IMG/VR virus record: IMGVR_UViG_3300048834_000156
Span: 1 to 52,781 of that record
Direction: 5' to 3' (one strand)
Source: a virus
DNA: 52,781 bases
The notes under the pieces are model-generated. The model ran no database searches, was not told the origin of the DNA, and was given only the letters and a program-made list of their open reading frames with translations. Both the position numbers and the translations under genes were made by a program. The stretch's first letter is position 1. Each line of letters starts with the position of its first letter. Positions 1-52,781 of the stretch are shown here, one piece after another.

Positions 1-127
1 CACAACACCCCACCAGAGATCGAACCTGTAGGAGCAGAGCATGCCGAGCCGTGAACCCGTACCCGCCGTGCAGCCGGTGCCGCCTCGGTACTCGCTGCTC
101 GTGGCGGCGCAGGTGCCAGAGGGTGCG
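1..127. repeat. Terminal direct repeat, left copy (circular-map overlap)
   Basis: Bases 1-127 are identical to 52655-52781. A perfect overlap of exactly 127 bases is what a short-read assembler leaves at the ends of a circular contig built with k=127, so I read it as an assembly overlap on a circular or circularly permuted genome. It is not necessarily a physical terminus. It contains the start of the gene at 41. Confidence 0.9.
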
Positions 128-922
128 GAGCGTTGGCAAGGCGGCATGGCGTGGGCACCCGAGTGCGGCGGCTCGTCGGCCGGTGCCGCTGGCTGTGAGC
201 TGCCCTGGTCCGAGACCCGAGACCCTGCGCTCGGGACCGGTGCCGGTGGCATCGAAGAGGCTGACCCGTTCTACGTGTGGGCCTACGACACGTGCTCGAC
301 GCTCGGCGGTGCGTCCCGCGACTGGCAGGGCCGGGCCCGGCGTCGGCTCGAAGCATCGCAGTCGTTCCAGATCGCACGCGAGATGTGGGAGGGCGCGATC
401 GCACGGGACCAGGGCTCGCCGACCGGGTACCTGGCCGACGATCTCACGCTCGCCAGCTCCACGCCGGTGGCAGCGGCGAAGGTCGGTGTTCTCGAAGCGT
501 GGGCCGCGGAGTGCTCCGAGGGTCAACGGTCCATGCTCCACATGTCGCCGCACCTGTTCGGCCTGTACCTCGCTGCGGTCGGTTCTCCGGCCGTCACCGT
601 GTCGGGCTCGCTGGTCGTGACCGCGCTCGGGAACATCGTGGTCACCGACGCCGGGTACACCGGCCGCGGTCCGATCTCGCAGCCCGACGACGGCAAGGAG
701 TGGGCGTACATCACGCCGCTCGTGCAGATCCGGCTCGACGCCGTGGAGATCCTGCCGGGCTCTCTGAACGAGGCCCGCAACCTCGCCGCAGCGGTCAACC
801 GTCGCACCAACGACGTGACCGTGTGGGCTCAGCGGCTCGCCGCCTACCAGCTCGATCCGTGCTGCCGCTTCGGTGTCGGCACGGACGTCACCCGTCCCAC
901 CACACCAACCCCTGCAAGCTAG
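41..922 (+). CDS. Virion-associated protein downstream of major capsid, function unknown
   Basis: A 293-residue protein encoded directly after the major capsid gene on the circular map. The start is ATG 41 with a GGAG ribosome site 8 bases upstream (GTAGGAGCAGAGC). It looks like a family I have seen next to capsid genes in actinobacteriophages: a Trp/Gly-rich N-terminus, a DTCS motif near residue 85, a mostly helical middle, then a beta-rich half with VVTDAGYTG and a C-terminal DPCC. No enzymatic motif is visible. Its position between the capsid gene and a tail-tube-like gene suggests a minor capsid, head-decoration or capsid-like role, but this is inference. It shares an operon with the gene at 935 (12 bp gap). 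Confidence 0.7.
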   Translation: MPSREPVPAVQPVPPRYSLLVAAQVPEGAERWQGGMAWAPECGGSSAGAAGCELPWSETRDPALGTGAGGIEEADPFYVWAYDTCSTLGGASRDWQGRARRRLEASQSFQIAREMWEGAIARDQGSPTGYLADDLTLASSTPVAAAKVGVLEAWAAECSEGQRSMLHMSPHLFGLYLAAVGSPAVTVSGSLVVTALGNIVVTDAGYTGRGPISQPDDGKEWAYITPLVQIRLDAVEILPGSLNEARNLAAAVNRRTNDVTVWAQRLAAYQLDPCCRFGVGTDVTRPTTPTPAS

Positions 923-934
923 GAGCGACCACCC

Positions 935-1582
935 ATGGCCGAAGATTGTCTCCCCCAGGTACACGCCGTGCGGATGCGCCTCGCTGTGCTCGGCACCGAC
1001 GGTGTACCGCTGCCCGGACCCGAGAACCTGTACGTCTCGAAGGCGCTCACCACCGTGACGCTCGGCTCGAACGTCGCTGAGGCGACCGAGCTTGAGGAAC
1101 GGAACGGCTCGGACGAGATCTGCCTCAACTACACCGGCGTGCCGTCCCTCAAGAACGGCACCTTCTCGATCGAGCTGTGCCAGCCGGACCCGTACGCCGA
1201 GGCGATCCTCGGTGGCGGTGACGTGCTGACGGTCGGACCCGACGCGCCCGCTGGGTTCGCGATGCCCGCGCTCGGGCCGATCAACCGGCCCGGCATCTCG
1301 ATCGAGCTGTGGGCACACCGGATCCTGGACGGCGACATCGACCCCGACTACCCGTACGCGTGGTGGTCGATCCCGAAGGTCAAGAACCTCGTGCGGCAAG
1401 ACGCCAACATCAGCAACGAGGCGCACAAGCCGACGTACCAGGGCATCGGCTTGGAGAACCCGAACTGGTTCGACGGGCCGCTGAACGACTGGCCTGCGTC
1501 GTCTGACCGGTGGGCGCAGTGGGTCCCGTCGTCCACGGTCCCCGAACCGCAGTGCGGCTACCAGGCGCTCGTACCGAGCTGA
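935..1582 (+). CDS. Candidate major tail tube-like virion protein
   Basis: A 215-residue, beta-rich protein with no signal peptide or membrane segment. The N-terminal part (about residues 10-100) alternates short strands with an acidic/Asn segment (ELEERNGSDEICLNY), then SIELCQPDPYAEAILGGG. This resembles the tube/decoration fold family common in actinophage virion operons. The usual place for a tube gene, just before the tail assembly chaperone at 8670, is empty, which makes this gene the best candidate for a displaced tube protein. A second decoration protein is the main alternative. ATG 935 follows an AGGAG at 922-926. The operon ends at a hairpin at 1637. Confidence 0.5.
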   Translation: MAEDCLPQVHAVRMRLAVLGTDGVPLPGPENLYVSKALTTVTLGSNVAEATELEERNGSDEICLNYTGVPSLKNGTFSIELCQPDPYAEAILGGGDVLTVGPDAPAGFAMPALGPINRPGISIELWAHRILDGDIDPDYPYAWWSIPKVKNLVRQDANISNEAHKPTYQGIGLENPNWFDGPLNDWPASSDRWAQWVPSSTVPEPQCGYQALVPS

Positions 1583-1636
1583 TACACCGAGCAGGCTCTG
1601 CCTGCTCCCGCGTGCCTGAACTGCGGTTCGGCACAA

Positions 1637-1670
1637 GCACCGCCCTCGTTCCACGGAGCGAGGGCGGTGC
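1637..1670 (+). terminator. Intrinsic terminator-like hairpin
   Basis: A perfect 12-bp inverted repeat, GCACCGCCCTCG (1637-1648) with CGAGGGCGGTGC (1659-1670) and a 10-nt loop. There is no U tract, as is often the case in actinobacteria. It closes the capsid/935 transcript and sits directly before the leaderless start of the adaptor gene. Confidence 0.7.
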
Positions 1671-1674
1671 CGCG

Positions 1675-1689
1675 CCTAGGCTCCCGAGC
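1675..1689 (+). promoter_or_regulatory. Late-box promoter, leaderless (adaptor gene)
   Basis: CCTAGGCT at 1675-1682 followed by 7 bases (CCCGAGC) and then ATG 1690. No ribosome site fits between box and start. The same arrangement precedes 9365, 12670, 18441, 18886 and 46525. Transcription should begin at or within a base or two of the ATG. Confidence 0.6.
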
Positions 1690-2499
1690 ATGCCTGTCGT
1701 AGATGGTGCCTCGCTCGACCGTCCTGGCGTGTGCACGCCGTGGGCCACGATCGCTGACATGCCATGCCAGACGTACGACATGGACGTAGCGCTAGCTGAG
1801 CAGGCATTGCAGTTCGCCTCGGACGTCCTGTACGAGCTGACCGGTCGGACGTGGCCGGGCGAGTGCCTCTCGACGCTGAGGCCATGCGCGCAGCGGGCAG
1901 CGCAGCCGGGGCACACCTGGTGGCCGGTCGGTGAGAGCCGCGGCTCGTGGGGTACGTGCGGATGCAACCGGGCAGCGCGGTGCGGGTGCTCGACGCTCTC
2001 AGAGGTCCGGCTCGCTGACCACGTGATCGAGGTGCTACAGGTTCGAGTGGACGGTGAGGTCGTGCCGCCGTCTGAGTGGATGCTCGACGAGCACCGCTAC
2101 CTCGTGGGGCTGCTCAAGGCCGACGGGTCACCGCGTGTGTGGCCGTGCTGCCAGCGGCTCGACATGGACGGCGACCAGCCGGGCACGTGGGAAGTGTCGA
2201 TCGTCCACGGCGGGCTGCCGCCTCGTGGCGGTGTGATGGCGTCGGCGTCGCTGGCGTGCGAGCTGCTCAAGGCGATGGGCCCGGATGCGAAGGGCTGCCG
2301 TCTCCCGAAGCGGGTCACGTCGATCACCAGGCAGGGGGTCAGCGTCGCCGTGCTCGATCCGCTGACGCTGTTCGCTGACGGGCTGACCGGGCTGCCCGAG
2401 GTGGACCTCTGGGTCTCGTCGCTGCTGGTGGGTCGGAAGCGTCGCCGTGGTCGGCTCATCATCCCTGGCCGCGGCCGGGCCCGGCACGTGCGCCGCTGA
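1690..2499 (+). CDS. Head-to-tail adaptor (connector) protein
   Basis: A 269-residue protein. The N-terminus after the CTPWATIADMP segment (residues 15-25) and the SDVLYELTGRTWPGEC region match the pattern of actinophage head-to-tail adaptors, which form the ring docked under the portal (HK97 gp6-like fold). A Cys-rich loop (CGCNRAARCGC) near residues 93-105 is unusual and could bind metal. The C-terminus is Arg-rich. I chose ATG 1690, not an upstream in-frame start, because a strong terminator hairpin and a CCTAGGCT -10 box lie directly before it. The last 23 residues are basic and probably extended. Confidence 0.8.
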   Translation: MPVVDGASLDRPGVCTPWATIADMPCQTYDMDVALAEQALQFASDVLYELTGRTWPGECLSTLRPCAQRAAQPGHTWWPVGESRGSWGTCGCNRAARCGCSTLSEVRLADHVIEVLQVRVDGEVVPPSEWMLDEHRYLVGLLKADGSPRVWPCCQRLDMDGDQPGTWEVSIVHGGLPPRGGVMASASLACELLKAMGPDAKGCRLPKRVTSITRQGVSVAVLDPLTLFADGLTGLPEVDLWVSSLLVGRKRRRGRLIIPGRGRARHVRR

Positions 2500-2520
2500 C
2501 AGGTTCCCCGCTCCCGTTCT

Positions 2521-2535
2521 ATACCGCGGTATGGA
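2521..2535 (+). promoter_or_regulatory. P-box palindromic promoter/operator
   Basis: ATACCGCGGTAT (2521-2532), a perfect 12-bp palindrome. Its 3' half runs into TATGGA as a -10-like box. ATG 2589 lies 57 bases on, preceded by CCCAAGGAG. It is one of two P-boxes inside the structural half of the genome; both serve the inserted cassette. Confidence 0.75.
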
Positions 2536-2588
2536 AGTGTGATACGGTGCAACCTGTGAACACGGCAACCACCCAAGGAGACGCCGCC

Positions 2589-3002
2589 ATGAACACCACC
2601 GCTCACACACTCGACGACCTGCTCGTCATGTTCGACAGCGACACACCCGGCGCACGACTCGACGCTCTGCGGATCGCCCGCGACCTCGGACTGCGCGACG
2701 ACATGCGCGCCGTACTCGAAGCCCGTCGGGCAGCCGAAGCCCGAACCCGAGCCGCCGACGAGGCGTTTAGCGAGTTCTGCTACCGGCAGTCGCTGTCGAA
2801 CGTGCACCTGCAAGAACTTGCCGACAGCGGCGACCCGCAGGCACGGCAGGCGCAGATCCTGCTCGAACTGCCGACGATCTCGGACCGGATCGCAGCCAAA
2901 GGCTGGATGCACCGGTTCCTCAACGCCACACCCGACGCAGGCCGACCGTCGGACGCTCTGCGGGTCGTGGTGAGCGGCATGATCGCGGGGTACCCGGCAT
3001 GA
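2589..3002 (+). CDS. Hypothetical protein, first gene of the inserted cassette
   Basis: A 137-residue, predominantly helical, charged protein. I recognise no family. ATG 2589 is preferred over the in-frame GTG at 2547 because the conserved CCCAAGGAG ribosome site lies 8 bases upstream, as in the other P-box genes. It is Arg/Ala-rich in residues 30-60, with a possible short coiled coil around EARRAAEARTRAADEAF. It overlaps the next gene by 4 bp (ATGA), so the two are translationally coupled. Confidence 0.75.
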   Translation: MNTTAHTLDDLLVMFDSDTPGARLDALRIARDLGLRDDMRAVLEARRAAEARTRAADEAFSEFCYRQSLSNVHLQELADSGDPQARQAQILLELPTISDRIAAKGWMHRFLNATPDAGRPSDALRVVVSGMIAGYPA

Positions 3003-3166
3003 CGTACCTCTGCCCGATCTGCGAGAACGAGATGACCGACGACGAGGTGCAGAGCGGTGCGATCGCGCTTGTCGTGGACGTCGCCGCCAGCGACCGGCAC
3101 GACGTCGTGATCGTCGAGGCGCACGAGCAGTGCGCGCTCGACTCACCCGACCATCACGTGCGGTAG
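2999..3166 (+). CDS. Zinc-ribbon-like mini protein
   Basis: A 55-residue ORF beginning at ATG 2999 in an ATGA overlap with the upstream stop. The N-terminus reads MTYLCPICENEM, with a CxxC pair. EAHEQC near residues 41-46 could supply a His/Cys second pair, so a single zinc knuckle is plausible. The function is unknown. A terminator hairpin follows 26 bases after its stop. Similar Cys-rich mini proteins recur elsewhere in this genome (4938, 30226, 39210, 41459). Confidence 0.65.
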   Translation: MTYLCPICENEMTDDEVQSGAIALVVDVAASDRHDVVIVEAHEQCALDSPDHHVR

Positions 3167-3192
3167 CCTCGGCAGCGAGCAAGACCCGGAGC

Positions 3193-3228
3193 AGAGATCC
3201 CGGTTCCCTTCGAGGGGCCGGGATCTCT
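3193..3228 (+). terminator. Terminator hairpin, GAGATC type
   Basis: An 11-bp perfect inverted repeat AGAGATCCCGG (3193-3203) / CCGGGATCTCT (3218-3228). The loop itself contains CCCTTCGAGGG. Nearly the same hairpin occurs at 36273-36308, and both are followed by CGCGT and, within about 50 bp, a P-box. Confidence 0.7.
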
Positions 3229-3235
3229 CGCGTAC

Positions 3236-3250
3236 ATACCGCGGTATAGG
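3236..3250 (+). promoter_or_regulatory. P-box palindromic promoter/operator of the glycan cassette
   Basis: ATACCGCGGTAT (3236-3247) followed by AGGTAG. The candidate starts GTG 3253 and ATG 3265 are only 5 and 17 bases away and no Shine-Dalgarno sequence is present, so the mRNA is probably leaderless or nearly so. Confidence 0.7.
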
Positions 3251-3264
3251 TAGTGTCCTCGGCC

Positions 3265-4941
3265 ATGACCAACACCACGCGGTACACGATCATGTACGTC
3301 GGGAACTTCCGCCCGCCGCACTCCACCGAGAACCACGTCTCGCAGGCGCTCCGCAACATCGGCCACGACGTGATCCCGCTCCAAGAGGACGACGCAGCGA
3401 CCTGGGACACGCTGCGAGATGCCCGGCCTGATCTCGTGCTCTGGACCCGCACGTGGTCCCTGCCGGAGTTCGACCAGGTAGGCGTGCTCGACGAGCTGCG
3501 CGCCGCTGGTGTGCCGACGGTCGGCTACCACCTAGACCGGTGGTGGGGTCTGCCTCGTGAGCACCAGGTGCTCGATGAGCCGTTCTTCCGGTGTGACGTG
3601 ATGGTCACCGCCGATGGTGGCCACGACGAGATGTGGGACGCGGCCTGTGTCACGCACTGGTGGTTCCCTCCCGCGGTGCTCGCTGAGCAGGCCGTGCTCG
3701 GCAAGCCGGTCGCCCGTCGCCGGTACCCGGTCGGGTTCGTGGGGAGCTGGCACCGCTACCACCCCGAGTGGCCCTGGCGCACCGAGCTGATCCGGCACCT
3801 GCGCCGCATGTACGGCCGTGAGTTCGTGGCGTGGCCGCAAGGTGGACAGCCAGCGGTGCGAGGCCCGGCTCTGGCCGACGTGTACGCGTCGATCGACGTG
3901 GTGGTGGGTGACTCGTGCCTGGTCGGTGAGGCCTCCCGGTACTGGTCCGACCGCATCCCCGAGACGCTCGGCCGCGGCGGGTTCCTGATCCACCCCTACG
4001 TCGAGGGCATCGAGGACCACTACACCGACGGTGAGCACCTGGTGCTCGTGGAACCTCAGTCGTGGCCAGCGATGCGCGACGCGATCGAGAAGTGGCGGCG
4101 CGACCCTGACGGCCGGGCCGAGATCGCCGCGGCCGGGCGCGCGCACGTGCTCGCCCATCACACATACGAGCACCGCATGACCGAGCTGGTGGAGCGGCTC
4201 GAAGCGGCGCAGATCCTCACCCCGTTCGAGAAGCGGTCCGGGCCCGTCGTCGTGTCGAGCCGTGGGCTGTCCGCTTCGTTCGACCTGCGGCCAGAGAGCA
4301 CCGATGGCACCGTGGTGCGGGAGGTCTGGCACGAGAACGTGTACGGGCTCGAACCTGCCGACGTCGAGGGCAAGGTGGTGCTCGACGTCGGCGCGAACGT
4401 CGGTGCGTTCTCCGTGTGGGCCGCGCTGCACGGTGCGTTGAAGGTGATTGCCGTCGAGCCTGAGCATTCCAATGTCGAGCGGCTGTACCACCACATGAAG
4501 CGCAACGCCGTCGATCTGGTCATGTCGATCGCTGTGGTTGCGGTCAGCGAGGAGGTCGGACCCCGAACGATGACGGTCGTACCCGGCGAGCAGGGCGGAT
4601 CTCAGATGTGGCGGCACGGCCAGCGGCGGGCCGATGACGACCGCGGCAACACGATCGAGGTCGAGACGTGCACGCTTGGAGATCTCATCGCTGACGCCGG
4701 TGGACACGTGGACGTCCTCAAGATCGACATAGAGGGCAGCGAGTACGAGGTGCTCACGCACGCTGCGCAGGTCGGCACGCTGGCTCAGGTGGACCGGATC
4801 GTCGGCGAGTGGCACCCGTGGGTCGGCGACACGAGAGGGTTCGGCGACTGGTTCGCTGGGCTGCTCGACTTCGGTCGGCTCTCGATCATGGGTCATCCCG
4901 ACAAGGGCGGGCAGTTCGAGTGGAAGCGGTACGGGGCATGA
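3265..4941 (+). CDS. Fused glycosyltransferase - FkbM-type methyltransferase
   Basis: A 558-residue two-domain enzyme. Residues 1 to about 320 look like a GT-B glycosyltransferase of the CgeB/glycosyl-transferases-group-1 type: a Rossmann-like N-terminal half, then SDRIPETLGRGGFLIHPYVE and a C-terminal helix with HHTYEHRM. Residues about 350-540 are an FkbM-family SAM-dependent methyltransferase: LDVGANVGAFS around 372-382, VEPEHSN, and KIDIEGSEYEVL around 486-497. The likely role is to add and then O-methylate a sugar. ATG 3265 or GTG 3253 could both be used with the P-box at 3236. It is followed by an ATGA overlap with 4938. It lies between head-tail and tail genes, so the acceptor could be a virion protein or host surface glycan; neither is shown by the sequence. 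Confidence 0.85.
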   Translation: MTNTTRYTIMYVGNFRPPHSTENHVSQALRNIGHDVIPLQEDDAATWDTLRDARPDLVLWTRTWSLPEFDQVGVLDELRAAGVPTVGYHLDRWWGLPREHQVLDEPFFRCDVMVTADGGHDEMWDAACVTHWWFPPAVLAEQAVLGKPVARRRYPVGFVGSWHRYHPEWPWRTELIRHLRRMYGREFVAWPQGGQPAVRGPALADVYASIDVVVGDSCLVGEASRYWSDRIPETLGRGGFLIHPYVEGIEDHYTDGEHLVLVEPQSWPAMRDAIEKWRRDPDGRAEIAAAGRAHVLAHHTYEHRMTELVERLEAAQILTPFEKRSGPVVVSSRGLSASFDLRPESTDGTVVREVWHENVYGLEPADVEGKVVLDVGANVGAFSVWAALHGALKVIAVEPEHSNVERLYHHMKRNAVDLVMSIAVVAVSEEVGPRTMTVVPGEQGGSQMWRHGQRRADDDRGNTIEVETCTLGDLIADAGGHVDVLKIDIEGSEYEVLTHAAQVGTLAQVDRIVGEWHPWVGDTRGFGDWFAGLLDFGRLSIMGHPDKGGQFEWKRYGA

Positions 4942-5186
4942 GCAGCGGCCGGTCGTGTGTGAACTGCACCTTCGCTGCGATGGAGATGGACGACAACGGC
5001 CCGGCGATGGAATGCCATCGGCACCCGCCTGTGTCGCTGCTCGAACCGGTCAAGCCGCTCGACGACAGCGACCCGGAGCTGACAGCCGAGTACGAGACGC
5101 TCGTGCAGATCGAGCAGCCAGGTAGGTATCCGCGGGTCCGTGTCGAGGACTGGTGCGGCGAGTGGAAAGAGGTTGGGTCATGGTGA
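4938..5186 (+). CDS. Cys-rich small protein
   Basis: An 82-residue protein with SCVNCTF at residues 7-13, MECHRHPP at about 23-30 and a C-terminal DWCGEW. The CxxC, CxH and C spacing suggests a metal site. Starts are coupled: ATG overlaps the stop of the methyltransferase fusion, and the end overlaps the next glycosyltransferase start at 5180. No family recognised. It may be an accessory of the surrounding sugar enzymes. Confidence 0.7.
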   Translation: MSSGRSCVNCTFAAMEMDDNGPAMECHRHPPVSLLEPVKPLDDSDPELTAEYETLVQIEQPGRYPRVRVEDWCGEWKEVGSW

Positions 5187-6217
5187 AACTGGGGATGCTG
5201 GCACGGGCAGAGGACCGCGGGCTCGGGATCATGCTGTGGGAGTTCGCCCGGCACATGCGACCTGACCGCACATTGGTCGTGGACATGGGCGAGCTGGGCC
5301 GCGGGTTCCCGATGCACCTGGACCGCTACGACGAGCCGACCGTCACCGCGTTCGATGGGCAGCGCTTCACCGACGAGACGACGGTGAAGGCGTGGCTCGC
5401 CGGGCTCGACGTCGTGTACGTCGCTGAGACCTGGTACGACGAGCGATTCCCAGACTGGTGCCATGACCTCGGGGTCCGATGCGTGCTCCACGTGATGCCC
5501 GAGTTCTGGCGATGGGGACACAGGCACATGCCCGCGGTAGTCACGTGGGCTCCGACGTCGTGGCGGCTCTCCACGCTGCCGCCACGCACCCAGATCGTGC
5601 CGGTGCCGGTGCCGCTCGACAGGTGGCCGATGCCGGTCGTCTCTGACGGTGGGCCGCTGCGCGTGCTCCACGTCGCTGGCAAGCGGGCCGCTGGTGACCG
5701 CAACGGCACGACGCTGTTCGCTGCCGCGCTCGCCCGGACCTCTGCACCGATGCGGGTGACGGTCTCCACACAGGACGACCGGCTACCGCGGCTCGGACGA
5801 GATCTCGCCGGGCTCGACGTCGAGACGCGGATCGGTGGCGTCGGCAACTACTGGGAGCAGTACGCCGACCATGACCTGCTCGTGATGCCGCGCCGGTACG
5901 GCGGTCTGTCGCTCCCGGTGAACGAGGCCGCGGGCGCAGGGCTCGGACTGGTGCTCTCGGCGTGCCGCCCGAACGTGCACGAGTGGCCATGCGAAGCGGT
6001 CAAGGTCGATGCCCGCGGCGCGATGGCCACGCCTGCCGGGACGATCCCGTCGCATGCGGTCTCGACGCCAGCTCTGGCCCGGCTGCTGAACGACCTCGCA
6101 CGAGATCCCGAGCGGGTCGCTGGGCTGGCGCGCGCGGCTCGTCGCTGGGCTGTGTCGCGCTCGTGGACCGAGATGCTCCACGAGTACCGGTGCGCTCTTG
6201 AGGCGGCGTGCGAGTGA
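5180..6217 (+). CDS. GT4-like glycosyltransferase
   Basis: A 345-residue GT-B fold glycosyltransferase candidate. The N-terminal half (residues 1-150) has alternating strands and helices ending with PVPVPLDRWPM. The C-terminal half begins LRVLHVAGKRAAGDRNGT, typical of the inter-domain region of GT4 enzymes, and carries DLLVMPRRYGGLSLPVNEAAG, equivalent to the E-x7-E nucleotide-sugar motif with the first acidic residue replaced. ATG 5180 and GTG 5183 are both possible starts. It is the second sugar enzyme of the cassette and is coupled to both neighbours. Confidence 0.8.
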   Translation: MVKLGMLARAEDRGLGIMLWEFARHMRPDRTLVVDMGELGRGFPMHLDRYDEPTVTAFDGQRFTDETTVKAWLAGLDVVYVAETWYDERFPDWCHDLGVRCVLHVMPEFWRWGHRHMPAVVTWAPTSWRLSTLPPRTQIVPVPVPLDRWPMPVVSDGGPLRVLHVAGKRAAGDRNGTTLFAAALARTSAPMRVTVSTQDDRLPRLGRDLAGLDVETRIGGVGNYWEQYADHDLLVMPRRYGGLSLPVNEAAGAGLGLVLSACRPNVHEWPCEAVKVDARGAMATPAGTIPSHAVSTPALARLLNDLARDPERVAGLARAARRWAVSRSWTEMLHEYRCALEAACE

Positions 6218-7203
6218 AGATCGGCCGGTACGTCTCGATGCGCCACTACGCCGAGCACATCGACCCGGTGTGGTCAGCGTTGCCCGAGTCGGCCCGTGGT
6301 GTGGCGTGGGCTGCTCCTGGCGTGTCTCGTGGAGCAACAGTGCCAAACCACAACCTGTCGCCTGAGAACGCAAACCAGCCGATGATCGTGGCGTCGTGGC
6401 CTGATGCGGTCACGTGGCCGGTGCGGACGCGAGAGCTGATCTACATGGAGCACGGCGCAGGGCAGACCTACGCCGGAGATCCAGCGATGGCGACCGCGCC
6501 CGGCTGGTCCGGCACCCGAGACCCGACGCTCGAACGGGTGCTGCTGTTCCTCTGCCCGTCGGTGACTGTGGCCACCAGGTGGCGCGCCCGGTACCCCGGT
6601 CGGGCCGTGGCCGTCGGGTGCCCGAAGCTCGACGCATGGCATCGCCAGCCGCGCGGAGTACCGCGCGCACGGCCAGCCGTCGCGGTCACGTTCCACTGGG
6701 ACTGCCAGCTCGGACCCGAGACCCGCTCGGCGTGGCGTCACTACGACCGGCACCTGGCCGACCTCGCCAGATGGTGCCGGACGAACGACGTCGAGCTGCT
6801 CGGGCACGGGCACCCGCGCATGTGGTCCGTCATCCGTCGCCGCTGGGAGCAGCTCGGCGTCGAACCTGTCCAGCACCTCTCGACTGTGCTCAACCGTGCG
6901 CATGTGCTCGTGGCCGACAACACCTCCGCGGCGTACGAGTTCGCGTCGCTCGGTCGGCCGGTCGTCGTGGCCAACGCGCCGTGGTACCGCCGCTACGTCG
7001 AGCACGGGCTGAGGTTCTGGTCTCACCCGCCCGGCCGGATGATCGACCACGGGGCCGAGCTGGTCGGTGCCGTGGCCAACGCTCTCGCTGACCCTGACGC
7101 AGACCGCGAGATCAGAGACCACGCCGTCGCAGCCGCCTACCATGCGTGTGACGGCCGAGCTGCCGAGCGTGCCGCTGCCGCCATCATGGAGCTGATCGCA
7201 TGA
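6214..7203 (+). CDS. GT-B transferase, CDP-glycerol glycerophosphotransferase-like
   Basis: A 329-residue protein. Motifs are YMEHGAGQTY (near residue 73), a central LGHGHPRMW, and VLVADNTSAAYEFASLGRPVVV (about 230-252). This layout resembles the TagB/TagF group of GT-B enzymes that move polyol-phosphate or sugars. The match is by pattern only, so a generic glycosyltransferase remains possible. GTG 6214 gives the 4-bp GTGA overlap used throughout this genome; GTG 6208 is an alternative. It is the third and last enzyme of the inserted cassette and overlaps the next gene by 4 bp. Confidence 0.65.
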   Translation: MKIGRYVSMRHYAEHIDPVWSALPESARGVAWAAPGVSRGATVPNHNLSPENANQPMIVASWPDAVTWPVRTRELIYMEHGAGQTYAGDPAMATAPGWSGTRDPTLERVLLFLCPSVTVATRWRARYPGRAVAVGCPKLDAWHRQPRGVPRARPAVAVTFHWDCQLGPETRSAWRHYDRHLADLARWCRTNDVELLGHGHPRMWSVIRRRWEQLGVEPVQHLSTVLNRAHVLVADNTSAAYEFASLGRPVVVANAPWYRRYVEHGLRFWSHPPGRMIDHGAELVGAVANALADPDADREIRDHAVAAAYHACDGRAAERAAAAIMELIA

Positions 7204-7694
7204 CGCACAACCCGAAGGCACCGTGGCCACGCCGCACGTCGCCCGTGGCAGACGTGCAGGATCCGAAGCAGGCGTTTGCCGACCGGGTGCGTCGCCTCGG
7301 TGGTGCCGACGACGTGGTGCAGATGGTGCTCGACTCGTGGGACGATCCCGACTGGACCGACCGGGATCAGGTCGTGTCGCTCTCCGATGAGGCGCTCGCC
7401 GCGGAGCTGGCCGAGATCGAGCGCGAGCACTACCGGCACACACACGATGAGGAAGAGGAAGCCGCCGAGCGTGCCGCGGCTCGCCTCGCTGCCCTTGTTG
7501 CACAGGCTGTGGACGGCACTGTGGACGAGGCGCTCGCGACGCTCGCCGAGCACGACAACGATCCCGAGTTGGCCGCGGCGATCCTCGCCGCCGAGCATCT
7601 CGCCGAGAAGCCGCGCAAGACCCTGGTAGAGCCGCTGACCGAGATCATCGAAGCGGCCACCGCACCCGAGAGCGACGACGGTGCCGAGGCCTGA
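7200..7694 (+). CDS. Hypothetical protein between glycan cassette and tail genes
   Basis: A 164-residue, highly acidic, helical protein. A central run of Glu/Ala (HDEEEEAAERAAARLAAL) around residues 80-98 predicts a coiled coil. No family recognised. The position just before the neck/terminator pair suggests a scaffold-like or assembly role for head completion. It could equally be the last cassette gene, because it is ATGA-coupled to the glycerophosphotransferase-like gene and overlaps the next gene by 14 bp. Confidence 0.7.
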   Translation: MTHNPKAPWPRRTSPVADVQDPKQAFADRVRRLGGADDVVQMVLDSWDDPDWTDRDQVVSLSDEALAAELAEIEREHYRHTHDEEEEAAERAAARLAALVAQAVDGTVDEALATLAEHDNDPELAAAILAAEHLAEKPRKTLVEPLTEIIEAATAPESDDGAEA

Positions 7695-8199
7695 GCGGAT
7701 CTACAACGTTGCCCGCGAGGCTCTAGAGATCGCTGTCGCTGCGCTCAACACGGCAGCGGCTGAGGCCGCGCCCGGCACACCAGAGGCCGCGGCGGTCGCA
7801 CCGGCCCGCCAGTACGTCAGCGATGGTCCGCTTGTGGCGTGGGACTGCGAGCAGGTGGTGGTCACCGTCGAGAACACGTTCGGGCACCAGGGCGACCCGA
7901 CCGCCGAGCGGTCGCTCGTGGACTGCCTGACCATGCGCGCCGTGACGCTCGGCATCTGGATCGTGCGGTGCGCGCCCACGATGGACGACGACGGCGAGCC
8001 ACCGCCGGCAGAGACGATCGACTCGAACGCTCTCGTCACGCTCGCTGACCCTGGCATCGTCACCGACGCGATCGTCTCGGCGTACAAGGCCGGTGCGTTC
8101 GGGTACGGGCTCGCCGTCGAGCAGTGGCAGGGCGTCGGTCCCGAGGGCGGTCTCGTCGGCGGTGTGCTCCGGCTGCGTGTCGATCTGACGGCGGTGTAG
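7681..8199 (+). CDS. Probable tail terminator / head-tail connector protein
   Basis: A 172-residue protein starting at GTG 7681. It has an N-terminal helix, a strand-rich core with QVVVTVENTFGHQGD, and C-terminal GGVLRLRVDLTAV. The sequence ITLR-type ending and length fit actinophage tail terminators (gpU/gp17-like), which cap the tube. The order with the next gene (neck protein, then chaperone) supports this. The assignment rests on position and general composition. Confidence 0.55.
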   Translation: MPRPERIYNVAREALEIAVAALNTAAAEAAPGTPEAAAVAPARQYVSDGPLVAWDCEQVVVTVENTFGHQGDPTAERSLVDCLTMRAVTLGIWIVRCAPTMDDDGEPPPAETIDSNALVTLADPGIVTDAIVSAYKAGAFGYGLAVEQWQGVGPEGGLVGGVLRLRVDLTAV

Positions 8200-8202
8200 C
8201 TC

Positions 8203-8652
8203 GTGGCGCTCGGCGGCTCGTTCGGTGGTCGGGTGGTCATGGACCCGTCGCAGGTGGCGCGGCTCATGTCCGACCCGAACCAGCCGGTCATGCGCGACAT
8301 GATCCGCCAGGGCACGCGGGTCAAGCGTGAAGCTCAGCGGCTCGTGGGCGTCTACAAGCCGCCACCGGCCGGGCCGCGGCGGGCCCGGAAGCCGGGCACC
8401 CTGCGTGACTCGATCGTCATGCGTGTCGTGCAGGACGGCGACGGTGCGGCGGTGATCGTCGGGTCAGAGGACCCGGTAGCGCTGATCCACCATGAGGGCA
8501 CGATCCCGCATCGCATCGTGGCGAAGAACGCACCGCTGCTCGTGTTCTGGTCCGGTCGAGCTGGCCGGGTGGTGAAGGTGCGTGCGGTCAACCACCCAGG
8601 CACCAAACCGAACAGGTACCTTGTGAATGCTCTCAGAGCGATCGAAACCTAG
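8203..8652 (+). CDS. Neck / head-tail connector protein, HK97 gp10-like
   Basis: A 149-residue basic protein. The C-terminal half contains HHEGTIPHRI, then VVKVRAVNHPGTKPNRYL. HEGT..PH and HPGT.PN...L are hallmarks of the HK97 gp10-like neck family, which joins the filled head to the tail. GTG 8203 starts 3 bp after the previous stop. The upstream TGTAG prevents any earlier start. Confidence 0.75.
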   Translation: MALGGSFGGRVVMDPSQVARLMSDPNQPVMRDMIRQGTRVKREAQRLVGVYKPPPAGPRRARKPGTLRDSIVMRVVQDGDGAAVIVGSEDPVALIHHEGTIPHRIVAKNAPLLVFWSGRAGRVVKVRAVNHPGTKPNRYLVNALRAIET

Positions 8653-8669
8653 AGAAGGAACCACGCGCC

Positions 8670-9119
8670 ATGACCGATGCACCCGACTTCGCTGTCTCCA
8701 ACGAGGCCGACCAGGACCTGCCACCGATCCCGTTCTCGATCTCCGGTGTGTACGCACCGTCGAGCCAGAAGTCCGGCACATGGCGTGAGTCGTTCGAGGC
8801 GATGGCCCTGCCACCTGCGAGCATCGCAGCGAACATGGCTGAGATGTTCTTCATGGACGAGGCCTCAGGCCGACGCCAGATCAACCCGGCCGCGGTGACC
8901 GGGTTCATCCGCGACACTCTCCCCGAGGATGACTCGCGCCGGTTCATGAACGTGATCTACGACAAGAACAGGCTCGTCAAGATCGACGTGCTTATCAAGG
9001 TCATGGACTACCTGGTGGAGAGGTACACGGGTTTCCCTACTGGACGGCTCTCGCACTCTTCGCCTGGTGGTGGCACCACCGGCGATGGGTCGCCGGGGCC
9101 GCTCGGCTGGCAGGACTGA
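8670..9119 (+). CDS. Tail assembly chaperone, short form (gpG-like)
   Basis: A 149-residue short product, ATG 8670 with GAAGG ribosome site. It is a helical, acidic N-terminal domain containing PFSISGVYAP and RQINPAAVTGFIRDTLPEDD. It sits directly upstream of the tape measure gene, where siphophages encode the gpG/gpGT pair. The last ~27 residues after the slip site are Gly/Ser/Pro-rich and look like tail sequence of the unshifted frame. The canonical slippery heptamer GGGTTTC at 9029-9035 allows a -1 shift into the next ORF. Confidence 0.85.
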   Translation: MTDAPDFAVSNEADQDLPPIPFSISGVYAPSSQKSGTWRESFEAMALPPASIAANMAEMFFMDEASGRRQINPAAVTGFIRDTLPEDDSRRFMNVIYDKNRLVKIDVLIKVMDYLVERYTGFPTGRLSHSSPGGGTTGDGSPGPLGWQD

Positions 9120-9340
9120 GACGGCCCGAGACGGGATCTCTGCCCGAGTGGGCAGAGATCACGCTCGCGCTTATGGTCCAGTCGTACGCGTCGCTCGGGC
9201 ACATAGACGCCGTGCTCGAAGCGCTCGACAAGGCTGCCGACAAGATCCGCGAGCGCATGCCCGACCCTGACGAGTGGGGGTCGCTGCCTTCGCAGCGTGA
9301 GAGCGCAGCGAAGGCAGAAGCGATGTTCGGACCGGCGTAG
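8670..9340 (+). CDS. Tail assembly chaperone, long form by -1 frameshift (gpGT-like)
   Basis: Predicted 223-residue fusion: 8670-9035, then one base back at 9035 and on to the stop at 9338-9340. Zero-frame codons at the slip are G-GGT-TTC (ribosome slides onto GGG TTT). The shifted frame is open without interruption and has a protein-like composition: FPYWTALALFAWWW, then LPEWAEITLALMVQSYASLG and a helical C-terminus. No independent start with a ribosome site is seen for the second part. This is the standard gpG/gpGT scheme; the fused form binds tube and tape measure during tail assembly. Confidence 0.85.
9029..9035 (+). other. Programmed -1 frameshift slippery site GGGTTTC
   Basis: X-XXY-YYZ heptamer read in the zero frame as ..G GGT TTC. 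It lies about 84 bases before the short-form stop. Both frames are open on the correct sides. Confidence 0.85.
9135..9160 (+). terminator. Strong hairpin inside the shifted chaperone frame (attenuator candidate)
   Basis: An 11-bp perfect inverted repeat GATCTCTGCCC (9135-9145) / GGGCAGAGATC (9150-9160) with a GAGT loop. It starts 15 bases after the short-form stop, so it is translated only in the frameshift product. It is too far (100 nt) from the slip site to be a classical stimulator. A partial terminator between chaperone and tape measure is the simplest reading. Confidence 0.5.
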
Positions 9341-9349
9341 CCACCGCCG

Positions 9350-9364
9350 CCTAGGCTCCACTGC
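9350..9364 (+). promoter_or_regulatory. Late-box promoter, leaderless (tape measure)
   Basis: CCTAGGCT (9350-9357), 7 bases, then GTG 9365. The 10-mer GCCTAGGCTC is shared with the adaptor promoter at 1674-1683. No ribosome site upstream of the GTG. Confidence 0.6.
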
Positions 9365-12184
9365 GTGATCGTCGGTGACGCATACGTCAAGATCAGACCT
9401 GACGGCCGCGGGTTCTCCGACGAGGCCGAGCGGTCGCTGCTCGGCTCGATGGGCTCCCTCGCCAAGAAAGCCGCCGTCGTGTTCGGGTCGGCGTTCGTTG
9501 CCGATCAGGCGGTGCGCGGCATCGCCGAGGCGGTCGGTCTCGCCTCTGATCTGAGCGAGTCGATGAGCAAGGCCGAGGTCGTGTTCGGCTCGGCGTCGGC
9601 GGCGGTCAAGGAGTTCGCCGCTGCTGCGCCTGACGCTCTCGGTCAGACCGAGGCTCAGGCGCTCGAAGCAACAGGCACACTCGGCAACCTGCTGCGAGCT
9701 GTGGGGCTCAGCGAGGAAGCGTCCGCGGATCTCTCGACGTCGATGGTCACGCTCGCCAGCGACCTCGCATCGTTCAACAACACCGAAGCGAGCGAAGCTC
9801 TAGACGCTCTACGCGCCGGGCTGGTGGGCGAGACCGAGCCACTCAAGCGGTTCGGCGTCAACCTCAACGAGAACCTGCTCAAGCAGAAGGCGTGGCAGCT
9901 CGGGCTCACGGACGGCTCGGGTGTGCTCTCAGCGAACGCGAAGGCGCAGGCGGCATACGCGCTCATCATGGAGCAGACGTCGCTCGCTCAGGGCGACTTC
10001 GCTCGGACGTCTGACGGGCTCGCCAACCAGCAACGCATCCTCAAGGCGAACGTCGATCAGGCGAAGGCGGCGTTCGGTGCTGGGCTGCTGCCGGTGCTCG
10101 AACGCCTCGCTCCGGTGGCCGGGGATGCTGTTCGCTCGCTCGCTCCGTTCCTAGAGCAGCTCGGCGCAGGGCTCGGCAACGCGGTGGCTGGCGCGGTCGA
10201 TGGCGTGACCGCTGCGATCGACGTCGTGGAGAGGTTCTCGGCGGCGTTGTCCGGGGTGAACGTCCCGGCGTCGATAGCGGTGGAGCTGGGCAAGATCTTC
10301 GGCTGGATGGAGGACAGCTCGCAGGTCGATGCGATGGCCACCGTGTTCGAGCGGCTCTCGACTGCTGGTGTGATCCTCACCGGAGCGCTGACGTCGATCG
10401 CTGGCGAGGTCACGACCCTTGCACCGTCGATGGAAGACCTCACCCGGATATGGACCGAGCAGGAGGACGTTCTACTGCCGCTCACCGCTGGCGTGGTCAC
10501 GTTCGTCGCTGCGCTCGGCACCTTGTCGCAGGTCAGCGGCGTTCTGTCGTCTCTACAGACCGGGTTCGCTCTGCTCGGCCCGGCGCTCTCGAAGGCGCTG
10601 GCACCGCTACTCGCCAACCCGGCCGGGCTCATCGTCGCCGGGATCGTCGCGCTCGGTGCTGCACTGTTCGTCGCGTACCAGAAGATCGAGCCGTTCCGTA
10701 ACGCCGTCGATGCCGTTGCTCGTGTCCTGCGAGACGTAGCGGTCGCTGCGTTCGATCAGGTCTCCGAAGCGGTCCGCAACTTCGGGCCCACGCTCGCCGA
10801 GCTGGGCTCGATGCTCTCCGGTGTAGGTGAGACCCTGCGGTCGTTCGCTGGGTCGGCCATCGACGCGGTGTCACCGTTCGTGGGGTGGGTGCAGGAGAAC
10901 GTGTTCCCGCTGTTCGCCGCGGTCGCTGACTTCGCCGACGCGCTGGGCGACAGGATCTCAGACGTTGCGGGCATCATCGCCTCTGTGGTCAGCACGCTCG
11001 CGCCGATCGTGCGGAAGGCGTTCGAGATCTGGTGGAAGGTCGTCGGGCCGCTAGTGACCGGCGTGCTCCGTCAGATCTGGAACACCATCACCACCACCGC
11101 CGCAGTTCTGACCGACGTTCTCGGCGTGGCGTTCGACGCGGTAGGCCTGATCGTCTCGACCGTGTTCAACGGGATCAAGGCCGTCGTCGAGTCGGTGCTC
11201 GGCACCTTGACGGGCGTGTTCACCGTGTTCGCCGGTGTCCTGCGCGGCGACTTCGGCAAGGTGTGGGATGGGCTACAGCAGATCGTGCGCGCGCCGCTCG
11301 AAGCGATCCTCGGGTTCGTGCAGTCCACGTTCGGCAACGTGCTCGACTTCCTCGGCACGCTGCCAGGTCGGCTGCTCTCGATCGGCTCGACCCTGTTCGG
11401 CGGGCTCGTGGACGCCATCGGCATCACGCTCGGCACCGTCGTCGGCGTGGTCACAGGTGCGTTCGGCGGGGTGCTCTCGTTCCTCGCAGGGCTGCCCGGC
11501 CAGATCGTCACAGCCGCGGGCGACCTGTTCGGGTTCATCGGCACTCAGGCGCTGAACGTCGTCACCGCGGTCGGTGAGACGCTCGCCTCGCTGCCGGGCA
11601 AGGTCGGTGAGCTGGCCGGGTCGCTGCTCACGCAGGGCGTCGAGCTGGGCAAGGCGGTGCTGAACGGCATCATCGCCGGGCTGTCTGGGCTCGCTGACCT
11701 CGCCGTTGGTCTCGTCGGTGACCTGACCAGCGCGGCCAAGGACATAGCGGGCGGGATAATCAACGCGCTCATCGACGGCCTGAACAGCGTCTTCCCTGAC
11801 GAGATCGGCCGTGTCGAGGTGGCCGGGTACACCGTGTTCCCAGGTCTGGACCTGCCAGACAACCCGATCCCTCGGGTCAAGCTCGCGCGCGGTGGCCGCG
11901 TCCGGGCCCGCGCCGGTGGCGTCGCCGCCACGCTCGCCGAAGCCGGGTTCGACGAGCTGGTCCTCTCCACGAACCCTGCGATGAGGCAGCGCAACGCCGG
12001 GCTACTCGCCGGTACCGGCATGGCTGACCCGCTCGTCGTGAACGCGATGATCGCTCGACTCGAAGCGATCGCCAACCGGCCGCGGGTCGGTCAGCTCACG
12101 CTCGCCAACCCCGGTCCGCCAGTGCGTCACGCGATGGACTTCCTCAGCGCGCTCGATGACGCCGAGTGGATGGAGAGCCTCTAA
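9365..12184 (+). CDS. Tape measure protein
   Basis: A 939-residue, Ala/Gly/Val-rich, helical protein; the longest gene of the tail region, following the frameshifted chaperone as expected. Residues 20-200 form the typical N-terminal tape-measure region (MSKAEVVFGSASAAVKEF, FNNTEASEALDAL). The middle contains several long hydrophobic segments (for example LLANPAGLIVAGIVALGAA near residue 417) usable for genome delivery through the membrane. Repeated short modules follow toward residue 800. At roughly 0.15 nm per residue the tail would be about 140 nm. GTG 9365 is set by the leaderless box upstream. Confidence 0.9.
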   Translation: MIVGDAYVKIRPDGRGFSDEAERSLLGSMGSLAKKAAVVFGSAFVADQAVRGIAEAVGLASDLSESMSKAEVVFGSASAAVKEFAAAAPDALGQTEAQALEATGTLGNLLRAVGLSEEASADLSTSMVTLASDLASFNNTEASEALDALRAGLVGETEPLKRFGVNLNENLLKQKAWQLGLTDGSGVLSANAKAQAAYALIMEQTSLAQGDFARTSDGLANQQRILKANVDQAKAAFGAGLLPVLERLAPVAGDAVRSLAPFLEQLGAGLGNAVAGAVDGVTAAIDVVERFSAALSGVNVPASIAVELGKIFGWMEDSSQVDAMATVFERLSTAGVILTGALTSIAGEVTTLAPSMEDLTRIWTEQEDVLLPLTAGVVTFVAALGTLSQVSGVLSSLQTGFALLGPALSKALAPLLANPAGLIVAGIVALGAALFVAYQKIEPFRNAVDAVARVLRDVAVAAFDQVSEAVRNFGPTLAELGSMLSGVGETLRSFAGSAIDAVSPFVGWVQENVFPLFAAVADFADALGDRISDVAGIIASVVSTLAPIVRKAFEIWWKVVGPLVTGVLRQIWNTITTTAAVLTDVLGVAFDAVGLIVSTVFNGIKAVVESVLGTLTGVFTVFAGVLRGDFGKVWDGLQQIVRAPLEAILGFVQSTFGNVLDFLGTLPGRLLSIGSTLFGGLVDAIGITLGTVVGVVTGAFGGVLSFLAGLPGQIVTAAGDLFGFIGTQALNVVTAVGETLASLPGKVGELAGSLLTQGVELGKAVLNGIIAGLSGLADLAVGLVGDLTSAAKDIAGGIINALIDGLNSVFPDEIGRVEVAGYTVFPGLDLPDNPIPRVKLARGGRVRARAGGVAATLAEAGFDELVLSTNPAMRQRNAGLLAGTGMADPLVVNAMIARLEAIANRPRVGQLTLANPGPPVRHAMDFLSALDDAEWMESL

Positions 12185-12658
12185 GTGGACACGCTCGACC
12201 CGAGCTGCACGACCGGTGACGGTGAGGTGTTCGTCAACGGTGCGACCCTCCACCGGCTGGCGTTCTGCGTGCTCGACGCTTCACCGCTCGCCGACGGCAT
12301 CTACAACCTGCGCGGACAGAACCGGCTCATCCCCGGCGTGCCCGGCGAGCGCGCCATGCCGAAGCGTGCGACGACCACCGACTACGTGCTCCGCATGGTC
12401 GTGGACGGCCGCTACAGCGTGTCCACCGGCGCACCGATGCTCGACGAGATCCAAGGCCTACGGCTGGCGAAGGACTGGCTCAGAGGCAACCTGCACACGC
12501 CACCAGGTGGCACGAGCCAGCGCACGGTGCAGGTGGTGTTCCCGTGGGGCGGGTCACGGTCGTGCGCTGCTCACACGAGCATCGCGTTCGGGCAACGAGT
12601 CGGCCCGGTCCAGCGGGCGCTGCTCACGGTCAGTGTGCCGCTCGGGGTAGTCGCCTAG
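12185..12658 (+). CDS. Distal tail / minor tail protein
   Basis: A 157-residue protein, GTG 12185 immediately after the tape measure stop. GEVFVNGATLHRLAF at the start, then NLRGQNRLIPGVPGERAMPKR, resembles distal tail proteins that carry an N-terminal beta barrel (..NG..L....RG.N..VPG..G). This protein would form the ring at the tail end below the tape measure. Its position, directly after the tape measure, fits. Confidence 0.7.
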   Translation: MDTLDPSCTTGDGEVFVNGATLHRLAFCVLDASPLADGIYNLRGQNRLIPGVPGERAMPKRATTTDYVLRMVVDGRYSVSTGAPMLDEIQGLRLAKDWLRGNLHTPPGGTSQRTVQVVFPWGGSRSCAAHTSIAFGQRVGPVQRALLTVSVPLGVVA

Positions 12659-12669
12659 CATCCCGAGGC
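12654..12669 (+). promoter_or_regulatory. Late-box promoter, leaderless (tail fibre)
   Basis: CCTAGCAT (12654-12661), 8 bases (CCCGAGGC), ATG 12670. The TAG of the -10 box is also the stop codon of the preceding distal-tail gene. Confidence 0.55.
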
Positions 12670-13932
12670 ATGTACCCGCACGCAGGCCGCTACGGCACCG
12701 ACTCGTTCGTTCGACCGTCAGGCCGACCGGTTCCAGCCGGAACCGCGGTGATGGTCTACGAGCGAGGCACGACCACGCTCGCTGAGCTGTGGACCGACCG
12801 AGACCGCACCTCCGCTGCACCGAACCCGGCAGAGATCGGCGAGCGCGGGAACTTCTACTTCTACGCCGAGCCCGGCATTTACGACCTGTTCGTGGAGAGC
12901 ACCACCGTGCGGGTGACAGCGGTGCCAGACCCGGCAGACACCGAGGGCGGCGGCGGTGGCGCGGTGGCGTCCGTGAACGGCCAGGTTGGCGCGGTGGTGC
13001 TCACCGCGCCAGACGTCGGTGCGGTGGCACCCGGTGACCTCGGGTCGGCGGCGACTGCTGACGTGACCGACTTCGCCACGGCCGAGCAGGGCACGAAGGC
13101 AGACACCGCGGTCCAGCCCGGTGACCTCGGGTCGGCGGCTACCGCAGATGCATCCGACTTCGCGAGCGCGGCGCAGGGCGGCAAGGCCGACACCGCCATT
13201 CAGCCTGCCGACATGCTCGCCGAGAACGTCGATTACCAGTACGACGTGGAGACCGTTCTGCCGGTCTCCACCGTGCTCGACCTCACCCGCAATGCGATCA
13301 TGGACCTGACCTCAGGCAAGGAGGACGTCGGGGTCGCGGCCGGTCGCTCCCTGGCCGGGCTACTCGCTGACCGCCCGTCCGCTGCGGGACTGTCCGACGG
13401 TGCCCGGTACTTCGCAGCCGACGACTCAGGTGGGCGTCTCTATGTGGCCCGCAGCGGAGCGTGGGCCGCTGCCGCGCCTCCTGTCGTTGGTGCCCGCACG
13501 CTGGCCGTGGCGAACCCGTCCTCGATCGCAGCGGTGTCGGTGGCAGCGAACGCTGTCCGGGTACCGGAGTTGACCACGGCCGCGTTCGTGATGCCGTCGT
13601 CAGGGACCGTGCTGGTGTTGATCCCGCCGCTCGGGATCACGGGCGCGGGCGCCGACGTCGACTTGACGACCGTGCAGGTTCGCTGGTCGACCAACGACTT
13701 CTCGTCGTCGCAGATCATCTATGAACAACAGGCGATAGGTAAGTCCGGTGCGCCGTTCTACATCGAATCTGTGTCGGGCGGCGCAGCCTTGCTGACCCCT
13801 GGTGGTGTTACGCCTCCGTCCGCTGGGGCGTCGGTGCGGGTCGGGATGTACCTGTCCCGGCCGGACACGTTCTCGATGACCGTCCTCAAGGTCGGGAACA
13901 TTCACCCGTTCCTCATGGTCCAGGTGTCGTAG
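12670..13932 (+). CDS. Tail fibre / receptor-binding protein
   Basis: A 420-residue fibre-type protein. Residues 1-90 form a small beta domain with VMVYERGTTTLAELWTD, as in fibre attachment domains. A Gly-rich linker (EGGGGGA) is followed by the collar-like SVNGQVGAVVLTAPDVGAVA. Two 29-residue repeats come next (see 13030-13203), then a C-terminal head with ARYFAADDSGGRLYVARSGAW. The last ~150 residues are beta-rich and probably trimeric. ATG 12670 is fixed by the leaderless box. Neighbouring hydrolase and lectin-like genes make this the host-recognition module. Confidence 0.8.
   Translation: MYPHAGRYGTDSFVRPSGRPVPAGTAVMVYERGTTTLAELWTDRDRTSAAPNPAEIGERGNFYFYAEPGIYDLFVESTTVRVTAVPDPADTEGGGGGAVASVNGQVGAVVLTAPDVGAVAPGDLGSAATADVTDFATAEQGTKADTAVQPGDLGSAATADASDFASAAQGGKADTAIQPADMLAENVDYQYDVETVLPVSTVLDLTRNAIMDLTSGKEDVGVAAGRSLAGLLADRPSAAGLSDGARYFAADDSGGRLYVARSGAWAAAAPPVVGARTLAVANPSSIAAVSVAANAVRVPELTTAAFVMPSSGTVLVLIPPLGITGAGADVDLTTVQVRWSTNDFSSSQIIYEQQAIGKSGAPFYIESVSGGAALLTPGGVTPPSAGASVRVGMYLSRPDTFSMTVLKVGNIHPFLMVQVS
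13030..13203 (+). repeat. 87-bp tandem repeat inside tail fibre gene
   Basis: Two units of 87 bp (13030-13116 and 13117-13203), each encoding 29 residues of the form PGDLGSAATAD..DFA.A.QG.KADTA.Q. The first ~22 bases of each unit are identical. A third unit degenerates after PADM. Such repeats are common fibre shafts and can vary in number by recombination. Confidence 0.8.
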
Positions 13933-14714
13933 TGCCCGAGTACGCGGCGCCCACAGCTGTGACCGCCATGTGGTCGACGCCGCACGTCGTCTACACCGAC
14001 GGCGGAAAGCCGTCAGGGCGGCCGGTGATCGCCATCCCCGGCTGGCCGATGAACACCACGATCCGCAGCTACCTCGACACCCCGAACGGACCGGGCGACG
14101 CCCAAGGCGTGATGATGACGCTCCTGGCGACAGGCCGCACCGTGATCGTCTCAGCGTCCGGGTCGTGCTGGGGGACCAACACCGACTACCCCGACGTGGG
14201 GGCGCTCGGCCGCGGTGTGATCGACTCGGCGATCACGCTCGCCGGGTCGCTCGGCTGTGACACCACCACCGTCGACCTGATCGGCGTCTCCCACGGCGGG
14301 TGCGTCGTCAGCAATTGGGCGTGGCGCAACCCGACCAAGGTCAACCGCATCTGGTTCCAAGCTCCCGGCTGGGACCTCTCCGACATCTACGACCGCGACT
14401 CCTACATCACCGGCCTCGGGCTGCCGTCGATCGCAGAGAACATGCGCGGCGTCTACGGCAGTGCCGACAAGACCGCTTGGCTCGCCGCCAGTGCCGGGGA
14501 GGACCCGCACCGCAACCTCGCCAGCCTCGCACCCATCGGGGTCCGGATCGCTGCCGTGTGCGCCACCAACGACGAGATCGTTGACTACGACGGGCTCGCC
14601 GCCGACCTCGACACCATCGGGGCGACGCTGACCACTCTCAGCTCCGGTGGACACTTCTTTGCCCGGACCGCTTCTGAGTGGTCTGATCTGGCGGCGCTCA
14701 GGTGGTTCGCGTGA
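13932..14714 (+). CDS. Alpha/beta hydrolase (esterase/deacylase) in the tail module
   Basis: A 260-residue alpha/beta-hydrolase fold. PVIAIPGWP near residues 33-41 is the oxyanion region. The nucleophile elbow is GVSHGG with Ser120. Asp214 lies in CATNDEIV and His241 in SSGGHFF, completing a plausible triad. It has no signal peptide. It starts at GTG 13932, sharing a base with the fibre gene stop, and ends in a GTGA overlap with the lectin-like gene. That placement suggests a tail-associated enzyme that removes acyl groups from surface polysaccharide or lipid. A LysB-type mycolate esterase is less likely: the elbow differs from GYSQG and it is not beside the lysis genes. Confidence 0.8.
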   Translation: MPEYAAPTAVTAMWSTPHVVYTDGGKPSGRPVIAIPGWPMNTTIRSYLDTPNGPGDAQGVMMTLLATGRTVIVSASGSCWGTNTDYPDVGALGRGVIDSAITLAGSLGCDTTTVDLIGVSHGGCVVSNWAWRNPTKVNRIWFQAPGWDLSDIYDRDSYITGLGLPSIAENMRGVYGSADKTAWLAASAGEDPHRNLASLAPIGVRIAAVCATNDEIVDYDGLAADLDTIGATLTTLSSGGHFFARTASEWSDLAALRWFA

Positions 14715-15541
14715 GTTACGACGACGACGTGCTGGCGACTGCGCCTCTGGCGTTCTGGCCATCCGACGACGGGTCAGGTTCGACGGTCGTGGACGTCTCC
14801 GGCAACGGGTTCGACATGGCACCGGGGCCTGACTCTGAGCCGTGGCCGGTGTGGATCTCCGACGACACGTGGGGGTCGGTGCTCGACTTCGGGCAGTACG
14901 GGTGCTCGGCGCTGCCACCTGACGACGCGCCCACCGTGGCCGTGACGTTCGAGGCTGACCTCTCGTCTCATCCGGTCGATGTTGACGTGGACGAGTGGAC
15001 GATGGCCGGGTGGACGAGACAGCAGCCCGGCAACATCGGCGGCATCTGCGGTGCTGACTTCCCCGATGGCGTGTTCTTCTTTAACCTGGCATGGCTGAAC
15101 ACGTTCGAGATCGCCAACCTGTCTGCGAACCGTCCTGTCTGGAACGGGTCGGACTTCTACTACGCGACCGGTTCCAACTGGAACAGGACCGCATCGACGC
15201 TTATGGCTCCGGCCCTGCCGGATGACGTGTCGTGGCAGCACTTCCTGGTGGTGAACAGGTCGGCCCGCATGGAGATCTGGCAGAACGGCGTTCTGCTCAC
15301 CACCGACGCAACAGCTCAGACGCCGCAGACCTCGCCCGCCATCGGGTTCCGAGCGAGCGGGTTCGGTGCGTTCGCTCGCATGGCGATCTGGGACCGGGCG
15401 ATCTCCGAGGCTGAGATAGCCGTGCTCGCCACCCCGCCATCCCCGGTGCTGCCACCTGTGCTGAACACATGGGACGACTTCAATCGGGCAGACGGCCCGC
15501 TCGGGACGGCTACGCCGTCGGCGTTCGAGTGGGAGGCTTGA
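14711..15541 (+). CDS. LamG/concanavalin-like minor tail protein, N-terminal part
   Basis: A 276-residue protein. Residues 1-235 read as a LamG-type beta sandwich: LATAPLAFWPSDDGSGSTVVDVSGNG at the front, DEWTMAGW in the middle, and RMAIWDRAISEAEIAVLA at the end, the usual order of this fold. After a Pro-rich linker a second sandwich begins (WDDFNRADGPLGTA..AFEWEA) and is cut by TGA at 15539-15541. The downstream ORF is in the same frame and continues the second domain. So this is either the short form of a longer readthrough protein or a gene split by one stop. Confidence 0.75.
   Translation: MSYDDDVLATAPLAFWPSDDGSGSTVVDVSGNGFDMAPGPDSEPWPVWISDDTWGSVLDFGQYGCSALPPDDAPTVAVTFEADLSSHPVDVDVDEWTMAGWTRQQPGNIGGICGADFPDGVFFFNLAWLNTFEIANLSANRPVWNGSDFYYATGSNWNRTASTLMAPALPDDVSWQHFLVVNRSARMEIWQNGVLLTTDATAQTPQTSPAIGFRASGFGAFARMAIWDRAISEAEIAVLATPPSPVLPPVLNTWDDFNRADGPLGTATPSAFEWEA
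15539..15541 (+). other. In-frame UGA splitting a beta-sandwich domain (readthrough candidate)
   Basis: Frames of 14711-15541 and 15545-17536 are identical (both position 2 modulo 3). Only TGA and CCG separate the two. The base after the stop is C, the leakiest UGA context known in bacteria. The sequence on either side reads as one domain: DDFNRADGPLGT...EWEA stop PVLLGTWAIDGNSAEV. Confidence 0.7.
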
Positions 15542-15544
15542 CCG

Positions 15545-17536
15545 GTGCTTCTCGGTACATGGGCGATCGACGGCAACTCGGCTGAGGTCACAGGGTTCGG
15601 CCCTGACGACCGGGCGATGGTGCTCCTAGAGACACCGGCTCTCGGCATCCCGCAACACACCGGCGCAGGCGTGACGCTCACGCTGCCGACCGGTACGCCT
15701 GGCTGGGGCGTGGGCATGTGTCTGCGCATGGACTCCGCAGGGTGGGGCACCGTCGTAGCCGTGAACGACGACGGCGACCTGATCGTGTTCCCGCACACCG
15801 ACGACGGGCCGCTCTCCGCGCTGGGGTCGGCGTCTGTCGATATCGGGCCGACGCCGCACACGCTGGCCGTGCGAGTCGTGGACGACCCGACCCTCGGGCC
15901 CAACAACATCATCGAGATGTGGTGGGACGGCGACCAGGTTGGCACGCTCGTCATGCCTCGCCCGTACGTCGTGGGCCGCAACGTCGGCTTGTTCGCATGG
16001 GACTTCGGCGGTGACGTCACCGCTGCTCGATGGGACGACCTCGGTGCAGAGCTGCCAGGTATCGACATGCCGTCTGTCCCTGCACCAGAGCTAACCGGTG
16101 GCGTCATGAACTGGCCGGTTCCGCCCGATGTGATCTTCGCGCCGTCGGTGCGTGCGCCTGACCTCACCGGTGGGTGGGCTCCGATCCCGCTGTGGTCCGA
16201 GCTGGGGCCGATCTTCCCGCCGTCGGTGGCTGCGCCGCCGCTGCTCGGCGGCGTGCACGCGACGTGGAGTGACACACCGGACCCGCCGCCGCTGCCCGGC
16301 CCGGACGATCCGCCGTGGCCGGACGGGTACCAGTTCGGCCCGCCACCGTCACAGCTACAGGTCGAAGGTCGGTTCGTGACTCAGCCGACGTGCCGCCCGC
16401 AAATGAACGGGCCGGGTACAGGTAGCTTCACGACCGAGCCCGAGACCGCACCGGCGCTCGGCGACGAGATCACCTACACCAGCGGTGGCGGTGCGGTGTT
16501 CACCGGGTACGCCGCGAAGATCTCGACCGTCTACATGAGCCGTGCCGAGGAAGCAGGGAACCTGGTGACGGTGACCACGCCGGGCATGCTCGGCGAAGAC
16601 TGGTCACGGACGGTCGTGTACCCAGACTTCGGGTCTGACGACCCGATCCGCACCGGGCAGCCGCCACAAGATGAGCGGGTCTGGGGCTGGCCCATGAACG
16701 GCCTAGTCGTGCCGGGGCTCACGTGGACCACCTCGGTCGGCGGTGACAACAGCCTGTATGGCACGCCGGGCGAGATCTTCCCGCCGCCCGACAACTGGCC
16801 TGATATCCGCTCTCGATGGATGTGGACCACACAGGTCGATGTGAAGTCACAGCCCGAGGGCTGGTGCTACTTCCGCAAGGCGTTCACCGCATGGCCCGGT
16901 GAGCACTCGCTGTTCGTCGCTGCCTACGACTACGCGCGGGTCTGGATTGACGGCGTGCTCGTGGCCACGTGCGACGTGCCCGGCGAACCGAAGCGCGTCG
17001 AGCTGCCCTTCGATTGGGACAACCACCTCATCGCGATCGAGGGCTACGCGTTCGGCGGCGGTCGAGCTGGCGTGCTGCTCTCGCTGCTCAAGCGCGACGC
17101 CGAAGGGTTCGGCGGTGTCGGCAACGGTGGCGAAGACCTGTTCAGCGATGCCGGGTGGAAGGCGCTCGAACGACCGGCGCAGTCGATGCGCTCGACCGTC
17201 GGGAAGGTGCTACGCCGTCTCGTGCGCGAAGCGGGCAAGCGCGGTGCTCCTGCTGGGGCATGGACGTGTTCGTTCACAGACGAGGCCGACTCGGCGGGCA
17301 ACGCGTGGGAGGCGGGCCCGGACGCTCCCCTACTCACGACGAAGGTCGGCATCACGTACATGGACGTCCTCGGCCAGTTCGCCGAAGCGCTCATCGACTA
17401 CCGGCCGCACCCGCGTGCCAAGGTGCTCGACGCGTTCGTCAAGGACTCCGTGCCCGCGTCGCACCCGGTGCCGTGGACCTACGGCGTCGATCACACGTCG
17501 GCCGACAGCTACGTGCTCGACGTAGCCTCAGGGTGA
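15545..17536 (+). CDS. Minor tail protein / tail hub, large piece
   Basis: A 663-residue protein. Residues 1-165 complete the sandwich begun before the UGA (LLGTWAIDGNSAEV, then LFAWDFGGDVTAARWDDL). A Pro-rich segment with three similar repeats (APELTGGVMNWPVPPDVIFAPSV, split here by description) spans about 175-260. From about 275 onward it resembles siphophage tail hub/spike proteins, with VFTGYAAKISTVY and VTVTTPGMLGEDW, and an inserted jelly-roll-like region at CYFRKAFTAWPGEH. GTG 15545 would need reinitiation 3 bases after the stop. It overlaps the next gene ATGA-style. Confidence 0.75.
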   Translation: MLLGTWAIDGNSAEVTGFGPDDRAMVLLETPALGIPQHTGAGVTLTLPTGTPGWGVGMCLRMDSAGWGTVVAVNDDGDLIVFPHTDDGPLSALGSASVDIGPTPHTLAVRVVDDPTLGPNNIIEMWWDGDQVGTLVMPRPYVVGRNVGLFAWDFGGDVTAARWDDLGAELPGIDMPSVPAPELTGGVMNWPVPPDVIFAPSVRAPDLTGGWAPIPLWSELGPIFPPSVAAPPLLGGVHATWSDTPDPPPLPGPDDPPWPDGYQFGPPPSQLQVEGRFVTQPTCRPQMNGPGTGSFTTEPETAPALGDEITYTSGGGAVFTGYAAKISTVYMSRAEEAGNLVTVTTPGMLGEDWSRTVVYPDFGSDDPIRTGQPPQDERVWGWPMNGLVVPGLTWTTSVGGDNSLYGTPGEIFPPPDNWPDIRSRWMWTTQVDVKSQPEGWCYFRKAFTAWPGEHSLFVAAYDYARVWIDGVLVATCDVPGEPKRVELPFDWDNHLIAIEGYAFGGGRAGVLLSLLKRDAEGFGGVGNGGEDLFSDAGWKALERPAQSMRSTVGKVLRRLVREAGKRGAPAGAWTCSFTDEADSAGNAWEAGPDAPLLTTKVGITYMDVLGQFAEALIDYRPHPRAKVLDAFVKDSVPASHPVPWTYGVDHTSADSYVLDVASG

Positions 17537-18024
17537 TGTTCTCCACGACACGAGTGCTGATCCGATGGGCACGAGGGCTGATCTCCGTCGGCGACGATGG
17601 ACCCGAGCAGTTCGTAGAGATCGCCGGAGTGCAGGACTACGAGCAAGCCAAGCAGCTCGGCGAGGCGCTGCTCGAAGCGAGCAAGGGCACCCGGCAGACA
17701 CTCGCCGTGCAAGGCGGCGTATACACACCGGCGCAGCAACCTGGCGCGGCCTACGAGGTCGTGGACCGGATGGGCGTGTATCAGATCCAGTCCATAGCGA
17801 TATCGACAGACGACGAGGCGTACACGGTGGTCACTCCCGAGCTGGGAGACCCGAAACAGAAGCGGCTCGACGCGATCAACCGCAGGCTCGTGCGGGCGTC
17901 GGCTGGTGCGACGTCGGAGTTCGCTGCACCGGGCGCTCCGCGCCAGCCAGAGGGGCAGGGCATGGGCGGCACACCGCCAGAGTTCTCGACCACATGGGAC
18001 CGGGTGAGCGGGGGCAGCGCGTGA
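17536..18024 (+). CDS. Minor tail protein, C-terminal hub-like piece
   Basis: A 162-residue protein, ATG 17536 overlapping the previous TGA. The content (EIAGVQDYEQAKQLGEALLE, then GAAYEVVDRMGVYQIQSI and VTPELGDPKQKRLDAINRRL) is what normally forms the C-terminal third of siphophage hub proteins: an ALxxA helix, a 'range of validity' beta domain and a final helix. It may be a naturally detached part of the preceding protein. The tail after residue 120 is Pro/Gly-rich. Confidence 0.65.
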   Translation: MFSTTRVLIRWARGLISVGDDGPEQFVEIAGVQDYEQAKQLGEALLEASKGTRQTLAVQGGVYTPAQQPGAAYEVVDRMGVYQIQSIAISTDDEAYTVVTPELGDPKQKRLDAINRRLVRASAGATSEFAAPGAPRQPEGQGMGGTPPEFSTTWDRVSGGSA

Positions 18025-18425
18025 CCGAGGTAAGCCCGCTCGATCCGACGCCGATCGAAGACCCGTGGTGGATACCGCCGCTGTGGCGAACGGCGCGCCC
18101 GTTCGCGCTGTCTCGGGTGACGGCGGCTCTCACGCCTGGTCTGGTGCCGTTGCCGTACGACCAGGAGTTTCGGGTTCAGGTCGTCATCGCACCGGACCCA
18201 GAGCAGCACATGGACGCCGGGTACTTCCCGATCGCCGAGCTGAAACTGAACGCCGTCGGGAAGCGGTCGGCGATCGTCGATATCCCGTGGCCGTTCGGTG
18301 TGCGCATGATCCCGGCAGGCTGGTGGGTGTGCTTCACGCACGACAAGAAGGGCGTGATACAGGACGTCTCGACGGAGTACCCGGTAGCGAAGCTGTCCGG
18401 TCGTCTCTACGGCTGCGATCTGTAG
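18021..18425 (+). CDS. Hypothetical minor tail protein
   Basis: A 134-residue, Trp/Pro-rich protein starting at GTG in a GTGA overlap. EDPWWIPPLWRTARPF near the start, strands with RVQVVIAP, and DIPWPFGVRMIPAGWW in the middle suggest a small beta barrel. No family recognised. Its place at the end of the tail operon implies a virion component. Confidence 0.7.
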   Translation: MTEVSPLDPTPIEDPWWIPPLWRTARPFALSRVTAALTPGLVPLPYDQEFRVQVVIAPDPEQHMDAGYFPIAELKLNAVGKRSAIVDIPWPFGVRMIPAGWWVCFTHDKKGVIQDVSTEYPVAKLSGRLYGCDL

Positions 18426-18426
18426 A

Positions 18427-18440
18427 CCTACACTCTCGGC
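18427..18440 (+). promoter_or_regulatory. Late-box promoter, leaderless
   Basis: CCTACACT (18427-18434), 6 bases (CTCGGC), ATG 18441. The stop of the preceding gene is 2 bases upstream of the box. Confidence 0.55.
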
Positions 18441-18839
18441 ATGCCCGCATTCTTGCCGCCGTCGGCCCGTGACCTGTTCGCTGCTCGATGGATGACCGAG
18501 GACCACATCGTGGTGCTCTGCGGTGATGGGCACACGTTGAGCACCGCCACCGTCTACATGGACGAGCTGCTTGACGTGCTCAGCTCCGACGAGATGACCG
18601 GCGAGCAGATCGTGGGCAACGGTGTGTGTGACGCCGAAGACACGCCGGTCTCTGGCGTGGTGGCCGCGGAGACCGTGACGAGCATTCACATCGTGGAGGA
18701 CACGGGCGACCCTTCGACGTCGCCGATCATCTACAGCTCAGACATGCACACCGACGGCACACCGATTCTGAGGGTCTCGGACGGCAACGCGATCGTCGTC
18801 TCATGGTCCAACGGACCGGGCCGCATCCTGCAAGTCTGA
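18441..18839 (+). CDS. Hypothetical virion/tail-tip protein
   Basis: A 132-residue, beta-rich acidic protein. MPAFLPPSARDLFAARW opens it, followed by several short strands (VVAAETVTSIHIVED) and C-terminal WSNGPGRILQV. There are no enzyme motifs. It is separately transcribed from a leaderless late box, between tail and lysis genes. Confidence 0.7.
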   Translation: MPAFLPPSARDLFAARWMTEDHIVVLCGDGHTLSTATVYMDELLDVLSSDEMTGEQIVGNGVCDAEDTPVSGVVAAETVTSIHIVEDTGDPSTSPIIYSSDMHTDGTPILRVSDGNAIVVSWSNGPGRILQV

Positions 18840-18870
18840 GAGCTATCACCGCGGCCCGGTAGGTCGTTCG

Positions 18871-18885
18871 CCTACCCTCTCGGGC
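18871..18885 (+). promoter_or_regulatory. Late-box promoter, leaderless (holin)
   Basis: CCTACCCT (18871-18878), 7 bases (CTCGGGC), ATG 18886. A 6-bp inverted repeat GGTAGG (18858-18863) / CCTACC (18871-18876) overlaps the -10 box and could be an operator or hairpin. Confidence 0.6.
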
Positions 18886-19215
18886 ATGGACGCACACGCA
18901 CGGAACCGGCTGTACCTGGTCCTCACCACGCTGCAACCGCTGCTCATGTTCTACGGCCTGGCCGACGAGTCGCAGGCTCCGCTGTGGATCTCGCTCGGCG
19001 CAGCGGTGCTCGGCAACGGGCTCGCAGTCCTCAACGCCGACACGGCTCGGATCTGGCTCTACGGCGTCGCCGGAGCGGTGGCCACGCTCGTGGTTGCGTA
19101 CGGCCTGATCTCCGGCGCAGAGGCCGAGATGTGGCTCACCGTCCTGGCAGCCGTGCTCGGCATCGTCGGCACCGGCACCGCCGCGGTGACCACCCCGCCG
19201 ACTAGAGCCATCTAA
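18886..19215 (+). CDS. Holin-like four-TM membrane protein
   Basis: A 109-residue protein with four hydrophobic segments at about residues 9-27, 32-51, 56-75 and 81-101 and short charged loops. It lies 10 bp before the amidase gene. Size, topology and position fit a phage holin, which would open the membrane to the endolysin. The start is set by the leaderless box. The charged N-terminus MDAHARNRL precedes TM1. Confidence 0.75.
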   Translation: MDAHARNRLYLVLTTLQPLLMFYGLADESQAPLWISLGAAVLGNGLAVLNADTARIWLYGVAGAVATLVVAYGLISGAEAEMWLTVLAAVLGIVGTGTAAVTTPPTRAI

Positions 19216-19225
19216 GGGGCATCCG

Positions 19226-20080
19226 ATGCCCGAGGTCATCACCCGCGCCGAGTGGGGCGCGCGCTACGGGCGCGGCAACGACGTCTCGCACCTCGAACCG
19301 TGGGGCGAGATCGTCGTTCACACCGAAGCCGGAGCGGTCCGCAAACAGGACTGGCCGGTGCTCGACGAGCTGGCCGCGCTGAACCTCTCGCTCGATGAGC
19401 GCACGAAGATGCGAGCGATCGAGTCGTACCACTCGGCGACGCTCGGGTGGAACGGGTTCGGCTACTCGTTCGCGTTCTTCCCGGATGGGACGATCTGCGA
19501 GGGGCGCGGCTGGGGCCGGTCGGGCTCGCACACCGAGGGCCGCAACAGCACCGCGGCCGGGTTCTGCGTGATCGGCCACGGCGACCTACAGCCAGCGACC
19601 GGCGCGCAGTGGGCGTCGATGGCGTGGCTCATCGGTGAAGGCATCCGGCTCGGGCACGTGAAGCCGAACCCGAAGATCTCCGGTCACCGCAACTACTCCA
19701 AGAAGGGCAAGTCCTGCCCTGGTGACCTGATCTATCCGCACATCGGTCGGCTGCGTGGCATCACGGGCCCGGCTCCCATCATCACCCCGGAGGTACCAGA
19801 GATGGACGACGCAGAACGCCAGCTCATGCGAGACGTGCTCGACGCTGCCCGCGACGCCGCGGCTCAGGCCCGTGGCGCGGCGGTGTATGCGCAGGCGGTC
19901 GAGCAGCGGGTCACCCGCATCGAGACCGCGCTCAACATCGACGACGTGAACACGGTCCACGACGGCAAGAAGCCGTACCCCGGCCGGACGATCGCGTCGC
20001 TCACTCGCATCGAGAACGAGCACCTGCCCAAGCTCGGCGACCGGCTCGAAGTGATCGAGCAGCGTCTCGGCAAGAGCTAG
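19226..20080 (+). CDS. Endolysin: N-acetylmuramoyl-L-alanine amidase (PGRP/Amidase_2)
   Basis: A 284-residue lysin cutting the bond between MurNAc and L-Ala. It starts MPEVITRAEWGARYG, the classic amidase_2/PGRP opening. The zinc ligands are visible as His32 (VVHTEAG), His154 (SGHRNY) and Cys164 (KSCPG). The catalytic domain ends near residue 180. Residues 190-284 are helical and acidic, with no recognised cell-wall-binding module; they may self-associate or bind the wall. ATG 19226 follows GGGGCATCCG. It forms a lysis operon with the holin and two single-TM proteins. Confidence 0.9.
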   Translation: MPEVITRAEWGARYGRGNDVSHLEPWGEIVVHTEAGAVRKQDWPVLDELAALNLSLDERTKMRAIESYHSATLGWNGFGYSFAFFPDGTICEGRGWGRSGSHTEGRNSTAAGFCVIGHGDLQPATGAQWASMAWLIGEGIRLGHVKPNPKISGHRNYSKKGKSCPGDLIYPHIGRLRGITGPAPIITPEVPEMDDAERQLMRDVLDAARDAAAQARGAAVYAQAVEQRVTRIETALNIDDVNTVHDGKKPYPGRTIASLTRIENEHLPKLGDRLEVIEQRLGKS

Positions 20081-20376
20081 TGACCATCGACCTGGGGACT
20101 GCGGGCGCGATCGTCACGTGGTCGGTTGTTCTGTCTGGCGTGGTGGCTCTGCTCACCACGAAGCGGATGAGCGACCTGGTGGAGCTGTACCAGAAGCTGT
20201 TCGAGGGCAAGTCAGCAGAGAACGCCGAGCTGACCGCCCGGCTCGAACGGGTAGAGACGCAGCTCGCGTTCTATCAATCCGACTTCACGGCACAGCTAGC
20301 GGAGGGCATCACGAAAGCGATCGTGGACAGCGTCGAGCGCCACATCGGAGAGCGAGCACCTCATGAGCAGCACTGA
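20080..20376 (+). CDS. Single-TM coiled-coil lysis protein
   Basis: A 98-residue protein with one N-terminal TM segment (about residues 8-27, AIVTWSVVLSGVVALLTT) and a long amphipathic helix (YQKLFEGKSAENAELTARLE onward) predicted as coiled coil. GTG 20080 shares one base with the amidase stop. It could be a second holin or a pinholin/antiholin; the sequence alone does not decide. Confidence 0.65.
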   Translation: MTIDLGTAGAIVTWSVVLSGVVALLTTKRMSDLVELYQKLFEGKSAENAELTARLERVETQLAFYQSDFTAQLAEGITKAIVDSVERHIGERAPHEQH

Positions 20377-20710
20377 GACCCCGATCGTGTCCGATGACGT
20401 GTTCCAGCACGTGAAGCGCATCGAGCGCTCGTACAGCCGTCTGCGTGGTCTGGCGTGGGCGCTCGGCATAACGGCGATCGCCGCGGTGCTGGCGGTGGTG
20501 TTCCTGTTCGGGCTGAACGCCGATCTCCGAGAGAACAAGCACGAGGTGGCGTGCAAGGATAACGCGATGGCCAGCGTGCTCGACGCGTTCGGCGGCGCAA
20601 TCCAAGCCGCGATTGCAGGTGACGCCGATGCTCTGCACGATTACAGCTCGCAGCTCGATCACCTCGGGTCGCTGCGGGACCTGTACGAGGACTGCCACGC
20701 ACGGCACTAG
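20363..20710 (+). CDS. Single-TM lysis-cassette membrane protein
   Basis: A 115-residue protein with a charged N-terminus of about 28 residues (HVKRIERSYSRLRG), one strong TM (LAWALGITAIAAVLAVVFLF, about 29-48) and an extracytoplasmic domain with two Cys (VACKDNA, YEDCHARH) that might form a disulfide. The 14-bp overlap with the upstream gene indicates coupling. Possibly a lysis accessory or spanin-like protein. It ends the late operon before the terminator at 20791. Confidence 0.65.
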   Translation: MSSTETPIVSDDVFQHVKRIERSYSRLRGLAWALGITAIAAVLAVVFLFGLNADLRENKHEVACKDNAMASVLDAFGGAIQAAIAGDADALHDYSSQLDHLGSLRDLYEDCHARH

Positions 20711-20790
20711 GTGACCTGCCCGCGGTCGGCGGGTATGGTGCTCTCGTTGCGTTGGCCGGTGTACGCCGTCCTTGGGAGCGCATCGAAGGA

Positions 20791-20825
20791 CGAAGACCCT
20801 CGGGGTGATCCTCCGGGGGTCTTCG
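20791..20825 (+). terminator. Intrinsic terminator-like hairpin ending the lysis operon
   Basis: CGAAGACCC (20791-20799) pairs with GGGTCTTCG (20817-20825), and the inner TCGGGG/CTCCGG extends the stem with one mismatch. It lies 8 bp before a P-box. The 188-bp gap 20711-20898 otherwise holds a TATGGT box at 20734, the P-box and a ribosome site. I see no convincing gene in it. Confidence 0.7.
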
Positions 20826-20832
20826 CCGTTCC

Positions 20833-20847
20833 ATACCGTGGTATGGT
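20833..20847 (+). promoter_or_regulatory. P-box promoter/operator of the recombination operon
   Basis: ATACCGTGGTATGGT, with palindrome 20833-20844 and TATGGT 20842-20847. It is followed by CCGCGG and, at 20880-20889, ACCCAAGGAG 9 bases before ATG 20899. Confidence 0.8.
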
Positions 20848-20898
20848 CCGCGGTGGTGGTGTCGATCGACGCTGCCGTCTGACCCAAGGAGACCAGCC

Positions 20899-21741
20899 AT
20901 GCAAGCGATGCCCGATGACCGCATCCCGCCCGAGCTAGCGCTCGACGTCGAGCCGTTCGATCTCGACCAGCTCGACCGGGCGGTGGAAGACACGCCGGAC
21001 CCGGTAGCAGCGTGGGCCGACGACGACCCAGACGACTACGAGCCCGACAAAGCCGCGGTGATGCGCTGGCACATCACCGACGACGAGGGCGCAGAGTGGG
21101 CCATGTCCCACGTGAACGGCATCTACGCCAACGCTCAGGCGCTCGCCGACCAGCGGGACGCGTACATCGCTCGGATCAACCGCCACCACGCCGAGGCCAT
21201 GAAGCGGCTCGACGCGCGCCGGCGGTTCTTCGAGCAGCACCTCATCCTCTACGCGGCGCAGTACCGGGCTCGTGACCCGAAGCGGAACAAGACGCTGCAC
21301 CTGCCGTCAGGTGTGGTCCGCTCTACCGAGACGCAGGCCAAGGTGGCGGTCGCTGACGATGTGACCGTGGCTGATTGGGCTCTCTCGCATCTCGAAGGCG
21401 ACCAGCACGAGGCTGTCGTGAAGACCACCACGAAGGTGATGCTCGGCGAGCTGCGCAAGGTGGCTGTGGTCGGGCAGCGTGTGTGGGGGCACGTGCTCGA
21501 CCTGTCGTGTGGGCACAGCGTGCGCATAGCGCTGGCCACCGAGGACGGCGAGAAGCTCGACCTTCGTGACGGGTACCCGTGCCGCGAGTGCGCGGACCCG
21601 CTCGACGGTGAGCCGGTGCGCGAGGTCGTGCGCGTCGAGGATCTGACCGAGCGTGTCGTCCGCTCGAAGGACACCGGCGAGGTGATCCCCGGCACCAGGA
21701 TCGAGCCCGGCGCGCTCACGTTCACGGTCTCACCGAAGTGA
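20899..21741 (+). CDS. Gam-like host nuclease inhibitor
   Basis: A 280-residue protein. Residues 80-125 form a long helix pair (AQALADQRDAYIARINRHH, then RRRFFEQHLILYAAQYR), followed by KNKTLHLPSGVVRSTETQ and a C-terminal VVKTTTKVMLGELRKVAV. This order (coiled coil, LxLPSGxVxxR, small alpha/beta tail) is that of Mu Gam-family proteins, which bind DNA ends and protect them from host RecBCD/AdnAB-type nucleases. An extra C-terminal domain (residues 190-280) has a CGHSVR...YPCRECADP zinc-like motif. Adjacent to the RecT-like gene, it forms a recombination module. Confidence 0.7.
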   Translation: MQAMPDDRIPPELALDVEPFDLDQLDRAVEDTPDPVAAWADDDPDDYEPDKAAVMRWHITDDEGAEWAMSHVNGIYANAQALADQRDAYIARINRHHAEAMKRLDARRRFFEQHLILYAAQYRARDPKRNKTLHLPSGVVRSTETQAKVAVADDVTVADWALSHLEGDQHEAVVKTTTKVMLGELRKVAVVGQRVWGHVLDLSCGHSVRIALATEDGEKLDLRDGYPCRECADPLDGEPVREVVRVEDLTERVVRSKDTGEVIPGTRIEPGALTFTVSPK

Positions 21742-21893
21742 CCCGGCTCGGTGGTCTGGTAGCGGTCGTGCGTGCCGCTGCCCGGCCACCAGCGGGGCCG
21801 CGGCCGTTGCCGCCGCGCTGCTCGATCGAGCCACGCACCCATGTCCGGCCGCTACCTGCGGTGTACGACTGGACCCAAGAACCCGAGTCATAA
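21738..21893 (+). CDS. Possible 51-residue protein
   Basis: GTG 21738 overlaps the upstream TGA as GTGA, the pattern used by most genes here. The frame runs 51 codons to TAA at 21891, exactly where the next P-box begins. The product is Pro/Arg-rich (VRAAARPPAGPRPLPP) and ends VYDWTQEPES. There is no family. Composition could be that of non-coding GC-rich sequence, so confidence is limited. Confidence 0.4.
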   Translation: MTRLGGLVAVVRAAARPPAGPRPLPPRCSIEPRTHVRPLPAVYDWTQEPES

Positions 21894-21906
21894 ACCGTGG
21901 TATGGT
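21892..21906 (+). promoter_or_regulatory. P-box promoter/operator of the RecT-like gene
   Basis: AAACCGTGGTATGGT, core 21894-21901 and -10 TATGGT 21901-21906. The following CCGCGGT and CCCAAGGAGG match the box at 20833. It lies 31 bp upstream of ATG 21938. Confidence 0.75.
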
Positions 21907-21937
21907 CCGCGGTCCCTACCCAAGGAGGAAACCTGTA

Positions 21938-23338
21938 ATGAGTGATCCGTCTGTGATCGACGCGGAAGCCCGCGAGTCGATCGACGAAGCGCCACCGGTG
22001 CGAGAGACGATCGACGCCGCCACCGGCGAGATCGTGCAGTACGACCAGAGGCCGCAACACGCAGGCATGCGTGAGATCGGCGGTACCGGGCTGCCGGTCG
22101 TGCCGATGCAGAACGAGCTATCGACCCTCGCTCAGATGGCGGTGACGATCTCCGCGGCGGCGACCGCGCCGAAGGCGTTGCAGGGCAAACCGAATGACGC
22201 GTTCATGGTCCTGCTGACGGCGCGAGACGTCGGTGTCGCGCTGACCACAGCGATCCGCGAGTTCCACGTGATCGACGGCAAGGTGACGCTCTCGCCGAAG
22301 GTCAAGCTGGCGATGGTCAAGCAGCAGAAGGTCGGCCGTGTGTTCCCGCACCAGCCGCCGCGGCCGATCCCTGACCCAGACGCCGAGGGCGGGTTCAGGT
22401 GGAAGCTCTGCGATTGCGGGTCTGACGGCGCGGCCAACGGCGACACGGAGGCGACATGGCATGCCGAGCGCAGCGACGAGCCGGGCATCTTGCACAGCTC
22501 GACGTTCACGATCGAGATGGCGCAGCGGGTCAAGGCGCGAGAGAACCAGAGGAACATCACGCTCGCTGAGAAGTCCACATGGCAGCAGTACCCCCAGCGG
22601 ATGCTGTCGTGGCGTGCTCTCGGGTACCTGCTCGATGACGTGTTCCCCGAGGTCGGGACCGGGCTCTACTCACCCGACGAGATGGGCGCTGTCACCGACG
22701 AGGACGGCGTGCCGCTCATCGACGTCGTGGGGTCCGCTGACCCGGTGCGTGGCACCCGTGCACCGGCCGGGCGACGCACCGCCGCAGCCGCGGCAGAGGT
22801 CGAGTACGCGAGCAAGGAGGCGATCGCCGCGCTCAAGGCCCGCATCGCTGCGATCTCCACGCTTCCCGAAGCGCGCGCGGCTCTGCTCTCGCTGTGGACC
22901 GCGACCCGCGAGGACGGCTCACCGACGCTGCCGCCCGTGGACCAGCTCGAAGCGCGCCAGCTCTCCCGAGCGGAGGGCATGGTAAAGAGCATCGAAGACC
23001 GCGCCACGAAGGGCGAGTGGGGCGAGTGGAAGCCCGCCACACAGCCCGAGGCGACCGGAGACGCCGCAGGTCAACCCGAGGCGACCGGAGACGCCGACGA
23101 TGCGCAGAGCGACGCAGGGACGCCGGACCCGCGTGTCGCTGCGGTGATCGAGACCGTTCGAGCCATGAAGCGACCAGCGATCGAGACAGAGCTAGAGGCC
23201 CGCGGGCTACCGAAGTCAGGGAACATGGACACGGTACGGCACCGCCTCGCTACGGCGATGCTCGCCGAGCACGACGACGGCCTACCGGCCGAGCCCGAGT
23301 TCCACGACGACAACGAAGGCAACGAGGGTGAGGCGTGA
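21938..23338 (+). CDS. RecT-like single-strand annealing protein with SAP domain
   Basis: A 466-residue protein. Residues about 60-260 match the actinophage RecT-like pattern: LSTLAQMAVTISAAATAPKAL, then DAFMVLLTARDVGVALTTAI, KVKLAMVKQQ and WQQYPQRMLSWRALGYLLDDVFP. It should bind ssDNA and drive annealing in replication and repair. The C-terminus carries a SAP-type DNA-binding helix pair (KRPAIETELEARGLPKSG) near residue 420. Between them is a low-complexity linker containing a 30-bp tandem duplication (QPEATGDA twice). ATG 21938 has AAGGAGG. No adjacent RecE/lambda-exonuclease type gene; VRR-NUC lies at 27596. Confidence 0.8.
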   Translation: MSDPSVIDAEARESIDEAPPVRETIDAATGEIVQYDQRPQHAGMREIGGTGLPVVPMQNELSTLAQMAVTISAAATAPKALQGKPNDAFMVLLTARDVGVALTTAIREFHVIDGKVTLSPKVKLAMVKQQKVGRVFPHQPPRPIPDPDAEGGFRWKLCDCGSDGAANGDTEATWHAERSDEPGILHSSTFTIEMAQRVKARENQRNITLAEKSTWQQYPQRMLSWRALGYLLDDVFPEVGTGLYSPDEMGAVTDEDGVPLIDVVGSADPVRGTRAPAGRRTAAAAAEVEYASKEAIAALKARIAAISTLPEARAALLSLWTATREDGSPTLPPVDQLEARQLSRAEGMVKSIEDRATKGEWGEWKPATQPEATGDAAGQPEATGDADDAQSDAGTPDPRVAAVIETVRAMKRPAIETELEARGLPKSGNMDTVRHRLATAMLAEHDDGLPAEPEFHDDNEGNEGEA

Positions 23339-24195
23339 GCGTTAAGGCTCTCGGGTGGGTGCTCGATCACTCGCCCGCCAAAGGCTCTGACCGGCTCGTG
23401 CTCATCTCGATCGCCAACCACGCCGGGCAGAACCCGGTCGGTGGCGCGTGGGAAGCGTGGCCAGGGATCGGCACCTTGCAACGAGAGGCCAGGCTCGACC
23501 GGGCTCGGACCGTGAACGATGCGCTCGCCCGGCTGGTCGAGGCTGGCCAGATCGAGCGGGTCGTGAACGGCGCACCCGATGAGCACATCCGCAAGGACCG
23601 CCGACCGAACCTGTACCGGGTGCTCATCTCTCACGGGGTGACGTGTGGCGACACCCGGTGCAGATGGTGCGGGGTGCCGTCCGACGTCACCCCGCCACCG
23701 GACGACGGGGTGACGCTTCACGCGCCACGGGGTGACGTCCTACCGCATCACGGGGTGACGTCCTGCGACGCTACGGGGTGTCGCGAAGCGTCACCCGAAC
23801 CATCATTAGAACCATCACTGAAACCGTCAGAGGAACCACAACCCCTGTCGCTGGCGCTCGGCGGCGATGCGGCGTTGGTGGCCGAGGTGGCGTTCGGTGA
23901 GTTCTGGAAGGTGTACCCGCGGCGGGTCGGTCCCGGCGCGGCACGCAAGGCGTGGGCGAAGGCGATCCGCAAGGCACCAGCTCAGCGGATCATCGACGCC
24001 GCGGCCCGCTACGCAGCCGAGACGCACGGTCGCCCGGTGGACAAGATCGCTCACCCAACGACCTGGCTGAACGGTGAGCGCTGGGACGACGAGCCCGGAG
24101 CGAACGCCGGGCCTCAGCGAGGCAAGCCGCCAGGTGGCGCTGGCGGTCCCGTCACGAGTCGCCGTGACGGACCCGAGGGTCGGGTGAGAGCGTGA
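23335..24195 (+). CDS. Replication initiation/DnaD-like helix-turn-helix protein
   Basis: A 286-residue protein. Residues 1-85 form a winged helix of the phage replication-initiator type (KALGWVLDHSPAKGSDRLVLISIANHA, WPGIGTLQREARLDRARTVNDAL, split by description). A long unstructured Thr/Pro/Ser-rich middle follows. A C-terminal DnaD/replisome-organiser-like helical segment contains EFWKVYPRRVGPGAARKAW and HPTTWLNGERWDD. It would load the following DnaC-like ATPase at the origin. GTG 23335 overlaps the RecT-like stop. Confidence 0.7.
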   Translation: MSVKALGWVLDHSPAKGSDRLVLISIANHAGQNPVGGAWEAWPGIGTLQREARLDRARTVNDALARLVEAGQIERVVNGAPDEHIRKDRRPNLYRVLISHGVTCGDTRCRWCGVPSDVTPPPDDGVTLHAPRGDVLPHHGVTSCDATGCREASPEPSLEPSLKPSEEPQPLSLALGGDAALVAEVAFGEFWKVYPRRVGPGAARKAWAKAIRKAPAQRIIDAAARYAAETHGRPVDKIAHPTTWLNGERWDDEPGANAGPQRGKPPGGAGGPVTSRRDGPEGRVRA

Positions 24196-24821
24196 AGCGG
24201 CTCACCCCGGACGAGATCGAGATACCGACCGTGGTGATCGGCCCGGCAGACGAGCAGATCGACCAGATGGCGACGGTCGCCGCTAGGTCTGGTCGCCGCG
24301 GCGACTGGATCTCGAAGGTGCCGCGCCGGTTCCGCGAAGCCCGGATCGAGGATCTCGGGTCGTGGCCGGGCCGTGACGATCTCACCGGGTGGTCACGAGC
24401 AGACCACCCGACGAACCTGGTGATCGTCGGGCCGGTCGGTGTCGGCAAGACGCACGCCGCCACCGCCGCGGTACGCCAGCACTTCGGCGACGGTGCCGAC
24501 CTGGAATGGTCACCGATCGGCGAGTTGCTGGACCGGCTCGACTGGCGGCGCGCTGACTCTCACCAGTACCTAGAGCGGCTCATGTCCGTTGAGCTGCTCC
24601 TGATCGACGATCTCGGCACAGAGCGAGCCAACGAGTGGACCGGCGAGCGGCTCTACGCCGTCGTCAACAGGCGTTGGCTCGCAGACCTGCCGACCATCGC
24701 AACATCGAACCTTGAACCCGAGCAGCTCGAAGAGGCGCTCGGCGAACGCACCTACTCACGTCTCGTCGGCGGCGCTCTCGTGCTCCGCATCGCGGGACAG
24801 GACCGGAGACGCACACAGTGA
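24192..24821 (+). CDS. DnaC-like helicase loader ATPase
   Basis: A 209-residue AAA+ ATPase. Walker A is GPVGVGKT at residues 80-87, Walker B LLLIDDLGTER around 138-148, and sensor-1 TIATSNL near 178. This is the DnaC/IstB-like helicase loader family, which delivers a host DnaB helicase. No phage DnaB gene is visible, so it probably recruits the host's. It forms an operon with the HTH gene upstream (GTGA overlap). The last residues (GQDRRRTQ) are basic. Confidence 0.85.
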   Translation: MKRLTPDEIEIPTVVIGPADEQIDQMATVAARSGRRGDWISKVPRRFREARIEDLGSWPGRDDLTGWSRADHPTNLVIVGPVGVGKTHAATAAVRQHFGDGADLEWSPIGELLDRLDWRRADSHQYLERLMSVELLLIDDLGTERANEWTGERLYAVVNRRWLADLPTIATSNLEPEQLEEALGERTYSRLVGGALVLRIAGQDRRRTQ

Positions 24822-25183
24822 AACCACACGACGACGACCACCACCCGCCCGAGTGCACATCGTGCGTGGACGGCATGCGCCAGGTGACGGACGCGTTCGC
24901 GCGTCAAGAGGCCGGGATCGGCCAGCACGAAGACGTCGGCCAGCTCGAAGCCGCCGCGGTGGCCACGATCGAAGCCGCCCGCGCCGAGCGTGTACCGGTG
25001 CCACCCGAAGCGCAGGCAGACCTAGACCGGTTCGAGCGGTACCGGGCCTTCCTCACGTCGGTGTTCCCGTGCCCGACATGCCGCCCGGCGCAGTTCAAGC
25101 GCTGGCGGAACGGCTGCTACCGGCCGAACCATGTGCGGCAGCGCTGCTCGCTCTGCACACCGAAGATGGCCGAGGCCCGGTGA
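24818..25183 (+). CDS. Cys-rich hypothetical protein
   Basis: A 121-residue protein. CTSCVDGM at 13-20 and FPCPTCRPAQFKRW near 83-96, plus QRCSLCTP at 107-114, are three CxxC pairs, enough for one or two zinc sites. A helix (QLEAAAVATIEAARAERVPV) separates them. It is encoded between the helicase loader and a DNA methyltransferase with overlaps at both ends. A nucleic-acid-binding role is plausible but unproven. Confidence 0.7.
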   Translation: MKPHDDDHHPPECTSCVDGMRQVTDAFARQEAGIGQHEDVGQLEAAAVATIEAARAERVPVPPEAQADLDRFERYRAFLTSVFPCPTCRPAQFKRWRNGCYRPNHVRQRCSLCTPKMAEAR

Positions 25184-26460
25184 TGGAAGCCCGCTACATC
25201 GTTGGCTCATGCGTGGACGAGCTGCTCGCCATGCCGCCCGGCTCCGTCGATCTCGCCATCACGTCGCCGCCGTTCCTCGGCCTGCGCGACTACCTGGACG
25301 CAGACGATCCCATGAAGCCGTTCGAGCACGGCGCGGTCGGCACGCCGGTCGAGTTCGTGGACCAGATGCTCGACATGGTGGAGGCCGTCGGGCACGTGCT
25401 CGCACCTCACGGGTCGCTCGTCATCGAGCTAGGCGACTCGATGAGCGGCAGCGGCGGCGCGGGCGGCGACTACTACAACGCCGACGGGCTCCGAGCCGGG
25501 CAGCCGAAACCGCCGGGCTCAGCGAAGCTCGCTGGCATGGTCAAGGGCCGGTCACGTGCCGGTGACCCGGTGCCACGCAACAGGCCGCGGGACACCAGAC
25601 CCGGCCGCGAGGGAACGCCGAGCAGCTCGCCACCGCGGCACGAGCAGATGGGCGGCGCGGGCTGGCCGCTCCCGAAGTCACTCGCGCTCATCCCCGAGAT
25701 GCTCAGGCTCACGCTCGCCTACGGCGTCCAGCCCTACACCGGCCGCACAGTCGAGCCGTGGCGCGTCCGCAACGTGGTTCGCTGGTGCAAGCCGAACCCG
25801 TCCGTTGGTGACGAGGGCGACAAGTTCCGTCGCGGCACGAACGATGTGCTCATCGCCACCCGCGCGACCAACAGGTGGTGGGATCCGCTCGCCGCCCGCG
25901 GCCCGTCTCGCACAGAGCCGGGCAAGACGTCGCCGCTGCTCGACTGGTGGGAGATCCCGACGGGCGGCTACCCCGGCGCGCACCACGCCACGTTCCCGCT
26001 CGCGTTCGTCAGGCCGTTCATCGAGACCATGTGCCCGCTACATGTCTGCACCACGTGCGGCGAACCACGGCGCAGGGTCGTCAAGCGAACCGAGGACTAC
26101 GAGAACGCCAGAGGCGGCGGCGACCTGTACGGCGGTGCTGACGGCAACGACCGCGGCATCGGCCGCAACGGCGGGCAGGACGGCACCAAGAAGCGCGGGC
26201 TCGTGTCCGCTGACTACGAGCACGACTACTGGACCGACTGCGGCCACCACACATGGCGGCGCGGGGTGGTGCTCGACCCGTACGCCGGTACCGGCACCAC
26301 GCTCGCTGTAGCCAACGGCTGCGGCCGAGACGGGCTCGGCATCGACGCAGACCACCGGAACGTCCCGCTCGCCGTCGAGCGTGTGGGGCCGCTGTTCATC
26401 ACCGTGCAGGAAGGAACCGCTCATGCTGCCGCCACAAGCGCACACGATCACGCTCTCTGA
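25183..26460 (+). CDS. DNA methyltransferase, N4-cytosine/N6-adenine type
   Basis: A 425-residue beta-class DNA methyltransferase. Catalytic motif IV TSPPF is at residues 27-31, and the SAM-binding motif DPYAGTGTT is at 365-373, the permuted order of this class. A Cys pair (CTTCGEPRRR) near residue 290 and DCGHHTWRRG near 350 look like a zinc ribbon seen in related phage enzymes. ATG 25183 was chosen because it starts the recognisable domain and overlaps the upstream TGA; the long upstream in-frame extension is in another gene. Likely protects phage DNA against host restriction or marks it. Confidence 0.85.
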   Translation: MEARYIVGSCVDELLAMPPGSVDLAITSPPFLGLRDYLDADDPMKPFEHGAVGTPVEFVDQMLDMVEAVGHVLAPHGSLVIELGDSMSGSGGAGGDYYNADGLRAGQPKPPGSAKLAGMVKGRSRAGDPVPRNRPRDTRPGREGTPSSSPPRHEQMGGAGWPLPKSLALIPEMLRLTLAYGVQPYTGRTVEPWRVRNVVRWCKPNPSVGDEGDKFRRGTNDVLIATRATNRWWDPLAARGPSRTEPGKTSPLLDWWEIPTGGYPGAHHATFPLAFVRPFIETMCPLHVCTTCGEPRRRVVKRTEDYENARGGGDLYGGADGNDRGIGRNGGQDGTKKRGLVSADYEHDYWTDCGHHTWRRGVVLDPYAGTGTTLAVANGCGRDGLGIDADHRNVPLAVERVGPLFITVQEGTAHAAATSAHDHAL

Positions 26461-26665
26461 GTTCGAGGTGCTCCAAGCACTGATCGACGTCCACGACGCC
26501 GACGGGCGCGCCACGTTCCGGGAGGTGGCCCGCACGGTCGGCCGCTCGGTCTCGTGGACGTTCGGCGTGCTGGTCTTGTTGCGGCGTCTCGGGCTCGTCA
26601 CGTGGGAGCACGGCAAGACCGGCACACTCAGGCCTGCCGTTCGTATCGTGGCGTCAGACCTGTGA
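26423..26665 (+). CDS. Small winged-helix DNA-binding protein
   Basis: An 80-residue protein. LSEFEVLQALIDVHDADG, then TFREVARTVGRSVSWTFGVL and LVTWEHGK read as a LexA/MarR-like winged helix. ATG 26423 has a GAAGGA ribosome site and lies inside the 3' end of the methyltransferase gene (38-bp overlap). It is a candidate regulator, with no target visible. Confidence 0.7.
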   Translation: MLPPQAHTITLSEFEVLQALIDVHDADGRATFREVARTVGRSVSWTFGVLVLLRRLGLVTWEHGKTGTLRPAVRIVASDL

Positions 26666-27000
26666 GAAGCCGGTCACCGCGCCACGCCGCCGAGGACGCG
26701 GCATACAAGGCTCTCCGGCACGAGCTGCTACCCGGCCCGTGCGAGGTGTGCCCGGCGCTGCAAGCCCAAGGGGTGCAGGTCCAGTGCGAGGGCACCGCCC
26801 ACGAGCTGCACCACCTCAGGAAGCGGTCAAGCTCCGGTGCGCTCGCCGAGCGGACGAACGTGCGCCGCTCGTGCTGGACCGGTAATCAGGCCGTCGAGCG
26901 ATGGCCAACCGAAGCGCGGGCCGCTCGGCTCGTCGTCCGTGAGGGCGACCCCGAGTGGGACTCGCTGTCATCCCGACTGTGGAGGCTGAACAACCTGTGA
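26662..27000 (+). CDS. HNH endonuclease-like protein
   Basis: A 112-residue protein. CEVCPAL near residue 27, HELHHLRKRSS around 50 and VRRSCWTGNQAVERWP around 70-85 follow the HNH order (Cys pair, His-His, Asn...). One Cys of the second pair is replaced (SCWTGN), so the metal site may be incomplete. GTG 26662 gives a GTGA overlap. It could serve in packaging or recombination, as HNH proteins often do near phage replication genes, or be a degenerate copy. Confidence 0.65.
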   Translation: MRSRSPRHAAEDAAYKALRHELLPGPCEVCPALQAQGVQVQCEGTAHELHHLRKRSSSGALAERTNVRRSCWTGNQAVERWPTEARAARLVVREGDPEWDSLSSRLWRLNNL

Positions 27001-27434
27001 ACACCACCGATGAGCTGACCGGCGACCAGGCGCACGCCGAAGGGCTCCCGATCTCAGCGTGCCCGTACGCGCCAGCAGACACGAGCAGCGATGCCCACGA
27101 GTGGCGCAGGTCGTGGCTCATGGCAGAGGCGGCGCACCGACGTGGGATCGGCACGTACGGCGCGTCCGACGACGAGTACCGGCAGGCAGGTCTCAACCCT
27201 CCCGCCAGAACTTCGACCGGTGCGCCGGTGTGCTCGTTCGATCCGGCGCGGTTCGATGAGCTGGCGGTCATCCTCGGCCAAGTCGTAGACGCATGCGAGG
27301 GCGCAGCGCTCGCGGTGGCCAGGGCGGTCGAGTCGTTCTCGATCGACACGGCACCACTGATCCCGCACCGCCCCATGCCCGAGACACGGACCGACAGACC
27401 ACACCGGTGGGCGGTGCTGCCGCTCGTGCGATAG
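26997..27434 (+). CDS. Hypothetical protein
   Basis: A 145-residue protein, GTG 26997 (GTGA overlap). The sequence has an Ala/His-rich N-terminal helix (SDAHEWRRSWLMAEAAHRRG) and a central FDELAVILGQVVDACEGA. No family recognised and no catalytic motif seen. Confidence 0.65.
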   Translation: MNTTDELTGDQAHAEGLPISACPYAPADTSSDAHEWRRSWLMAEAAHRRGIGTYGASDDEYRQAGLNPPARTSTGAPVCSFDPARFDELAVILGQVVDACEGAALAVARAVESFSIDTAPLIPHRPMPETRTDRPHRWAVLPLVR

Positions 27435-27443
27435 GGGCCGGTG

Positions 27444-27614
27444 ATGCCCGCTCCACAAGCAGCCCCGTTCTCGCTGGTCGTCACACGCCCGGACGGCAAC
27501 CAGATCACCGCAGGAGCAGAGACCGCCGACGTGCTCTACACCGCTCTCGTCAGGCTGGCACCGCACGTGCCGACCGACTCCACGTGGGAGGTCCGATGCC
27601 GCAAGGGTCGCTGA
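27444..27614 (+). CDS. Small hypothetical protein
   Basis: A 56-residue ORF, ATG 27444 (or GTG 27441), 9 bp after the previous stop, overlapping the nuclease gene by 19 bp. SLVVTRPDGNQITAGAETAD and TWEVRCRKGR suggest a small beta-rich protein. The tight overlaps support a real gene. Confidence 0.6.
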   Translation: MPAPQAAPFSLVVTRPDGNQITAGAETADVLYTALVRLAPHVPTDSTWEVRCRKGR

Positions 27615-27991
27615 CCGACGACGAACAAGCCTTCCAACAGAAGGTGATCCGCACAGCCCGCCGAGCCGGGTGGCGTCACCAGCACACCTACAAGGGCCGC
27701 ACCGGCAAGGGCGCGTGGCGCACCAACGCAGCAACCGGGTTCCCTGACCTGCTGCTCGTGAAGCGCGGGCGGATGCTCGCTCTCGAACTGAAGGCACCAG
27801 GCGGCGCGCCATCACCAGAGCAGCTCGCGTGGATCGAGCTGCTCGACACGATCCCCGGATGCACCGCCCGCGTGGTCTACCCGGCCGACTGGCCGTGGAT
27901 CATGCAAGCACTCACCACACCCGCACCGCGGTACCTAGACCGCGGTATGGTTCCACCACCCAACACCAACGAAGGAACAGACCATGACTGA
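27596..27991 (+). CDS. VRR-NUC-type nuclease (Holliday-junction-resolvase-like)
   Basis: A 131-residue PD-(D/E)xK nuclease. DEQAFQQKVIRTARRAGW, then GFPDLLLVKRGRMLALELKAP gives the FPD...ExK core, followed by PSPEQLAWIELLD and C-terminal VVYPADW. This is the stand-alone VRR-NUC group. It probably resolves branched DNA or recombination intermediates made with the RecT-like protein. Its 3' end contains the tandem P-box of the next operon (27925-27951), so operator and coding sequence overlap. Confidence 0.8.
   Translation: MPQGSLTDDEQAFQQKVIRTARRAGWRHQHTYKGRTGKGAWRTNAATGFPDLLLVKRGRMLALELKAPGGAPSPEQLAWIELLDTIPGCTARVVYPADWPWIMQALTTPAPRYLDRGMVPPPNTNEGTDHD
27925..27951 (+). promoter_or_regulatory. 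Tandem P-box promoter/operator
   Basis: Two copies of ACCGCGGT, at 27925-27932 and 27939-27946, with centres 14 bp apart. The second merges into TATGGT (27946-27951). It lies within the last codons of the nuclease gene. ATG 27984 follows a GAAGGA site. Spacing equals that of the pair at 45162-45183. Confidence 0.75.
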
Positions 27992-28469
27992 TCTAGCCGG
28001 AGCTATGGCCGACGTCTCGCAGCTCTCGCAGTTCGACGGCAAGCCCGTCGTGCGCACCACGATCGCTGTGACCAACGCAGGCGACGGGCTCTCTGACGCG
28101 CTCGGCATCGACCCCCAGGAGTTCCACCACGGCGACACCGTGTACGTCGTCCTGGAGTGCGTCGTGTCGAAGGTCGCGCACGTGCCGATCGACAAGGACA
28201 CTCCCGGCATCCTCGTGCGGCAACACACGCTCAGAGCCGGTACCGGCACGATCGTGGACGAGTCGGTCGTAGCCGAACAGGTGCGGCTACAGGCCGAGAA
28301 GATCGAGACCGCCCGCCGCCACGCGAAGGGAGAGTTCACGCTCGACGAGGCCGCTCTACAGGCCGAGCACGACGACGGCCAGCACGCCGCCGAGCTACGA
28401 CCAGGCTGCCCGGACTGTGACGACGAGGCAGCAGCAGCGGCGGCAGAAGCCGAGGACGACGACAAGTGA
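27984..28469 (+). CDS. Hypothetical acidic protein
   Basis: A 161-residue protein. The core (residues 1-90) is beta-rich with FHHGDTVYVVLECVVSKV, then IDKDTPGILVRQHTLRAGTG, a pattern found in small actinophage proteins of unknown function. The C-terminus is Ala/Glu-rich and contains PGCPDCDDEA. It is first in an operon with an HTH gene. Confidence 0.75.
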   Translation: MTDLAGAMADVSQLSQFDGKPVVRTTIAVTNAGDGLSDALGIDPQEFHHGDTVYVVLECVVSKVAHVPIDKDTPGILVRQHTLRAGTGTIVDESVVAEQVRLQAEKIETARRHAKGEFTLDEAALQAEHDDGQHAAELRPGCPDCDDEAAAAAAEAEDDDK

Positions 28470-28702
28470 GGCGAGAAGCCACGTCACCCGAGGCGCTCGC
28501 GCTGCTCGATCGCCTCGGGTCCGTCACCTCAGAGATCGGCTCGACGTCGAAACACCTGGACGAGCTGCTCGCCGAACGGAACCGCATGTTCGTGGACCTG
28601 AAAGCGCTCGACGTCACACACCGAGAGATCGCCGCACGAGCAGGCATCACAGAGATGGCCGTTAAGAAAGCCATCGACAAGACCACCCGCACCCCGGTCT
28701 AA
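28466..28702 (+). CDS. Small helix-turn-helix protein
   Basis: A 78-residue helical protein. A predicted coiled coil (SEIGSTSKHLDELLAERNRM) is followed by a helix-turn-helix, VTHREIAARAGITEMAVKKAI, near residues 50-70. GTG 28466 overlaps the previous gene by 4 bp. It ends directly before a P-box at 28703, which makes it a possible regulator of that box; this is inference. Confidence 0.7.
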   Translation: MRREATSPEALALLDRLGSVTSEIGSTSKHLDELLAERNRMFVDLKALDVTHREIAARAGITEMAVKKAIDKTTRTPV

Positions 28703-28717
28703 ACCGCGGTATAGAAT
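28703..28717 (+). promoter_or_regulatory. P-box promoter/operator of the helicase operon
   Basis: ACCGCGGTATAGAAT: core 28703-28710, -10 TATAGAAT. CCCAAGGAGG precedes ATG 28748 by 7-8 bases. The same ATAGAATCGCT extension occurs at 41980. Confidence 0.8.
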
Positions 28718-28747
28718 CGCTGGTCCCACCCAAGGAGGACCCCCAGC

Positions 28748-30229
28748 ATGAACCCGACCGACGAGCAGCAGAACGCGCTCGACATGTTCCACTTCGGCGA
28801 CAACCTGGCTATCGAGGCCGGTGCCGGTACAGGCAAGACGTCCACGCTCAGGCTCATGGCCGACGGCACCAACCGCCGCGGCCAGTACCTCGCCTTTAAC
28901 CGGGCGATCGTGATGGACGCCAAAGCCAAGATGCCCGGCAACGTGTCAGCAGACACCGCGCACGCTCTGGCCATGCGCCAGGTCGGCAGGCTGTACCGGC
29001 ACCGGCTCGACGCATCCGCCCGCCAGCACTCCCGGCAGGTGGCAGCAATGCTCGACATAGGACCGCTCGCCATCTCGTACGGAGCACAGCGCAAGGTGTT
29101 GCAACCCGGCTACCTGGCCGGGCTCGTGCAACGAGCGATCACCGTGTTCTGTCAGTCGGCCGACGACACACCTGGCCGTGAGCACGTGCCGTACATCGAC
29201 GGCATAGACCTGCCAACCGTGGACGGTCGCCGCACCTACACCAGCAACAACGCAGTGCGAGACCACATCGCCGACGCCATCGCGAAGGCGTGGGCCGACC
29301 TCTCGAACCGAGACGGTCAGCTCAGGTTCAAGCACGAGCACTACCTCAAGCTCTGGCAGCTCTCAAAGCCGCGCATACCGGCAGACTTCATCCTCTTCGA
29401 CGAAGCGCAGGACGCATCACCGGTGATGCTCGACGTGGTGGCCAACCAGACAGACACGCAGCTCGTGTTCGTCGGTGACAGTCAGCAGCAGATCTACGAG
29501 TTCACCGGCGCGGTGAACGCTCTAGCGAAGGTGCCAGCAGGTCAGCGCACCTACCTGACCCGCTCGTTCCGGTTCGGTGAGCAGATCGCTGAGCGAGCGA
29601 ACCTCGTGCTCGGCGAGATCGGCTCACCGATGCGGCTCACCGGGAACCCGGCGATCCGCTCCACCGTCGGGACGCTCGACAAGCCGGGCGCGATCCTCAC
29701 CCGCACCAACGCCGCCGCAATGACCGCCGTGCTCGAAGCGCAGAAGGCAGGCATCCGCGTGCACCTCATCGGTGACGGCAAAGAGCTGGTCAGCTTCGCC
29801 ACCGCCGCGGGTCAGCTCATGGCAGGTGAGGACACATGGCACCCCGAGCTGGCGTGCTTCACCACGTGGGGCGAGGTCCAAACCTACGTGGCAGACGACC
29901 CGCAAGGATCCGAGCTGGCGCTCATGGTCAAGCTCGTGGACGACTACGGCGTAGAGACCATCCTGTCGGCGCTGCGCAACATGGTGGACGAGCGAGGCGC
30001 TGAGCTGGTGGTCTCGACGGCGCACAAAGCCAAGGGCTGCGAGTGGTCACGCGTCCAGATCGCCGACGACTTCCCCGATCCGCGTGAGTCGTTCGAGGCG
30101 ATGCTCGACCCGACGCTCTCGCACCCCGAGCTGAGACTCATCTACGTGGCGGTCACCCGAGCCCGCCATCGGCTCGACGTCGATCAGGTCCCGTACTTCG
30201 ACTGCGGCCCAGCCACGCGGGTCATGTGA
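28748..30229 (+). CDS. SF1 (UvrD/Rep-like) DNA helicase
   Basis: A 493-residue superfamily-1 helicase. The Q motif precedes Walker A GAGTGKT at residues 25-31. Walker B is LFDEAQDASP near 217-226, motif III VFVGDSQQQIYEFTGA near 240-255, motif V VSTAHKAKGCEW near 422-433, and motif VI IYVAVTRARHRL near 467-478. It is smaller than UvrD, close to F-box/Dda-like phage helicases. Likely used in DNA replication or recombination. ATG 28748 has AAGGAGG. Confidence 0.9.
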   Translation: MNPTDEQQNALDMFHFGDNLAIEAGAGTGKTSTLRLMADGTNRRGQYLAFNRAIVMDAKAKMPGNVSADTAHALAMRQVGRLYRHRLDASARQHSRQVAAMLDIGPLAISYGAQRKVLQPGYLAGLVQRAITVFCQSADDTPGREHVPYIDGIDLPTVDGRRTYTSNNAVRDHIADAIAKAWADLSNRDGQLRFKHEHYLKLWQLSKPRIPADFILFDEAQDASPVMLDVVANQTDTQLVFVGDSQQQIYEFTGAVNALAKVPAGQRTYLTRSFRFGEQIAERANLVLGEIGSPMRLTGNPAIRSTVGTLDKPGAILTRTNAAAMTAVLEAQKAGIRVHLIGDGKELVSFATAAGQLMAGEDTWHPELACFTTWGEVQTYVADDPQGSELALMVKLVDDYGVETILSALRNMVDERGAELVVSTAHKAKGCEWSRVQIADDFPDPRESFEAMLDPTLSHPELRLIYVAVTRARHRLDVDQVPYFDCGPATRVM

Positions 30230-30474
30230 GCGTGGAAGCCACGAACGCTTTCTCAGGATCGGCGCGGGTGATCCACGCTTCACCGGTCCCACCGAACGCT
30301 CGCAGCTCCGGCCGCGGGTACGTGGCGCTGTGCGGCGCGACGGTCACGAACGTGACGACCCGCGCCTACCGGCCGACCACGCCGGGCGCGTGCCCGACGT
30401 GCACCGCTCAGATCGTCCGTGTCGTCACGCTGATCGAGATGCGCGGCCATGACTTCACCGAGTTCGACCTGTGA
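30226..30474 (+). CDS. Small Cys-containing protein
   Basis: An 82-residue protein. RVIHASPVPPNARSSGRGYVALCG and PTTPGACPTCTAQIVR give one Cys and a CxxC pair near residues 53-56; the strand pattern resembles a zinc ribbon. GTG 30226 overlaps the helicase stop (GTGA) and the next gene. No function recognised. Confidence 0.65.
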   Translation: MSVEATNAFSGSARVIHASPVPPNARSSGRGYVALCGATVTNVTTRAYRPTTPGACPTCTAQIVRVVTLIEMRGHDFTEFDL

Positions 30475-30863
30475 CGCTCCACGCAGCACCGAGGCCGTGC
30501 ACCACGTGCCCGTACCGGCGCGACACACCGGCCGGGATCTGGCATCCCGACGAGTACCACAAGCTCGTCGCCTACGACGACGAGCCGGGCCCGTTCGAGA
30601 CGTTCCACTGTCACCAGGAGAACGCCACAGGCGTACCGACCGTGTGCCGCGGGTGGCTCAGCGTTCACCCCGACTCGGTAGCGGTGCGGCTGGCGATCGC
30701 GCGCGGGGCTCTCACCGTCGAGCAGCGGGACGCACCGCCGATGGTGGATCTCTACATCTCGGGCACCGAGGCCCGTGACGCCGGGCTCGCTGGTGTCGAG
30801 AACCCATCCACGGCAGCGCGGGTGGCGATACGCAGGCTCACACGAAAGGGCGCGGGACGATGA
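30471..30863 (+). CDS. DUF6283-like Cys-rich protein
   Basis: A 130-residue protein. RPCTTCPYRRDTPAGIW at residues 8-24, then ETFHCHQENA and PTVCRGWLSVH match the DUF6283-type phage protein (CxxCPYRxDxPxGxW...C.....C.G). Four conserved Cys/His suggest metal or Fe-S binding. It is coupled to the SF2 helicase gene downstream. The role is unknown. Confidence 0.75.
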   Translation: MTLHAAPRPCTTCPYRRDTPAGIWHPDEYHKLVAYDDEPGPFETFHCHQENATGVPTVCRGWLSVHPDSVAVRLAIARGALTVEQRDAPPMVDLYISGTEARDAGLAGVENPSTAARVAIRRLTRKGAGR

Positions 30864-32554
30864 CGACGCTAGAGCTGCGCGACTACCAGGAAGACGCGCT
30901 CCGGCGTGTGGCCGAGGCCGAGGCGCGTGGCGTGCGACGTCAGCTCATCGTCGCTGCGACAGGTCTCGGTAAGACGGTGATGTTCGCCACGCTCGCCGCC
31001 CGCCGTGGGCAGCGCACGCTCGTGCTCGTGCACCGCGACGAGCTGGTCTCGCAGGCCGTGGCCAAGGTCCGCGAGATCTGGCCAGAGGCGAGCGTCGGCG
31101 TGGTGAAGGGCTCAGAGAACCACGTACGCCATCACGTCGTTGTCGCCAGTGTGCAGACCCTCTCTCGTGCGAAGCGGCTCGCGCAGCTCAGAGAGCCGTA
31201 CGCCGGTGCATCGCTGCTCGCCAAGACGGACCCGTTCGGGCTGGTGATCGTGGACGAGGCACACCACGCCACCGCCGCCAGCTACCGCACCGTCATCGAC
31301 GGGCTCGAAGCGGGCACACCGGCCGGGCCGCTGCTCGTCGGTGTCACCGCCACCCCGGACCGCGGCGACGGCGCAGGCCTGCACGAGGTGTTCGGCGAGA
31401 TCGTCTCGAACCACGACATGCTGTGGGGCATCCGAGCCGGGTACCTCTCCGACCTCCGCGGCCTCGCTGTGCAGGTCAAAGGGTTCGACGCTGGTGCGGT
31501 CAAGCAGAACCGCGGCGACTACGACCAAGGGCAGGCCGGGCGGCTGCTCGATGACGCTGGCGCTCCGGCGCTGATCGTGCAGGCGTGGCAGCAGCACGCA
31601 GCCGGACGCCGGACGATCGTGTTCACACCGACGGTCGTGCTCGCTGCGCACGTCGCTGACGAGTTCCGCCGCGCCGGCATCCGCGCCGACGCCGTGAGCG
31701 GCTCCACGCCACTGGACGAGCGACGCGAGATCCTCGCCCGGTTCTCTCGTGGAGACCTGGACGTCGTAGCGAACTGCGCCGTGCTCACCGAGGGCTACGA
31801 CAATCCCGCGGTGGATTGCATCGTGGTCGCCCGGCCCACGAAGTCACGTGCGCTGTACGTCCAGATGATCGGCCGCGGCACCCGCCGCCACCCAGACAAG
31901 ACCGACTGCCTCGTGCTCGACGTCGTAGGCGCATCCGAGGACATGAACCTCGTCACCGTGCCGAGCCTGTTCGGCGTGAAGTCCAAGCAACGCCGCCAGC
32001 AGATGGCCACCGGCGACCGGCTGGTCTCTGATCTCGTGCTCGAAGACCGAGAGGAACAGGTCCGACTCGGCGAGATCGAAGCCGCTGAGATCGCCATGTT
32101 CCGAAAGATCCGCTCGGACGGCATCGCCTGGGTGCGTGCACCTGATCCACGGTTCCCCGAGATCTCCCGCTACCAGCGGTCGCTAGGCAAAGACAGCCGC
32201 GGCAGGATCCTGCCGACGGTTGTCATGGCCAGACTCAACGACCGCGAACCAGACCGGTGGATCGCAGGCGTGCAACACGACGACGGCCGCAAAGACGTGC
32301 TCATCTTCGACGTGACGATGGAGACCGCGCAGGGCGTCGCCGAGGACTACGTACGCAAACACGCCGTGTCGGTCGCGCTCGTGGACGCCAACGCCAAGTG
32401 GCGCAGCCGGAAGCCGTCGCCTAAGCAGCTCGCCGCCGCCGCCGCATGGCACCTGCCCGTAGACAAGGAGTGGACAGCGGGCGAGCTGAGCGAGCGACTC
32501 GATGAGCACATCGCCAAGATCCACGCCAAGAAAACCCGGAGGAAACAAGCATGA
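30860..32554 (+). CDS. SF2 DEAD/DEAH-box DNA helicase
   Basis: A 564-residue superfamily-2 helicase. Walker A ATGLGKT is at 33-39, DEAH near 132-135 (VIVDEAHHA), and motif III GVTATPDRGDG near 161. The C-terminal RecA domain has TIVFTPTVVLA and AEG-type motif ending QMIGRGTRRHPDK near 333-345. Residues 400-564 are a phage-specific extension with charged helices. Possible roles are origin opening, recombination or transcript displacement. ATG 30860 is in an ATGA overlap. Confidence 0.9.
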   Translation: MTTLELRDYQEDALRRVAEAEARGVRRQLIVAATGLGKTVMFATLAARRGQRTLVLVHRDELVSQAVAKVREIWPEASVGVVKGSENHVRHHVVVASVQTLSRAKRLAQLREPYAGASLLAKTDPFGLVIVDEAHHATAASYRTVIDGLEAGTPAGPLLVGVTATPDRGDGAGLHEVFGEIVSNHDMLWGIRAGYLSDLRGLAVQVKGFDAGAVKQNRGDYDQGQAGRLLDDAGAPALIVQAWQQHAAGRRTIVFTPTVVLAAHVADEFRRAGIRADAVSGSTPLDERREILARFSRGDLDVVANCAVLTEGYDNPAVDCIVVARPTKSRALYVQMIGRGTRRHPDKTDCLVLDVVGASEDMNLVTVPSLFGVKSKQRRQQMATGDRLVSDLVLEDREEQVRLGEIEAAEIAMFRKIRSDGIAWVRAPDPRFPEISRYQRSLGKDSRGRILPTVVMARLNDREPDRWIAGVQHDDGRKDVLIFDVTMETAQGVAEDYVRKHAVSVALVDANAKWRSRKPSPKQLAAAAAWHLPVDKEWTAGELSERLDEHIAKIHAKKTRRKQA

Positions 32555-33408
32555 CCCTCACCATCTGCGTGACGCTCGAACAGCCAGTAGCCGCGCTGGA
32601 ATCGGACCAGCCAGACGTGTGGACCGCAGGCTACGTGGCCGGTGTCCTGCGCGGCGTGGGGCTCGTCGTTCACGACACAGGCGTGAGGCTCGAAGCACCG
32701 GTCGGATGGGAGCACGTCGCTCGCACAGGTGAACCGGTGGCGGCTGTTCCGCCGCCGCCAGGGCGCGACACGATCCGCATGCGGGTGCTCGAAGTGCTCG
32801 CCGATGCTGGCGGCACGTGGCATGGCTCGGTCTCTGACCTGCTCCGCAGAGCAGGCGGCGCGACCGGCTCGTCATCGAAGGTCGGCTCACGGCTCGCTGA
32901 CGCCGGGCTGATCGAGGTGGACAAGCTCAACCACACGCAGGCCCGTGCCGTGCACCTCACCGACGACGGGTGGTCTCTGATCGGACGCCAGCGGCCAGAG
33001 ATCGAGATGCCAGACGCCGAGGTGGTGGAGCTGCCAGACGCCGAGATCCACGAGGACGAGCCGGTCGAGCTGCCAGACGCCGAGGCCCACGAGGGCATCC
33101 CGATCATCGGCCCGGCCGTGGACGAGCCGAGAGAGTGCGTCGGACATGCTGACGTCGAGGTCGTGTACGACCCGCCAGCCGAGAACATGCTCGACTCGAT
33201 CGAGGTGCCGACCGGGCTCGGCGTCCCGCTCGACGCACATGCCCGCCCGATCGGTGTACCCGCGTACGCGCAGGACTCACCCGAACGACTCGCACCTCCC
33301 GCGGGCCGCAAGTGCGTGCATTGCGGGATCTCGTCGGCAGAGTGCCGGGCCGCTGGCCTCGGTTGCTGCCCTGACTGCACAGGCAGGTTCCACCGTGAGA
33401 GACCATGA
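32551..33408 (+). CDS. Winged-helix protein with C-terminal zinc ribbon
   Basis: A 285-residue protein. Residues 70-135 read as a winged helix (DTIRMRVLEVLADAGGTWHG, VGSRLADAGLIEVDKLN). A low-complexity acidic linker repeats the unit PDAE four times (about 152-185). The C-terminus has KCVHCGISSAECRAAG then CCPDCTGRF, a two-Cys-pair ribbon. Likely DNA-binding. It is coupled to the helicase (ATGA) and overlaps the next gene. Confidence 0.7.
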   Translation: MTLTICVTLEQPVAALESDQPDVWTAGYVAGVLRGVGLVVHDTGVRLEAPVGWEHVARTGEPVAAVPPPPGRDTIRMRVLEVLADAGGTWHGSVSDLLRRAGGATGSSSKVGSRLADAGLIEVDKLNHTQARAVHLTDDGWSLIGRQRPEIEMPDAEVVELPDAEIHEDEPVELPDAEAHEGIPIIGPAVDEPRECVGHADVEVVYDPPAENMLDSIEVPTGLGVPLDAHARPIGVPAYAQDSPERLAPPAGRKCVHCGISSAECRAAGLGCCPDCTGRFHRERP

Positions 33409-33781
33409 CCACGACGGCGAGCTAGCCCGCTACGGCGTGTGCCTCACCTGCGCCGACCACGGTGACACTGACGCTGCCGCCATCCCGTCGCCACCCGACC
33501 AGCTCTCGTTCGCTGACGCCGACCAGGACGGCGCACCGTACGACCGCACCCGAGACCATCTCAGGCTCTCAGCTCAGGGACAGCGGGTGCGCGATCTGAT
33601 CGCCGATGGCGTGTGGCGCACTCTCTCGGAGATCTCCGAAGCAACCGGCGACCCCGAGGCATCGGTGTCAGCCCGGCTGCGCGACCTGCGTAAGCCGAAG
33701 TTCGGTAGCCACCGGATCGAGCGACGACCCCGCGACCCTCAACAACCAGGACTGTGGGAGTACCGATGGACGACGAGCTAG
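33395..33781 (+). CDS. Helix-turn-helix hypothetical protein
   Basis: A 128-residue protein, GTG 33395, 14-bp overlap. An N-terminal YGVCLTCADHGDTDA (CxxC..H) is followed by a winged helix, QRVRDLIADGVWRTLSEISE, then VSARLRDLRKPKFG and a C-terminal WEYRW. It resembles phage HTH proteins that read cassette junctions or regulate replication genes. Confidence 0.7.
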   Translation: MRDHDHDGELARYGVCLTCADHGDTDAAAIPSPPDQLSFADADQDGAPYDRTRDHLRLSAQGQRVRDLIADGVWRTLSEISEATGDPEASVSARLRDLRKPKFGSHRIERRPRDPQQPGLWEYRWTTS

Positions 33782-34170
33782 AGCACGACAACCAGCACAC
33801 ACCGCCCGGCTCGTTCTCCACGACCGAGGTGATCGAGGCCGCGGGGATCTCGTACCGCATGCTCGACGGATGGCGACGACGCGGGTACGTCGCACCGTCG
33901 CTGCGCCGCCGCTACACCGGCTCAGGCAACATGATCAGATGGTCACAGGCCGACGTCGATCACGTGCTGGCGATCGCCGAGCGGGTCCGCTGGGGCCTCA
34001 CACTCGAAGCCGCCGCCCGCACCAGCGACCCCGGCCAGGTGCCACCCGCCTACGATCCACGCCATGACCACGCCACGCCGTCTGACATACCGCCCGCTCG
34101 ACTCGCTGAAGGTCGCGAAGTGGAACCCGAAGGACCACGACTCGACTGCGATTGCTGGCTCGATAGCTGA
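33766..34170 (+). CDS. MerR-like DNA-binding protein
   Basis: A 134-residue protein. FSTTEVIEAAGISYRMLDGWRRRGYVAPS near residues 20-48 (quoted in two parts in families: TTEVIEAAGISYR and LDGWRRRGYV) is a MerR-type HTH; GSGNMIRWSQADVDHVLAI follows. MerR-like proteins act as transcription regulators or excisionase-like factors. Its 3' end overlaps the methyltransferase start by 107 bp. Confidence 0.75.
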   Translation: MDDELEHDNQHTPPGSFSTTEVIEAAGISYRMLDGWRRRGYVAPSLRRRYTGSGNMIRWSQADVDHVLAIAERVRWGLTLEAAARTSDPGQVPPAYDPRHDHATPSDIPPARLAEGREVEPEGPRLDCDCWLDS

Positions 34171-35476
34171 GCACGGGTTCGTCACACCGTTCGTGGTGGA
34201 CGACCGCTCAGACCGTCTCGTCGCCGGGCACGGCCGACGAGACGAGCTGCTCAAGGCGAGAGCGGCAGGCGACGAACCACCCGACGGTGTGATGGTCGAT
34301 GACGCAGGGATCTGGCTCGTGCCTGTCGTTGAGGGCTGGCGGTCACGCAACGACGACCAGGCAGACCGGTTCGTCGTGGCCGACAACCGCGCCACAGAGG
34401 CAGGCGGATGGAAGCGCGACGAGCTAGCCACGAAGCTCGCCAAGTGGGCTGACCGCGACAAGCTCGACGGCACCGGCTGGTCACCGAAGGACGCGCGCGC
34501 CCTGCTCGATCTCGTACGGCCAGATCCACCAGAGCCAGAGCCCGAACCAGAGCCCGAGCCCGAACCACCTGCCGAGCCGGTCACCGTCAAGGGCGACGTG
34601 TGGCTACTCGGTCCGCACCGGCTCATGTGCGGCGACGCCACCGACGCAGCGCAGGTGGCGCGGCTCATGGGTGATGGTGGGCCGGTGAGCATCGGGTTCA
34701 CCTCCCCGCCGTACGCCAGCCAGCGCACCTACGACCCCGAGAGCGGGTTCGTGCCGATCCACCCTGACGAGTACGTCGAGTGGTTCCGCCCGGTCTCAGA
34801 CGGTGTGCGCGAACACCTGGCACCTGACGGCTCGTGGTTCGTGAATATCAAGGAGCACGCCGAAGATCTGGTTCGTCATCGCTATGTGCTCGATCTGTTC
34901 GTGGACCATCTCGATCGAGGGTGGCGGTACTTGGACATGTTCGTGTGGCCACGCATCGGGTTCCCGATCGACCCGCGCAACGCTGGCAGGTTCAAGAACG
35001 CGTGGGAACCGGTGATGCACTTCACGCTGAACCCTCACCACAAGTTCCGCCCGGAGGCGGTGATGGTGGACGGCGATGGTGCGTTCACCTACGACCCCGA
35101 GCGGAAGCTGCAAGGCAACCAGACAACAGGGTTCATCGGCGTCGGCCGAGACGGCGCGAAGCCGGGCAAGGTGTTTCCATCCAACGTCCTGCCGAACTTC
35201 GGTGTTGCTGCCTCTGGCACAGAGCACTCAGCCGCCTTCCCGGTCAAGCTGCCCGAGTGGTTCGTCCGAGCGTTCACAGACGAAGGCGACCGCGTGTACG
35301 ACCCGTTCGGCGGCTCCGGCACCACGATCATCGCAGCGCACAGGAACAACCGAGTCGGGCTCAGCATGGAGCTATCCGAGCGGTACTGCGACGTGATCTG
35401 CGAGCGGTGGCAGCGCACCACCGGTGAGCAGCCGGTGCTCGAACGCACCGGCGAGCCGCACGACTTCACCACCTGA
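34064..35476 (+). CDS. ParB-domain / DNA methyltransferase fusion
   Basis: A 470-residue fusion. Residues 1-110 form a ParB/Srx-like nuclease-type N-domain (SLKVAKWNPKDHDS, LVAGHGRRDELLKA, VADNRATEAGGW). A PEPEPEP linker (about 156-168) leads to a beta-class DNA methyltransferase: DVWLLGPHRLMCGDAT, catalytic TSPPY at 213-217 and SAM motif DPFGGSGTT at 413-421. Such fusions modify phage DNA and the ParB domain is thought to guide or tether. It lies about 9 kb from the other methyltransferase. ATG 34064 sits inside the upstream gene. Confidence 0.85.
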   Translation: MTTPRRLTYRPLDSLKVAKWNPKDHDSTAIAGSIAEHGFVTPFVVDDRSDRLVAGHGRRDELLKARAAGDEPPDGVMVDDAGIWLVPVVEGWRSRNDDQADRFVVADNRATEAGGWKRDELATKLAKWADRDKLDGTGWSPKDARALLDLVRPDPPEPEPEPEPEPEPPAEPVTVKGDVWLLGPHRLMCGDATDAAQVARLMGDGGPVSIGFTSPPYASQRTYDPESGFVPIHPDEYVEWFRPVSDGVREHLAPDGSWFVNIKEHAEDLVRHRYVLDLFVDHLDRGWRYLDMFVWPRIGFPIDPRNAGRFKNAWEPVMHFTLNPHHKFRPEAVMVDGDGAFTYDPERKLQGNQTTGFIGVGRDGAKPGKVFPSNVLPNFGVAASGTEHSAAFPVKLPEWFVRAFTDEGDRVYDPFGGSGTTIIAAHRNNRVGLSMELSERYCDVICERWQRTTGEQPVLERTGEPHDFTT

Positions 35477-35481
35477 TCCTG

Positions 35482-35511
35482 TTGCGGCGCAGGTTGCAAC
35501 CGCGGTATGGT
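35482..35511 (+). promoter_or_regulatory. P-box promoter, -35/-10 visible
   Basis: TTGCGG (35482-35487), 18-bp spacer, TATGGT (35506-35511) with ACCGCGGT 35499-35506 overlapping the -10. CCCAAGGAG precedes GTG 35553. Confidence 0.75.
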
Positions 35512-35552
35512 TCCGGTCGTCAACCAACCCGCACCACCCAAGGAGTGCAACC

Positions 35553-36239
35553 GTGTCGAACTACCTGCTCACCACCGGCCGCAACGGCGACAAGATCCAC
35601 CGGCCGACATGCAAGAAGGCGACCGCCAACGCTGCCGCCGTCGAGACCGACGACTACACCGCTGGCGACCCGGCCACCTGCTGCAAGCCGAAGCCGATCG
35701 ACGCTCCCGCCGCCGCACCGGCGAAGGCACCCACGAAGGCGAAGCCCGCCGCGGCGATGGCGACACCCGAGCCGAAGCCCGCCGAGCCGGTGGTGTACGA
35801 CGACCCGGCCGAGCGCCTCGCCGCCAGCCGCGCCGAGTGGAAGGCAGCCAAGGCAGCCAAGAAGGCCGGGCAGCCGATCCCGCCGACGCCGAACCTGGAC
35901 GCCATGAACGCCGACCACGCCGCGGGCAAGAAGTTCGCCACCAAGAAGCCGAAGGGCGAAGGCCGTCAGCGCATCGAGGTCACGGTGCGGTTCGTGCGTG
36001 GCCCGGAGCTGGACAAGCTGAAGCCGATGCCCGACTCGCAGAACAAGCTCTCGTCGGTCGCCTACTACCACACGCGTGGCGTGACCGGCTGGAACGAGAC
36101 CGGTGATGTGCCTCGCTGCACGACCGAGATGCTGCGCTCGATCCTGGAGCACCACGGCGTCACCAACCCGGAGCAGACGCCGTTCGAGCCGGTGCTGCTG
36201 GCGAACGGCACGTGGCTCGCCGCTGAGCCGCTGAGCTGA
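35553..36239 (+). CDS. Ala/Lys/Pro-rich hypothetical protein
   Basis: A 228-residue protein. Residues 1-45 (LTTGRNGDKIHRPTCKKA ... CCKPKP) hold three Cys and a His. A long Ala/Pro/Lys linker (about 50-120) is repetitive. The C-terminus (130-228) has IEVTVRFVRGPELDKL, then SSVAYYHTRGVTGWNETGD. Composition resembles DNA-associated phage proteins. GTG 35553 follows the conserved CCCAAGGAG. No family recognised. Confidence 0.65.
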   Translation: MSNYLLTTGRNGDKIHRPTCKKATANAAAVETDDYTAGDPATCCKPKPIDAPAAAPAKAPTKAKPAAAMATPEPKPAEPVVYDDPAERLAASRAEWKAAKAAKKAGQPIPPTPNLDAMNADHAAGKKFATKKPKGEGRQRIEVTVRFVRGPELDKLKPMPDSQNKLSSVAYYHTRGVTGWNETGDVPRCTTEMLRSILEHHGVTNPEQTPFEPVLLANGTWLAAEPLS

Positions 36240-36250
36240 GCTACCCTCTG

Positions 36251-36264
36251 ACCCCGGAAGGGGT
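36251..36264 (+). terminator. Small GC hairpin
   Basis: ACCCC GGAA GGGGT with a GNRA-type loop, 12 bases after the gene end and 9 bases before the larger terminator. Confidence 0.45.
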
Positions 36265-36272
36265 GCGAGCCC

Positions 36273-36308
36273 GAGAGATCCCCGGTTCCCACTGGCCGGG
36301 GATCTCTC
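36273..36308 (+). terminator. Terminator hairpin, GAGATC type (second copy)
   Basis: A 13-bp perfect inverted repeat GAGAGATCCCCGG (36273-36285) / CCGGGGATCTCTC (36296-36308). Arms, the TTCCC loop start and the trailing CGCGT match the hairpin at 3193. A P-box follows 16 bp later. Confidence 0.75.
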
Positions 36309-36323
36309 GCGTCCAAGACAGGT

Positions 36324-36352
36324 TTGCACCGCTCGCGAAACCGCGGTATGGT
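36324..36352 (+). promoter_or_regulatory. P-box promoter, -35/-10 visible
   Basis: TTGCAC (36324-36329), 17-bp spacer, TATGGT (36347-36352). ACCGCGGT 36340-36347. CCCAAGGAG precedes ATG 36394. Confidence 0.8.
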
Positions 36353-36393
36353 TTCGCTGTTCCAACAAACCTGATCCACCCAAGGAGATCAAC

Positions 36394-37371
36394 ATGCCTG
36401 CTTACTTCGACACCGGTTTCTCAGTTCGTCAGCCCATGTGGCATGGCCTCGGCACCGTGCTCGACGAGTACCCCGAGAACTGGGACGACGCTCGCCTCTC
36501 TGCCGGGCTCATGTGGGAACCGACCATCCGGCCCGTGTTCCACCGCAACGGCGACGAGTACCAGGAAGTCCCGAACCACCGGCTCGTCGTCCGCGACGAC
36601 ACCGAAGACGTGCTCGGCGTCGTGTCCGACGGCTACGAGCTGGTCTCGCATGGCGCTATGGGCGAGATCATCGAAGCGATCTCAGAACAGCCCAACGTGA
36701 AGTTCGAGACCGCTGGCAGCGTCCGCAACGGCGCTCAGGTCTGGGCGCTCGCATACGTCGATGAGCCCGAGGTCATCGAAGGCGACGACAGCGAGACGTA
36801 CCCGTTCCTCGCCCTGCTCAACAGCCACGACGGAACCGGCGCATGCAAGGTGATCTCGACCAGCATCCGCGTCGTCTGCTGGAACACCTACCGCGCCGCC
36901 GAGATGCAGGGCGAGCGCACCGGGCGGCAGTTCGTGTTCCGCCACACGTCGAGCGTCCACGACCGCATCGAAGAGGCCAAGCAGGCGTTGCGCGGCACCC
37001 GAGAGCAGCAGGCCGAGTGGCTCGCTCTCGCTGCCGAGCTGGCCAAGATGCCCGCCCGAGAGCCCGAGTTCCTCGCCTTCACCCAAGCGTTCCTGCCCGA
37101 CCCGACCGAGCAGGCCGGGCAGGTCGTCTCAGAGCGAGTGAAGAACAAGATCGCTCGCAACCGCGAGACCTTCCACAAGCTCTACACCGAGTCGCCCACG
37201 ACCGACGGCCACCGCGGCACAGCGCTCGGGCTGGTGGACGCCGCTGTCGAGTACCTGGACCACCTGCGTGGGTTCCGCTCGACGGACAGCTACCTCGGTC
37301 GCACGCTGCTGCGCCCTGAGCCGCTCAAGGCCAACGCGGTGGCGATCGCTCGTGAGGTCTGCACCTTGTAG
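36394..37371 (+). CDS. DUF932 family (phage/plasmid-like) protein
   Basis: A 325-residue protein. YFDTGFSVRQPMWHGLGTVL, DGYELVSHGAMGEIIEAI, NSHDGTGACKVISTSIRVVCWNT and the C-terminal TALGLVDAAVEYLDHLRGFR are the family signature (TIGR03299-type). Such proteins are carried by many phages and plasmids; the biochemical role is unknown. It is transcribed alone between a P-box and a strong terminator, which suggests high independent expression. Confidence 0.85.
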   Translation: MPAYFDTGFSVRQPMWHGLGTVLDEYPENWDDARLSAGLMWEPTIRPVFHRNGDEYQEVPNHRLVVRDDTEDVLGVVSDGYELVSHGAMGEIIEAISEQPNVKFETAGSVRNGAQVWALAYVDEPEVIEGDDSETYPFLALLNSHDGTGACKVISTSIRVVCWNTYRAAEMQGERTGRQFVFRHTSSVHDRIEEAKQALRGTREQQAEWLALAAELAKMPAREPEFLAFTQAFLPDPTEQAGQVVSERVKNKIARNRETFHKLYTESPTTDGHRGTALGLVDAAVEYLDHLRGFRSTDSYLGRTLLRPEPLKANAVAIAREVCTL

Positions 37372-37395
37372 CCTCAAGGCTCATAGCCCCAGGTG

Positions 37396-37430
37396 AAGCG
37401 CCCTCGGTCCCTCGTGGACCGAGGGCGCTT
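37396..37430 (+). terminator. Strong intrinsic terminator
   Basis: A 15-bp perfect inverted repeat: AAGCGCCCTCGGTCC (37396-37410) / GGACCGAGGGCGCTT (37416-37430), loop CTCGT, followed by TCCGTT. It ends the DUF932 transcript. Confidence 0.85.
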
Positions 37431-37434
37431 TCCG

Positions 37435-37463
37435 TTCACGGAACCTCCATACCGTGGTATGGT
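37435..37463 (+). promoter_or_regulatory. P-box promoter
   Basis: TTCACG (37435-37440), 17-bp spacer, TATGGT (37458-37463). ATACCGTGGTAT 37449-37460. CCCAAGGAAGG precedes ATG 37494. It starts the small-gene train to about 42 kb. Confidence 0.75.
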
Positions 37464-37493
37464 TCTGTTCTCCTCACCCAAGGAAGGAACCAC

Positions 37494-37802
37494 ATGGACA
37501 GCAAGATTCCCCGTCCACGACACGCACCCGCTGGGCCGGTCACGCTCGAACGCATCGGCCCGGACGCATGGCAGGCCGTCGGGCTCGACGGGTTCCGCTG
37601 GAACGTCTGCGCCTGCGCACGACAGGCGGCGTACTGCTCTCGCACCGGGATGCAACGCACGGTCGTGCGAGCCATCACGTTCGACAAGGGCGAGTGGCGC
37701 GACTGCACACCGGCCGAGCTGGACCACTGCACCGCCCACCCGGCCAACCACGAGCACACGCACCGGCCCGGCCTCGTGCGAGTCACGGCAGATGTGCGAT
37801 GA
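37494..37802 (+). CDS. Hypothetical small protein
   Basis: A 102-residue protein. GPVTLERIGPDAWQAVGLDGFRW is followed by NVCACARQAAYC, then DCTPAELDHCTAHP. Five Cys and several His in the second half could form a metal site. No family recognised. It overlaps the next gene (ATG inside the stop). Confidence 0.7.
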   Translation: MDSKIPRPRHAPAGPVTLERIGPDAWQAVGLDGFRWNVCACARQAAYCSRTGMQRTVVRAITFDKGEWRDCTPAELDHCTAHPANHEHTHRPGLVRVTADVR

Positions 37803-38245
37803 GCCATCCCGAGATCCACGATGCTGAGCGGGTGGTGCTCGCCGCGGCAGAGCGGTGGCGCAGCGCTTCGAGCAGCTCCACGACGATGGCCAGGTCTCAG
37901 GACTTGATCGACGCTGTTGACGCGCTCACCGCAGCCAGGTCACGGCACCAGGTGCTCACCCCGGCGCAGCGCACAGCCGTGCTCGACTTCCTCGCAGATC
38001 TCGACGCGCACGAGATGGCCAGCCAGCTCGACAAGCCGCACGTCGTCGTCACCTTCGACACCGACCCGGTGAGCGTGATCCACCGCGGTGGCGCGGTGCT
38101 CCCGATCGTGCACGTCAAGGGCCCGTACCCGTCAGCGATCGAAGCCGATGCCGCTGCCGTGCTCATGGACGCCGACCTCAACCGCAGCAGCGACGAGCCG
38201 CCGTTCGTGTCGGTGACCGCTGTAGCTCACGAGGTGGACGAGTGA
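37799..38245 (+). CDS. Hypothetical protein
   Basis: A 148-residue protein, ATG 37799 in an ATGA overlap. It has a helical N-half (DAERVVLAAAERWRSAS, then LTPAQRTAVLDFLADLDAHE) and a beta-rich C-half (HVVVTFDTDPVSVIHRGGAV). No family recognised. Confidence 0.65.
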   Translation: MSHPEIHDAERVVLAAAERWRSASSSSTTMARSQDLIDAVDALTAARSRHQVLTPAQRTAVLDFLADLDAHEMASQLDKPHVVVTFDTDPVSVIHRGGAVLPIVHVKGPYPSAIEADAAAVLMDADLNRSSDEPPFVSVTAVAHEVDE

Positions 38246-38355
38246 TCGCCGCGCACGACTACATCGGCCGCGGCGACTACGACCTGCACATCATGGCGGT
38301 GCTCGCTGTGGTGGCTCTCGTGCTCTGGCTGCTGACCCGCCGACGGGAGGCGTGA
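38242..38355 (+). CDS. 37-residue single-TM mini protein
   Basis: GTG 38242 overlaps the upstream TGA. The sequence is a short polar head (IAAHDYIGRGDYDLH) then one TM helix (IMAVLAVVALVLWLLT) and the basic end RRREA, a topology of an N-out/C-in small membrane protein. Translational overlaps on both sides support it. Confidence 0.65.
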   Translation: MIAAHDYIGRGDYDLHIMAVLAVVALVLWLLTRRREA

Positions 38356-38438
38356 TGTTCGTCGCTTCGCTGCTCATCACCGCCGCGGCAGGGTTCGCCG
38401 CCGTGGTCCTACTCGTACGACAGGAGACCGACCGATGA
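38355..38438 (+). CDS. 27-residue single-TM mini protein
   Basis: ATG 38355 in a TGATG junction. MFVASLLITAAAGFAAVVLL forms one TM helix with the polar tail VRQETDR. It ends in an ATGA overlap with the next gene. Very small, but the phased overlaps make it likely to be translated. Confidence 0.55.
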   Translation: MFVASLLITAAAGFAAVVLLVRQETDR

Positions 38439-38722
38439 CTTGCCTGAACGACACAGACGGCGACGGCGACTGCCACATCTGCCACCGCCTGCCTGACGGC
38501 TGCACCAGACGACAGCTCGCCGCTCTGCTCACAGAGCCCGAGCGTGAGGCAGCGGGACGGCTGCGAGCGTGGCTCGACGACGCCACCGAGCTATCCGCGC
38601 CGACCGGCCAGGCCGACGCATCCCGGTTCCACACTGCGTGGGTCGGCCGCAAGGACGAGCCGACGACGCTGTCTCTGCACGACCTGCGCGCCGTGCTCGA
38701 AGCGATCGAGAGGGAAGCATGA
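38435..38722 (+). CDS. Hypothetical small protein with Cys cluster
   Basis: A 95-residue protein. MTCLNDTDGDGDCHICHRL and GCTRR give C-x(9)-C-x2-C plus one more Cys near the N-terminus, a possible zinc knuckle. The rest is helical (EREAAGRLRAWLDDATEL, LHDLRAVLEAIEREA). No family recognised. Confidence 0.65.
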   Translation: MTCLNDTDGDGDCHICHRLPDGCTRRQLAALLTEPEREAAGRLRAWLDDATELSAPTGQADASRFHTAWVGRKDEPTTLSLHDLRAVLEAIEREA

Positions 38723-39210
38723 CCGAGGGGATCAGAGCTATCACGGTCCGTCAGCCGTGGGCTCGTGCGATCCTGTTCTACGGCAAGAACATCGAGAACC
38801 GCGGCTCCGGGTTCTCGAAGCGATACCGGGGTCCGCTGCTGATCCACGCCGCTGGCGCATGGTCAGAGCGTGGCGCTCTGGACACACGGGTCAGAGCGGC
38901 ACGCAACGAGGTACTCGTTCGAGCTGGCGGGCCCGGCTCGCTCGGACCGGTCCCGCCGTCCGGTGTGCGCTCAGCGATCATCGGTGTCGTGGACGTCGTA
39001 GATGCTCACGCAGCGTCGGGCTGCTGCGAACCGTGGGGCGAACGCACCTACACCGGCTCAGACGGCAAGGACGTGCTCGACGTCACTCACCTGGTGCTCG
39101 AACGGCCACGACTGCTGCGCCACCCGGTGCCGTGCTCTGGTCGGCTCGGGCTCTGGACACCACCCGCCGACGTCCTCGCCGAGGTCACCGCACAGCTCGG
39201 CGCACTGTGA
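38719..39210 (+). CDS. ASCH-domain protein
   Basis: A 163-residue protein. RAITVRQPWARAILFYGKNIENR and YRGPLLIHAAG, then SAIIGVVDVVDAH and LGLWTPP are the ASCH signature. The fold binds RNA or modified nucleotides and is common in phages; some members act as nucleoside hydrolases. ATG 38719 overlaps the previous stop. Confidence 0.85.
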   Translation: MTEGIRAITVRQPWARAILFYGKNIENRGSGFSKRYRGPLLIHAAGAWSERGALDTRVRAARNEVLVRAGGPGSLGPVPPSGVRSAIIGVVDVVDAHAASGCCEPWGERTYTGSDGKDVLDVTHLVLERPRLLRHPVPCSGRLGLWTPPADVLAEVTAQLGAL

Positions 39211-39434
39211 TGCCACCGGATCTGCCGCCCTGGCATCGCCAGAAGCCCGCCGAAGGGTTCGACCGCGACAACCCTCACGACACCGCGACCTGCACGTTCT
39301 GCGGGCCGCTCATCGCCTCAGAGGCGTACGAGCGTGGCCAGATCAGTGCAGGCACCGCGCAGACACACCTACCGCTCACCTCAGCACCCGATCCCAAACC
39401 TGGCCGAGACGGCTACGAAAGCGAGACACCATGA
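39210..39434 (+). CDS. Small hypothetical protein
   Basis: A 74-residue protein; ATG 39210 (GTG 39207 possible). A CTFCGPLIASEAYERGQIS segment carries CxxC. The rest is Pro/Asp-rich. It ends in ATGA with the next gene. No family recognised. Confidence 0.6.
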   Translation: MPPDLPPWHRQKPAEGFDRDNPHDTATCTFCGPLIASEAYERGQISAGTAQTHLPLTSAPDPKPGRDGYESETP

Positions 39435-39742
39435 CCGACGAGACCGACCGCATCATGCCGATCATCGTGCACTGTCCTGCAGACAAGGCCGAGGAGATCT
39501 CCAAGATGCTCGCACCACTGGCAGGTGACTGTGGCGTGCTCGTGATCCCCGACGAGATGACCGCCGAGCGGCGGGTGCCGTGGGGCGACTGCTGGGGTCG
39601 CACGCTCGCCGGGGACGAGGCACCCATAACCGAACTGTTCAGGGACTGCACCGGCAACATCTGGGCGACCGTCAGTGACAGGGGAAGCCGCCGAAGCAGG
39701 CTCATCCCCGCATCTGACGGCAAGGTCGAGGTGCTGCGATGA
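39431..39742 (+). CDS. Small hypothetical protein
   Basis: A 103-residue protein. It starts IMPIIVHCPADKAEEISKML, followed by CGVLVIPDEMTAERR and WGDCWGR. A beta-alpha-beta order is suggested, but no family is recognised. Confidence 0.65.
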   Translation: MTDETDRIMPIIVHCPADKAEEISKMLAPLAGDCGVLVIPDEMTAERRVPWGDCWGRTLAGDEAPITELFRDCTGNIWATVSDRGSRRSRLIPASDGKVEVLR

Positions 39743-40068
39743 TCGCCGCACTGCTCATCGTGGTCGCGGTCGCCATGACGGTGGCCATCGGCCTGGCCAT
39801 CACGAAGACAGCACCAGCCGATCAGCCGCCACGCCGCACCCCGTACACGCCACCTGAGACCGTCCAGCAGCAGCACAAGCGCATCACCGACACCGCGCGC
39901 GCACGCCAGCCATGCGACTGCGCCGGAGAGATCGCCGAAGCCCTCGCACGCCGAGACTCGTGGCGCAACCGCGCCCACGAGATCCGCAGAGAGCGAGACC
40001 ACTTCGAGCAGCTCTGCCGAGACCACGGCATCCACACACCACCACCCGACAAGAACCTGCCACGATGA
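39739..40068 (+). CDS. N-terminally anchored membrane protein
   Basis: A 109-residue protein. One TM helix at residues 2-22 (IAALLIVVAVAMTVAIGLAIT), then a Pro-rich segment and a helix with CDC and RRERDHFEQLCRDHG. It is probably tethered with its polar part in the cytoplasm. No family. Confidence 0.65.
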   Translation: MIAALLIVVAVAMTVAIGLAITKTAPADQPPRRTPYTPPETVQQQHKRITDTARARQPCDCAGEIAEALARRDSWRNRAHEIRRERDHFEQLCRDHGIHTPPPDKNLPR

Positions 40069-40187
40069 CCGACAACGACTGGACCACCCGAGCCGCCTAC
40101 ATCGCCGCAGCTCTCATCATCGCCGCGCTGACCACAGCAGCACTCACCATCGCCGCCAAAGCCATCACCGGGCTCTGGCATCTCTAA
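40065..40187 (+). CDS. 40-residue TM mini protein
   Basis: ATG 40065 in an ATGA overlap. Polar MTDNDWTTRA is followed by one long TM (AYIAAALIIAALTTAALTIA) and AKAITGLWHL. It is one of several small membrane proteins in this region. Confidence 0.6.
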   Translation: MTDNDWTTRAAYIAAALIIAALTTAALTIAAKAITGLWHL

Positions 40188-40204
40188 CCCGAAGGGACCA
40201 CGCC

Positions 40205-40837
40205 ATGCCCGGAGGCAGACCACCCAAACTGCAAACCATCGTCGCCACACTCGACGACGGCACCAAGGTCACCGCCAGAGACCGCATCATCCAAGTACTA
40301 CGCCTAGGCGGCTACGTCGAAACCGCAGCAGCAACCTGCGGCATCGACAAGACCACGATCTACGAGTGGCTCAAGGTCGGCGCAGCAGCCAACGACGCCC
40401 ACCACCGCCAAGGCACCCCGCTCTCCAAGCTCACCACCCACCAACGCAACTGCATGGAGTTCTCCAACGCAGTAGCCCAAGCACAGGCGCTCGCCGAGGT
40501 GGACGACCTCGCCACGCTCGCTGAGCTGGGCGCAGGCGGCAAGCATGTGCAGGTCCAAACCACGAAGCGCGACAAGGACGGCAACGTGCTCGAAGCGACG
40601 ACCCGCACCGAGGTCACGCAACCGAACGCCGCCGTGCTCATGTGGCGGTTGGAACGCCGGTTCCCTGAGAAGTACGGGCGGCGCAAGGTGGAGATCTCCG
40701 GCCCTGACGGTGAGGCGATCCCGGTCGAGGCCCGCATACCCGCCCTGGTTGCTCTGGCGCGCGCGCGGCTCGGCACCACGCCGGTGGACGCGCGCGCGGA
40801 CGATGTGCCCGAGGTGGAGACGGAGGTTGAGCCGTGA
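40205..40837 (+). CDS. Probable terminase small subunit
   Basis: A 210-residue protein. An HTH at residues 15-55 (RDRIIQVLRLGGYVETAAA, CGIDKTTIYEWLKVGAAA) is followed by a long helical oligomerisation region and the signature PNAAVLMWRLERRFPEKYGRRKVEISGPDG, quoted in part, typical of small terminases: the end of the DNA-recognition subunit. It would mark the packaging site for TerL at 43568, from which it is separated by 2.7 kb of small genes, an unusual distance. ATG 40205 with GAAGGGA site. The acidic tail DDVPEVETEVEP is common in these proteins. Confidence 0.75.
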   Translation: MPGGRPPKLQTIVATLDDGTKVTARDRIIQVLRLGGYVETAAATCGIDKTTIYEWLKVGAAANDAHHRQGTPLSKLTTHQRNCMEFSNAVAQAQALAEVDDLATLAELGAGGKHVQVQTTKRDKDGNVLEATTRTEVTQPNAAVLMWRLERRFPEKYGRRKVEISGPDGEAIPVEARIPALVALARARLGTTPVDARADDVPEVETEVEP

Positions 40838-41028
40838 TGCCACCGAAGCACCTACGGGTTCCGATGGCGTTCTGTGCGGTGTTCGTGGTCGGCGCGGTGC
40901 TCATGGCCGTGATGCTCGTGCTCGCCGTGCTGGCTCGTGACGCCATCGCCGTGGCTCAGGCGGTCATGTTCCTGGCCACGGCGCTGGCGGGCGCGGTGTC
41001 TGCCTGGTGCGAGGTGCGTCGTGGGTGA
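40834..41028 (+). CDS. Two-TM mini membrane protein
   Basis: A 64-residue protein. Hydrophobic segments are FCAVFVVGAVLMAVMLVLAV (about 13-32) and IAVAQAVMFLATALAGAVSA (about 38-57), flanked by Lys/Arg. GTG 40834 overlaps the previous TGA. Function unknown; a holin-like or exclusion role would be speculation. Confidence 0.65.
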   Translation: MMPPKHLRVPMAFCAVFVVGAVLMAVMLVLAVLARDAIAVAQAVMFLATALAGAVSAWCEVRRG

Positions 41029-41287
41029 CACCCCGTACTGGTTCGTCTGCCCGGTGGCTCGCCGCTCGACGCGCCCGGACCCGAGCGGCCGGTCACGGTC
41101 GAGGCTCTGGCCCCCCGGTCACGACCGGATCGTCCGCACCGGCCGCACCCGCCCGAACCGGTCACGCCGCCGCGGGCAACGCACGCTCGACGTCGCCCAC
41201 GAGTACCGATGCTCGTGCGGGCACGTCGGGTGGTCCACGCACATCGACATGAGAAACTGCCCTCTGGCTGGTGATGGCGATGCATGA
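41021..41287 (+). CDS. Arg-rich protein with Cys ribbon
   Basis: An 88-residue protein. YWFVCPVARR, an Arg/Pro-rich middle, then YRCSCGHVGWSTHIDMRNC give three or four Cys and two His, a probable zinc ribbon. GTG 41021 overlaps the upstream gene by 8 bp. Plausibly nucleic-acid binding. Confidence 0.6.
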   Translation: MGDTPYWFVCPVARRSTRPDPSGRSRSRLWPPGHDRIVRTGRTRPNRSRRRGQRTLDVAHEYRCSCGHVGWSTHIDMRNCPLAGDGDA

Positions 41288-41459
41288 CCCGATGTGGGAC
41301 GACCGCTGGCGGATCTCAGAGACCCGAGCCGGTGCACCACACAACCTGATCGCTCACCCGCTGCTCGTGCTCTGGCCGCGGCTCGGCGAGCTGGTCCACG
41401 ACTACACCGCCGAGGTCGTGCCAACGTGGCGCGCCCGCTGGCGACACAGGCGGCGGTGA
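41280..41459 (+). CDS. Small hypothetical protein
   Basis: A 59-residue protein. ATG 41280 is preferred over GTG 41271/ATG 41274 because it is the closest to the upstream stop. GAPHNLIAHPLLVLWPRLGELVHD is the core, with a basic end RARWRHRRR. It resembles small phage proteins with an H.L..HPL....P segment; function unknown. Confidence 0.6.
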   Translation: MHDPMWDDRWRISETRAGAPHNLIAHPLLVLWPRLGELVHDYTAEVVPTWRARWRHRRR

Positions 41460-41737
41460 TGGAAGGGTACGCGGCCCGGCCGTGCTCTGTCGTCGCTGGC
41501 ACGGACTGCGAAGCACCAGCCAACGGCACCCGCTCGACCCGAGGAACCTGCTACTCGTGCGGTGAGCCGGTGTGCCTGTCGCCGTGGTGCTCACGCATCC
41601 GGCCGTGGCCACGCCGTCGAGCCCGGATATGCCGAGTCTGCGACGAGCGCCAGGGGTTCTACGCCGACCCTGCCGCGCTGGTCGAGTACGACCGGGCTCT
41701 AGCTGCCGCCACCGGCGACCAGCCCTCATGGCTGTGA
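41459..41737 (+). CDS. Zinc-ribbon-like small protein
   Basis: A 92-residue protein. RPCSVV..TDCEA, then GTCYSCGEPVCLSPWCS and ARICRVCDERQGF provide eight Cys, several as CxxC pairs. Probable double zinc ribbon, perhaps nucleic-acid binding. ATG 41459 overlaps the preceding stop. Confidence 0.7.
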   Translation: MEGYAARPCSVVAGTDCEAPANGTRSTRGTCYSCGEPVCLSPWCSRIRPWPRRRARICRVCDERQGFYADPAALVEYDRALAAATGDQPSWL

Positions 41738-41985
41738 CCGGGTTCGCCGAACCGAGCGCGTGCAGAGTCGTCCGGCTCTCAGAGGACGCACCTTCACGCT
41801 GTGGCCGCGCCAGCTCGTGGACGATCGAAGGCGTAGACCCGACCGGGCTCGAACCGCTCACGACCGACGCCGCATGGAACTTCGACGACCGCCAAGAGGC
41901 AGAGTCGGAGATCGCATGGTTCTGCGCCTGGCATGGCCTGCCGCCTGGCCTCCCGGTCGTCGTCGTCACCCATACCGCGGTATAG
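41728..41985 (+). CDS. Hypothetical protein ending inside a P-box
   Basis: An 85-residue protein. The central part ASSWTIEGVDPTGLEPLTTD and AESEIAWFCAWHGLP has no family I recognise. The last codons CAT ACC GCG GTA TAG are the palindrome itself, so operator and reading frame are shared. Confidence 0.65.
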   Translation: MAVTGFAEPSACRVVRLSEDAPSRCGRASSWTIEGVDPTGLEPLTTDAAWNFDDRQEAESEIAWFCAWHGLPPGLPVVVVTHTAV

Positions 41986-41988
41986 AAT
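41972..41988 (+). promoter_or_regulatory. P-box promoter/operator of the exonuclease gene
   Basis: ATACCGCGGTAT (41972-41983) followed by AGAAT; -10 TATAGAAT 41981-41988. It includes the TAG stop of the upstream gene. A CCCAAGGGAG site precedes ATG 42020. Confidence 0.8.
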
Positions 41989-42019
41989 CGCTCAACCAAC
42001 CCAAGGGAGAAGAACCCTC

Positions 42020-42595
42020 ATGCTCATGTTCATCGACACCGAGACGCTCGGCCTGCACCCAGACCGGCACCCGATCTGGGAAGCCGCCGCGTGCATGTAC
42101 GACGAGACCACCGGCCAGGTCTTCTCATGGCACTCGTGGCAGGTACAGCTCACAGAGTCCGACCTCATGACCGCCGACCCGGTAGCGCTCGGGATCAACA
42201 AGTTCCACGACCGCTACGACCCGGCGCACGCCACCACGCCGGACGCGTTCTGCTGGCAGCTCGCCCACGCAGCATCTCAGACCGGTGCATCGCAGATCGT
42301 GTGGGCCGGTGCCGTCCCGTCGTTCGACGAAGAACGCATCCGCCGCATGTTCGAGGTCCACAGCGTGCCGGTGTTCTGGCACTACCACCTACTCGACGTC
42401 GAGACCCTCGCCATCGGGCACATCGAAGCCACCACCGGCGTCCGGCTCGACCTGCCGGTCTCATCGGACCTGCTGACCGAGATGCTCGACCTCAACGCAC
42501 CACCGACCGAGAACCGGCACACCGCCCTCGGCGATGTCGAGTGGGCCCTGGCCATGTACGAGGCCTGCCGCCCGACCGGCTCTGACGAGTCGTGA
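42020..42595 (+). CDS. DnaQ-like (DEDDh) 3'-5' exonuclease
   Basis: A 191-residue exonuclease. Motif I is FIDTETLGL with Asp6 and Glu8. Motif II Asp103 lies in VPSFDEER, and motif III HTALGDVEW holds His167 and Asp172. This is the DEDDh order of RNase T/epsilon-type enzymes. It could degrade host nucleic acid or trim replication or recombination ends; no phage polymerase is present to proofread. Being between small and large terminase genes is unusual. Confidence 0.85.
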   Translation: MLMFIDTETLGLHPDRHPIWEAAACMYDETTGQVFSWHSWQVQLTESDLMTADPVALGINKFHDRYDPAHATTPDAFCWQLAHAASQTGASQIVWAGAVPSFDEERIRRMFEVHSVPVFWHYHLLDVETLAIGHIEATTGVRLDLPVSSDLLTEMLDLNAPPTENRHTALGDVEWALAMYEACRPTGSDES

Positions 42596-42810
42596 TCTAC
42601 GTCTCGCTAGCGCAGGCGCTGTGCATCGGCGGTGGCCTGCTCTACCAGGTGCCGGGGCGGTGGCCGAAGATCATCGCGCCGCTGCTCATCGTCGCCGGGA
42701 TCTCGTACATGTTCTTCACGGTGCTGATCCCGGCAGCGGCTTTTCTGGTGCTGTTCGCAGCGGTGTCCGGTGGCGTGTTCGTGCACGAGATCGAGAAGGG
42801 CACCCGGTGA
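42592..42810 (+). CDS. Multi-TM small membrane protein
   Basis: A 72-residue protein. Hydrophobic segments YVSLAQALCIGGGLLYQV, IIAPLLIVAGISYMFFTVLI and AAAFLVLFAAVSGGVFV suggest two to three TM helices. GTG 42592 overlaps the exonuclease stop. Function unknown. Confidence 0.65.
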   Translation: MIYVSLAQALCIGGGLLYQVPGRWPKIIAPLLIVAGISYMFFTVLIPAAAFLVLFAAVSGGVFVHEIEKGTR

Positions 42811-42811
42811 C

Positions 42812-43087
42812 GTGGCCACCGTCCGCGTACCCGACGACCTGAACGAGATGCTCAAGGCTCGTGCCGCTGAGTGCGGGCAGAGCGTCACCGCGTTCGTGCA
42901 CGACGCCATCCGCGCCGCGCTCGACCCGGCACCAGAGCCCGCACCAGCTCCACCACCACCAGCTCGTACCCCGCCGCGGTCGAGCCTCAGCAGACCGAAG
43001 CGGGTTCGCTCGATCGTCTCTGGCTGCCCGCACCCTGTGAACCGCCGGATCGGTGGTGTCTGCGCCGTGTGTGGCACGAAGGTTTAG
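42812..43087 (+). CDS. Ribbon-helix-helix protein with C-terminal Cys motif
   Basis: A 91-residue protein. TVRVPDDLNEMLKARAAECGQSVTAFVHDAI, here given in parts, forms a CopG/Arc-type ribbon-helix-helix at residues 2-35. A Pro/Ala linker follows. The C-terminus SGCPHPVNRRIGGVCAVCGTKV has a zinc-finger-like Cys set. It is a candidate DNA-binding regulator and could recognise a palindrome such as the P-box; no direct evidence. GTG 42812. Confidence 0.7.
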   Translation: MATVRVPDDLNEMLKARAAECGQSVTAFVHDAIRAALDPAPEPAPAPPPPARTPPRSSLSRPKRVRSIVSGCPHPVNRRIGGVCAVCGTKV

Positions 43088-43124
43088 CATCGAGCGCACG
43101 ACCTTTCCCTAGGTCTGTTCCCGA

Positions 43125-43160
43125 CACCGCCACCCGGCTCGTACTCGGCTGGTGGCGGTG
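43125..43160 (+). terminator. Intrinsic terminator-like hairpin
   Basis: CACCGCCACC (43125-43134) / GGTGGCGGTG (43151-43160), perfect 10-bp arms. It lies between the RHH gene and the P-box at 43190. A TAGCAT box lies upstream at 43085. Confidence 0.7.
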
Positions 43161-43174
43161 CCGCGTTCTGAGCC

Positions 43175-43204
43175 TTGCACCCAGGTTCCATACCGCGGTA
43201 TGGT
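43175..43204 (+). promoter_or_regulatory. P-box promoter, leaderless variant
   Basis: TTGCAC (43175-43180), 18-bp spacer, TATGGT (43199-43204), and ATG 43211 only 6 bases after the -10. Palindrome ATACCGCGGTAT 43190-43201. It is the clearest case that the palindrome overlaps a real -10 and that the mRNA can start at the ATG. Confidence 0.8.
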
Positions 43205-43210
43205 GAGCGC

Positions 43211-43426
43211 ATGAGCACCACGCACACCCGCCGCCACGCTTCCCGCCCGTACACGGTGACCACGAGCACCGGTCGTCGGACCCGCTGCGCCACCGAGCGA
43301 TCCGCCTGCGCTGCTCTCGGACGCATGCTCGACCAGCCCGGCGTGACCGGCTCGATCGAGCGCTACGGCGAGACCGTCCTCACCGCGGTCGGCACCTCGC
43401 TCGGCTGGACTCGCACCACCCCTTAG
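43211..43426 (+). CDS. Small basic protein
   Basis: A 71-residue Thr/Arg-rich protein. STTHTRRHASRPYTVTTSTG and ERSACAALGRMLDQ are the main features; it reads as beta strand, helix, strand, with no family recognised. ATG 43211 is set by the leaderless promoter. A compound hairpin separates it from TerL. Confidence 0.7.
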   Translation: MSTTHTRRHASRPYTVTTSTGRRTRCATERSACAALGRMLDQPGVTGSIERYGETVLTAVGTSLGWTRTTP

Positions 43427-43485
43427 ATCTGCTGGCCTCGGCCGGGGCTCCCGCCACCCCAAGAGCCGAACTAGCAGCCAGCAGC

Positions 43486-43528
43486 AGCCCGCCCGGCCAC
43501 CATCCCCCCCGGTGGCATGAGGCGGGCT
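43486..43528 (+). terminator. Compound terminator hairpin before TerL
   Basis: Outer arms AGCCCGCC (43486-43493) / GGCGGGCT (43521-43528), inner arms GCCACC (43496-43501) / GGTGGC (43511-43516). The alternative TerL start ATG 43517 falls inside it, which favours ATG 43568. Confidence 0.65.
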
Positions 43529-43567
43529 GTTGCGCGTCTCGGGTCAGGTTCTGGCAGCATGACCGGC

Positions 43568-45154
43568 ATGCCAGCTCGTGCGCTCCGTCCGGTCGCTGAC
43601 CCGATGGACGAGCTACGAGACCTCATCGCAGCCATGACCCCGGAGGATCTCGAAGCGTTCTGCGGCGGGCTCGACCACGCAGACCTAGACCTCGTAGAGC
43701 AGATCCTTACGACGCTGCGCCACGCCAGATGGGTGCCGCGCCCGCACCAGATCCCGCCGCCAGAGTCTGACCCGTGGGACGTGTGGCTGCTGCTCGCGGG
43801 TCGTGGAGCTGGCAAGACCGACGCATGCGCTCACGAGATGGACCGCCACGCCAAGGGCCCGCCGTGTTTCCCTGGCATCCCTGGTGGGCACCGCATGTCG
43901 ATCATCGCTCCGACGCTCGGCGACGCGTCGGACGCGTGCGTGCACGGTCCCTCAGGTCTCATGGCGCACAATCCGACCGTGGTCGAGCGGACCCGCAAGG
44001 GCGGCACGTTCGTCACGTGGCAGAACGGGGCCGAGGCCAAGCTGTTCGGCGCGTACACCAAGCAGGACGTCGAGCGGCTCCGTGCCGGTGGTAACCGGTG
44101 CTTCGTGTGGGTCGAGGAACTGGCCGCGTGGCGGTACCTGCGTGCCTGCTGGAACCACATGATGTTCGGCCTGCGGCTCGGACCTCACCCGCGGGTCATC
44201 GCGTCCACCACCCCTAAGAACCGGCCGCACCTCAAGAAGATCATCGCCGCCGAGACCACCGCGGTGAGCCGGGCGACCACAGACGACAACCCGCATCTCG
44301 ATGCACGGGTACGCGCCAAGCTGCTCGATGCATACGCCGGTACCCGGCTCGGACGGCAGGAGCTGCTCGGCGAGCTGCTCGAAGACGTCGAGGGCGCGCT
44401 CTGGTCTGACGAGATGATCGAGGTCTCTGGCCGGGTGGACGAGGCACCACGACTGCGCCGCATCGTCGTCGCTGTAGACCCGAGCTGGGGTACCACCAAC
44501 GACGAGTGCGGCATCGTCGTAGCCGGGGTCGGGTGGGACAAGCTCGGGTACGTCCTCGCCGACTACAGCGTCCGTGGCGGGCCTCGCATGTGGGCCGAGC
44601 GCGCCGCCGATGCGTACTGGTCGTTCAAGGCGGACAAGCTCGTCGCCGAAGGCAACTTCCAAGGTGAGCAGGTCCGGCTCGCCATGCGCCAGGTCGAGCA
44701 CCCGCAAGGCCCGCCGATGTTCGACCTCGTGAACGCGTCCCGCGGCAAGCAGCTCAGAGCTGAGCCGGTCGTGATGCTCTACGAACAGAGGCGGATCAAG
44801 CACGTCGGCCGGTTGCCGATGCTCGAACACCAGATGACCCATTGGGTCCCGACCGAGCCCGCGGAGGAGCACGACGACGACGAGGGCGAGGTCGTCACCG
44901 CCGCGGGTGCTGGCGAAGGCCAAGGCGGCGACGAGCACGAGGGCAACGAGGACAACCCCGAGACGGTCTCTAACTCACCTGACCGGGTGGACGCTCTCGT
45001 GTTCGCTCTCACCGAGCTAATGCTCGGCAACAGCGGCCCGGCGTCGGTGCGCCGCCCTGGTGGTGGCCAGCCCGCGCCACGTGGAGACAGCCCAGCACCA
45101 CGCAGGAAGTCTCCTGCGGTACGTCGTCCTGGTGGTGGCCGACCTCGGCGATAG
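43568..45154 (+). CDS. terL: Terminase large subunit (ATPase/nuclease)
   Basis: A 528-residue packaging motor. Walker A is GRGAGKT at residues 78-84. Walker B is CFVWVEELAAW around 178-188, with the catalytic Glu doublet, and a coupling motif STTPKNRP lies near 215-222. The RNase H-like nuclease begins RRIVVAVDPSWGTTNDE near 296-312, the first metal Asp in VAVDPS. The second acidic residue is in LVAEGNFQG and the last Asp in DRVDALVFAL. The C-terminus has an acidic stretch and an Arg/Pro/Gly tail. ATG 43568 follows CAGCAT-N7 and avoids the hairpin. It pumps DNA into the prohead through the portal. Confidence 0.9.
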   Translation: MPARALRPVADPMDELRDLIAAMTPEDLEAFCGGLDHADLDLVEQILTTLRHARWVPRPHQIPPPESDPWDVWLLLAGRGAGKTDACAHEMDRHAKGPPCFPGIPGGHRMSIIAPTLGDASDACVHGPSGLMAHNPTVVERTRKGGTFVTWQNGAEAKLFGAYTKQDVERLRAGGNRCFVWVEELAAWRYLRACWNHMMFGLRLGPHPRVIASTTPKNRPHLKKIIAAETTAVSRATTDDNPHLDARVRAKLLDAYAGTRLGRQELLGELLEDVEGALWSDEMIEVSGRVDEAPRLRRIVVAVDPSWGTTNDECGIVVAGVGWDKLGYVLADYSVRGGPRMWAERAADAYWSFKADKLVAEGNFQGEQVRLAMRQVEHPQGPPMFDLVNASRGKQLRAEPVVMLYEQRRIKHVGRLPMLEHQMTHWVPTEPAEEHDDDEGEVVTAAGAGEGQGGDEHEGNEDNPETVSNSPDRVDALVFALTELMLGNSGPASVRRPGGGQPAPRGDSPAPRRKSPAVRRPGGGRPRR

Positions 45155-45160
45155 ATGCTG

Positions 45161-45188
45161 TACCGCGGTATCGGTACCGCGGTACCCT
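45161..45188 (+). promoter_or_regulatory. Tandem P-box with TACCCT -10
   Basis: ACCGCGGT at 45162-45169 and again at 45176-45183, centres 14 bp apart. The second lies in a 14-bp perfect palindrome GGTACCGCGGTACC (45173-45186). TACCCT (45183-45188) can serve as -10. Confidence 0.75.
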
Positions 45189-45213
45189 TGTGGTGACCGA
45201 CAGGGAGCGACCG

Positions 45214-45414
45214 ATGCCGCCCACCACCGACACCACCGCCGAGATGATCGCAGAGCACGAGATGACCGCTGCCGCGCTGCGCTGCGTGTTCGGCACAGAC
45301 GCGGACGAGATGCTCGCCCGGATCTCGTTCGCCTACAGCACCACGCTTCGCTCGTGGCGTGAGTGTGTCGATGCCGAGGTGAGCCGGGCGATCCGGCTCG
45401 GGTTCGGCCGGTGA
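45214..45414 (+). CDS. Small hypothetical protein
   Basis: A 66-residue helical protein: AEMIAEHEMTAAALRCVFGTDADEM and FAYSTTLRSWRECVDAEV (parts). ATG 45214 has GGGAG 7-8 bases upstream; GTG 45190/45193 close to the TACCCT box are possible leaderless alternatives. It overlaps the next gene by 4 bp. Confidence 0.65.
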   Translation: MPPTTDTTAEMIAEHEMTAAALRCVFGTDADEMLARISFAYSTTLRSWRECVDAEVSRAIRLGFGR

Positions 45415-45602
45415 GCTGCCCGCGCATGCGGTCGCTTGATCGAGCGATGCGCTCGCCAGAGCCGCGCCCGTTCACTGAACAGATCGGGCTCTTAGTCGAG
45501 TCAGCGAACCACCTCGCGATGCACGGCTGGCGGTTCCCGCATGTCACCACCCCGGCGCGGGTGCGTGCCATGCTCACCACCGAGCTACGTCACCCGACGT
45601 AG
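45411..45602 (+). CDS. Small hypothetical protein
   Basis: A 63-residue protein, GTG 45411 in a GTGA overlap. Sequence features are EQIGLLVESANHLAMHGWRF and TTPARVRAMLTTELR. No family recognised. Composition and coupling support translation. Confidence 0.6.
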   Translation: MSCPRMRSLDRAMRSPEPRPFTEQIGLLVESANHLAMHGWRFPHVTTPARVRAMLTTELRHPT

Positions 45603-45622
45603 GCACACAGGAGGAACCACGC

Positions 45623-45871
45623 ATGGCAGGACAGCTCTCTCTCGCAGCAGCGAAGGTGATCGGCCCTGACGGCGAGGTCGTCAGCCCTCGGGCTCAGGTG
45701 CTGGTTCGAGGGAACGTGCTCACCATGCGGTACGAGGGCCGGACCGAGACGCTCGACGGCGTGCAGTCCGTGCGCCAGCCGCGCCGCGGCGAGTTCGTGG
45801 TCCGGTTCCCTGACGCCACCGAGTACGTCGTTACCCGCATCGGCAGGAAGTGCGGTTCGTGCAGAGCGTGA
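45623..45871 (+). CDS. Small beta-rich hypothetical protein
   Basis: An 82-residue protein. ATG 45623 has a strong AGGAGGAACC ribosome site. Strands include VVSPRAQVLVRGNVLTMRYE and EFVVRFPDATEYVVTR, then a C-terminal KCGSC pair. Its position just before head genes might indicate a virion role. No family recognised. Confidence 0.7.
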   Translation: MAGQLSLAAAKVIGPDGEVVSPRAQVLVRGNVLTMRYEGRTETLDGVQSVRQPRRGEFVVRFPDATEYVVTRIGRKCGSCRA

Positions 45872-46221
45872 CCGGCCCGGCTGCTGCGCTGGTCGTGGAC
45901 GGGCTCGCCGTCGCCCGGCTCACACGGCTGGTCGTGCTCGACACGATCACCGACCCGATCAGGGACCGGATCATCGAAGCGGCGTACCGGCGCAGAGACG
46001 GCGGCTTCGAGCCGCTCGATGCCCTTGAGACGTGGACTGAGCGGGCGGTGGACGACAACGACCCGCCGAAGCTCGCCACACTGGTGACCTGCACATGGTG
46101 CACCGGTGTGTGGGTCGCTGCCGGTGCGGTGGTGGCGTCTCGGGTAGCTCCACGAGCGTGGCGCACGGTGGCCACCACTGCTGCGCTCGCATGGTGTGGC
46201 GGTCGGCTCGCTGAGCCATGA
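45850..46221 (+). CDS. DUF1360-like membrane protein
   Basis: A 123-residue protein. ALVVDGLAVARLTRLVVLDTIT and TLVTCTWCTGVWVAAGAVVA match the DUF1360 type (CxxCxGxW). One or two TM helices lie at about residues 85-104 and 108-118. It is found in many actinophages and bacteria, of unknown function. GTG 45850 overlaps the previous gene by 22 bp. Confidence 0.7.
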   Translation: MRFVQSVTGPAAALVVDGLAVARLTRLVVLDTITDPIRDRIIEAAYRRRDGGFEPLDALETWTERAVDDNDPPKLATLVTCTWCTGVWVAAGAVVASRVAPRAWRTVATTAALAWCGGRLAEP

Positions 46222-46544
46222 CCGACGACGAGCTGCCCGAGCCGATGACGTCGGTCGAGTGCAAGCGGATCGTCCACGGCTCATGCCACCGCAAACAGCA
46301 GTACGACAACCTGAACCGGGCTGAGCGGGCCGCGGCGAAGCTGCGTACAGCCTCGCACCTCGTGGCCGGGTACCGGTGCCCGTTCGCTGGGCCCGCGGGT
46401 GACCCGCCGCACTGGCACGTTGGCAGACCACCGAGCGTGGAGACGGTCGAGCGCATCGCTCTGGCGATCAGGTGGCTCCACGATCACCCGGAGGACGCTG
46501 CACGCGGACCCTATGCTCTCGGGGATGCCACGCAGACAGGGTGA
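46218..46544 (+). CDS. Hypothetical protein overlapping portal start
   Basis: A 108-residue protein. SVECKRIVHGSCHRKQQYDN and VAGYRCPFAGPAGDPPHWHVG contain three Cys and several His, spaced like a treble-clef-type zinc finger seen in small phage proteins. Its 3' end contains the late box and first codons of the portal gene. Confidence 0.7.
   Translation: MTDDELPEPMTSVECKRIVHGSCHRKQQYDNLNRAERAAAKLRTASHLVAGYRCPFAGPAGDPPHWHVGRPPSVETVERIALAIRWLHDHPEDAARGPYALGDATQTG
46510..46524 (+). promoter_or_regulatory. Late-box promoter, leaderless (portal)
   Basis: CCTATGCT (46510-46517), 7 bases (CTCGGGG), ATG 46525. It lies inside the upstream gene. The same CCTATGCTCT occurs at 50727 before the capsid gene. 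Confidence 0.6.
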
Positions 46545-48933
46545 CGAGAAGCCGAACGCCACGATCACAGCAGCCGCGACGCGGCTCAGGGTCAAAGACC
46601 CGGTGAAGGCCAGGAAGGATCTCGGCACGCGCCCTGAATGGCAGGACGAAGCGTGGAGCTACTACGACGCCGTACCGGAGGTGAAGCACTCCGTTCGGTT
46701 CACCGGGTCGGCCATGTCCAAGGTGCGGTTGCTGATCGCTCGCACGCCGCTCGAAGGTGAAGGCGCTGCACCTGTCCCTGTCACGCTCAACGGCGACACG
46801 CCAGCGACCGAGGTGGAACGAGCTGCTCTCGCCGAGCTGGACCGGCTCGGACTCTCGAACCGTGGCGGTGACCTGCTCCGCGAAGCGACCATGAACCTGG
46901 ACGTCGCCGGTGAGTGGTTCCTTGTCGGGTTCGACGAGGTTGGCAGCCCTGGCGACGAGGGCTACAAGCCAGAGACGTGGGAGGTGCACTCCGTCTCTGA
47001 GGTCTCATCGACCGCTGAGGGCACGTTCGTCTCAGACGGTCCGAACGACCTGAACAAGCGGAAGCTCACCGAGAACGACACATGCATCCGCATGTACCAG
47101 AAGCACCCGCGGTGGTCAGGGCTCGCGGACTCCGCTCTCGCTGGCGTGCTCGGCGAGTGCGCCGCCCTGGTGGCTCTGCACCACCAGCTCATGTCAGAGA
47201 CCCGCGCCCGGCACAACGCCGGTCTGTTCACGGTCCCGAACGAGCTGGACTTCGTAGGGCAGCGCACCGACGCCGCCGAAGACGAGGACGACGACAGCGA
47301 CCCGCTCGCCGAGGAGATCGAAGCGACGTTCTCTGAGCCGCGGGACAACAGCGACCACCCGAACGCCACCGCTCCCACGATCCTGCGCGGCCCGGCCGAG
47401 TTCCTCACACCGGAGTACGTGCGGTGGGTGGACACCGGGCGGCGCGCATCGACCGACCTAGAGAACCGGATCGAGGGCCGGGTGAAGCGGCTCGCTCGTG
47501 GGCTGGACGTCCCCGTCGAGGTCACGATGGGCTTGCAGTCCACGACCTACGCCAACGCTGAGCAGGTCGATCAGAACACGTGGGACGACTACCTCGAACC
47601 GCGGGCGGTCGTGATCTGCCAGGCGTGGACCATCGGGTTCCTGTGGCCGAACCTGCTTGACCTCGGGCTCCCGTGGGAGGCCGTGCGGAACGTCTTCGTC
47701 TGGTTCGATCCGTCCGACCTGCTGCCAGAGAAGGACCGGACCGCCGCCGCGGCCGAGGCTCTGGCGGTAGGTGCGATCGGGCTCCCGACGTACCGTGACG
47801 TCATCGGGTTCGGTGAGGAAGACGCGCCCGCGCCCGTCAGCGGTGAGTCTGATCTCTCGATCGACCGGGCTATGGAGATCGCTCGCATGGCACAGCAGCT
47901 CTACCTGGCGGTAGGGCCGCTGCTCACCGCCGCCGAAGCGCGCGCGATCCTCAAGTCCATCGGCGCACCAATCGAGGGCGACCTACCACCCGAGCCCGCA
48001 CCCGCCACCGACGAGCCCGCCGACACGGCAGCGGTCACCGCGGCGGCTGGGATCCCGGTCGGACGCCAGCTCATGGAGATCGACCGAGACCTACGGCTAC
48101 GGCTGCTCGTGCTCGCTGACGCTCAGATGACCCGTGTGCTCGAACGAGCAGGCAACAAGCTGCGATCGAGGTCCGCCGAGTTCCGTGCCCAGCTCCGACA
48201 CGTACAGCCGCGGCTCGCCGCTGCCACGCTCGGCAGGGAGGCGGTCACCGCTGCGATCTCCGAGGACGAGCTGCTCGATGCTGCGTTCGAGACCATGCGC
48301 GGCTCGTTCTTGGCGTGGGGTCAGACCGCGCAGCGTGAGGCGCTCGAACTGACCGGCCAGGTGGTTGGCGGGTTCTCGCTCGATGAGCGTGACGCGCTGC
48401 TGCTCCGACAGGCGCAGGATCTCGATGAGGCGTGGTTGTGGCTGAGCGACACGCTGCGCTCGCTGGCGTCGGCCCGGCTGTATGACCCGCTCGCCGGGCT
48501 CGACGGCGTGGGCGAGATGGCCGAAGGGCTCTCGATCCCGCCCGGCATGATCCGCGAGGCGATCGCACGAGCTGGCGGCGCGGCGGGGATCGAGACGCTC
48601 GGCACGAACGCGTGGGTGACCGTCGCTGACGCCGGTACCCGCCCGGTCGGTGGCATCGGCACGGGAGATCTAGTGCGAGGTGTGCTGCGGGACCACGGTG
48701 CGTCGATCGAGTCGTACCGCTGGGTCTACGGCCCGGCCGCGCGCTCGGCACCGTTCGAGCCGCACCGCAACCTGAACGGGAAGACGTTCGAGACGTTCGA
48801 CTCACCGGTGCTCAGGAACAGCTCAGGGTTCCCGCCGTTCGAGTTCTACATGCCCGGCGACCACAAGGGCTGCCTGTGCGACATAGAGCCCGTCATCATC
48901 GGGCCTGACGGTGAGATCACCGAGGACTACTGA
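46525..48933 (+). CDS. Portal protein fused to MuF-like head protein
   Basis: An 802-residue protein. Residues 1-500 are the portal: SAMSKVRLLIARTP, the wing region with WEVHSVSEV, then LARGLDVPVEVTMGLQSTTYANA (stated in parts) typical of actinophage portals. From about residue 530 the sequence is helical, and the last 120 residues match the MuF C-terminus: GVLRDHGASIESYRWVYG, FEPHRNLNGKTFETF and PGDHKGCLCDIEP. Portal-MuF fusions are known in this phage group. It forms the dodecameric vertex and carries a few MuF-like ejected domains. ATG 46525 is fixed by the leaderless box. Confidence 0.9.
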   Translation: MPRRQGDEKPNATITAAATRLRVKDPVKARKDLGTRPEWQDEAWSYYDAVPEVKHSVRFTGSAMSKVRLLIARTPLEGEGAAPVPVTLNGDTPATEVERAALAELDRLGLSNRGGDLLREATMNLDVAGEWFLVGFDEVGSPGDEGYKPETWEVHSVSEVSSTAEGTFVSDGPNDLNKRKLTENDTCIRMYQKHPRWSGLADSALAGVLGECAALVALHHQLMSETRARHNAGLFTVPNELDFVGQRTDAAEDEDDDSDPLAEEIEATFSEPRDNSDHPNATAPTILRGPAEFLTPEYVRWVDTGRRASTDLENRIEGRVKRLARGLDVPVEVTMGLQSTTYANAEQVDQNTWDDYLEPRAVVICQAWTIGFLWPNLLDLGLPWEAVRNVFVWFDPSDLLPEKDRTAAAAEALAVGAIGLPTYRDVIGFGEEDAPAPVSGESDLSIDRAMEIARMAQQLYLAVGPLLTAAEARAILKSIGAPIEGDLPPEPAPATDEPADTAAVTAAAGIPVGRQLMEIDRDLRLRLLVLADAQMTRVLERAGNKLRSRSAEFRAQLRHVQPRLAAATLGREAVTAAISEDELLDAAFETMRGSFLAWGQTAQREALELTGQVVGGFSLDERDALLLRQAQDLDEAWLWLSDTLRSLASARLYDPLAGLDGVGEMAEGLSIPPGMIREAIARAGGAAGIETLGTNAWVTVADAGTRPVGGIGTGDLVRGVLRDHGASIESYRWVYGPAARSAPFEPHRNLNGKTFETFDSPVLRNSSGFPPFEFYMPGDHKGCLCDIEPVIIGPDGEITEDY

Positions 48934-48956
48934 CCGGCCGTGGGAGGCTAGAGACC

Positions 48957-50465
48957 ATGTTCACCATCCAGCAGAACGGCGACCAGTGGGAGGTGCGGCG
49001 CGGTGACGCGGTGCTCTCCACGCACAGCCGCTACGACGCGGCATTGGCGGCGATCGCCGAGCAGCTCGCCACGCTCACCGGCGCAGAGTCAGACGGCACG
49101 CTGCCGGAGCGGTGGCACTCCACCACCGGCATCGCGTTCAACGAGCAGCCCGACCCCGAGCGCGACTTCACCGAGTGCGAGTGGTCGTTCCGTGATCCTG
49201 CGGTGTACCGGCTGCCGCTCATGCTGCAAACCACCACAGAGATGGGCCACTTCGGTGCGGTGCTCGCCGGGTTCATGGACACGGTTAGCGCAGACGGCAC
49301 GCCGACCGGCTCGGGCGGGTTCTACGACACCGACGCCGGTCGGCAGTTCCGAGACCTGCTGCGCTCGGGTCGGTTCGGTGTGTCGGTTGACCCCGGAGAC
49401 CTTGACGTCGAGTGGGTGTGCGTCGAGATGGATGACGACGGATGGTGCGACGAAGGCAAGCTCGTGTTCCGTGCGTACCAGATCATCGGCCTGACCGGTA
49501 CGCCGTTCCCTGCGTTCGCCAACGCCACGATTGAGCTAGAAGGCGCGGCGACCCAACCTGACGCCGGAGACGACGACGAGGGCAGCGACGACGAGACCGA
49601 GACCGAGGCTGTGACCGCTGCGGCGACGCTCGCCCGGCCAGCGGTGGCCGACGTGACCGCCCGGTTCCCGATCCGCCCGCCCGCCGAGTGGCTCACCGAG
49701 CCCGAGCCCGAGCTGGGAGACCCGAGGCTCGTCGAGCAGCCGGACGGGTCGCTCGCATGCCCGCTCTACATCGGCGACGACGGCCAGGTGTACGGGCACC
49801 TGGCCAGGGTCGATCAGTGCCACATCGGGTACCCCGGTGAGTGCGTCACGCCACCGCTCGACGTCGGCGGGTTCGCTCTCGGCGTCACGGTCTGCGAGAA
49901 CGGCGAGCAGATCCCGACGGGACCGCTGATCGTCGGGTCAGACCACCCGGCCCGGTCCATGTCCGCACCCGAGGCGCTCGACTGCTACGCACACACCGGG
50001 CTCGCATGGGCCGACGTCGCCGCCACCGCTGGCACGTTCGGCACGTGGGTCGCCGGTGCGCTCCGACCGAGCGTCACCGATGAGATGCTGCGCGTGCTGC
50101 GCGGCTCGGCGCTCTCTGGCGACTGGCGTGAGCTGGACGAGATGCCCGGCTACCTGTCGCTCATCGCCACGCTCGCGGTCAGCACGCCAGGGTTCCCGAT
50201 CAGGCGCGCGCTCGTCGCGTCGGCTGGCATCGAGATCGGCGAGCAGCGGTTCGGTGTGCTCGTGCGGAACGGCCGGGTCGTCGCCGCCTCTGGTGCCGCC
50301 GTGGTGGCGTCGTGCTCGACGTGCGGCGGCAAGTCCAAGATCTCTGCACCGGACACGGCTGCGGACCTCGCTGCGATCCGGCACAGCCTCGCCGTGCTCG
50401 AACGCCGCACCCGCCACCTGACCGCCCCAGCGGCGGCGGCGCTGGCCGCGTCGATCCGCGGCTGA
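48957..50465 (+). CDS. Capsid maturation protease
   Basis: A 502-residue protein. The centre carries the family pattern of actinophage capsid maturation proteases: FPIRPPAEWLTEPEP, then YGHLARVDQCHIGYPGECVTPP, DHPARSMSAPEALDCYAHTG, GTWVAGALRPSVTDEML and the motif SGDWRELDE near residue 390. A Ser/His pair in these segments is the likely catalytic centre. Residues 200-225 form an acidic linker. The N-terminal 190 residues are an additional domain (perhaps scaffold-like). The C-terminus has CSTCGGK and helices. ATG 48957; the next 384 bp are non-coding. Confidence 0.85.
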   Translation: MFTIQQNGDQWEVRRGDAVLSTHSRYDAALAAIAEQLATLTGAESDGTLPERWHSTTGIAFNEQPDPERDFTECEWSFRDPAVYRLPLMLQTTTEMGHFGAVLAGFMDTVSADGTPTGSGGFYDTDAGRQFRDLLRSGRFGVSVDPGDLDVEWVCVEMDDDGWCDEGKLVFRAYQIIGLTGTPFPAFANATIELEGAATQPDAGDDDEGSDDETETEAVTAAATLARPAVADVTARFPIRPPAEWLTEPEPELGDPRLVEQPDGSLACPLYIGDDGQVYGHLARVDQCHIGYPGECVTPPLDVGGFALGVTVCENGEQIPTGPLIVGSDHPARSMSAPEALDCYAHTGLAWADVAATAGTFGTWVAGALRPSVTDEMLRVLRGSALSGDWRELDEMPGYLSLIATLAVSTPGFPIRRALVASAGIEIGEQRFGVLVRNGRVVAASGAAVVASCSTCGGKSKISAPDTAADLAAIRHSLAVLERRTRHLTAPAAAALAASIRG

Positions 50466-50553
50466 TACCTTCACGGCCAGGTCACCCAGGACACCGAGAA
50501 CCGGAACCACGTGGCCACGACGGTGGCCACGCCGGTCAGACAGCGAGGGTGAA

Positions 50554-50672
50554 CTACCGGGCGCAGTGTCCAGCCTGGTAGAGCCGCCCACGATGGGATC
50601 ACCGCACCTGGATCGTGGGAGCAGCCCTAAGCGAAAGCGGTAGAGAGCACCGGCCGACGGGCCGGTGCTCTC
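50554..50672 (+). ncRNA. Candidate structured RNA upstream of capsid gene
   Basis: Three successive stems and a terminator. P1: CTACCGGGC (50554-50562) / GCCTGGTAG (50573-50581). P2: CCCACGAT (50587-50594) / ATCGTGGG (50612-50619). P3: CTA..GC-GAAA-GC..TAG (50626-50643) with a GNRA loop. Then the terminator at 50643-50672. The protease gene ends at 50465 and no reading frame covers this area. Upstream lie two copies of the 8-bp palindrome GTGGCCAC (50511-50518 and 50523-50530). It does not fold as a tRNA. Structured RNAs near phage head genes are known, but I recognise no named class. Confidence 0.55.
50643..50672 (+). terminator. Strong intrinsic terminator before capsid gene
   Basis: GAGAGCACCGGCC (50643-50655) / GGCCGGTGCTCTC (50660-50672), perfect 13-bp arms and GACG loop, followed by GCGTTGTG. 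The remaining 177 bp to the capsid start hold an alternating CG stretch (50678-50709) and the late box at 50727. I see no gene there. Confidence 0.85.
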
Positions 50673-50726
50673 GCGTTGTGCGCGCGTCGGGTGCGCGCGC
50701 ATGCGCGCTGTCCCTCGTGTCGTGTG

Positions 50727-50734
50727 CCTATGCT
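50727..50734 (+). promoter_or_regulatory. Late-box promoter of the major capsid gene (leadered)
   Basis: CCTATGCT followed by CTGACCCGAG. It resembles the portal late box but the capsid ATG lies about 115 bases downstream, giving a leader. The ribosome site is GTAAGGACCAC before ATG 50850. Confidence 0.5.
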
Positions 50735-50849
50735 CTGACCCGAGCAGGTCCACACGTAGTGCGGACGTCTGGCCACCGGCTGCCAAGCAGCGGTGCCCGT
50801 GTTGGCTCCACGCACCACCACCACACCAACACGGTAAGGACCACATCTC

Positions 50850-52607
50850 ATGGACGAGATTCTCGAACTGCTCGCACGCTGGAACGAACTGACCGACGAG
50901 GAGCGCGGCACGCTCACCGCGCTGATCCTCGCTGAGGACGCGCTCGCCGAGATCGACGACCTCGGCCCGCTGCTCGATGAGCTGCGCGCCACCGCCGAAG
51001 CGATCATCGAAGGCGAGGTGGACGACACCGGCCTTGCCGCGCTGGAGTTCCTCGCCGCCGCCGTGAACACCGTCTCGACCGAGATCGAGACCCGCGAGAC
51101 CGCCGACAGCGCTCGCGCTGAGCAGGCCCAGGCGCTCGCCGAGCAGATCCGCGGCAGCTCCACCGAGGGCGGTGACGACGACGATCCCGGCGAGGGCGGC
51201 GACACCGGCGACGACGGCGACGACGAGGGCGACGAGGGCGACGAGCCGGAGACCGTCGAGACCGACGAGCCCGAGGCCGTCGAGCAGCCCGAGCCGGTTG
51301 CTGCCAGCGGCACCCCGCGGGTTTCCCGTGTGGCCGCACGCCGCCCGCGAGCGGCGCAGCCTCGCCAGACCCAGACCGCCCGCGTGGCTCCGCTCGTCGC
51401 CTCGGCCGGTGTGCCCGGCGTCGCGATGGGTGCACGCCTCACCGACCCCGAGCGGTTCGGTCAGGCGCTCATGTCCACGCTCCGTGCGATGGGCTCGATG
51501 GCTCTCCGGCCCGGCATGCAGGTTCCGGTGGCCACCGCCTCGGTCGAGTACCCCGACGCTGGTTTCCTGGACAGCAACGTTCGGGGCAACAGCGCGAAGC
51601 TCGAAGCGGCGCAGGCCCTCGCCATCACCGCATCCGGTGGCATCTGCGCACCGCCGCAGCCGAGCTACGTGCTCGACTCGTGGAGCGTCGAGGATCGGCC
51701 GTTCCGTGCGTCGCTCCCCAACTGGGGTCTCGACCGTGGCGGCGCTCTGATCCCCGGTCCGATGCTGCTCGAAGATCTCGACGGGGCCGCTCAGACATGG
51801 ACCCTCGCCGACGACGAGGACGCGGCCACCGACCCCGACGTCCGTAAGACGTGCCTCCGCATGGACTGCGGCGACGACTTCACCGCCGTACCCGAAGCGG
51901 TGGTCCAGTGCCTGGAGATCGGCAACTGGAACGCACGCACCTGGCCGGAGCGGGTCGCCCGGTTCCAGCAGCTCGCCGACGCATGGACCAGCCGCTACGC
52001 CGAACAGAAGCTGCTCACCAAGGTCGGCGCGGAGTCCACCGCGGTGACCGTGCCCGGCAACCTCGGCACCGCTCGGGACATCCTCGCCGCGCTGGACCTG
52101 GCCATCGCCGCCATCCGCAACCGGCACCGCATGTCCCTCAGCACCCGGTTCGTGTTCGCAACCCAGGCGTTCCTGCTGAACCAGATCCGCTCGGACCTCA
52201 CCCGTGAGATGCCCGGCTCTGCTGCTGAGCGTCTCGCCGCCGCCGACGCGGAGATCGAAGCGTTCTTCACCGCTCGCAACGTGCGGCCCGTGTGGCTGCT
52301 GGACGGCGAGGTCGGCCAGCAGTTCGGCCCGCAGGCCGACGGCCCGCTGCTCGGCTGGATTCCGAACATGGTCGCGTACCTCTACCCCGAGAACACCTGG
52401 CAGTACGGCAACGGTGGCGAGCTGAACCTCGGTCTCGTCCGAGACAGCGACCTCAACAGCCGCAACGACTTCCAGTTCTTCAAGGAGTTCTGGGAGACCG
52501 CGTTCATGACCGGACCCGAGAGCTACCGGCTCTCGTTCTCGGTCTGCCCGTCGGGTGCGTCGGCAGGCACGGTCGAGCCCGTCTGCGTGGACTCGCAGGC
52601 GAGCTAG
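50850..52607 (+). CDS. Major capsid protein (HK97 fold) with N-terminal scaffold domain
   Basis: A 585-residue protein. Residues 1-105 are helical and coiled-coil-like (ILELLARWNELTDEERGTL), a delta/scaffold domain. Residues 107-155 are a highly acidic Asp/Gly/Glu linker, and a basic segment RRPRAAQPRQTQTARV follows near 167, a plausible cleavage zone for the protease encoded upstream. The mature capsid (about 180-585) contains GNSAKLEAAQALAITASGG, ICAPPQPSYVLDSW and LPNWGLDRGGALIPGP (E-loop/spine region of actinophage capsids). It is followed by a terminator. High expression is expected. Confidence 0.9.
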   Translation: MDEILELLARWNELTDEERGTLTALILAEDALAEIDDLGPLLDELRATAEAIIEGEVDDTGLAALEFLAAAVNTVSTEIETRETADSARAEQAQALAEQIRGSSTEGGDDDDPGEGGDTGDDGDDEGDEGDEPETVETDEPEAVEQPEPVAASGTPRVSRVAARRPRAAQPRQTQTARVAPLVASAGVPGVAMGARLTDPERFGQALMSTLRAMGSMALRPGMQVPVATASVEYPDAGFLDSNVRGNSAKLEAAQALAITASGGICAPPQPSYVLDSWSVEDRPFRASLPNWGLDRGGALIPGPMLLEDLDGAAQTWTLADDEDAATDPDVRKTCLRMDCGDDFTAVPEAVVQCLEIGNWNARTWPERVARFQQLADAWTSRYAEQKLLTKVGAESTAVTVPGNLGTARDILAALDLAIAAIRNRHRMSLSTRFVFATQAFLLNQIRSDLTREMPGSAAERLAAADAEIEAFFTARNVRPVWLLDGEVGQQFGPQADGPLLGWIPNMVAYLYPENTWQYGNGGELNLGLVRDSDLNSRNDFQFFKEFWETAFMTGPESYRLSFSVCPSGASAGTVEPVCVDSQAS

Positions 52608-52620
52608 ACACCACAGATGT

Positions 52621-52655
52621 GACCGGGCCCGGCATCGCGTGGTCCGGGCCCGGTC
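52621..52655 (+). terminator. Terminator after major capsid gene
   Basis: GACCGGGCCCGG (52621-52632) / CCGGGCCCGGTC (52644-52655), perfect 12-bp arms with an 11-nt loop, no U tract. It probably reduces, not abolishes, reading into the gene at 41/52695, since no separate promoter is evident there. Confidence 0.75.
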
Positions 52656-52781
52656 ACAACACCCCACCAGAGATCGAACCTGTAGGAGCAGAGCATGCCG
52701 AGCCGTGAACCCGTACCCGCCGTGCAGCCGGTGCCGCCTCGGTACTCGCTGCTCGTGGCGGCGCAGGTGCCAGAGGGTGCG
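52655..52781. repeat. Terminal direct repeat, right copy
   Basis: Identical to 1-127. See the left copy. Confidence 0.9.
52695..52781 (+). CDS. Partial copy of the gene at 41 (window edge)
   Basis: The first 87 bases of the virion protein gene at 41-922, repeated because the window closes the circle. Not a second gene. Confidence 0.9.
   Translation, partial: MPSREPVPAVQPVPPRYSLLVAAQVPEGA

Follow-up and report, generated by a model that had tools for sequence, protein, structure and literature searches.

Twelve copies of a private 16-bp dyad at promoters of a phage with a probable actinobacterial host: a candidate operator set for non-structural genes

Why would a complete virus, whose host is probably actinobacterial, carry 12 copies of one private palindrome at the signals that start its replication and recombination genes? 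In the whole stretch of DNA analysed here (52,781 nt, hereafter the window), the core ACCGYGGTAT was found exactly, and with a + strand bias, at each of the 12 positions given in the original prediction (2523, 3238, 20835, 21894, 27939, 28703, 35499, 36340, 37451, 41974, 43192 and 45162), together with the second cores proposed at 27925 and 45176. The full element is a 16-bp dyad, CYAWACCG/YGGTATRG. With up to one mismatch allowed the core had 29 matches, compared with 4.3 ± 2.0 in dinucleotide shuffles (largest 12), and it ranked first among the window's 10-mers by over-representation under an order-3 Markov model. Intergenic sequence makes up 12% of the genome and holds 10 of the 12 dyad centres (P = 3e-8). 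The prediction would have been refuted had unrelated high-GC phages shown the motif at a similar frequency; it survived, with 0 copies in 394 kb of DNA from other phages, almost all of it high-GC. Near-cores also lie beside the dyads at 20847, 21906 and 28691, and a second or near core accompanies five of the 12 sites, always at a spacing of 12 or 14 bp (P = 3e-4). The sites are as follows.

2519..2534, + strand: dyad CTATACCGCGGTATGG; displaced -10 TACGGT at 2543; before gene 2589-3002
3234..3249, + strand: dyad ACATACCGCGGTATAG; -10-like TAGTGT at 3251; before the glycosyltransferase-FkbM gene (3265)
20831..20846, + strand: dyad CCATACCGTGGTATGG; -10 TATGGT at 20842; near-core TCCGCGGT at 20847; before the Mu Gam-like gene at 20899
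21890..21905, + strand: dyad ATAAACCGTGGTATGG; -10 TATGGT at 21901; near-core at 21906; before the RecT-like gene at 21938
27925..27950, + strand: double core ACCGCGGT at 27925 and 27939 (spacing 14 bp), within the final codons of the VRR-NUC gene 27596-27991; -10 TATGGT at 27946; before the gene at 27984
28699..28714, + strand: dyad CTAAACCGCGGTATAG; -10 TAGAAT at 28712; near-core ACCCCGGT at 28691; before the helicase gene at 28748
35482..35511, + strand: promoter with -35 TTGCGG at 35482, dyad 35495-35510 and -10 TATGGT at 35506; before the gene at 35553
36324..36352, + strand: promoter with -35 TTGCAC at 36324, dyad 36336-36351 and -10 TATGGT at 36347; before the DUF932 gene at 36394
37447..37463, + strand: dyad CCATACCGTGGTATGG with -10 TATGGT; before the gene at 37494
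41970..41988, + strand: dyad CCATACCGCGGTATAG; -10 TAGAAT at 41983; before the exonuclease gene at 42020
43175..43213, + strand: promoter with -35 TTGCAC at 43175, perfect 16-bp dyad CCATACCGCGGTATGG at 43188-43203 and -10 TATGGT at 43199
43211-43426, + strand: possible leaderless ORF, its ATG (43211) at the predicted +1
45158..45188, + strand: double core at 45162 and 45176 (spacing 14 bp); -10 TACCCT displaced to 45183; 8 bp downstream of the terminase gene and ahead of 45214; identical in record L009

The structural half was expected to hold only the sites of the glycan cassette. It does hold both cassette sites, but two more dyads belong to it or adjoin it: 20835, in front of Gam where the modules meet, and 45162, which falls between terminase and portal. 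A -10-like TANNNT emerges from the right arm of the dyad at nine sites (TATGGT at seven, TAtaGAAT at two), where the predicted run of the right half into a -10 held; at 2523, 3238 and 45162 it did not, the TANNNT lying 13, 6 and 14 bp further downstream, respectively. The three -35 boxes proposed at 35482, 36324 and 43175 were confirmed at 18, 17 and 18 bp from TATGGT. TTGCRN boxes are present at only these three of the 12 sites, and a universal TTGACA-like -35 failed, with pooled similarity to TTGACA at the -35 position of all 12 sites no better than chance. With no recognisable -35 at the majority of sites, transcription from them may yet depend on an accessory factor. The core-to-start-codon distance, first put at 30-57 bp, is 27-66 bp at 11 sites; at 43192 the ATG coincides with the predicted +1, and the ORF that follows is possibly leaderless. 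Two other readings of the element were dropped, namely a leader peptide from the ATG inside TATGGT, as this ATG is not found at all sites, and an RNA hairpin, as the contiguous 12-bp palindrome would give a stem of 4 bp at most.

Downstream of the dyads we found a conserved ribosome site, (A)CCCAAGG, which precedes eight of the 12 dyad genes and none of 54 other genes (Fisher P = 9e-8). The claim that it occurs at most sites holds if variants are counted, the exact form being limited to six sites.

2571..2580, + strand: ribosome site ACCCAAGGAG, start-associated
20882..20891, + strand: ribosome site ACCCAAGGAG
21918..21927, + strand: ribosome site ACCCAAGGAG
28728..28737, + strand: ribosome site ACCCAAGGAG
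35536..35545, + strand: ribosome site ACCCAAGGAG
36378..36387, + strand: ribosome site ACCCAAGGAG
37476..37485, + strand: variant ACCCAAGGAA, one mismatch
41999..42009, + strand: variant ACCCAAGGGAG, one inserted base

A like layout was present in two related complete phages, G007 and G008 (helicase identity 56% and 54%), picked out among about a dozen inspected relatives, several others of which lack it. In both, a dyad is followed by a -10 and a CCC-type ribosome site in the same order as in the window, although the dyads themselves, GTAGCCGA-CT-TCGGCTAC in G007 and GATAC-N4-GTATC in G008, are unlike that of the window, so that three different dyads occupy the same promoter slot. The helicase and the Gam/RecT operon carry a dyad in all three phages, and the exonuclease and the slot after terminase do so in the window and G007. 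A TANNNT, flush or displaced, is found near the dyad at all 27 listed sites of the three phages, and a TTG, always TTGC, lies 17-19 bp upstream of the -10 at seven of the 27 (background about 2%). It was chiefly this architecture and these gene positions in G007 and G008 that gave good support to the predicted operator-like palindrome over the core promoters of a non-structural regulon. The phages with this layout are distant relatives (32-56% identity) and, because they keep it with other palindromes, the dyad system resembles a switch for genes across the phage, with a key sequence that differs by virus. Searches for further carriers returned nothing comparable: the terminase relatives G001-G003 had no copies of the window motif, IMG/VR gave three single matches to ATACCGCGGTATGGT and 15, mostly of lower GC, to ACCGYGGTAT-N8-38-CCCAAGGA, the G007 half-site plus ribosome site had G007 as its only real case among scattered single matches, and BLASTN of the right half of the window against INPHARED gave no match. 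The sole near-identical record shares 100% identity over 4.4 kb. Apparent palindrome arrays in L025 (ACTATAGT) and L029 (GGGCATCAAAGC) were tandem or coding repeats.

The reading that we consider probable is that each site is a promoter joined with a dyad operator, and that one dimeric, most likely phage-encoded protein sets the regulon by repression. Each site would consist of a sigma-70-type phage promoter and a dyad operator, usually followed by the special ribosome site; the protein would bind the 16-bp dyad, cover the -10 where the dyad is centred near -15 and the -35/-10 interval where it is centred near -29, and so keep RNA polymerase off. Replication, recombination, nuclease and small accessory operons, along with the glycan cassette, could in this way share their timing or level of expression. 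The dyad, its promoter context and intergenic position, its link to the ribosome site and the like architecture of two relatives are read in the sequence itself, whereas we infer binding to the dyad, repression by that binding and the phage origin of the regulator, for which three candidates had been named.

28466..28702, + strand: first candidate, a 78-aa coiled-coil and helix-turn-helix (HTH) protein
33754..34170, + strand: second candidate, a MerR-type winged-helix protein
42812..43087, + strand: weak candidate, a ribbon-helix-helix protein

The HTH protein at 28466, with relatives in G007, G008 and G012, is most likely the best candidate, followed by the MerR-like protein, which has a relative in G007 and none in G008; the ribbon-helix-helix protein, without a relative in either, is weakened. 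The presence of the HTH protein in all three phages is not specific, because the same kind occurs in G001, which lacks the layout. A fold search with a model of the protein gave no significant match.

It is conceivable, though unlikely, that the dyad is instead the site of a phage activator or sigma-like factor replacing the missing -35, making these factor-dependent (middle) promoters. The chance-level -35 region over the 12 sites would suit such a factor, as would the match of the 28466 protein to a PHROG sigma-factor family (8e-5) and, weakly, to a late-activator family. However, at 20 of the 27 sites the -10 is overlapped or adjoined by the dyad, so that an activator bound there would stand in the way of polymerase, and seven sites have both a -35 and a -10. 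In all three phages the -10 takes one of two registers, adjoining the dyad directly or, in most of the remaining cases, lying 13-14 bp past it. Two registers within each genome fit a blocking protein better than a fixed activator contact, which disfavours the dedicated activator offered originally as an option. MerR-activated promoters have a dyad centred in a 19-20 bp -35/-10 spacer and leave the -10 uncovered. Here, the window spacers are 17-18 bp and the dyad centre lies about 3.5 bp from the -10 in the window and G008, and 6.5 bp in G007.

That a host transcription factor binds the dyad and is exploited by the phage, whose genes would then track the state of the host, seems quite improbable. 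With the phage regulators still only candidates such a factor has some room, and different hosts, which the three phages may have, could explain the different dyads. A very similar layout, ribosome-site partner and set of gene positions would, however, have to arise around different host factors in three phages, and a search of 84,980 bacterial and archaeal genomes gave a single match to the composite element, on a Bacteroidota contig, roughly what chance would give.

We regard it as very unlikely that the dyads serve an immunity repressor, as do the phiC31 inverted repeats or the cluster A stoperators. The conserved inverted repeats of the Streptomyces phage phiC31 are operators of its c repressor; about 16 copies of this private dyad are dispersed at lytic operons, mostly between genes as here, and the same k-mer method recovers them (CCTACTCACGTGAGTAGG). 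The phiC31 dyad is nevertheless different and longer, occurs throughout the structural genes as well, unlike the window dyads, and serves a lysogeny-linked repressor of 683 aa without a relative in our phages. Neither a tyrosine integrase (PF00589), a serine recombinase (PF00239) nor an HTH_3 or Cro/C1-type repressor was detected in the window, G007 or G008, which favours a lytic-cycle regulon over immunity, and G001 has integrase and HTH_3 genes yet lacks the window motif. Stoperators of cluster A mycobacteriophages (PMC9283540) are also repressor sites spread across the phage genome, but they are asymmetric, bound by a monomer and act on elongation, whereas our dyads stand at promoters only.

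It is scarcely credible that the palindrome serves DNA modification (as CCGCGG) or belongs to a promoter/ribosome-site cassette that has been copied, instead of being a protein operator: CCGCGG is palindromic in the manner of restriction sites and two DNA methyltransferase genes are present in the phage, but three sites have CCGTGG at the centre, GCCGCGGC is commoner still in the window (26 copies), G007 and G008 have other dyads at the same place, and both the dyad-to-ribosome-site spacing and the spacer sequence vary among sites.

The closest known counterparts of the proposed operator-promoter element are the phiC31 inverted repeats and the start-associated and extended start-associated sequences (SAS/ESAS) of cluster K mycobacteriophages. 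The latter form a system whose role has been open since 2011 and whose regulator is not known (PMC3203893, PMC11373665). We compared it through Pope 2011 (PMC3203893), the Adephagia study (PMC11373665) and the Pixie sequence, which was read directly. The sequences differ, namely in the ribosome site (GGGATAGGAGCCC in SAS, ACCCAAGGAG in the window) and in the inverted repeat (TGTTGA-N4/5-TCAACA in Pixie, ACCGCGGT in the window), and relatives of the HTH, MerR and ribbon-helix-helix proteins were not detected in the Pixie segment. Cluster K elements have paired imperfect repeats of about 17 bp with a 4-13 bp spacer, lying over the -35 and -10 in Pixie, whereas the window mostly has one compact 16-bp dyad abutting the -10. 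With the exception of TM4, cluster K phages are temperate, unlike the window, G007 and G008, which are without recognisable lysogeny genes. As in our phages, the cluster K elements are scattered mainly over the non-structural half, all pointing the same way ahead of gene starts, combine an inverted repeat over a SigA-like promoter with a conserved ribosome site extending past rRNA pairing, and have a repeat consensus that differs among phage groups. That three phages not belonging to cluster K combine a proposed operator over the promoter with a dedicated ribosome site, each with a dyad of its own and all with a small HTH candidate, suggests that such regulation is general among actinophage-like viruses and singles out proteins to test. 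More speculatively, and with considerable doubt, these phages may represent a lytic actinophage chassis without immunity, in which a small coiled-coil-HTH master regulator governs a dozen promoters and the operator is exchanged wholesale between relatives while promoter, ribosome-site partner and targets are kept, perhaps through competition between co-infecting phages. For expression tools in actinobacteria, the three dyads also offer promoter/operator pairs that are compact, private and distinct from one another.

All 12 ACCGYGGTAT sites of the original prediction were confirmed in the window, all on the + strand and far more of them than chance expects, with 10 of the 12 dyad centres intergenic as against a non-coding share of the genome of 12%. 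The conserved stretch around the core is a 16-bp dyad, CYAWACCG/YGGTATRG, with a variable left flank, invariant GGTAT and G at +11, and a left arm looser than the right, an asymmetry for which the search string itself accounts in part. Each right half had been proposed to run straight into a -10 box; a flush TANNNT is present at nine sites (TATGGT at seven, TAGAAT at two), the other three having it displaced 6-14 bp downstream. The sixth-position T of TATGGT, which lies outside the search string, occurs at 7/12 sites (P = 7e-4) and near-cores lie at 12 or 14 bp at 5/12 (P = 3e-4); these P values cover sites within genomes and not the choice of genomes, because the relatives bearing the layout were picked out by inspecting about a dozen. 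The genome set was small and the gene calls were home-made. The claimed TTGC-type -35 boxes were found at three sites, 17-18 bp upstream of the -10, and no -35 signal emerged on averaging across all 12.

ACCCAAGGAG has six exact copies in the window and one with a single mismatch, every one of them lying between a dyad and the corresponding gene. CCCAAGG precedes 8/12 dyad genes (P = 9e-8) and none of the called window genes lacking a dyad; no pairing with 16S rRNA is expected for its CCC, much as has been argued for the start-associated sequences (SAS) of cluster K mycobacteriophages. The predicted +1 of the 43192 promoter is the ATG of an ORF without family match (43211-43426, 71 aa), possibly a leaderless gene.

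Two related phages support the promoter-dyad architecture at the sequence level:

G007, IMGVR_UViG_3300041409_000651, syntenic with the window (helicase 56%, terminase 32%)
G008, IMGVR_UViG_3300049581_000045 (helicase 54%)

In G007, ribosome sites of the CCCAAGGA type number about a dozen, all on the + strand, eight of them preceded by the half-site TCGGC(TAC) of an inverted repeat, GTAGCCGA-CT-TCGGCTAC, that mostly continues into TACNNT or TAGGGT. The G008 dyad, GATAC-N4-GTATC, mostly continues into TATCGT, TATCAT or TACACT; three sites also have TTGCAC, TTGCGA or TTGCGT 17-18 bp upstream, and the G008 ribosome site reads CCC(C)GAGGAAGG. In all three phages the dyad targets include the helicase and the Gam/RecT operon; two phages also have a dyad at the exonuclease and in the position behind the terminase gene. 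The dyad sequences differ among the three; a promoter slot kept while its recognition sequence changes is the pattern expected from a co-evolving regulator.

A -10-like box accompanies all 27 listed sites of the three phages, flush at 20 and displaced at seven, six of these by 13-14 bp and the remaining one (window 3238) by 6 bp. A dimer over the -10, or over the -35/-10 region, would have the geometry of repression, and repression by a covering dimer is the most likely mechanism. The element had been read as an operator or the site of a dedicated activator; the geometry suits the former, whereas the 13-14 bp shift would destroy the constant face and distance to polymerase on which an activator depends. 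Timing of lytic expression seems a better guess than lysogeny, since no integrase, serine recombinase or HTH_3 repressor was detected in the three phages, although lysogeny genes may have escaped detection.

The three proposed regulators could be ranked, with the HTH protein (28466) as the leading candidate ahead of the MerR-like (33754) and RHH (42812) proteins. The 78-aa coiled-coil/HTH protein at 28466, which a single-sequence AlphaFold model (pLDDT 88) shows as one long helix and a terminal one, has relatives in G007, G008 and a further phage, G012; that of G007 lies directly upstream of dyad and helicase, as in the window, and that of G008 (38497-38724) was matched by an HMM of three members (E = 1.4e-4). 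Foldseek backed the MerR fold (top match CvkR), but no relative of the MerR-like protein was found in G008, and none of the RHH protein in G007 or G008. HTH proteins of the 28466 kind also occur in G001, a relative without the layout, hence a ranking and not an identification.

The closest known kind is the extended SAS (ESAS)/SAS of cluster K, inverted repeats over SigA-like promoters with a conserved ribosome site and an unknown regulator (PMC3203893, PMC11373665). The Pixie ESAS, read directly, consists of TGTTGA-N4/5-TCAACA dyads covering both -35 and -10. The window element would work like an ESAS/SAS pair but is not counted as a member, because it fails both the sequence and the repeat-pair definitions. 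The phiC31 repeats, positive control of the k-mer method, are the other close kind.

The window looks like a complete circular assembly because of its 127-bp terminal repeat; its GC content is ~68%, almost every called gene lies on the + strand, and a 4.4-kb record from a different sample is 100% identical to it. An actinobacterial host is likely, as the closest phage relatives by terminase and DUF932 infect Streptomyces and Microbacterium. Also present are a glycan cassette (3265-7203), inside the structural half, and genes for a pair of phage-encoded DNA methyltransferases of the N6/N4 type:

3265, glycosyltransferase-FkbM methyltransferase fusion, first cassette gene, with a dyad promoter in front
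6214, CDP-glycerol glycerophosphotransferase-like cassette gene
25183-26460, first methyltransferase
34064-35476, second methyltransferase, fused to a ParB-like domain

Among other phage contigs, the 146-kb L024 (IMGVR_UViG_3300036851_000176) has at 9797-19115 a repeated palindrome related to ATCACCCGATCGGGTGAT, possibly another dispersed regulatory set, upstream of CGATACTNAGGGCATGG-form starts that look leaderless. A GGGCATCAAAGCCGGC-type repeat array near 12030 of L029 (IMGVR_UViG_3300012167_000015) is apparently coding. In the 87-kb L201, a dispersed TATGCTAAGCTAGCTTTCATG-like element (5746, 6430, 7084, 8862, 13199 and 15919) stands ahead of small genes, often with the ATG very close.
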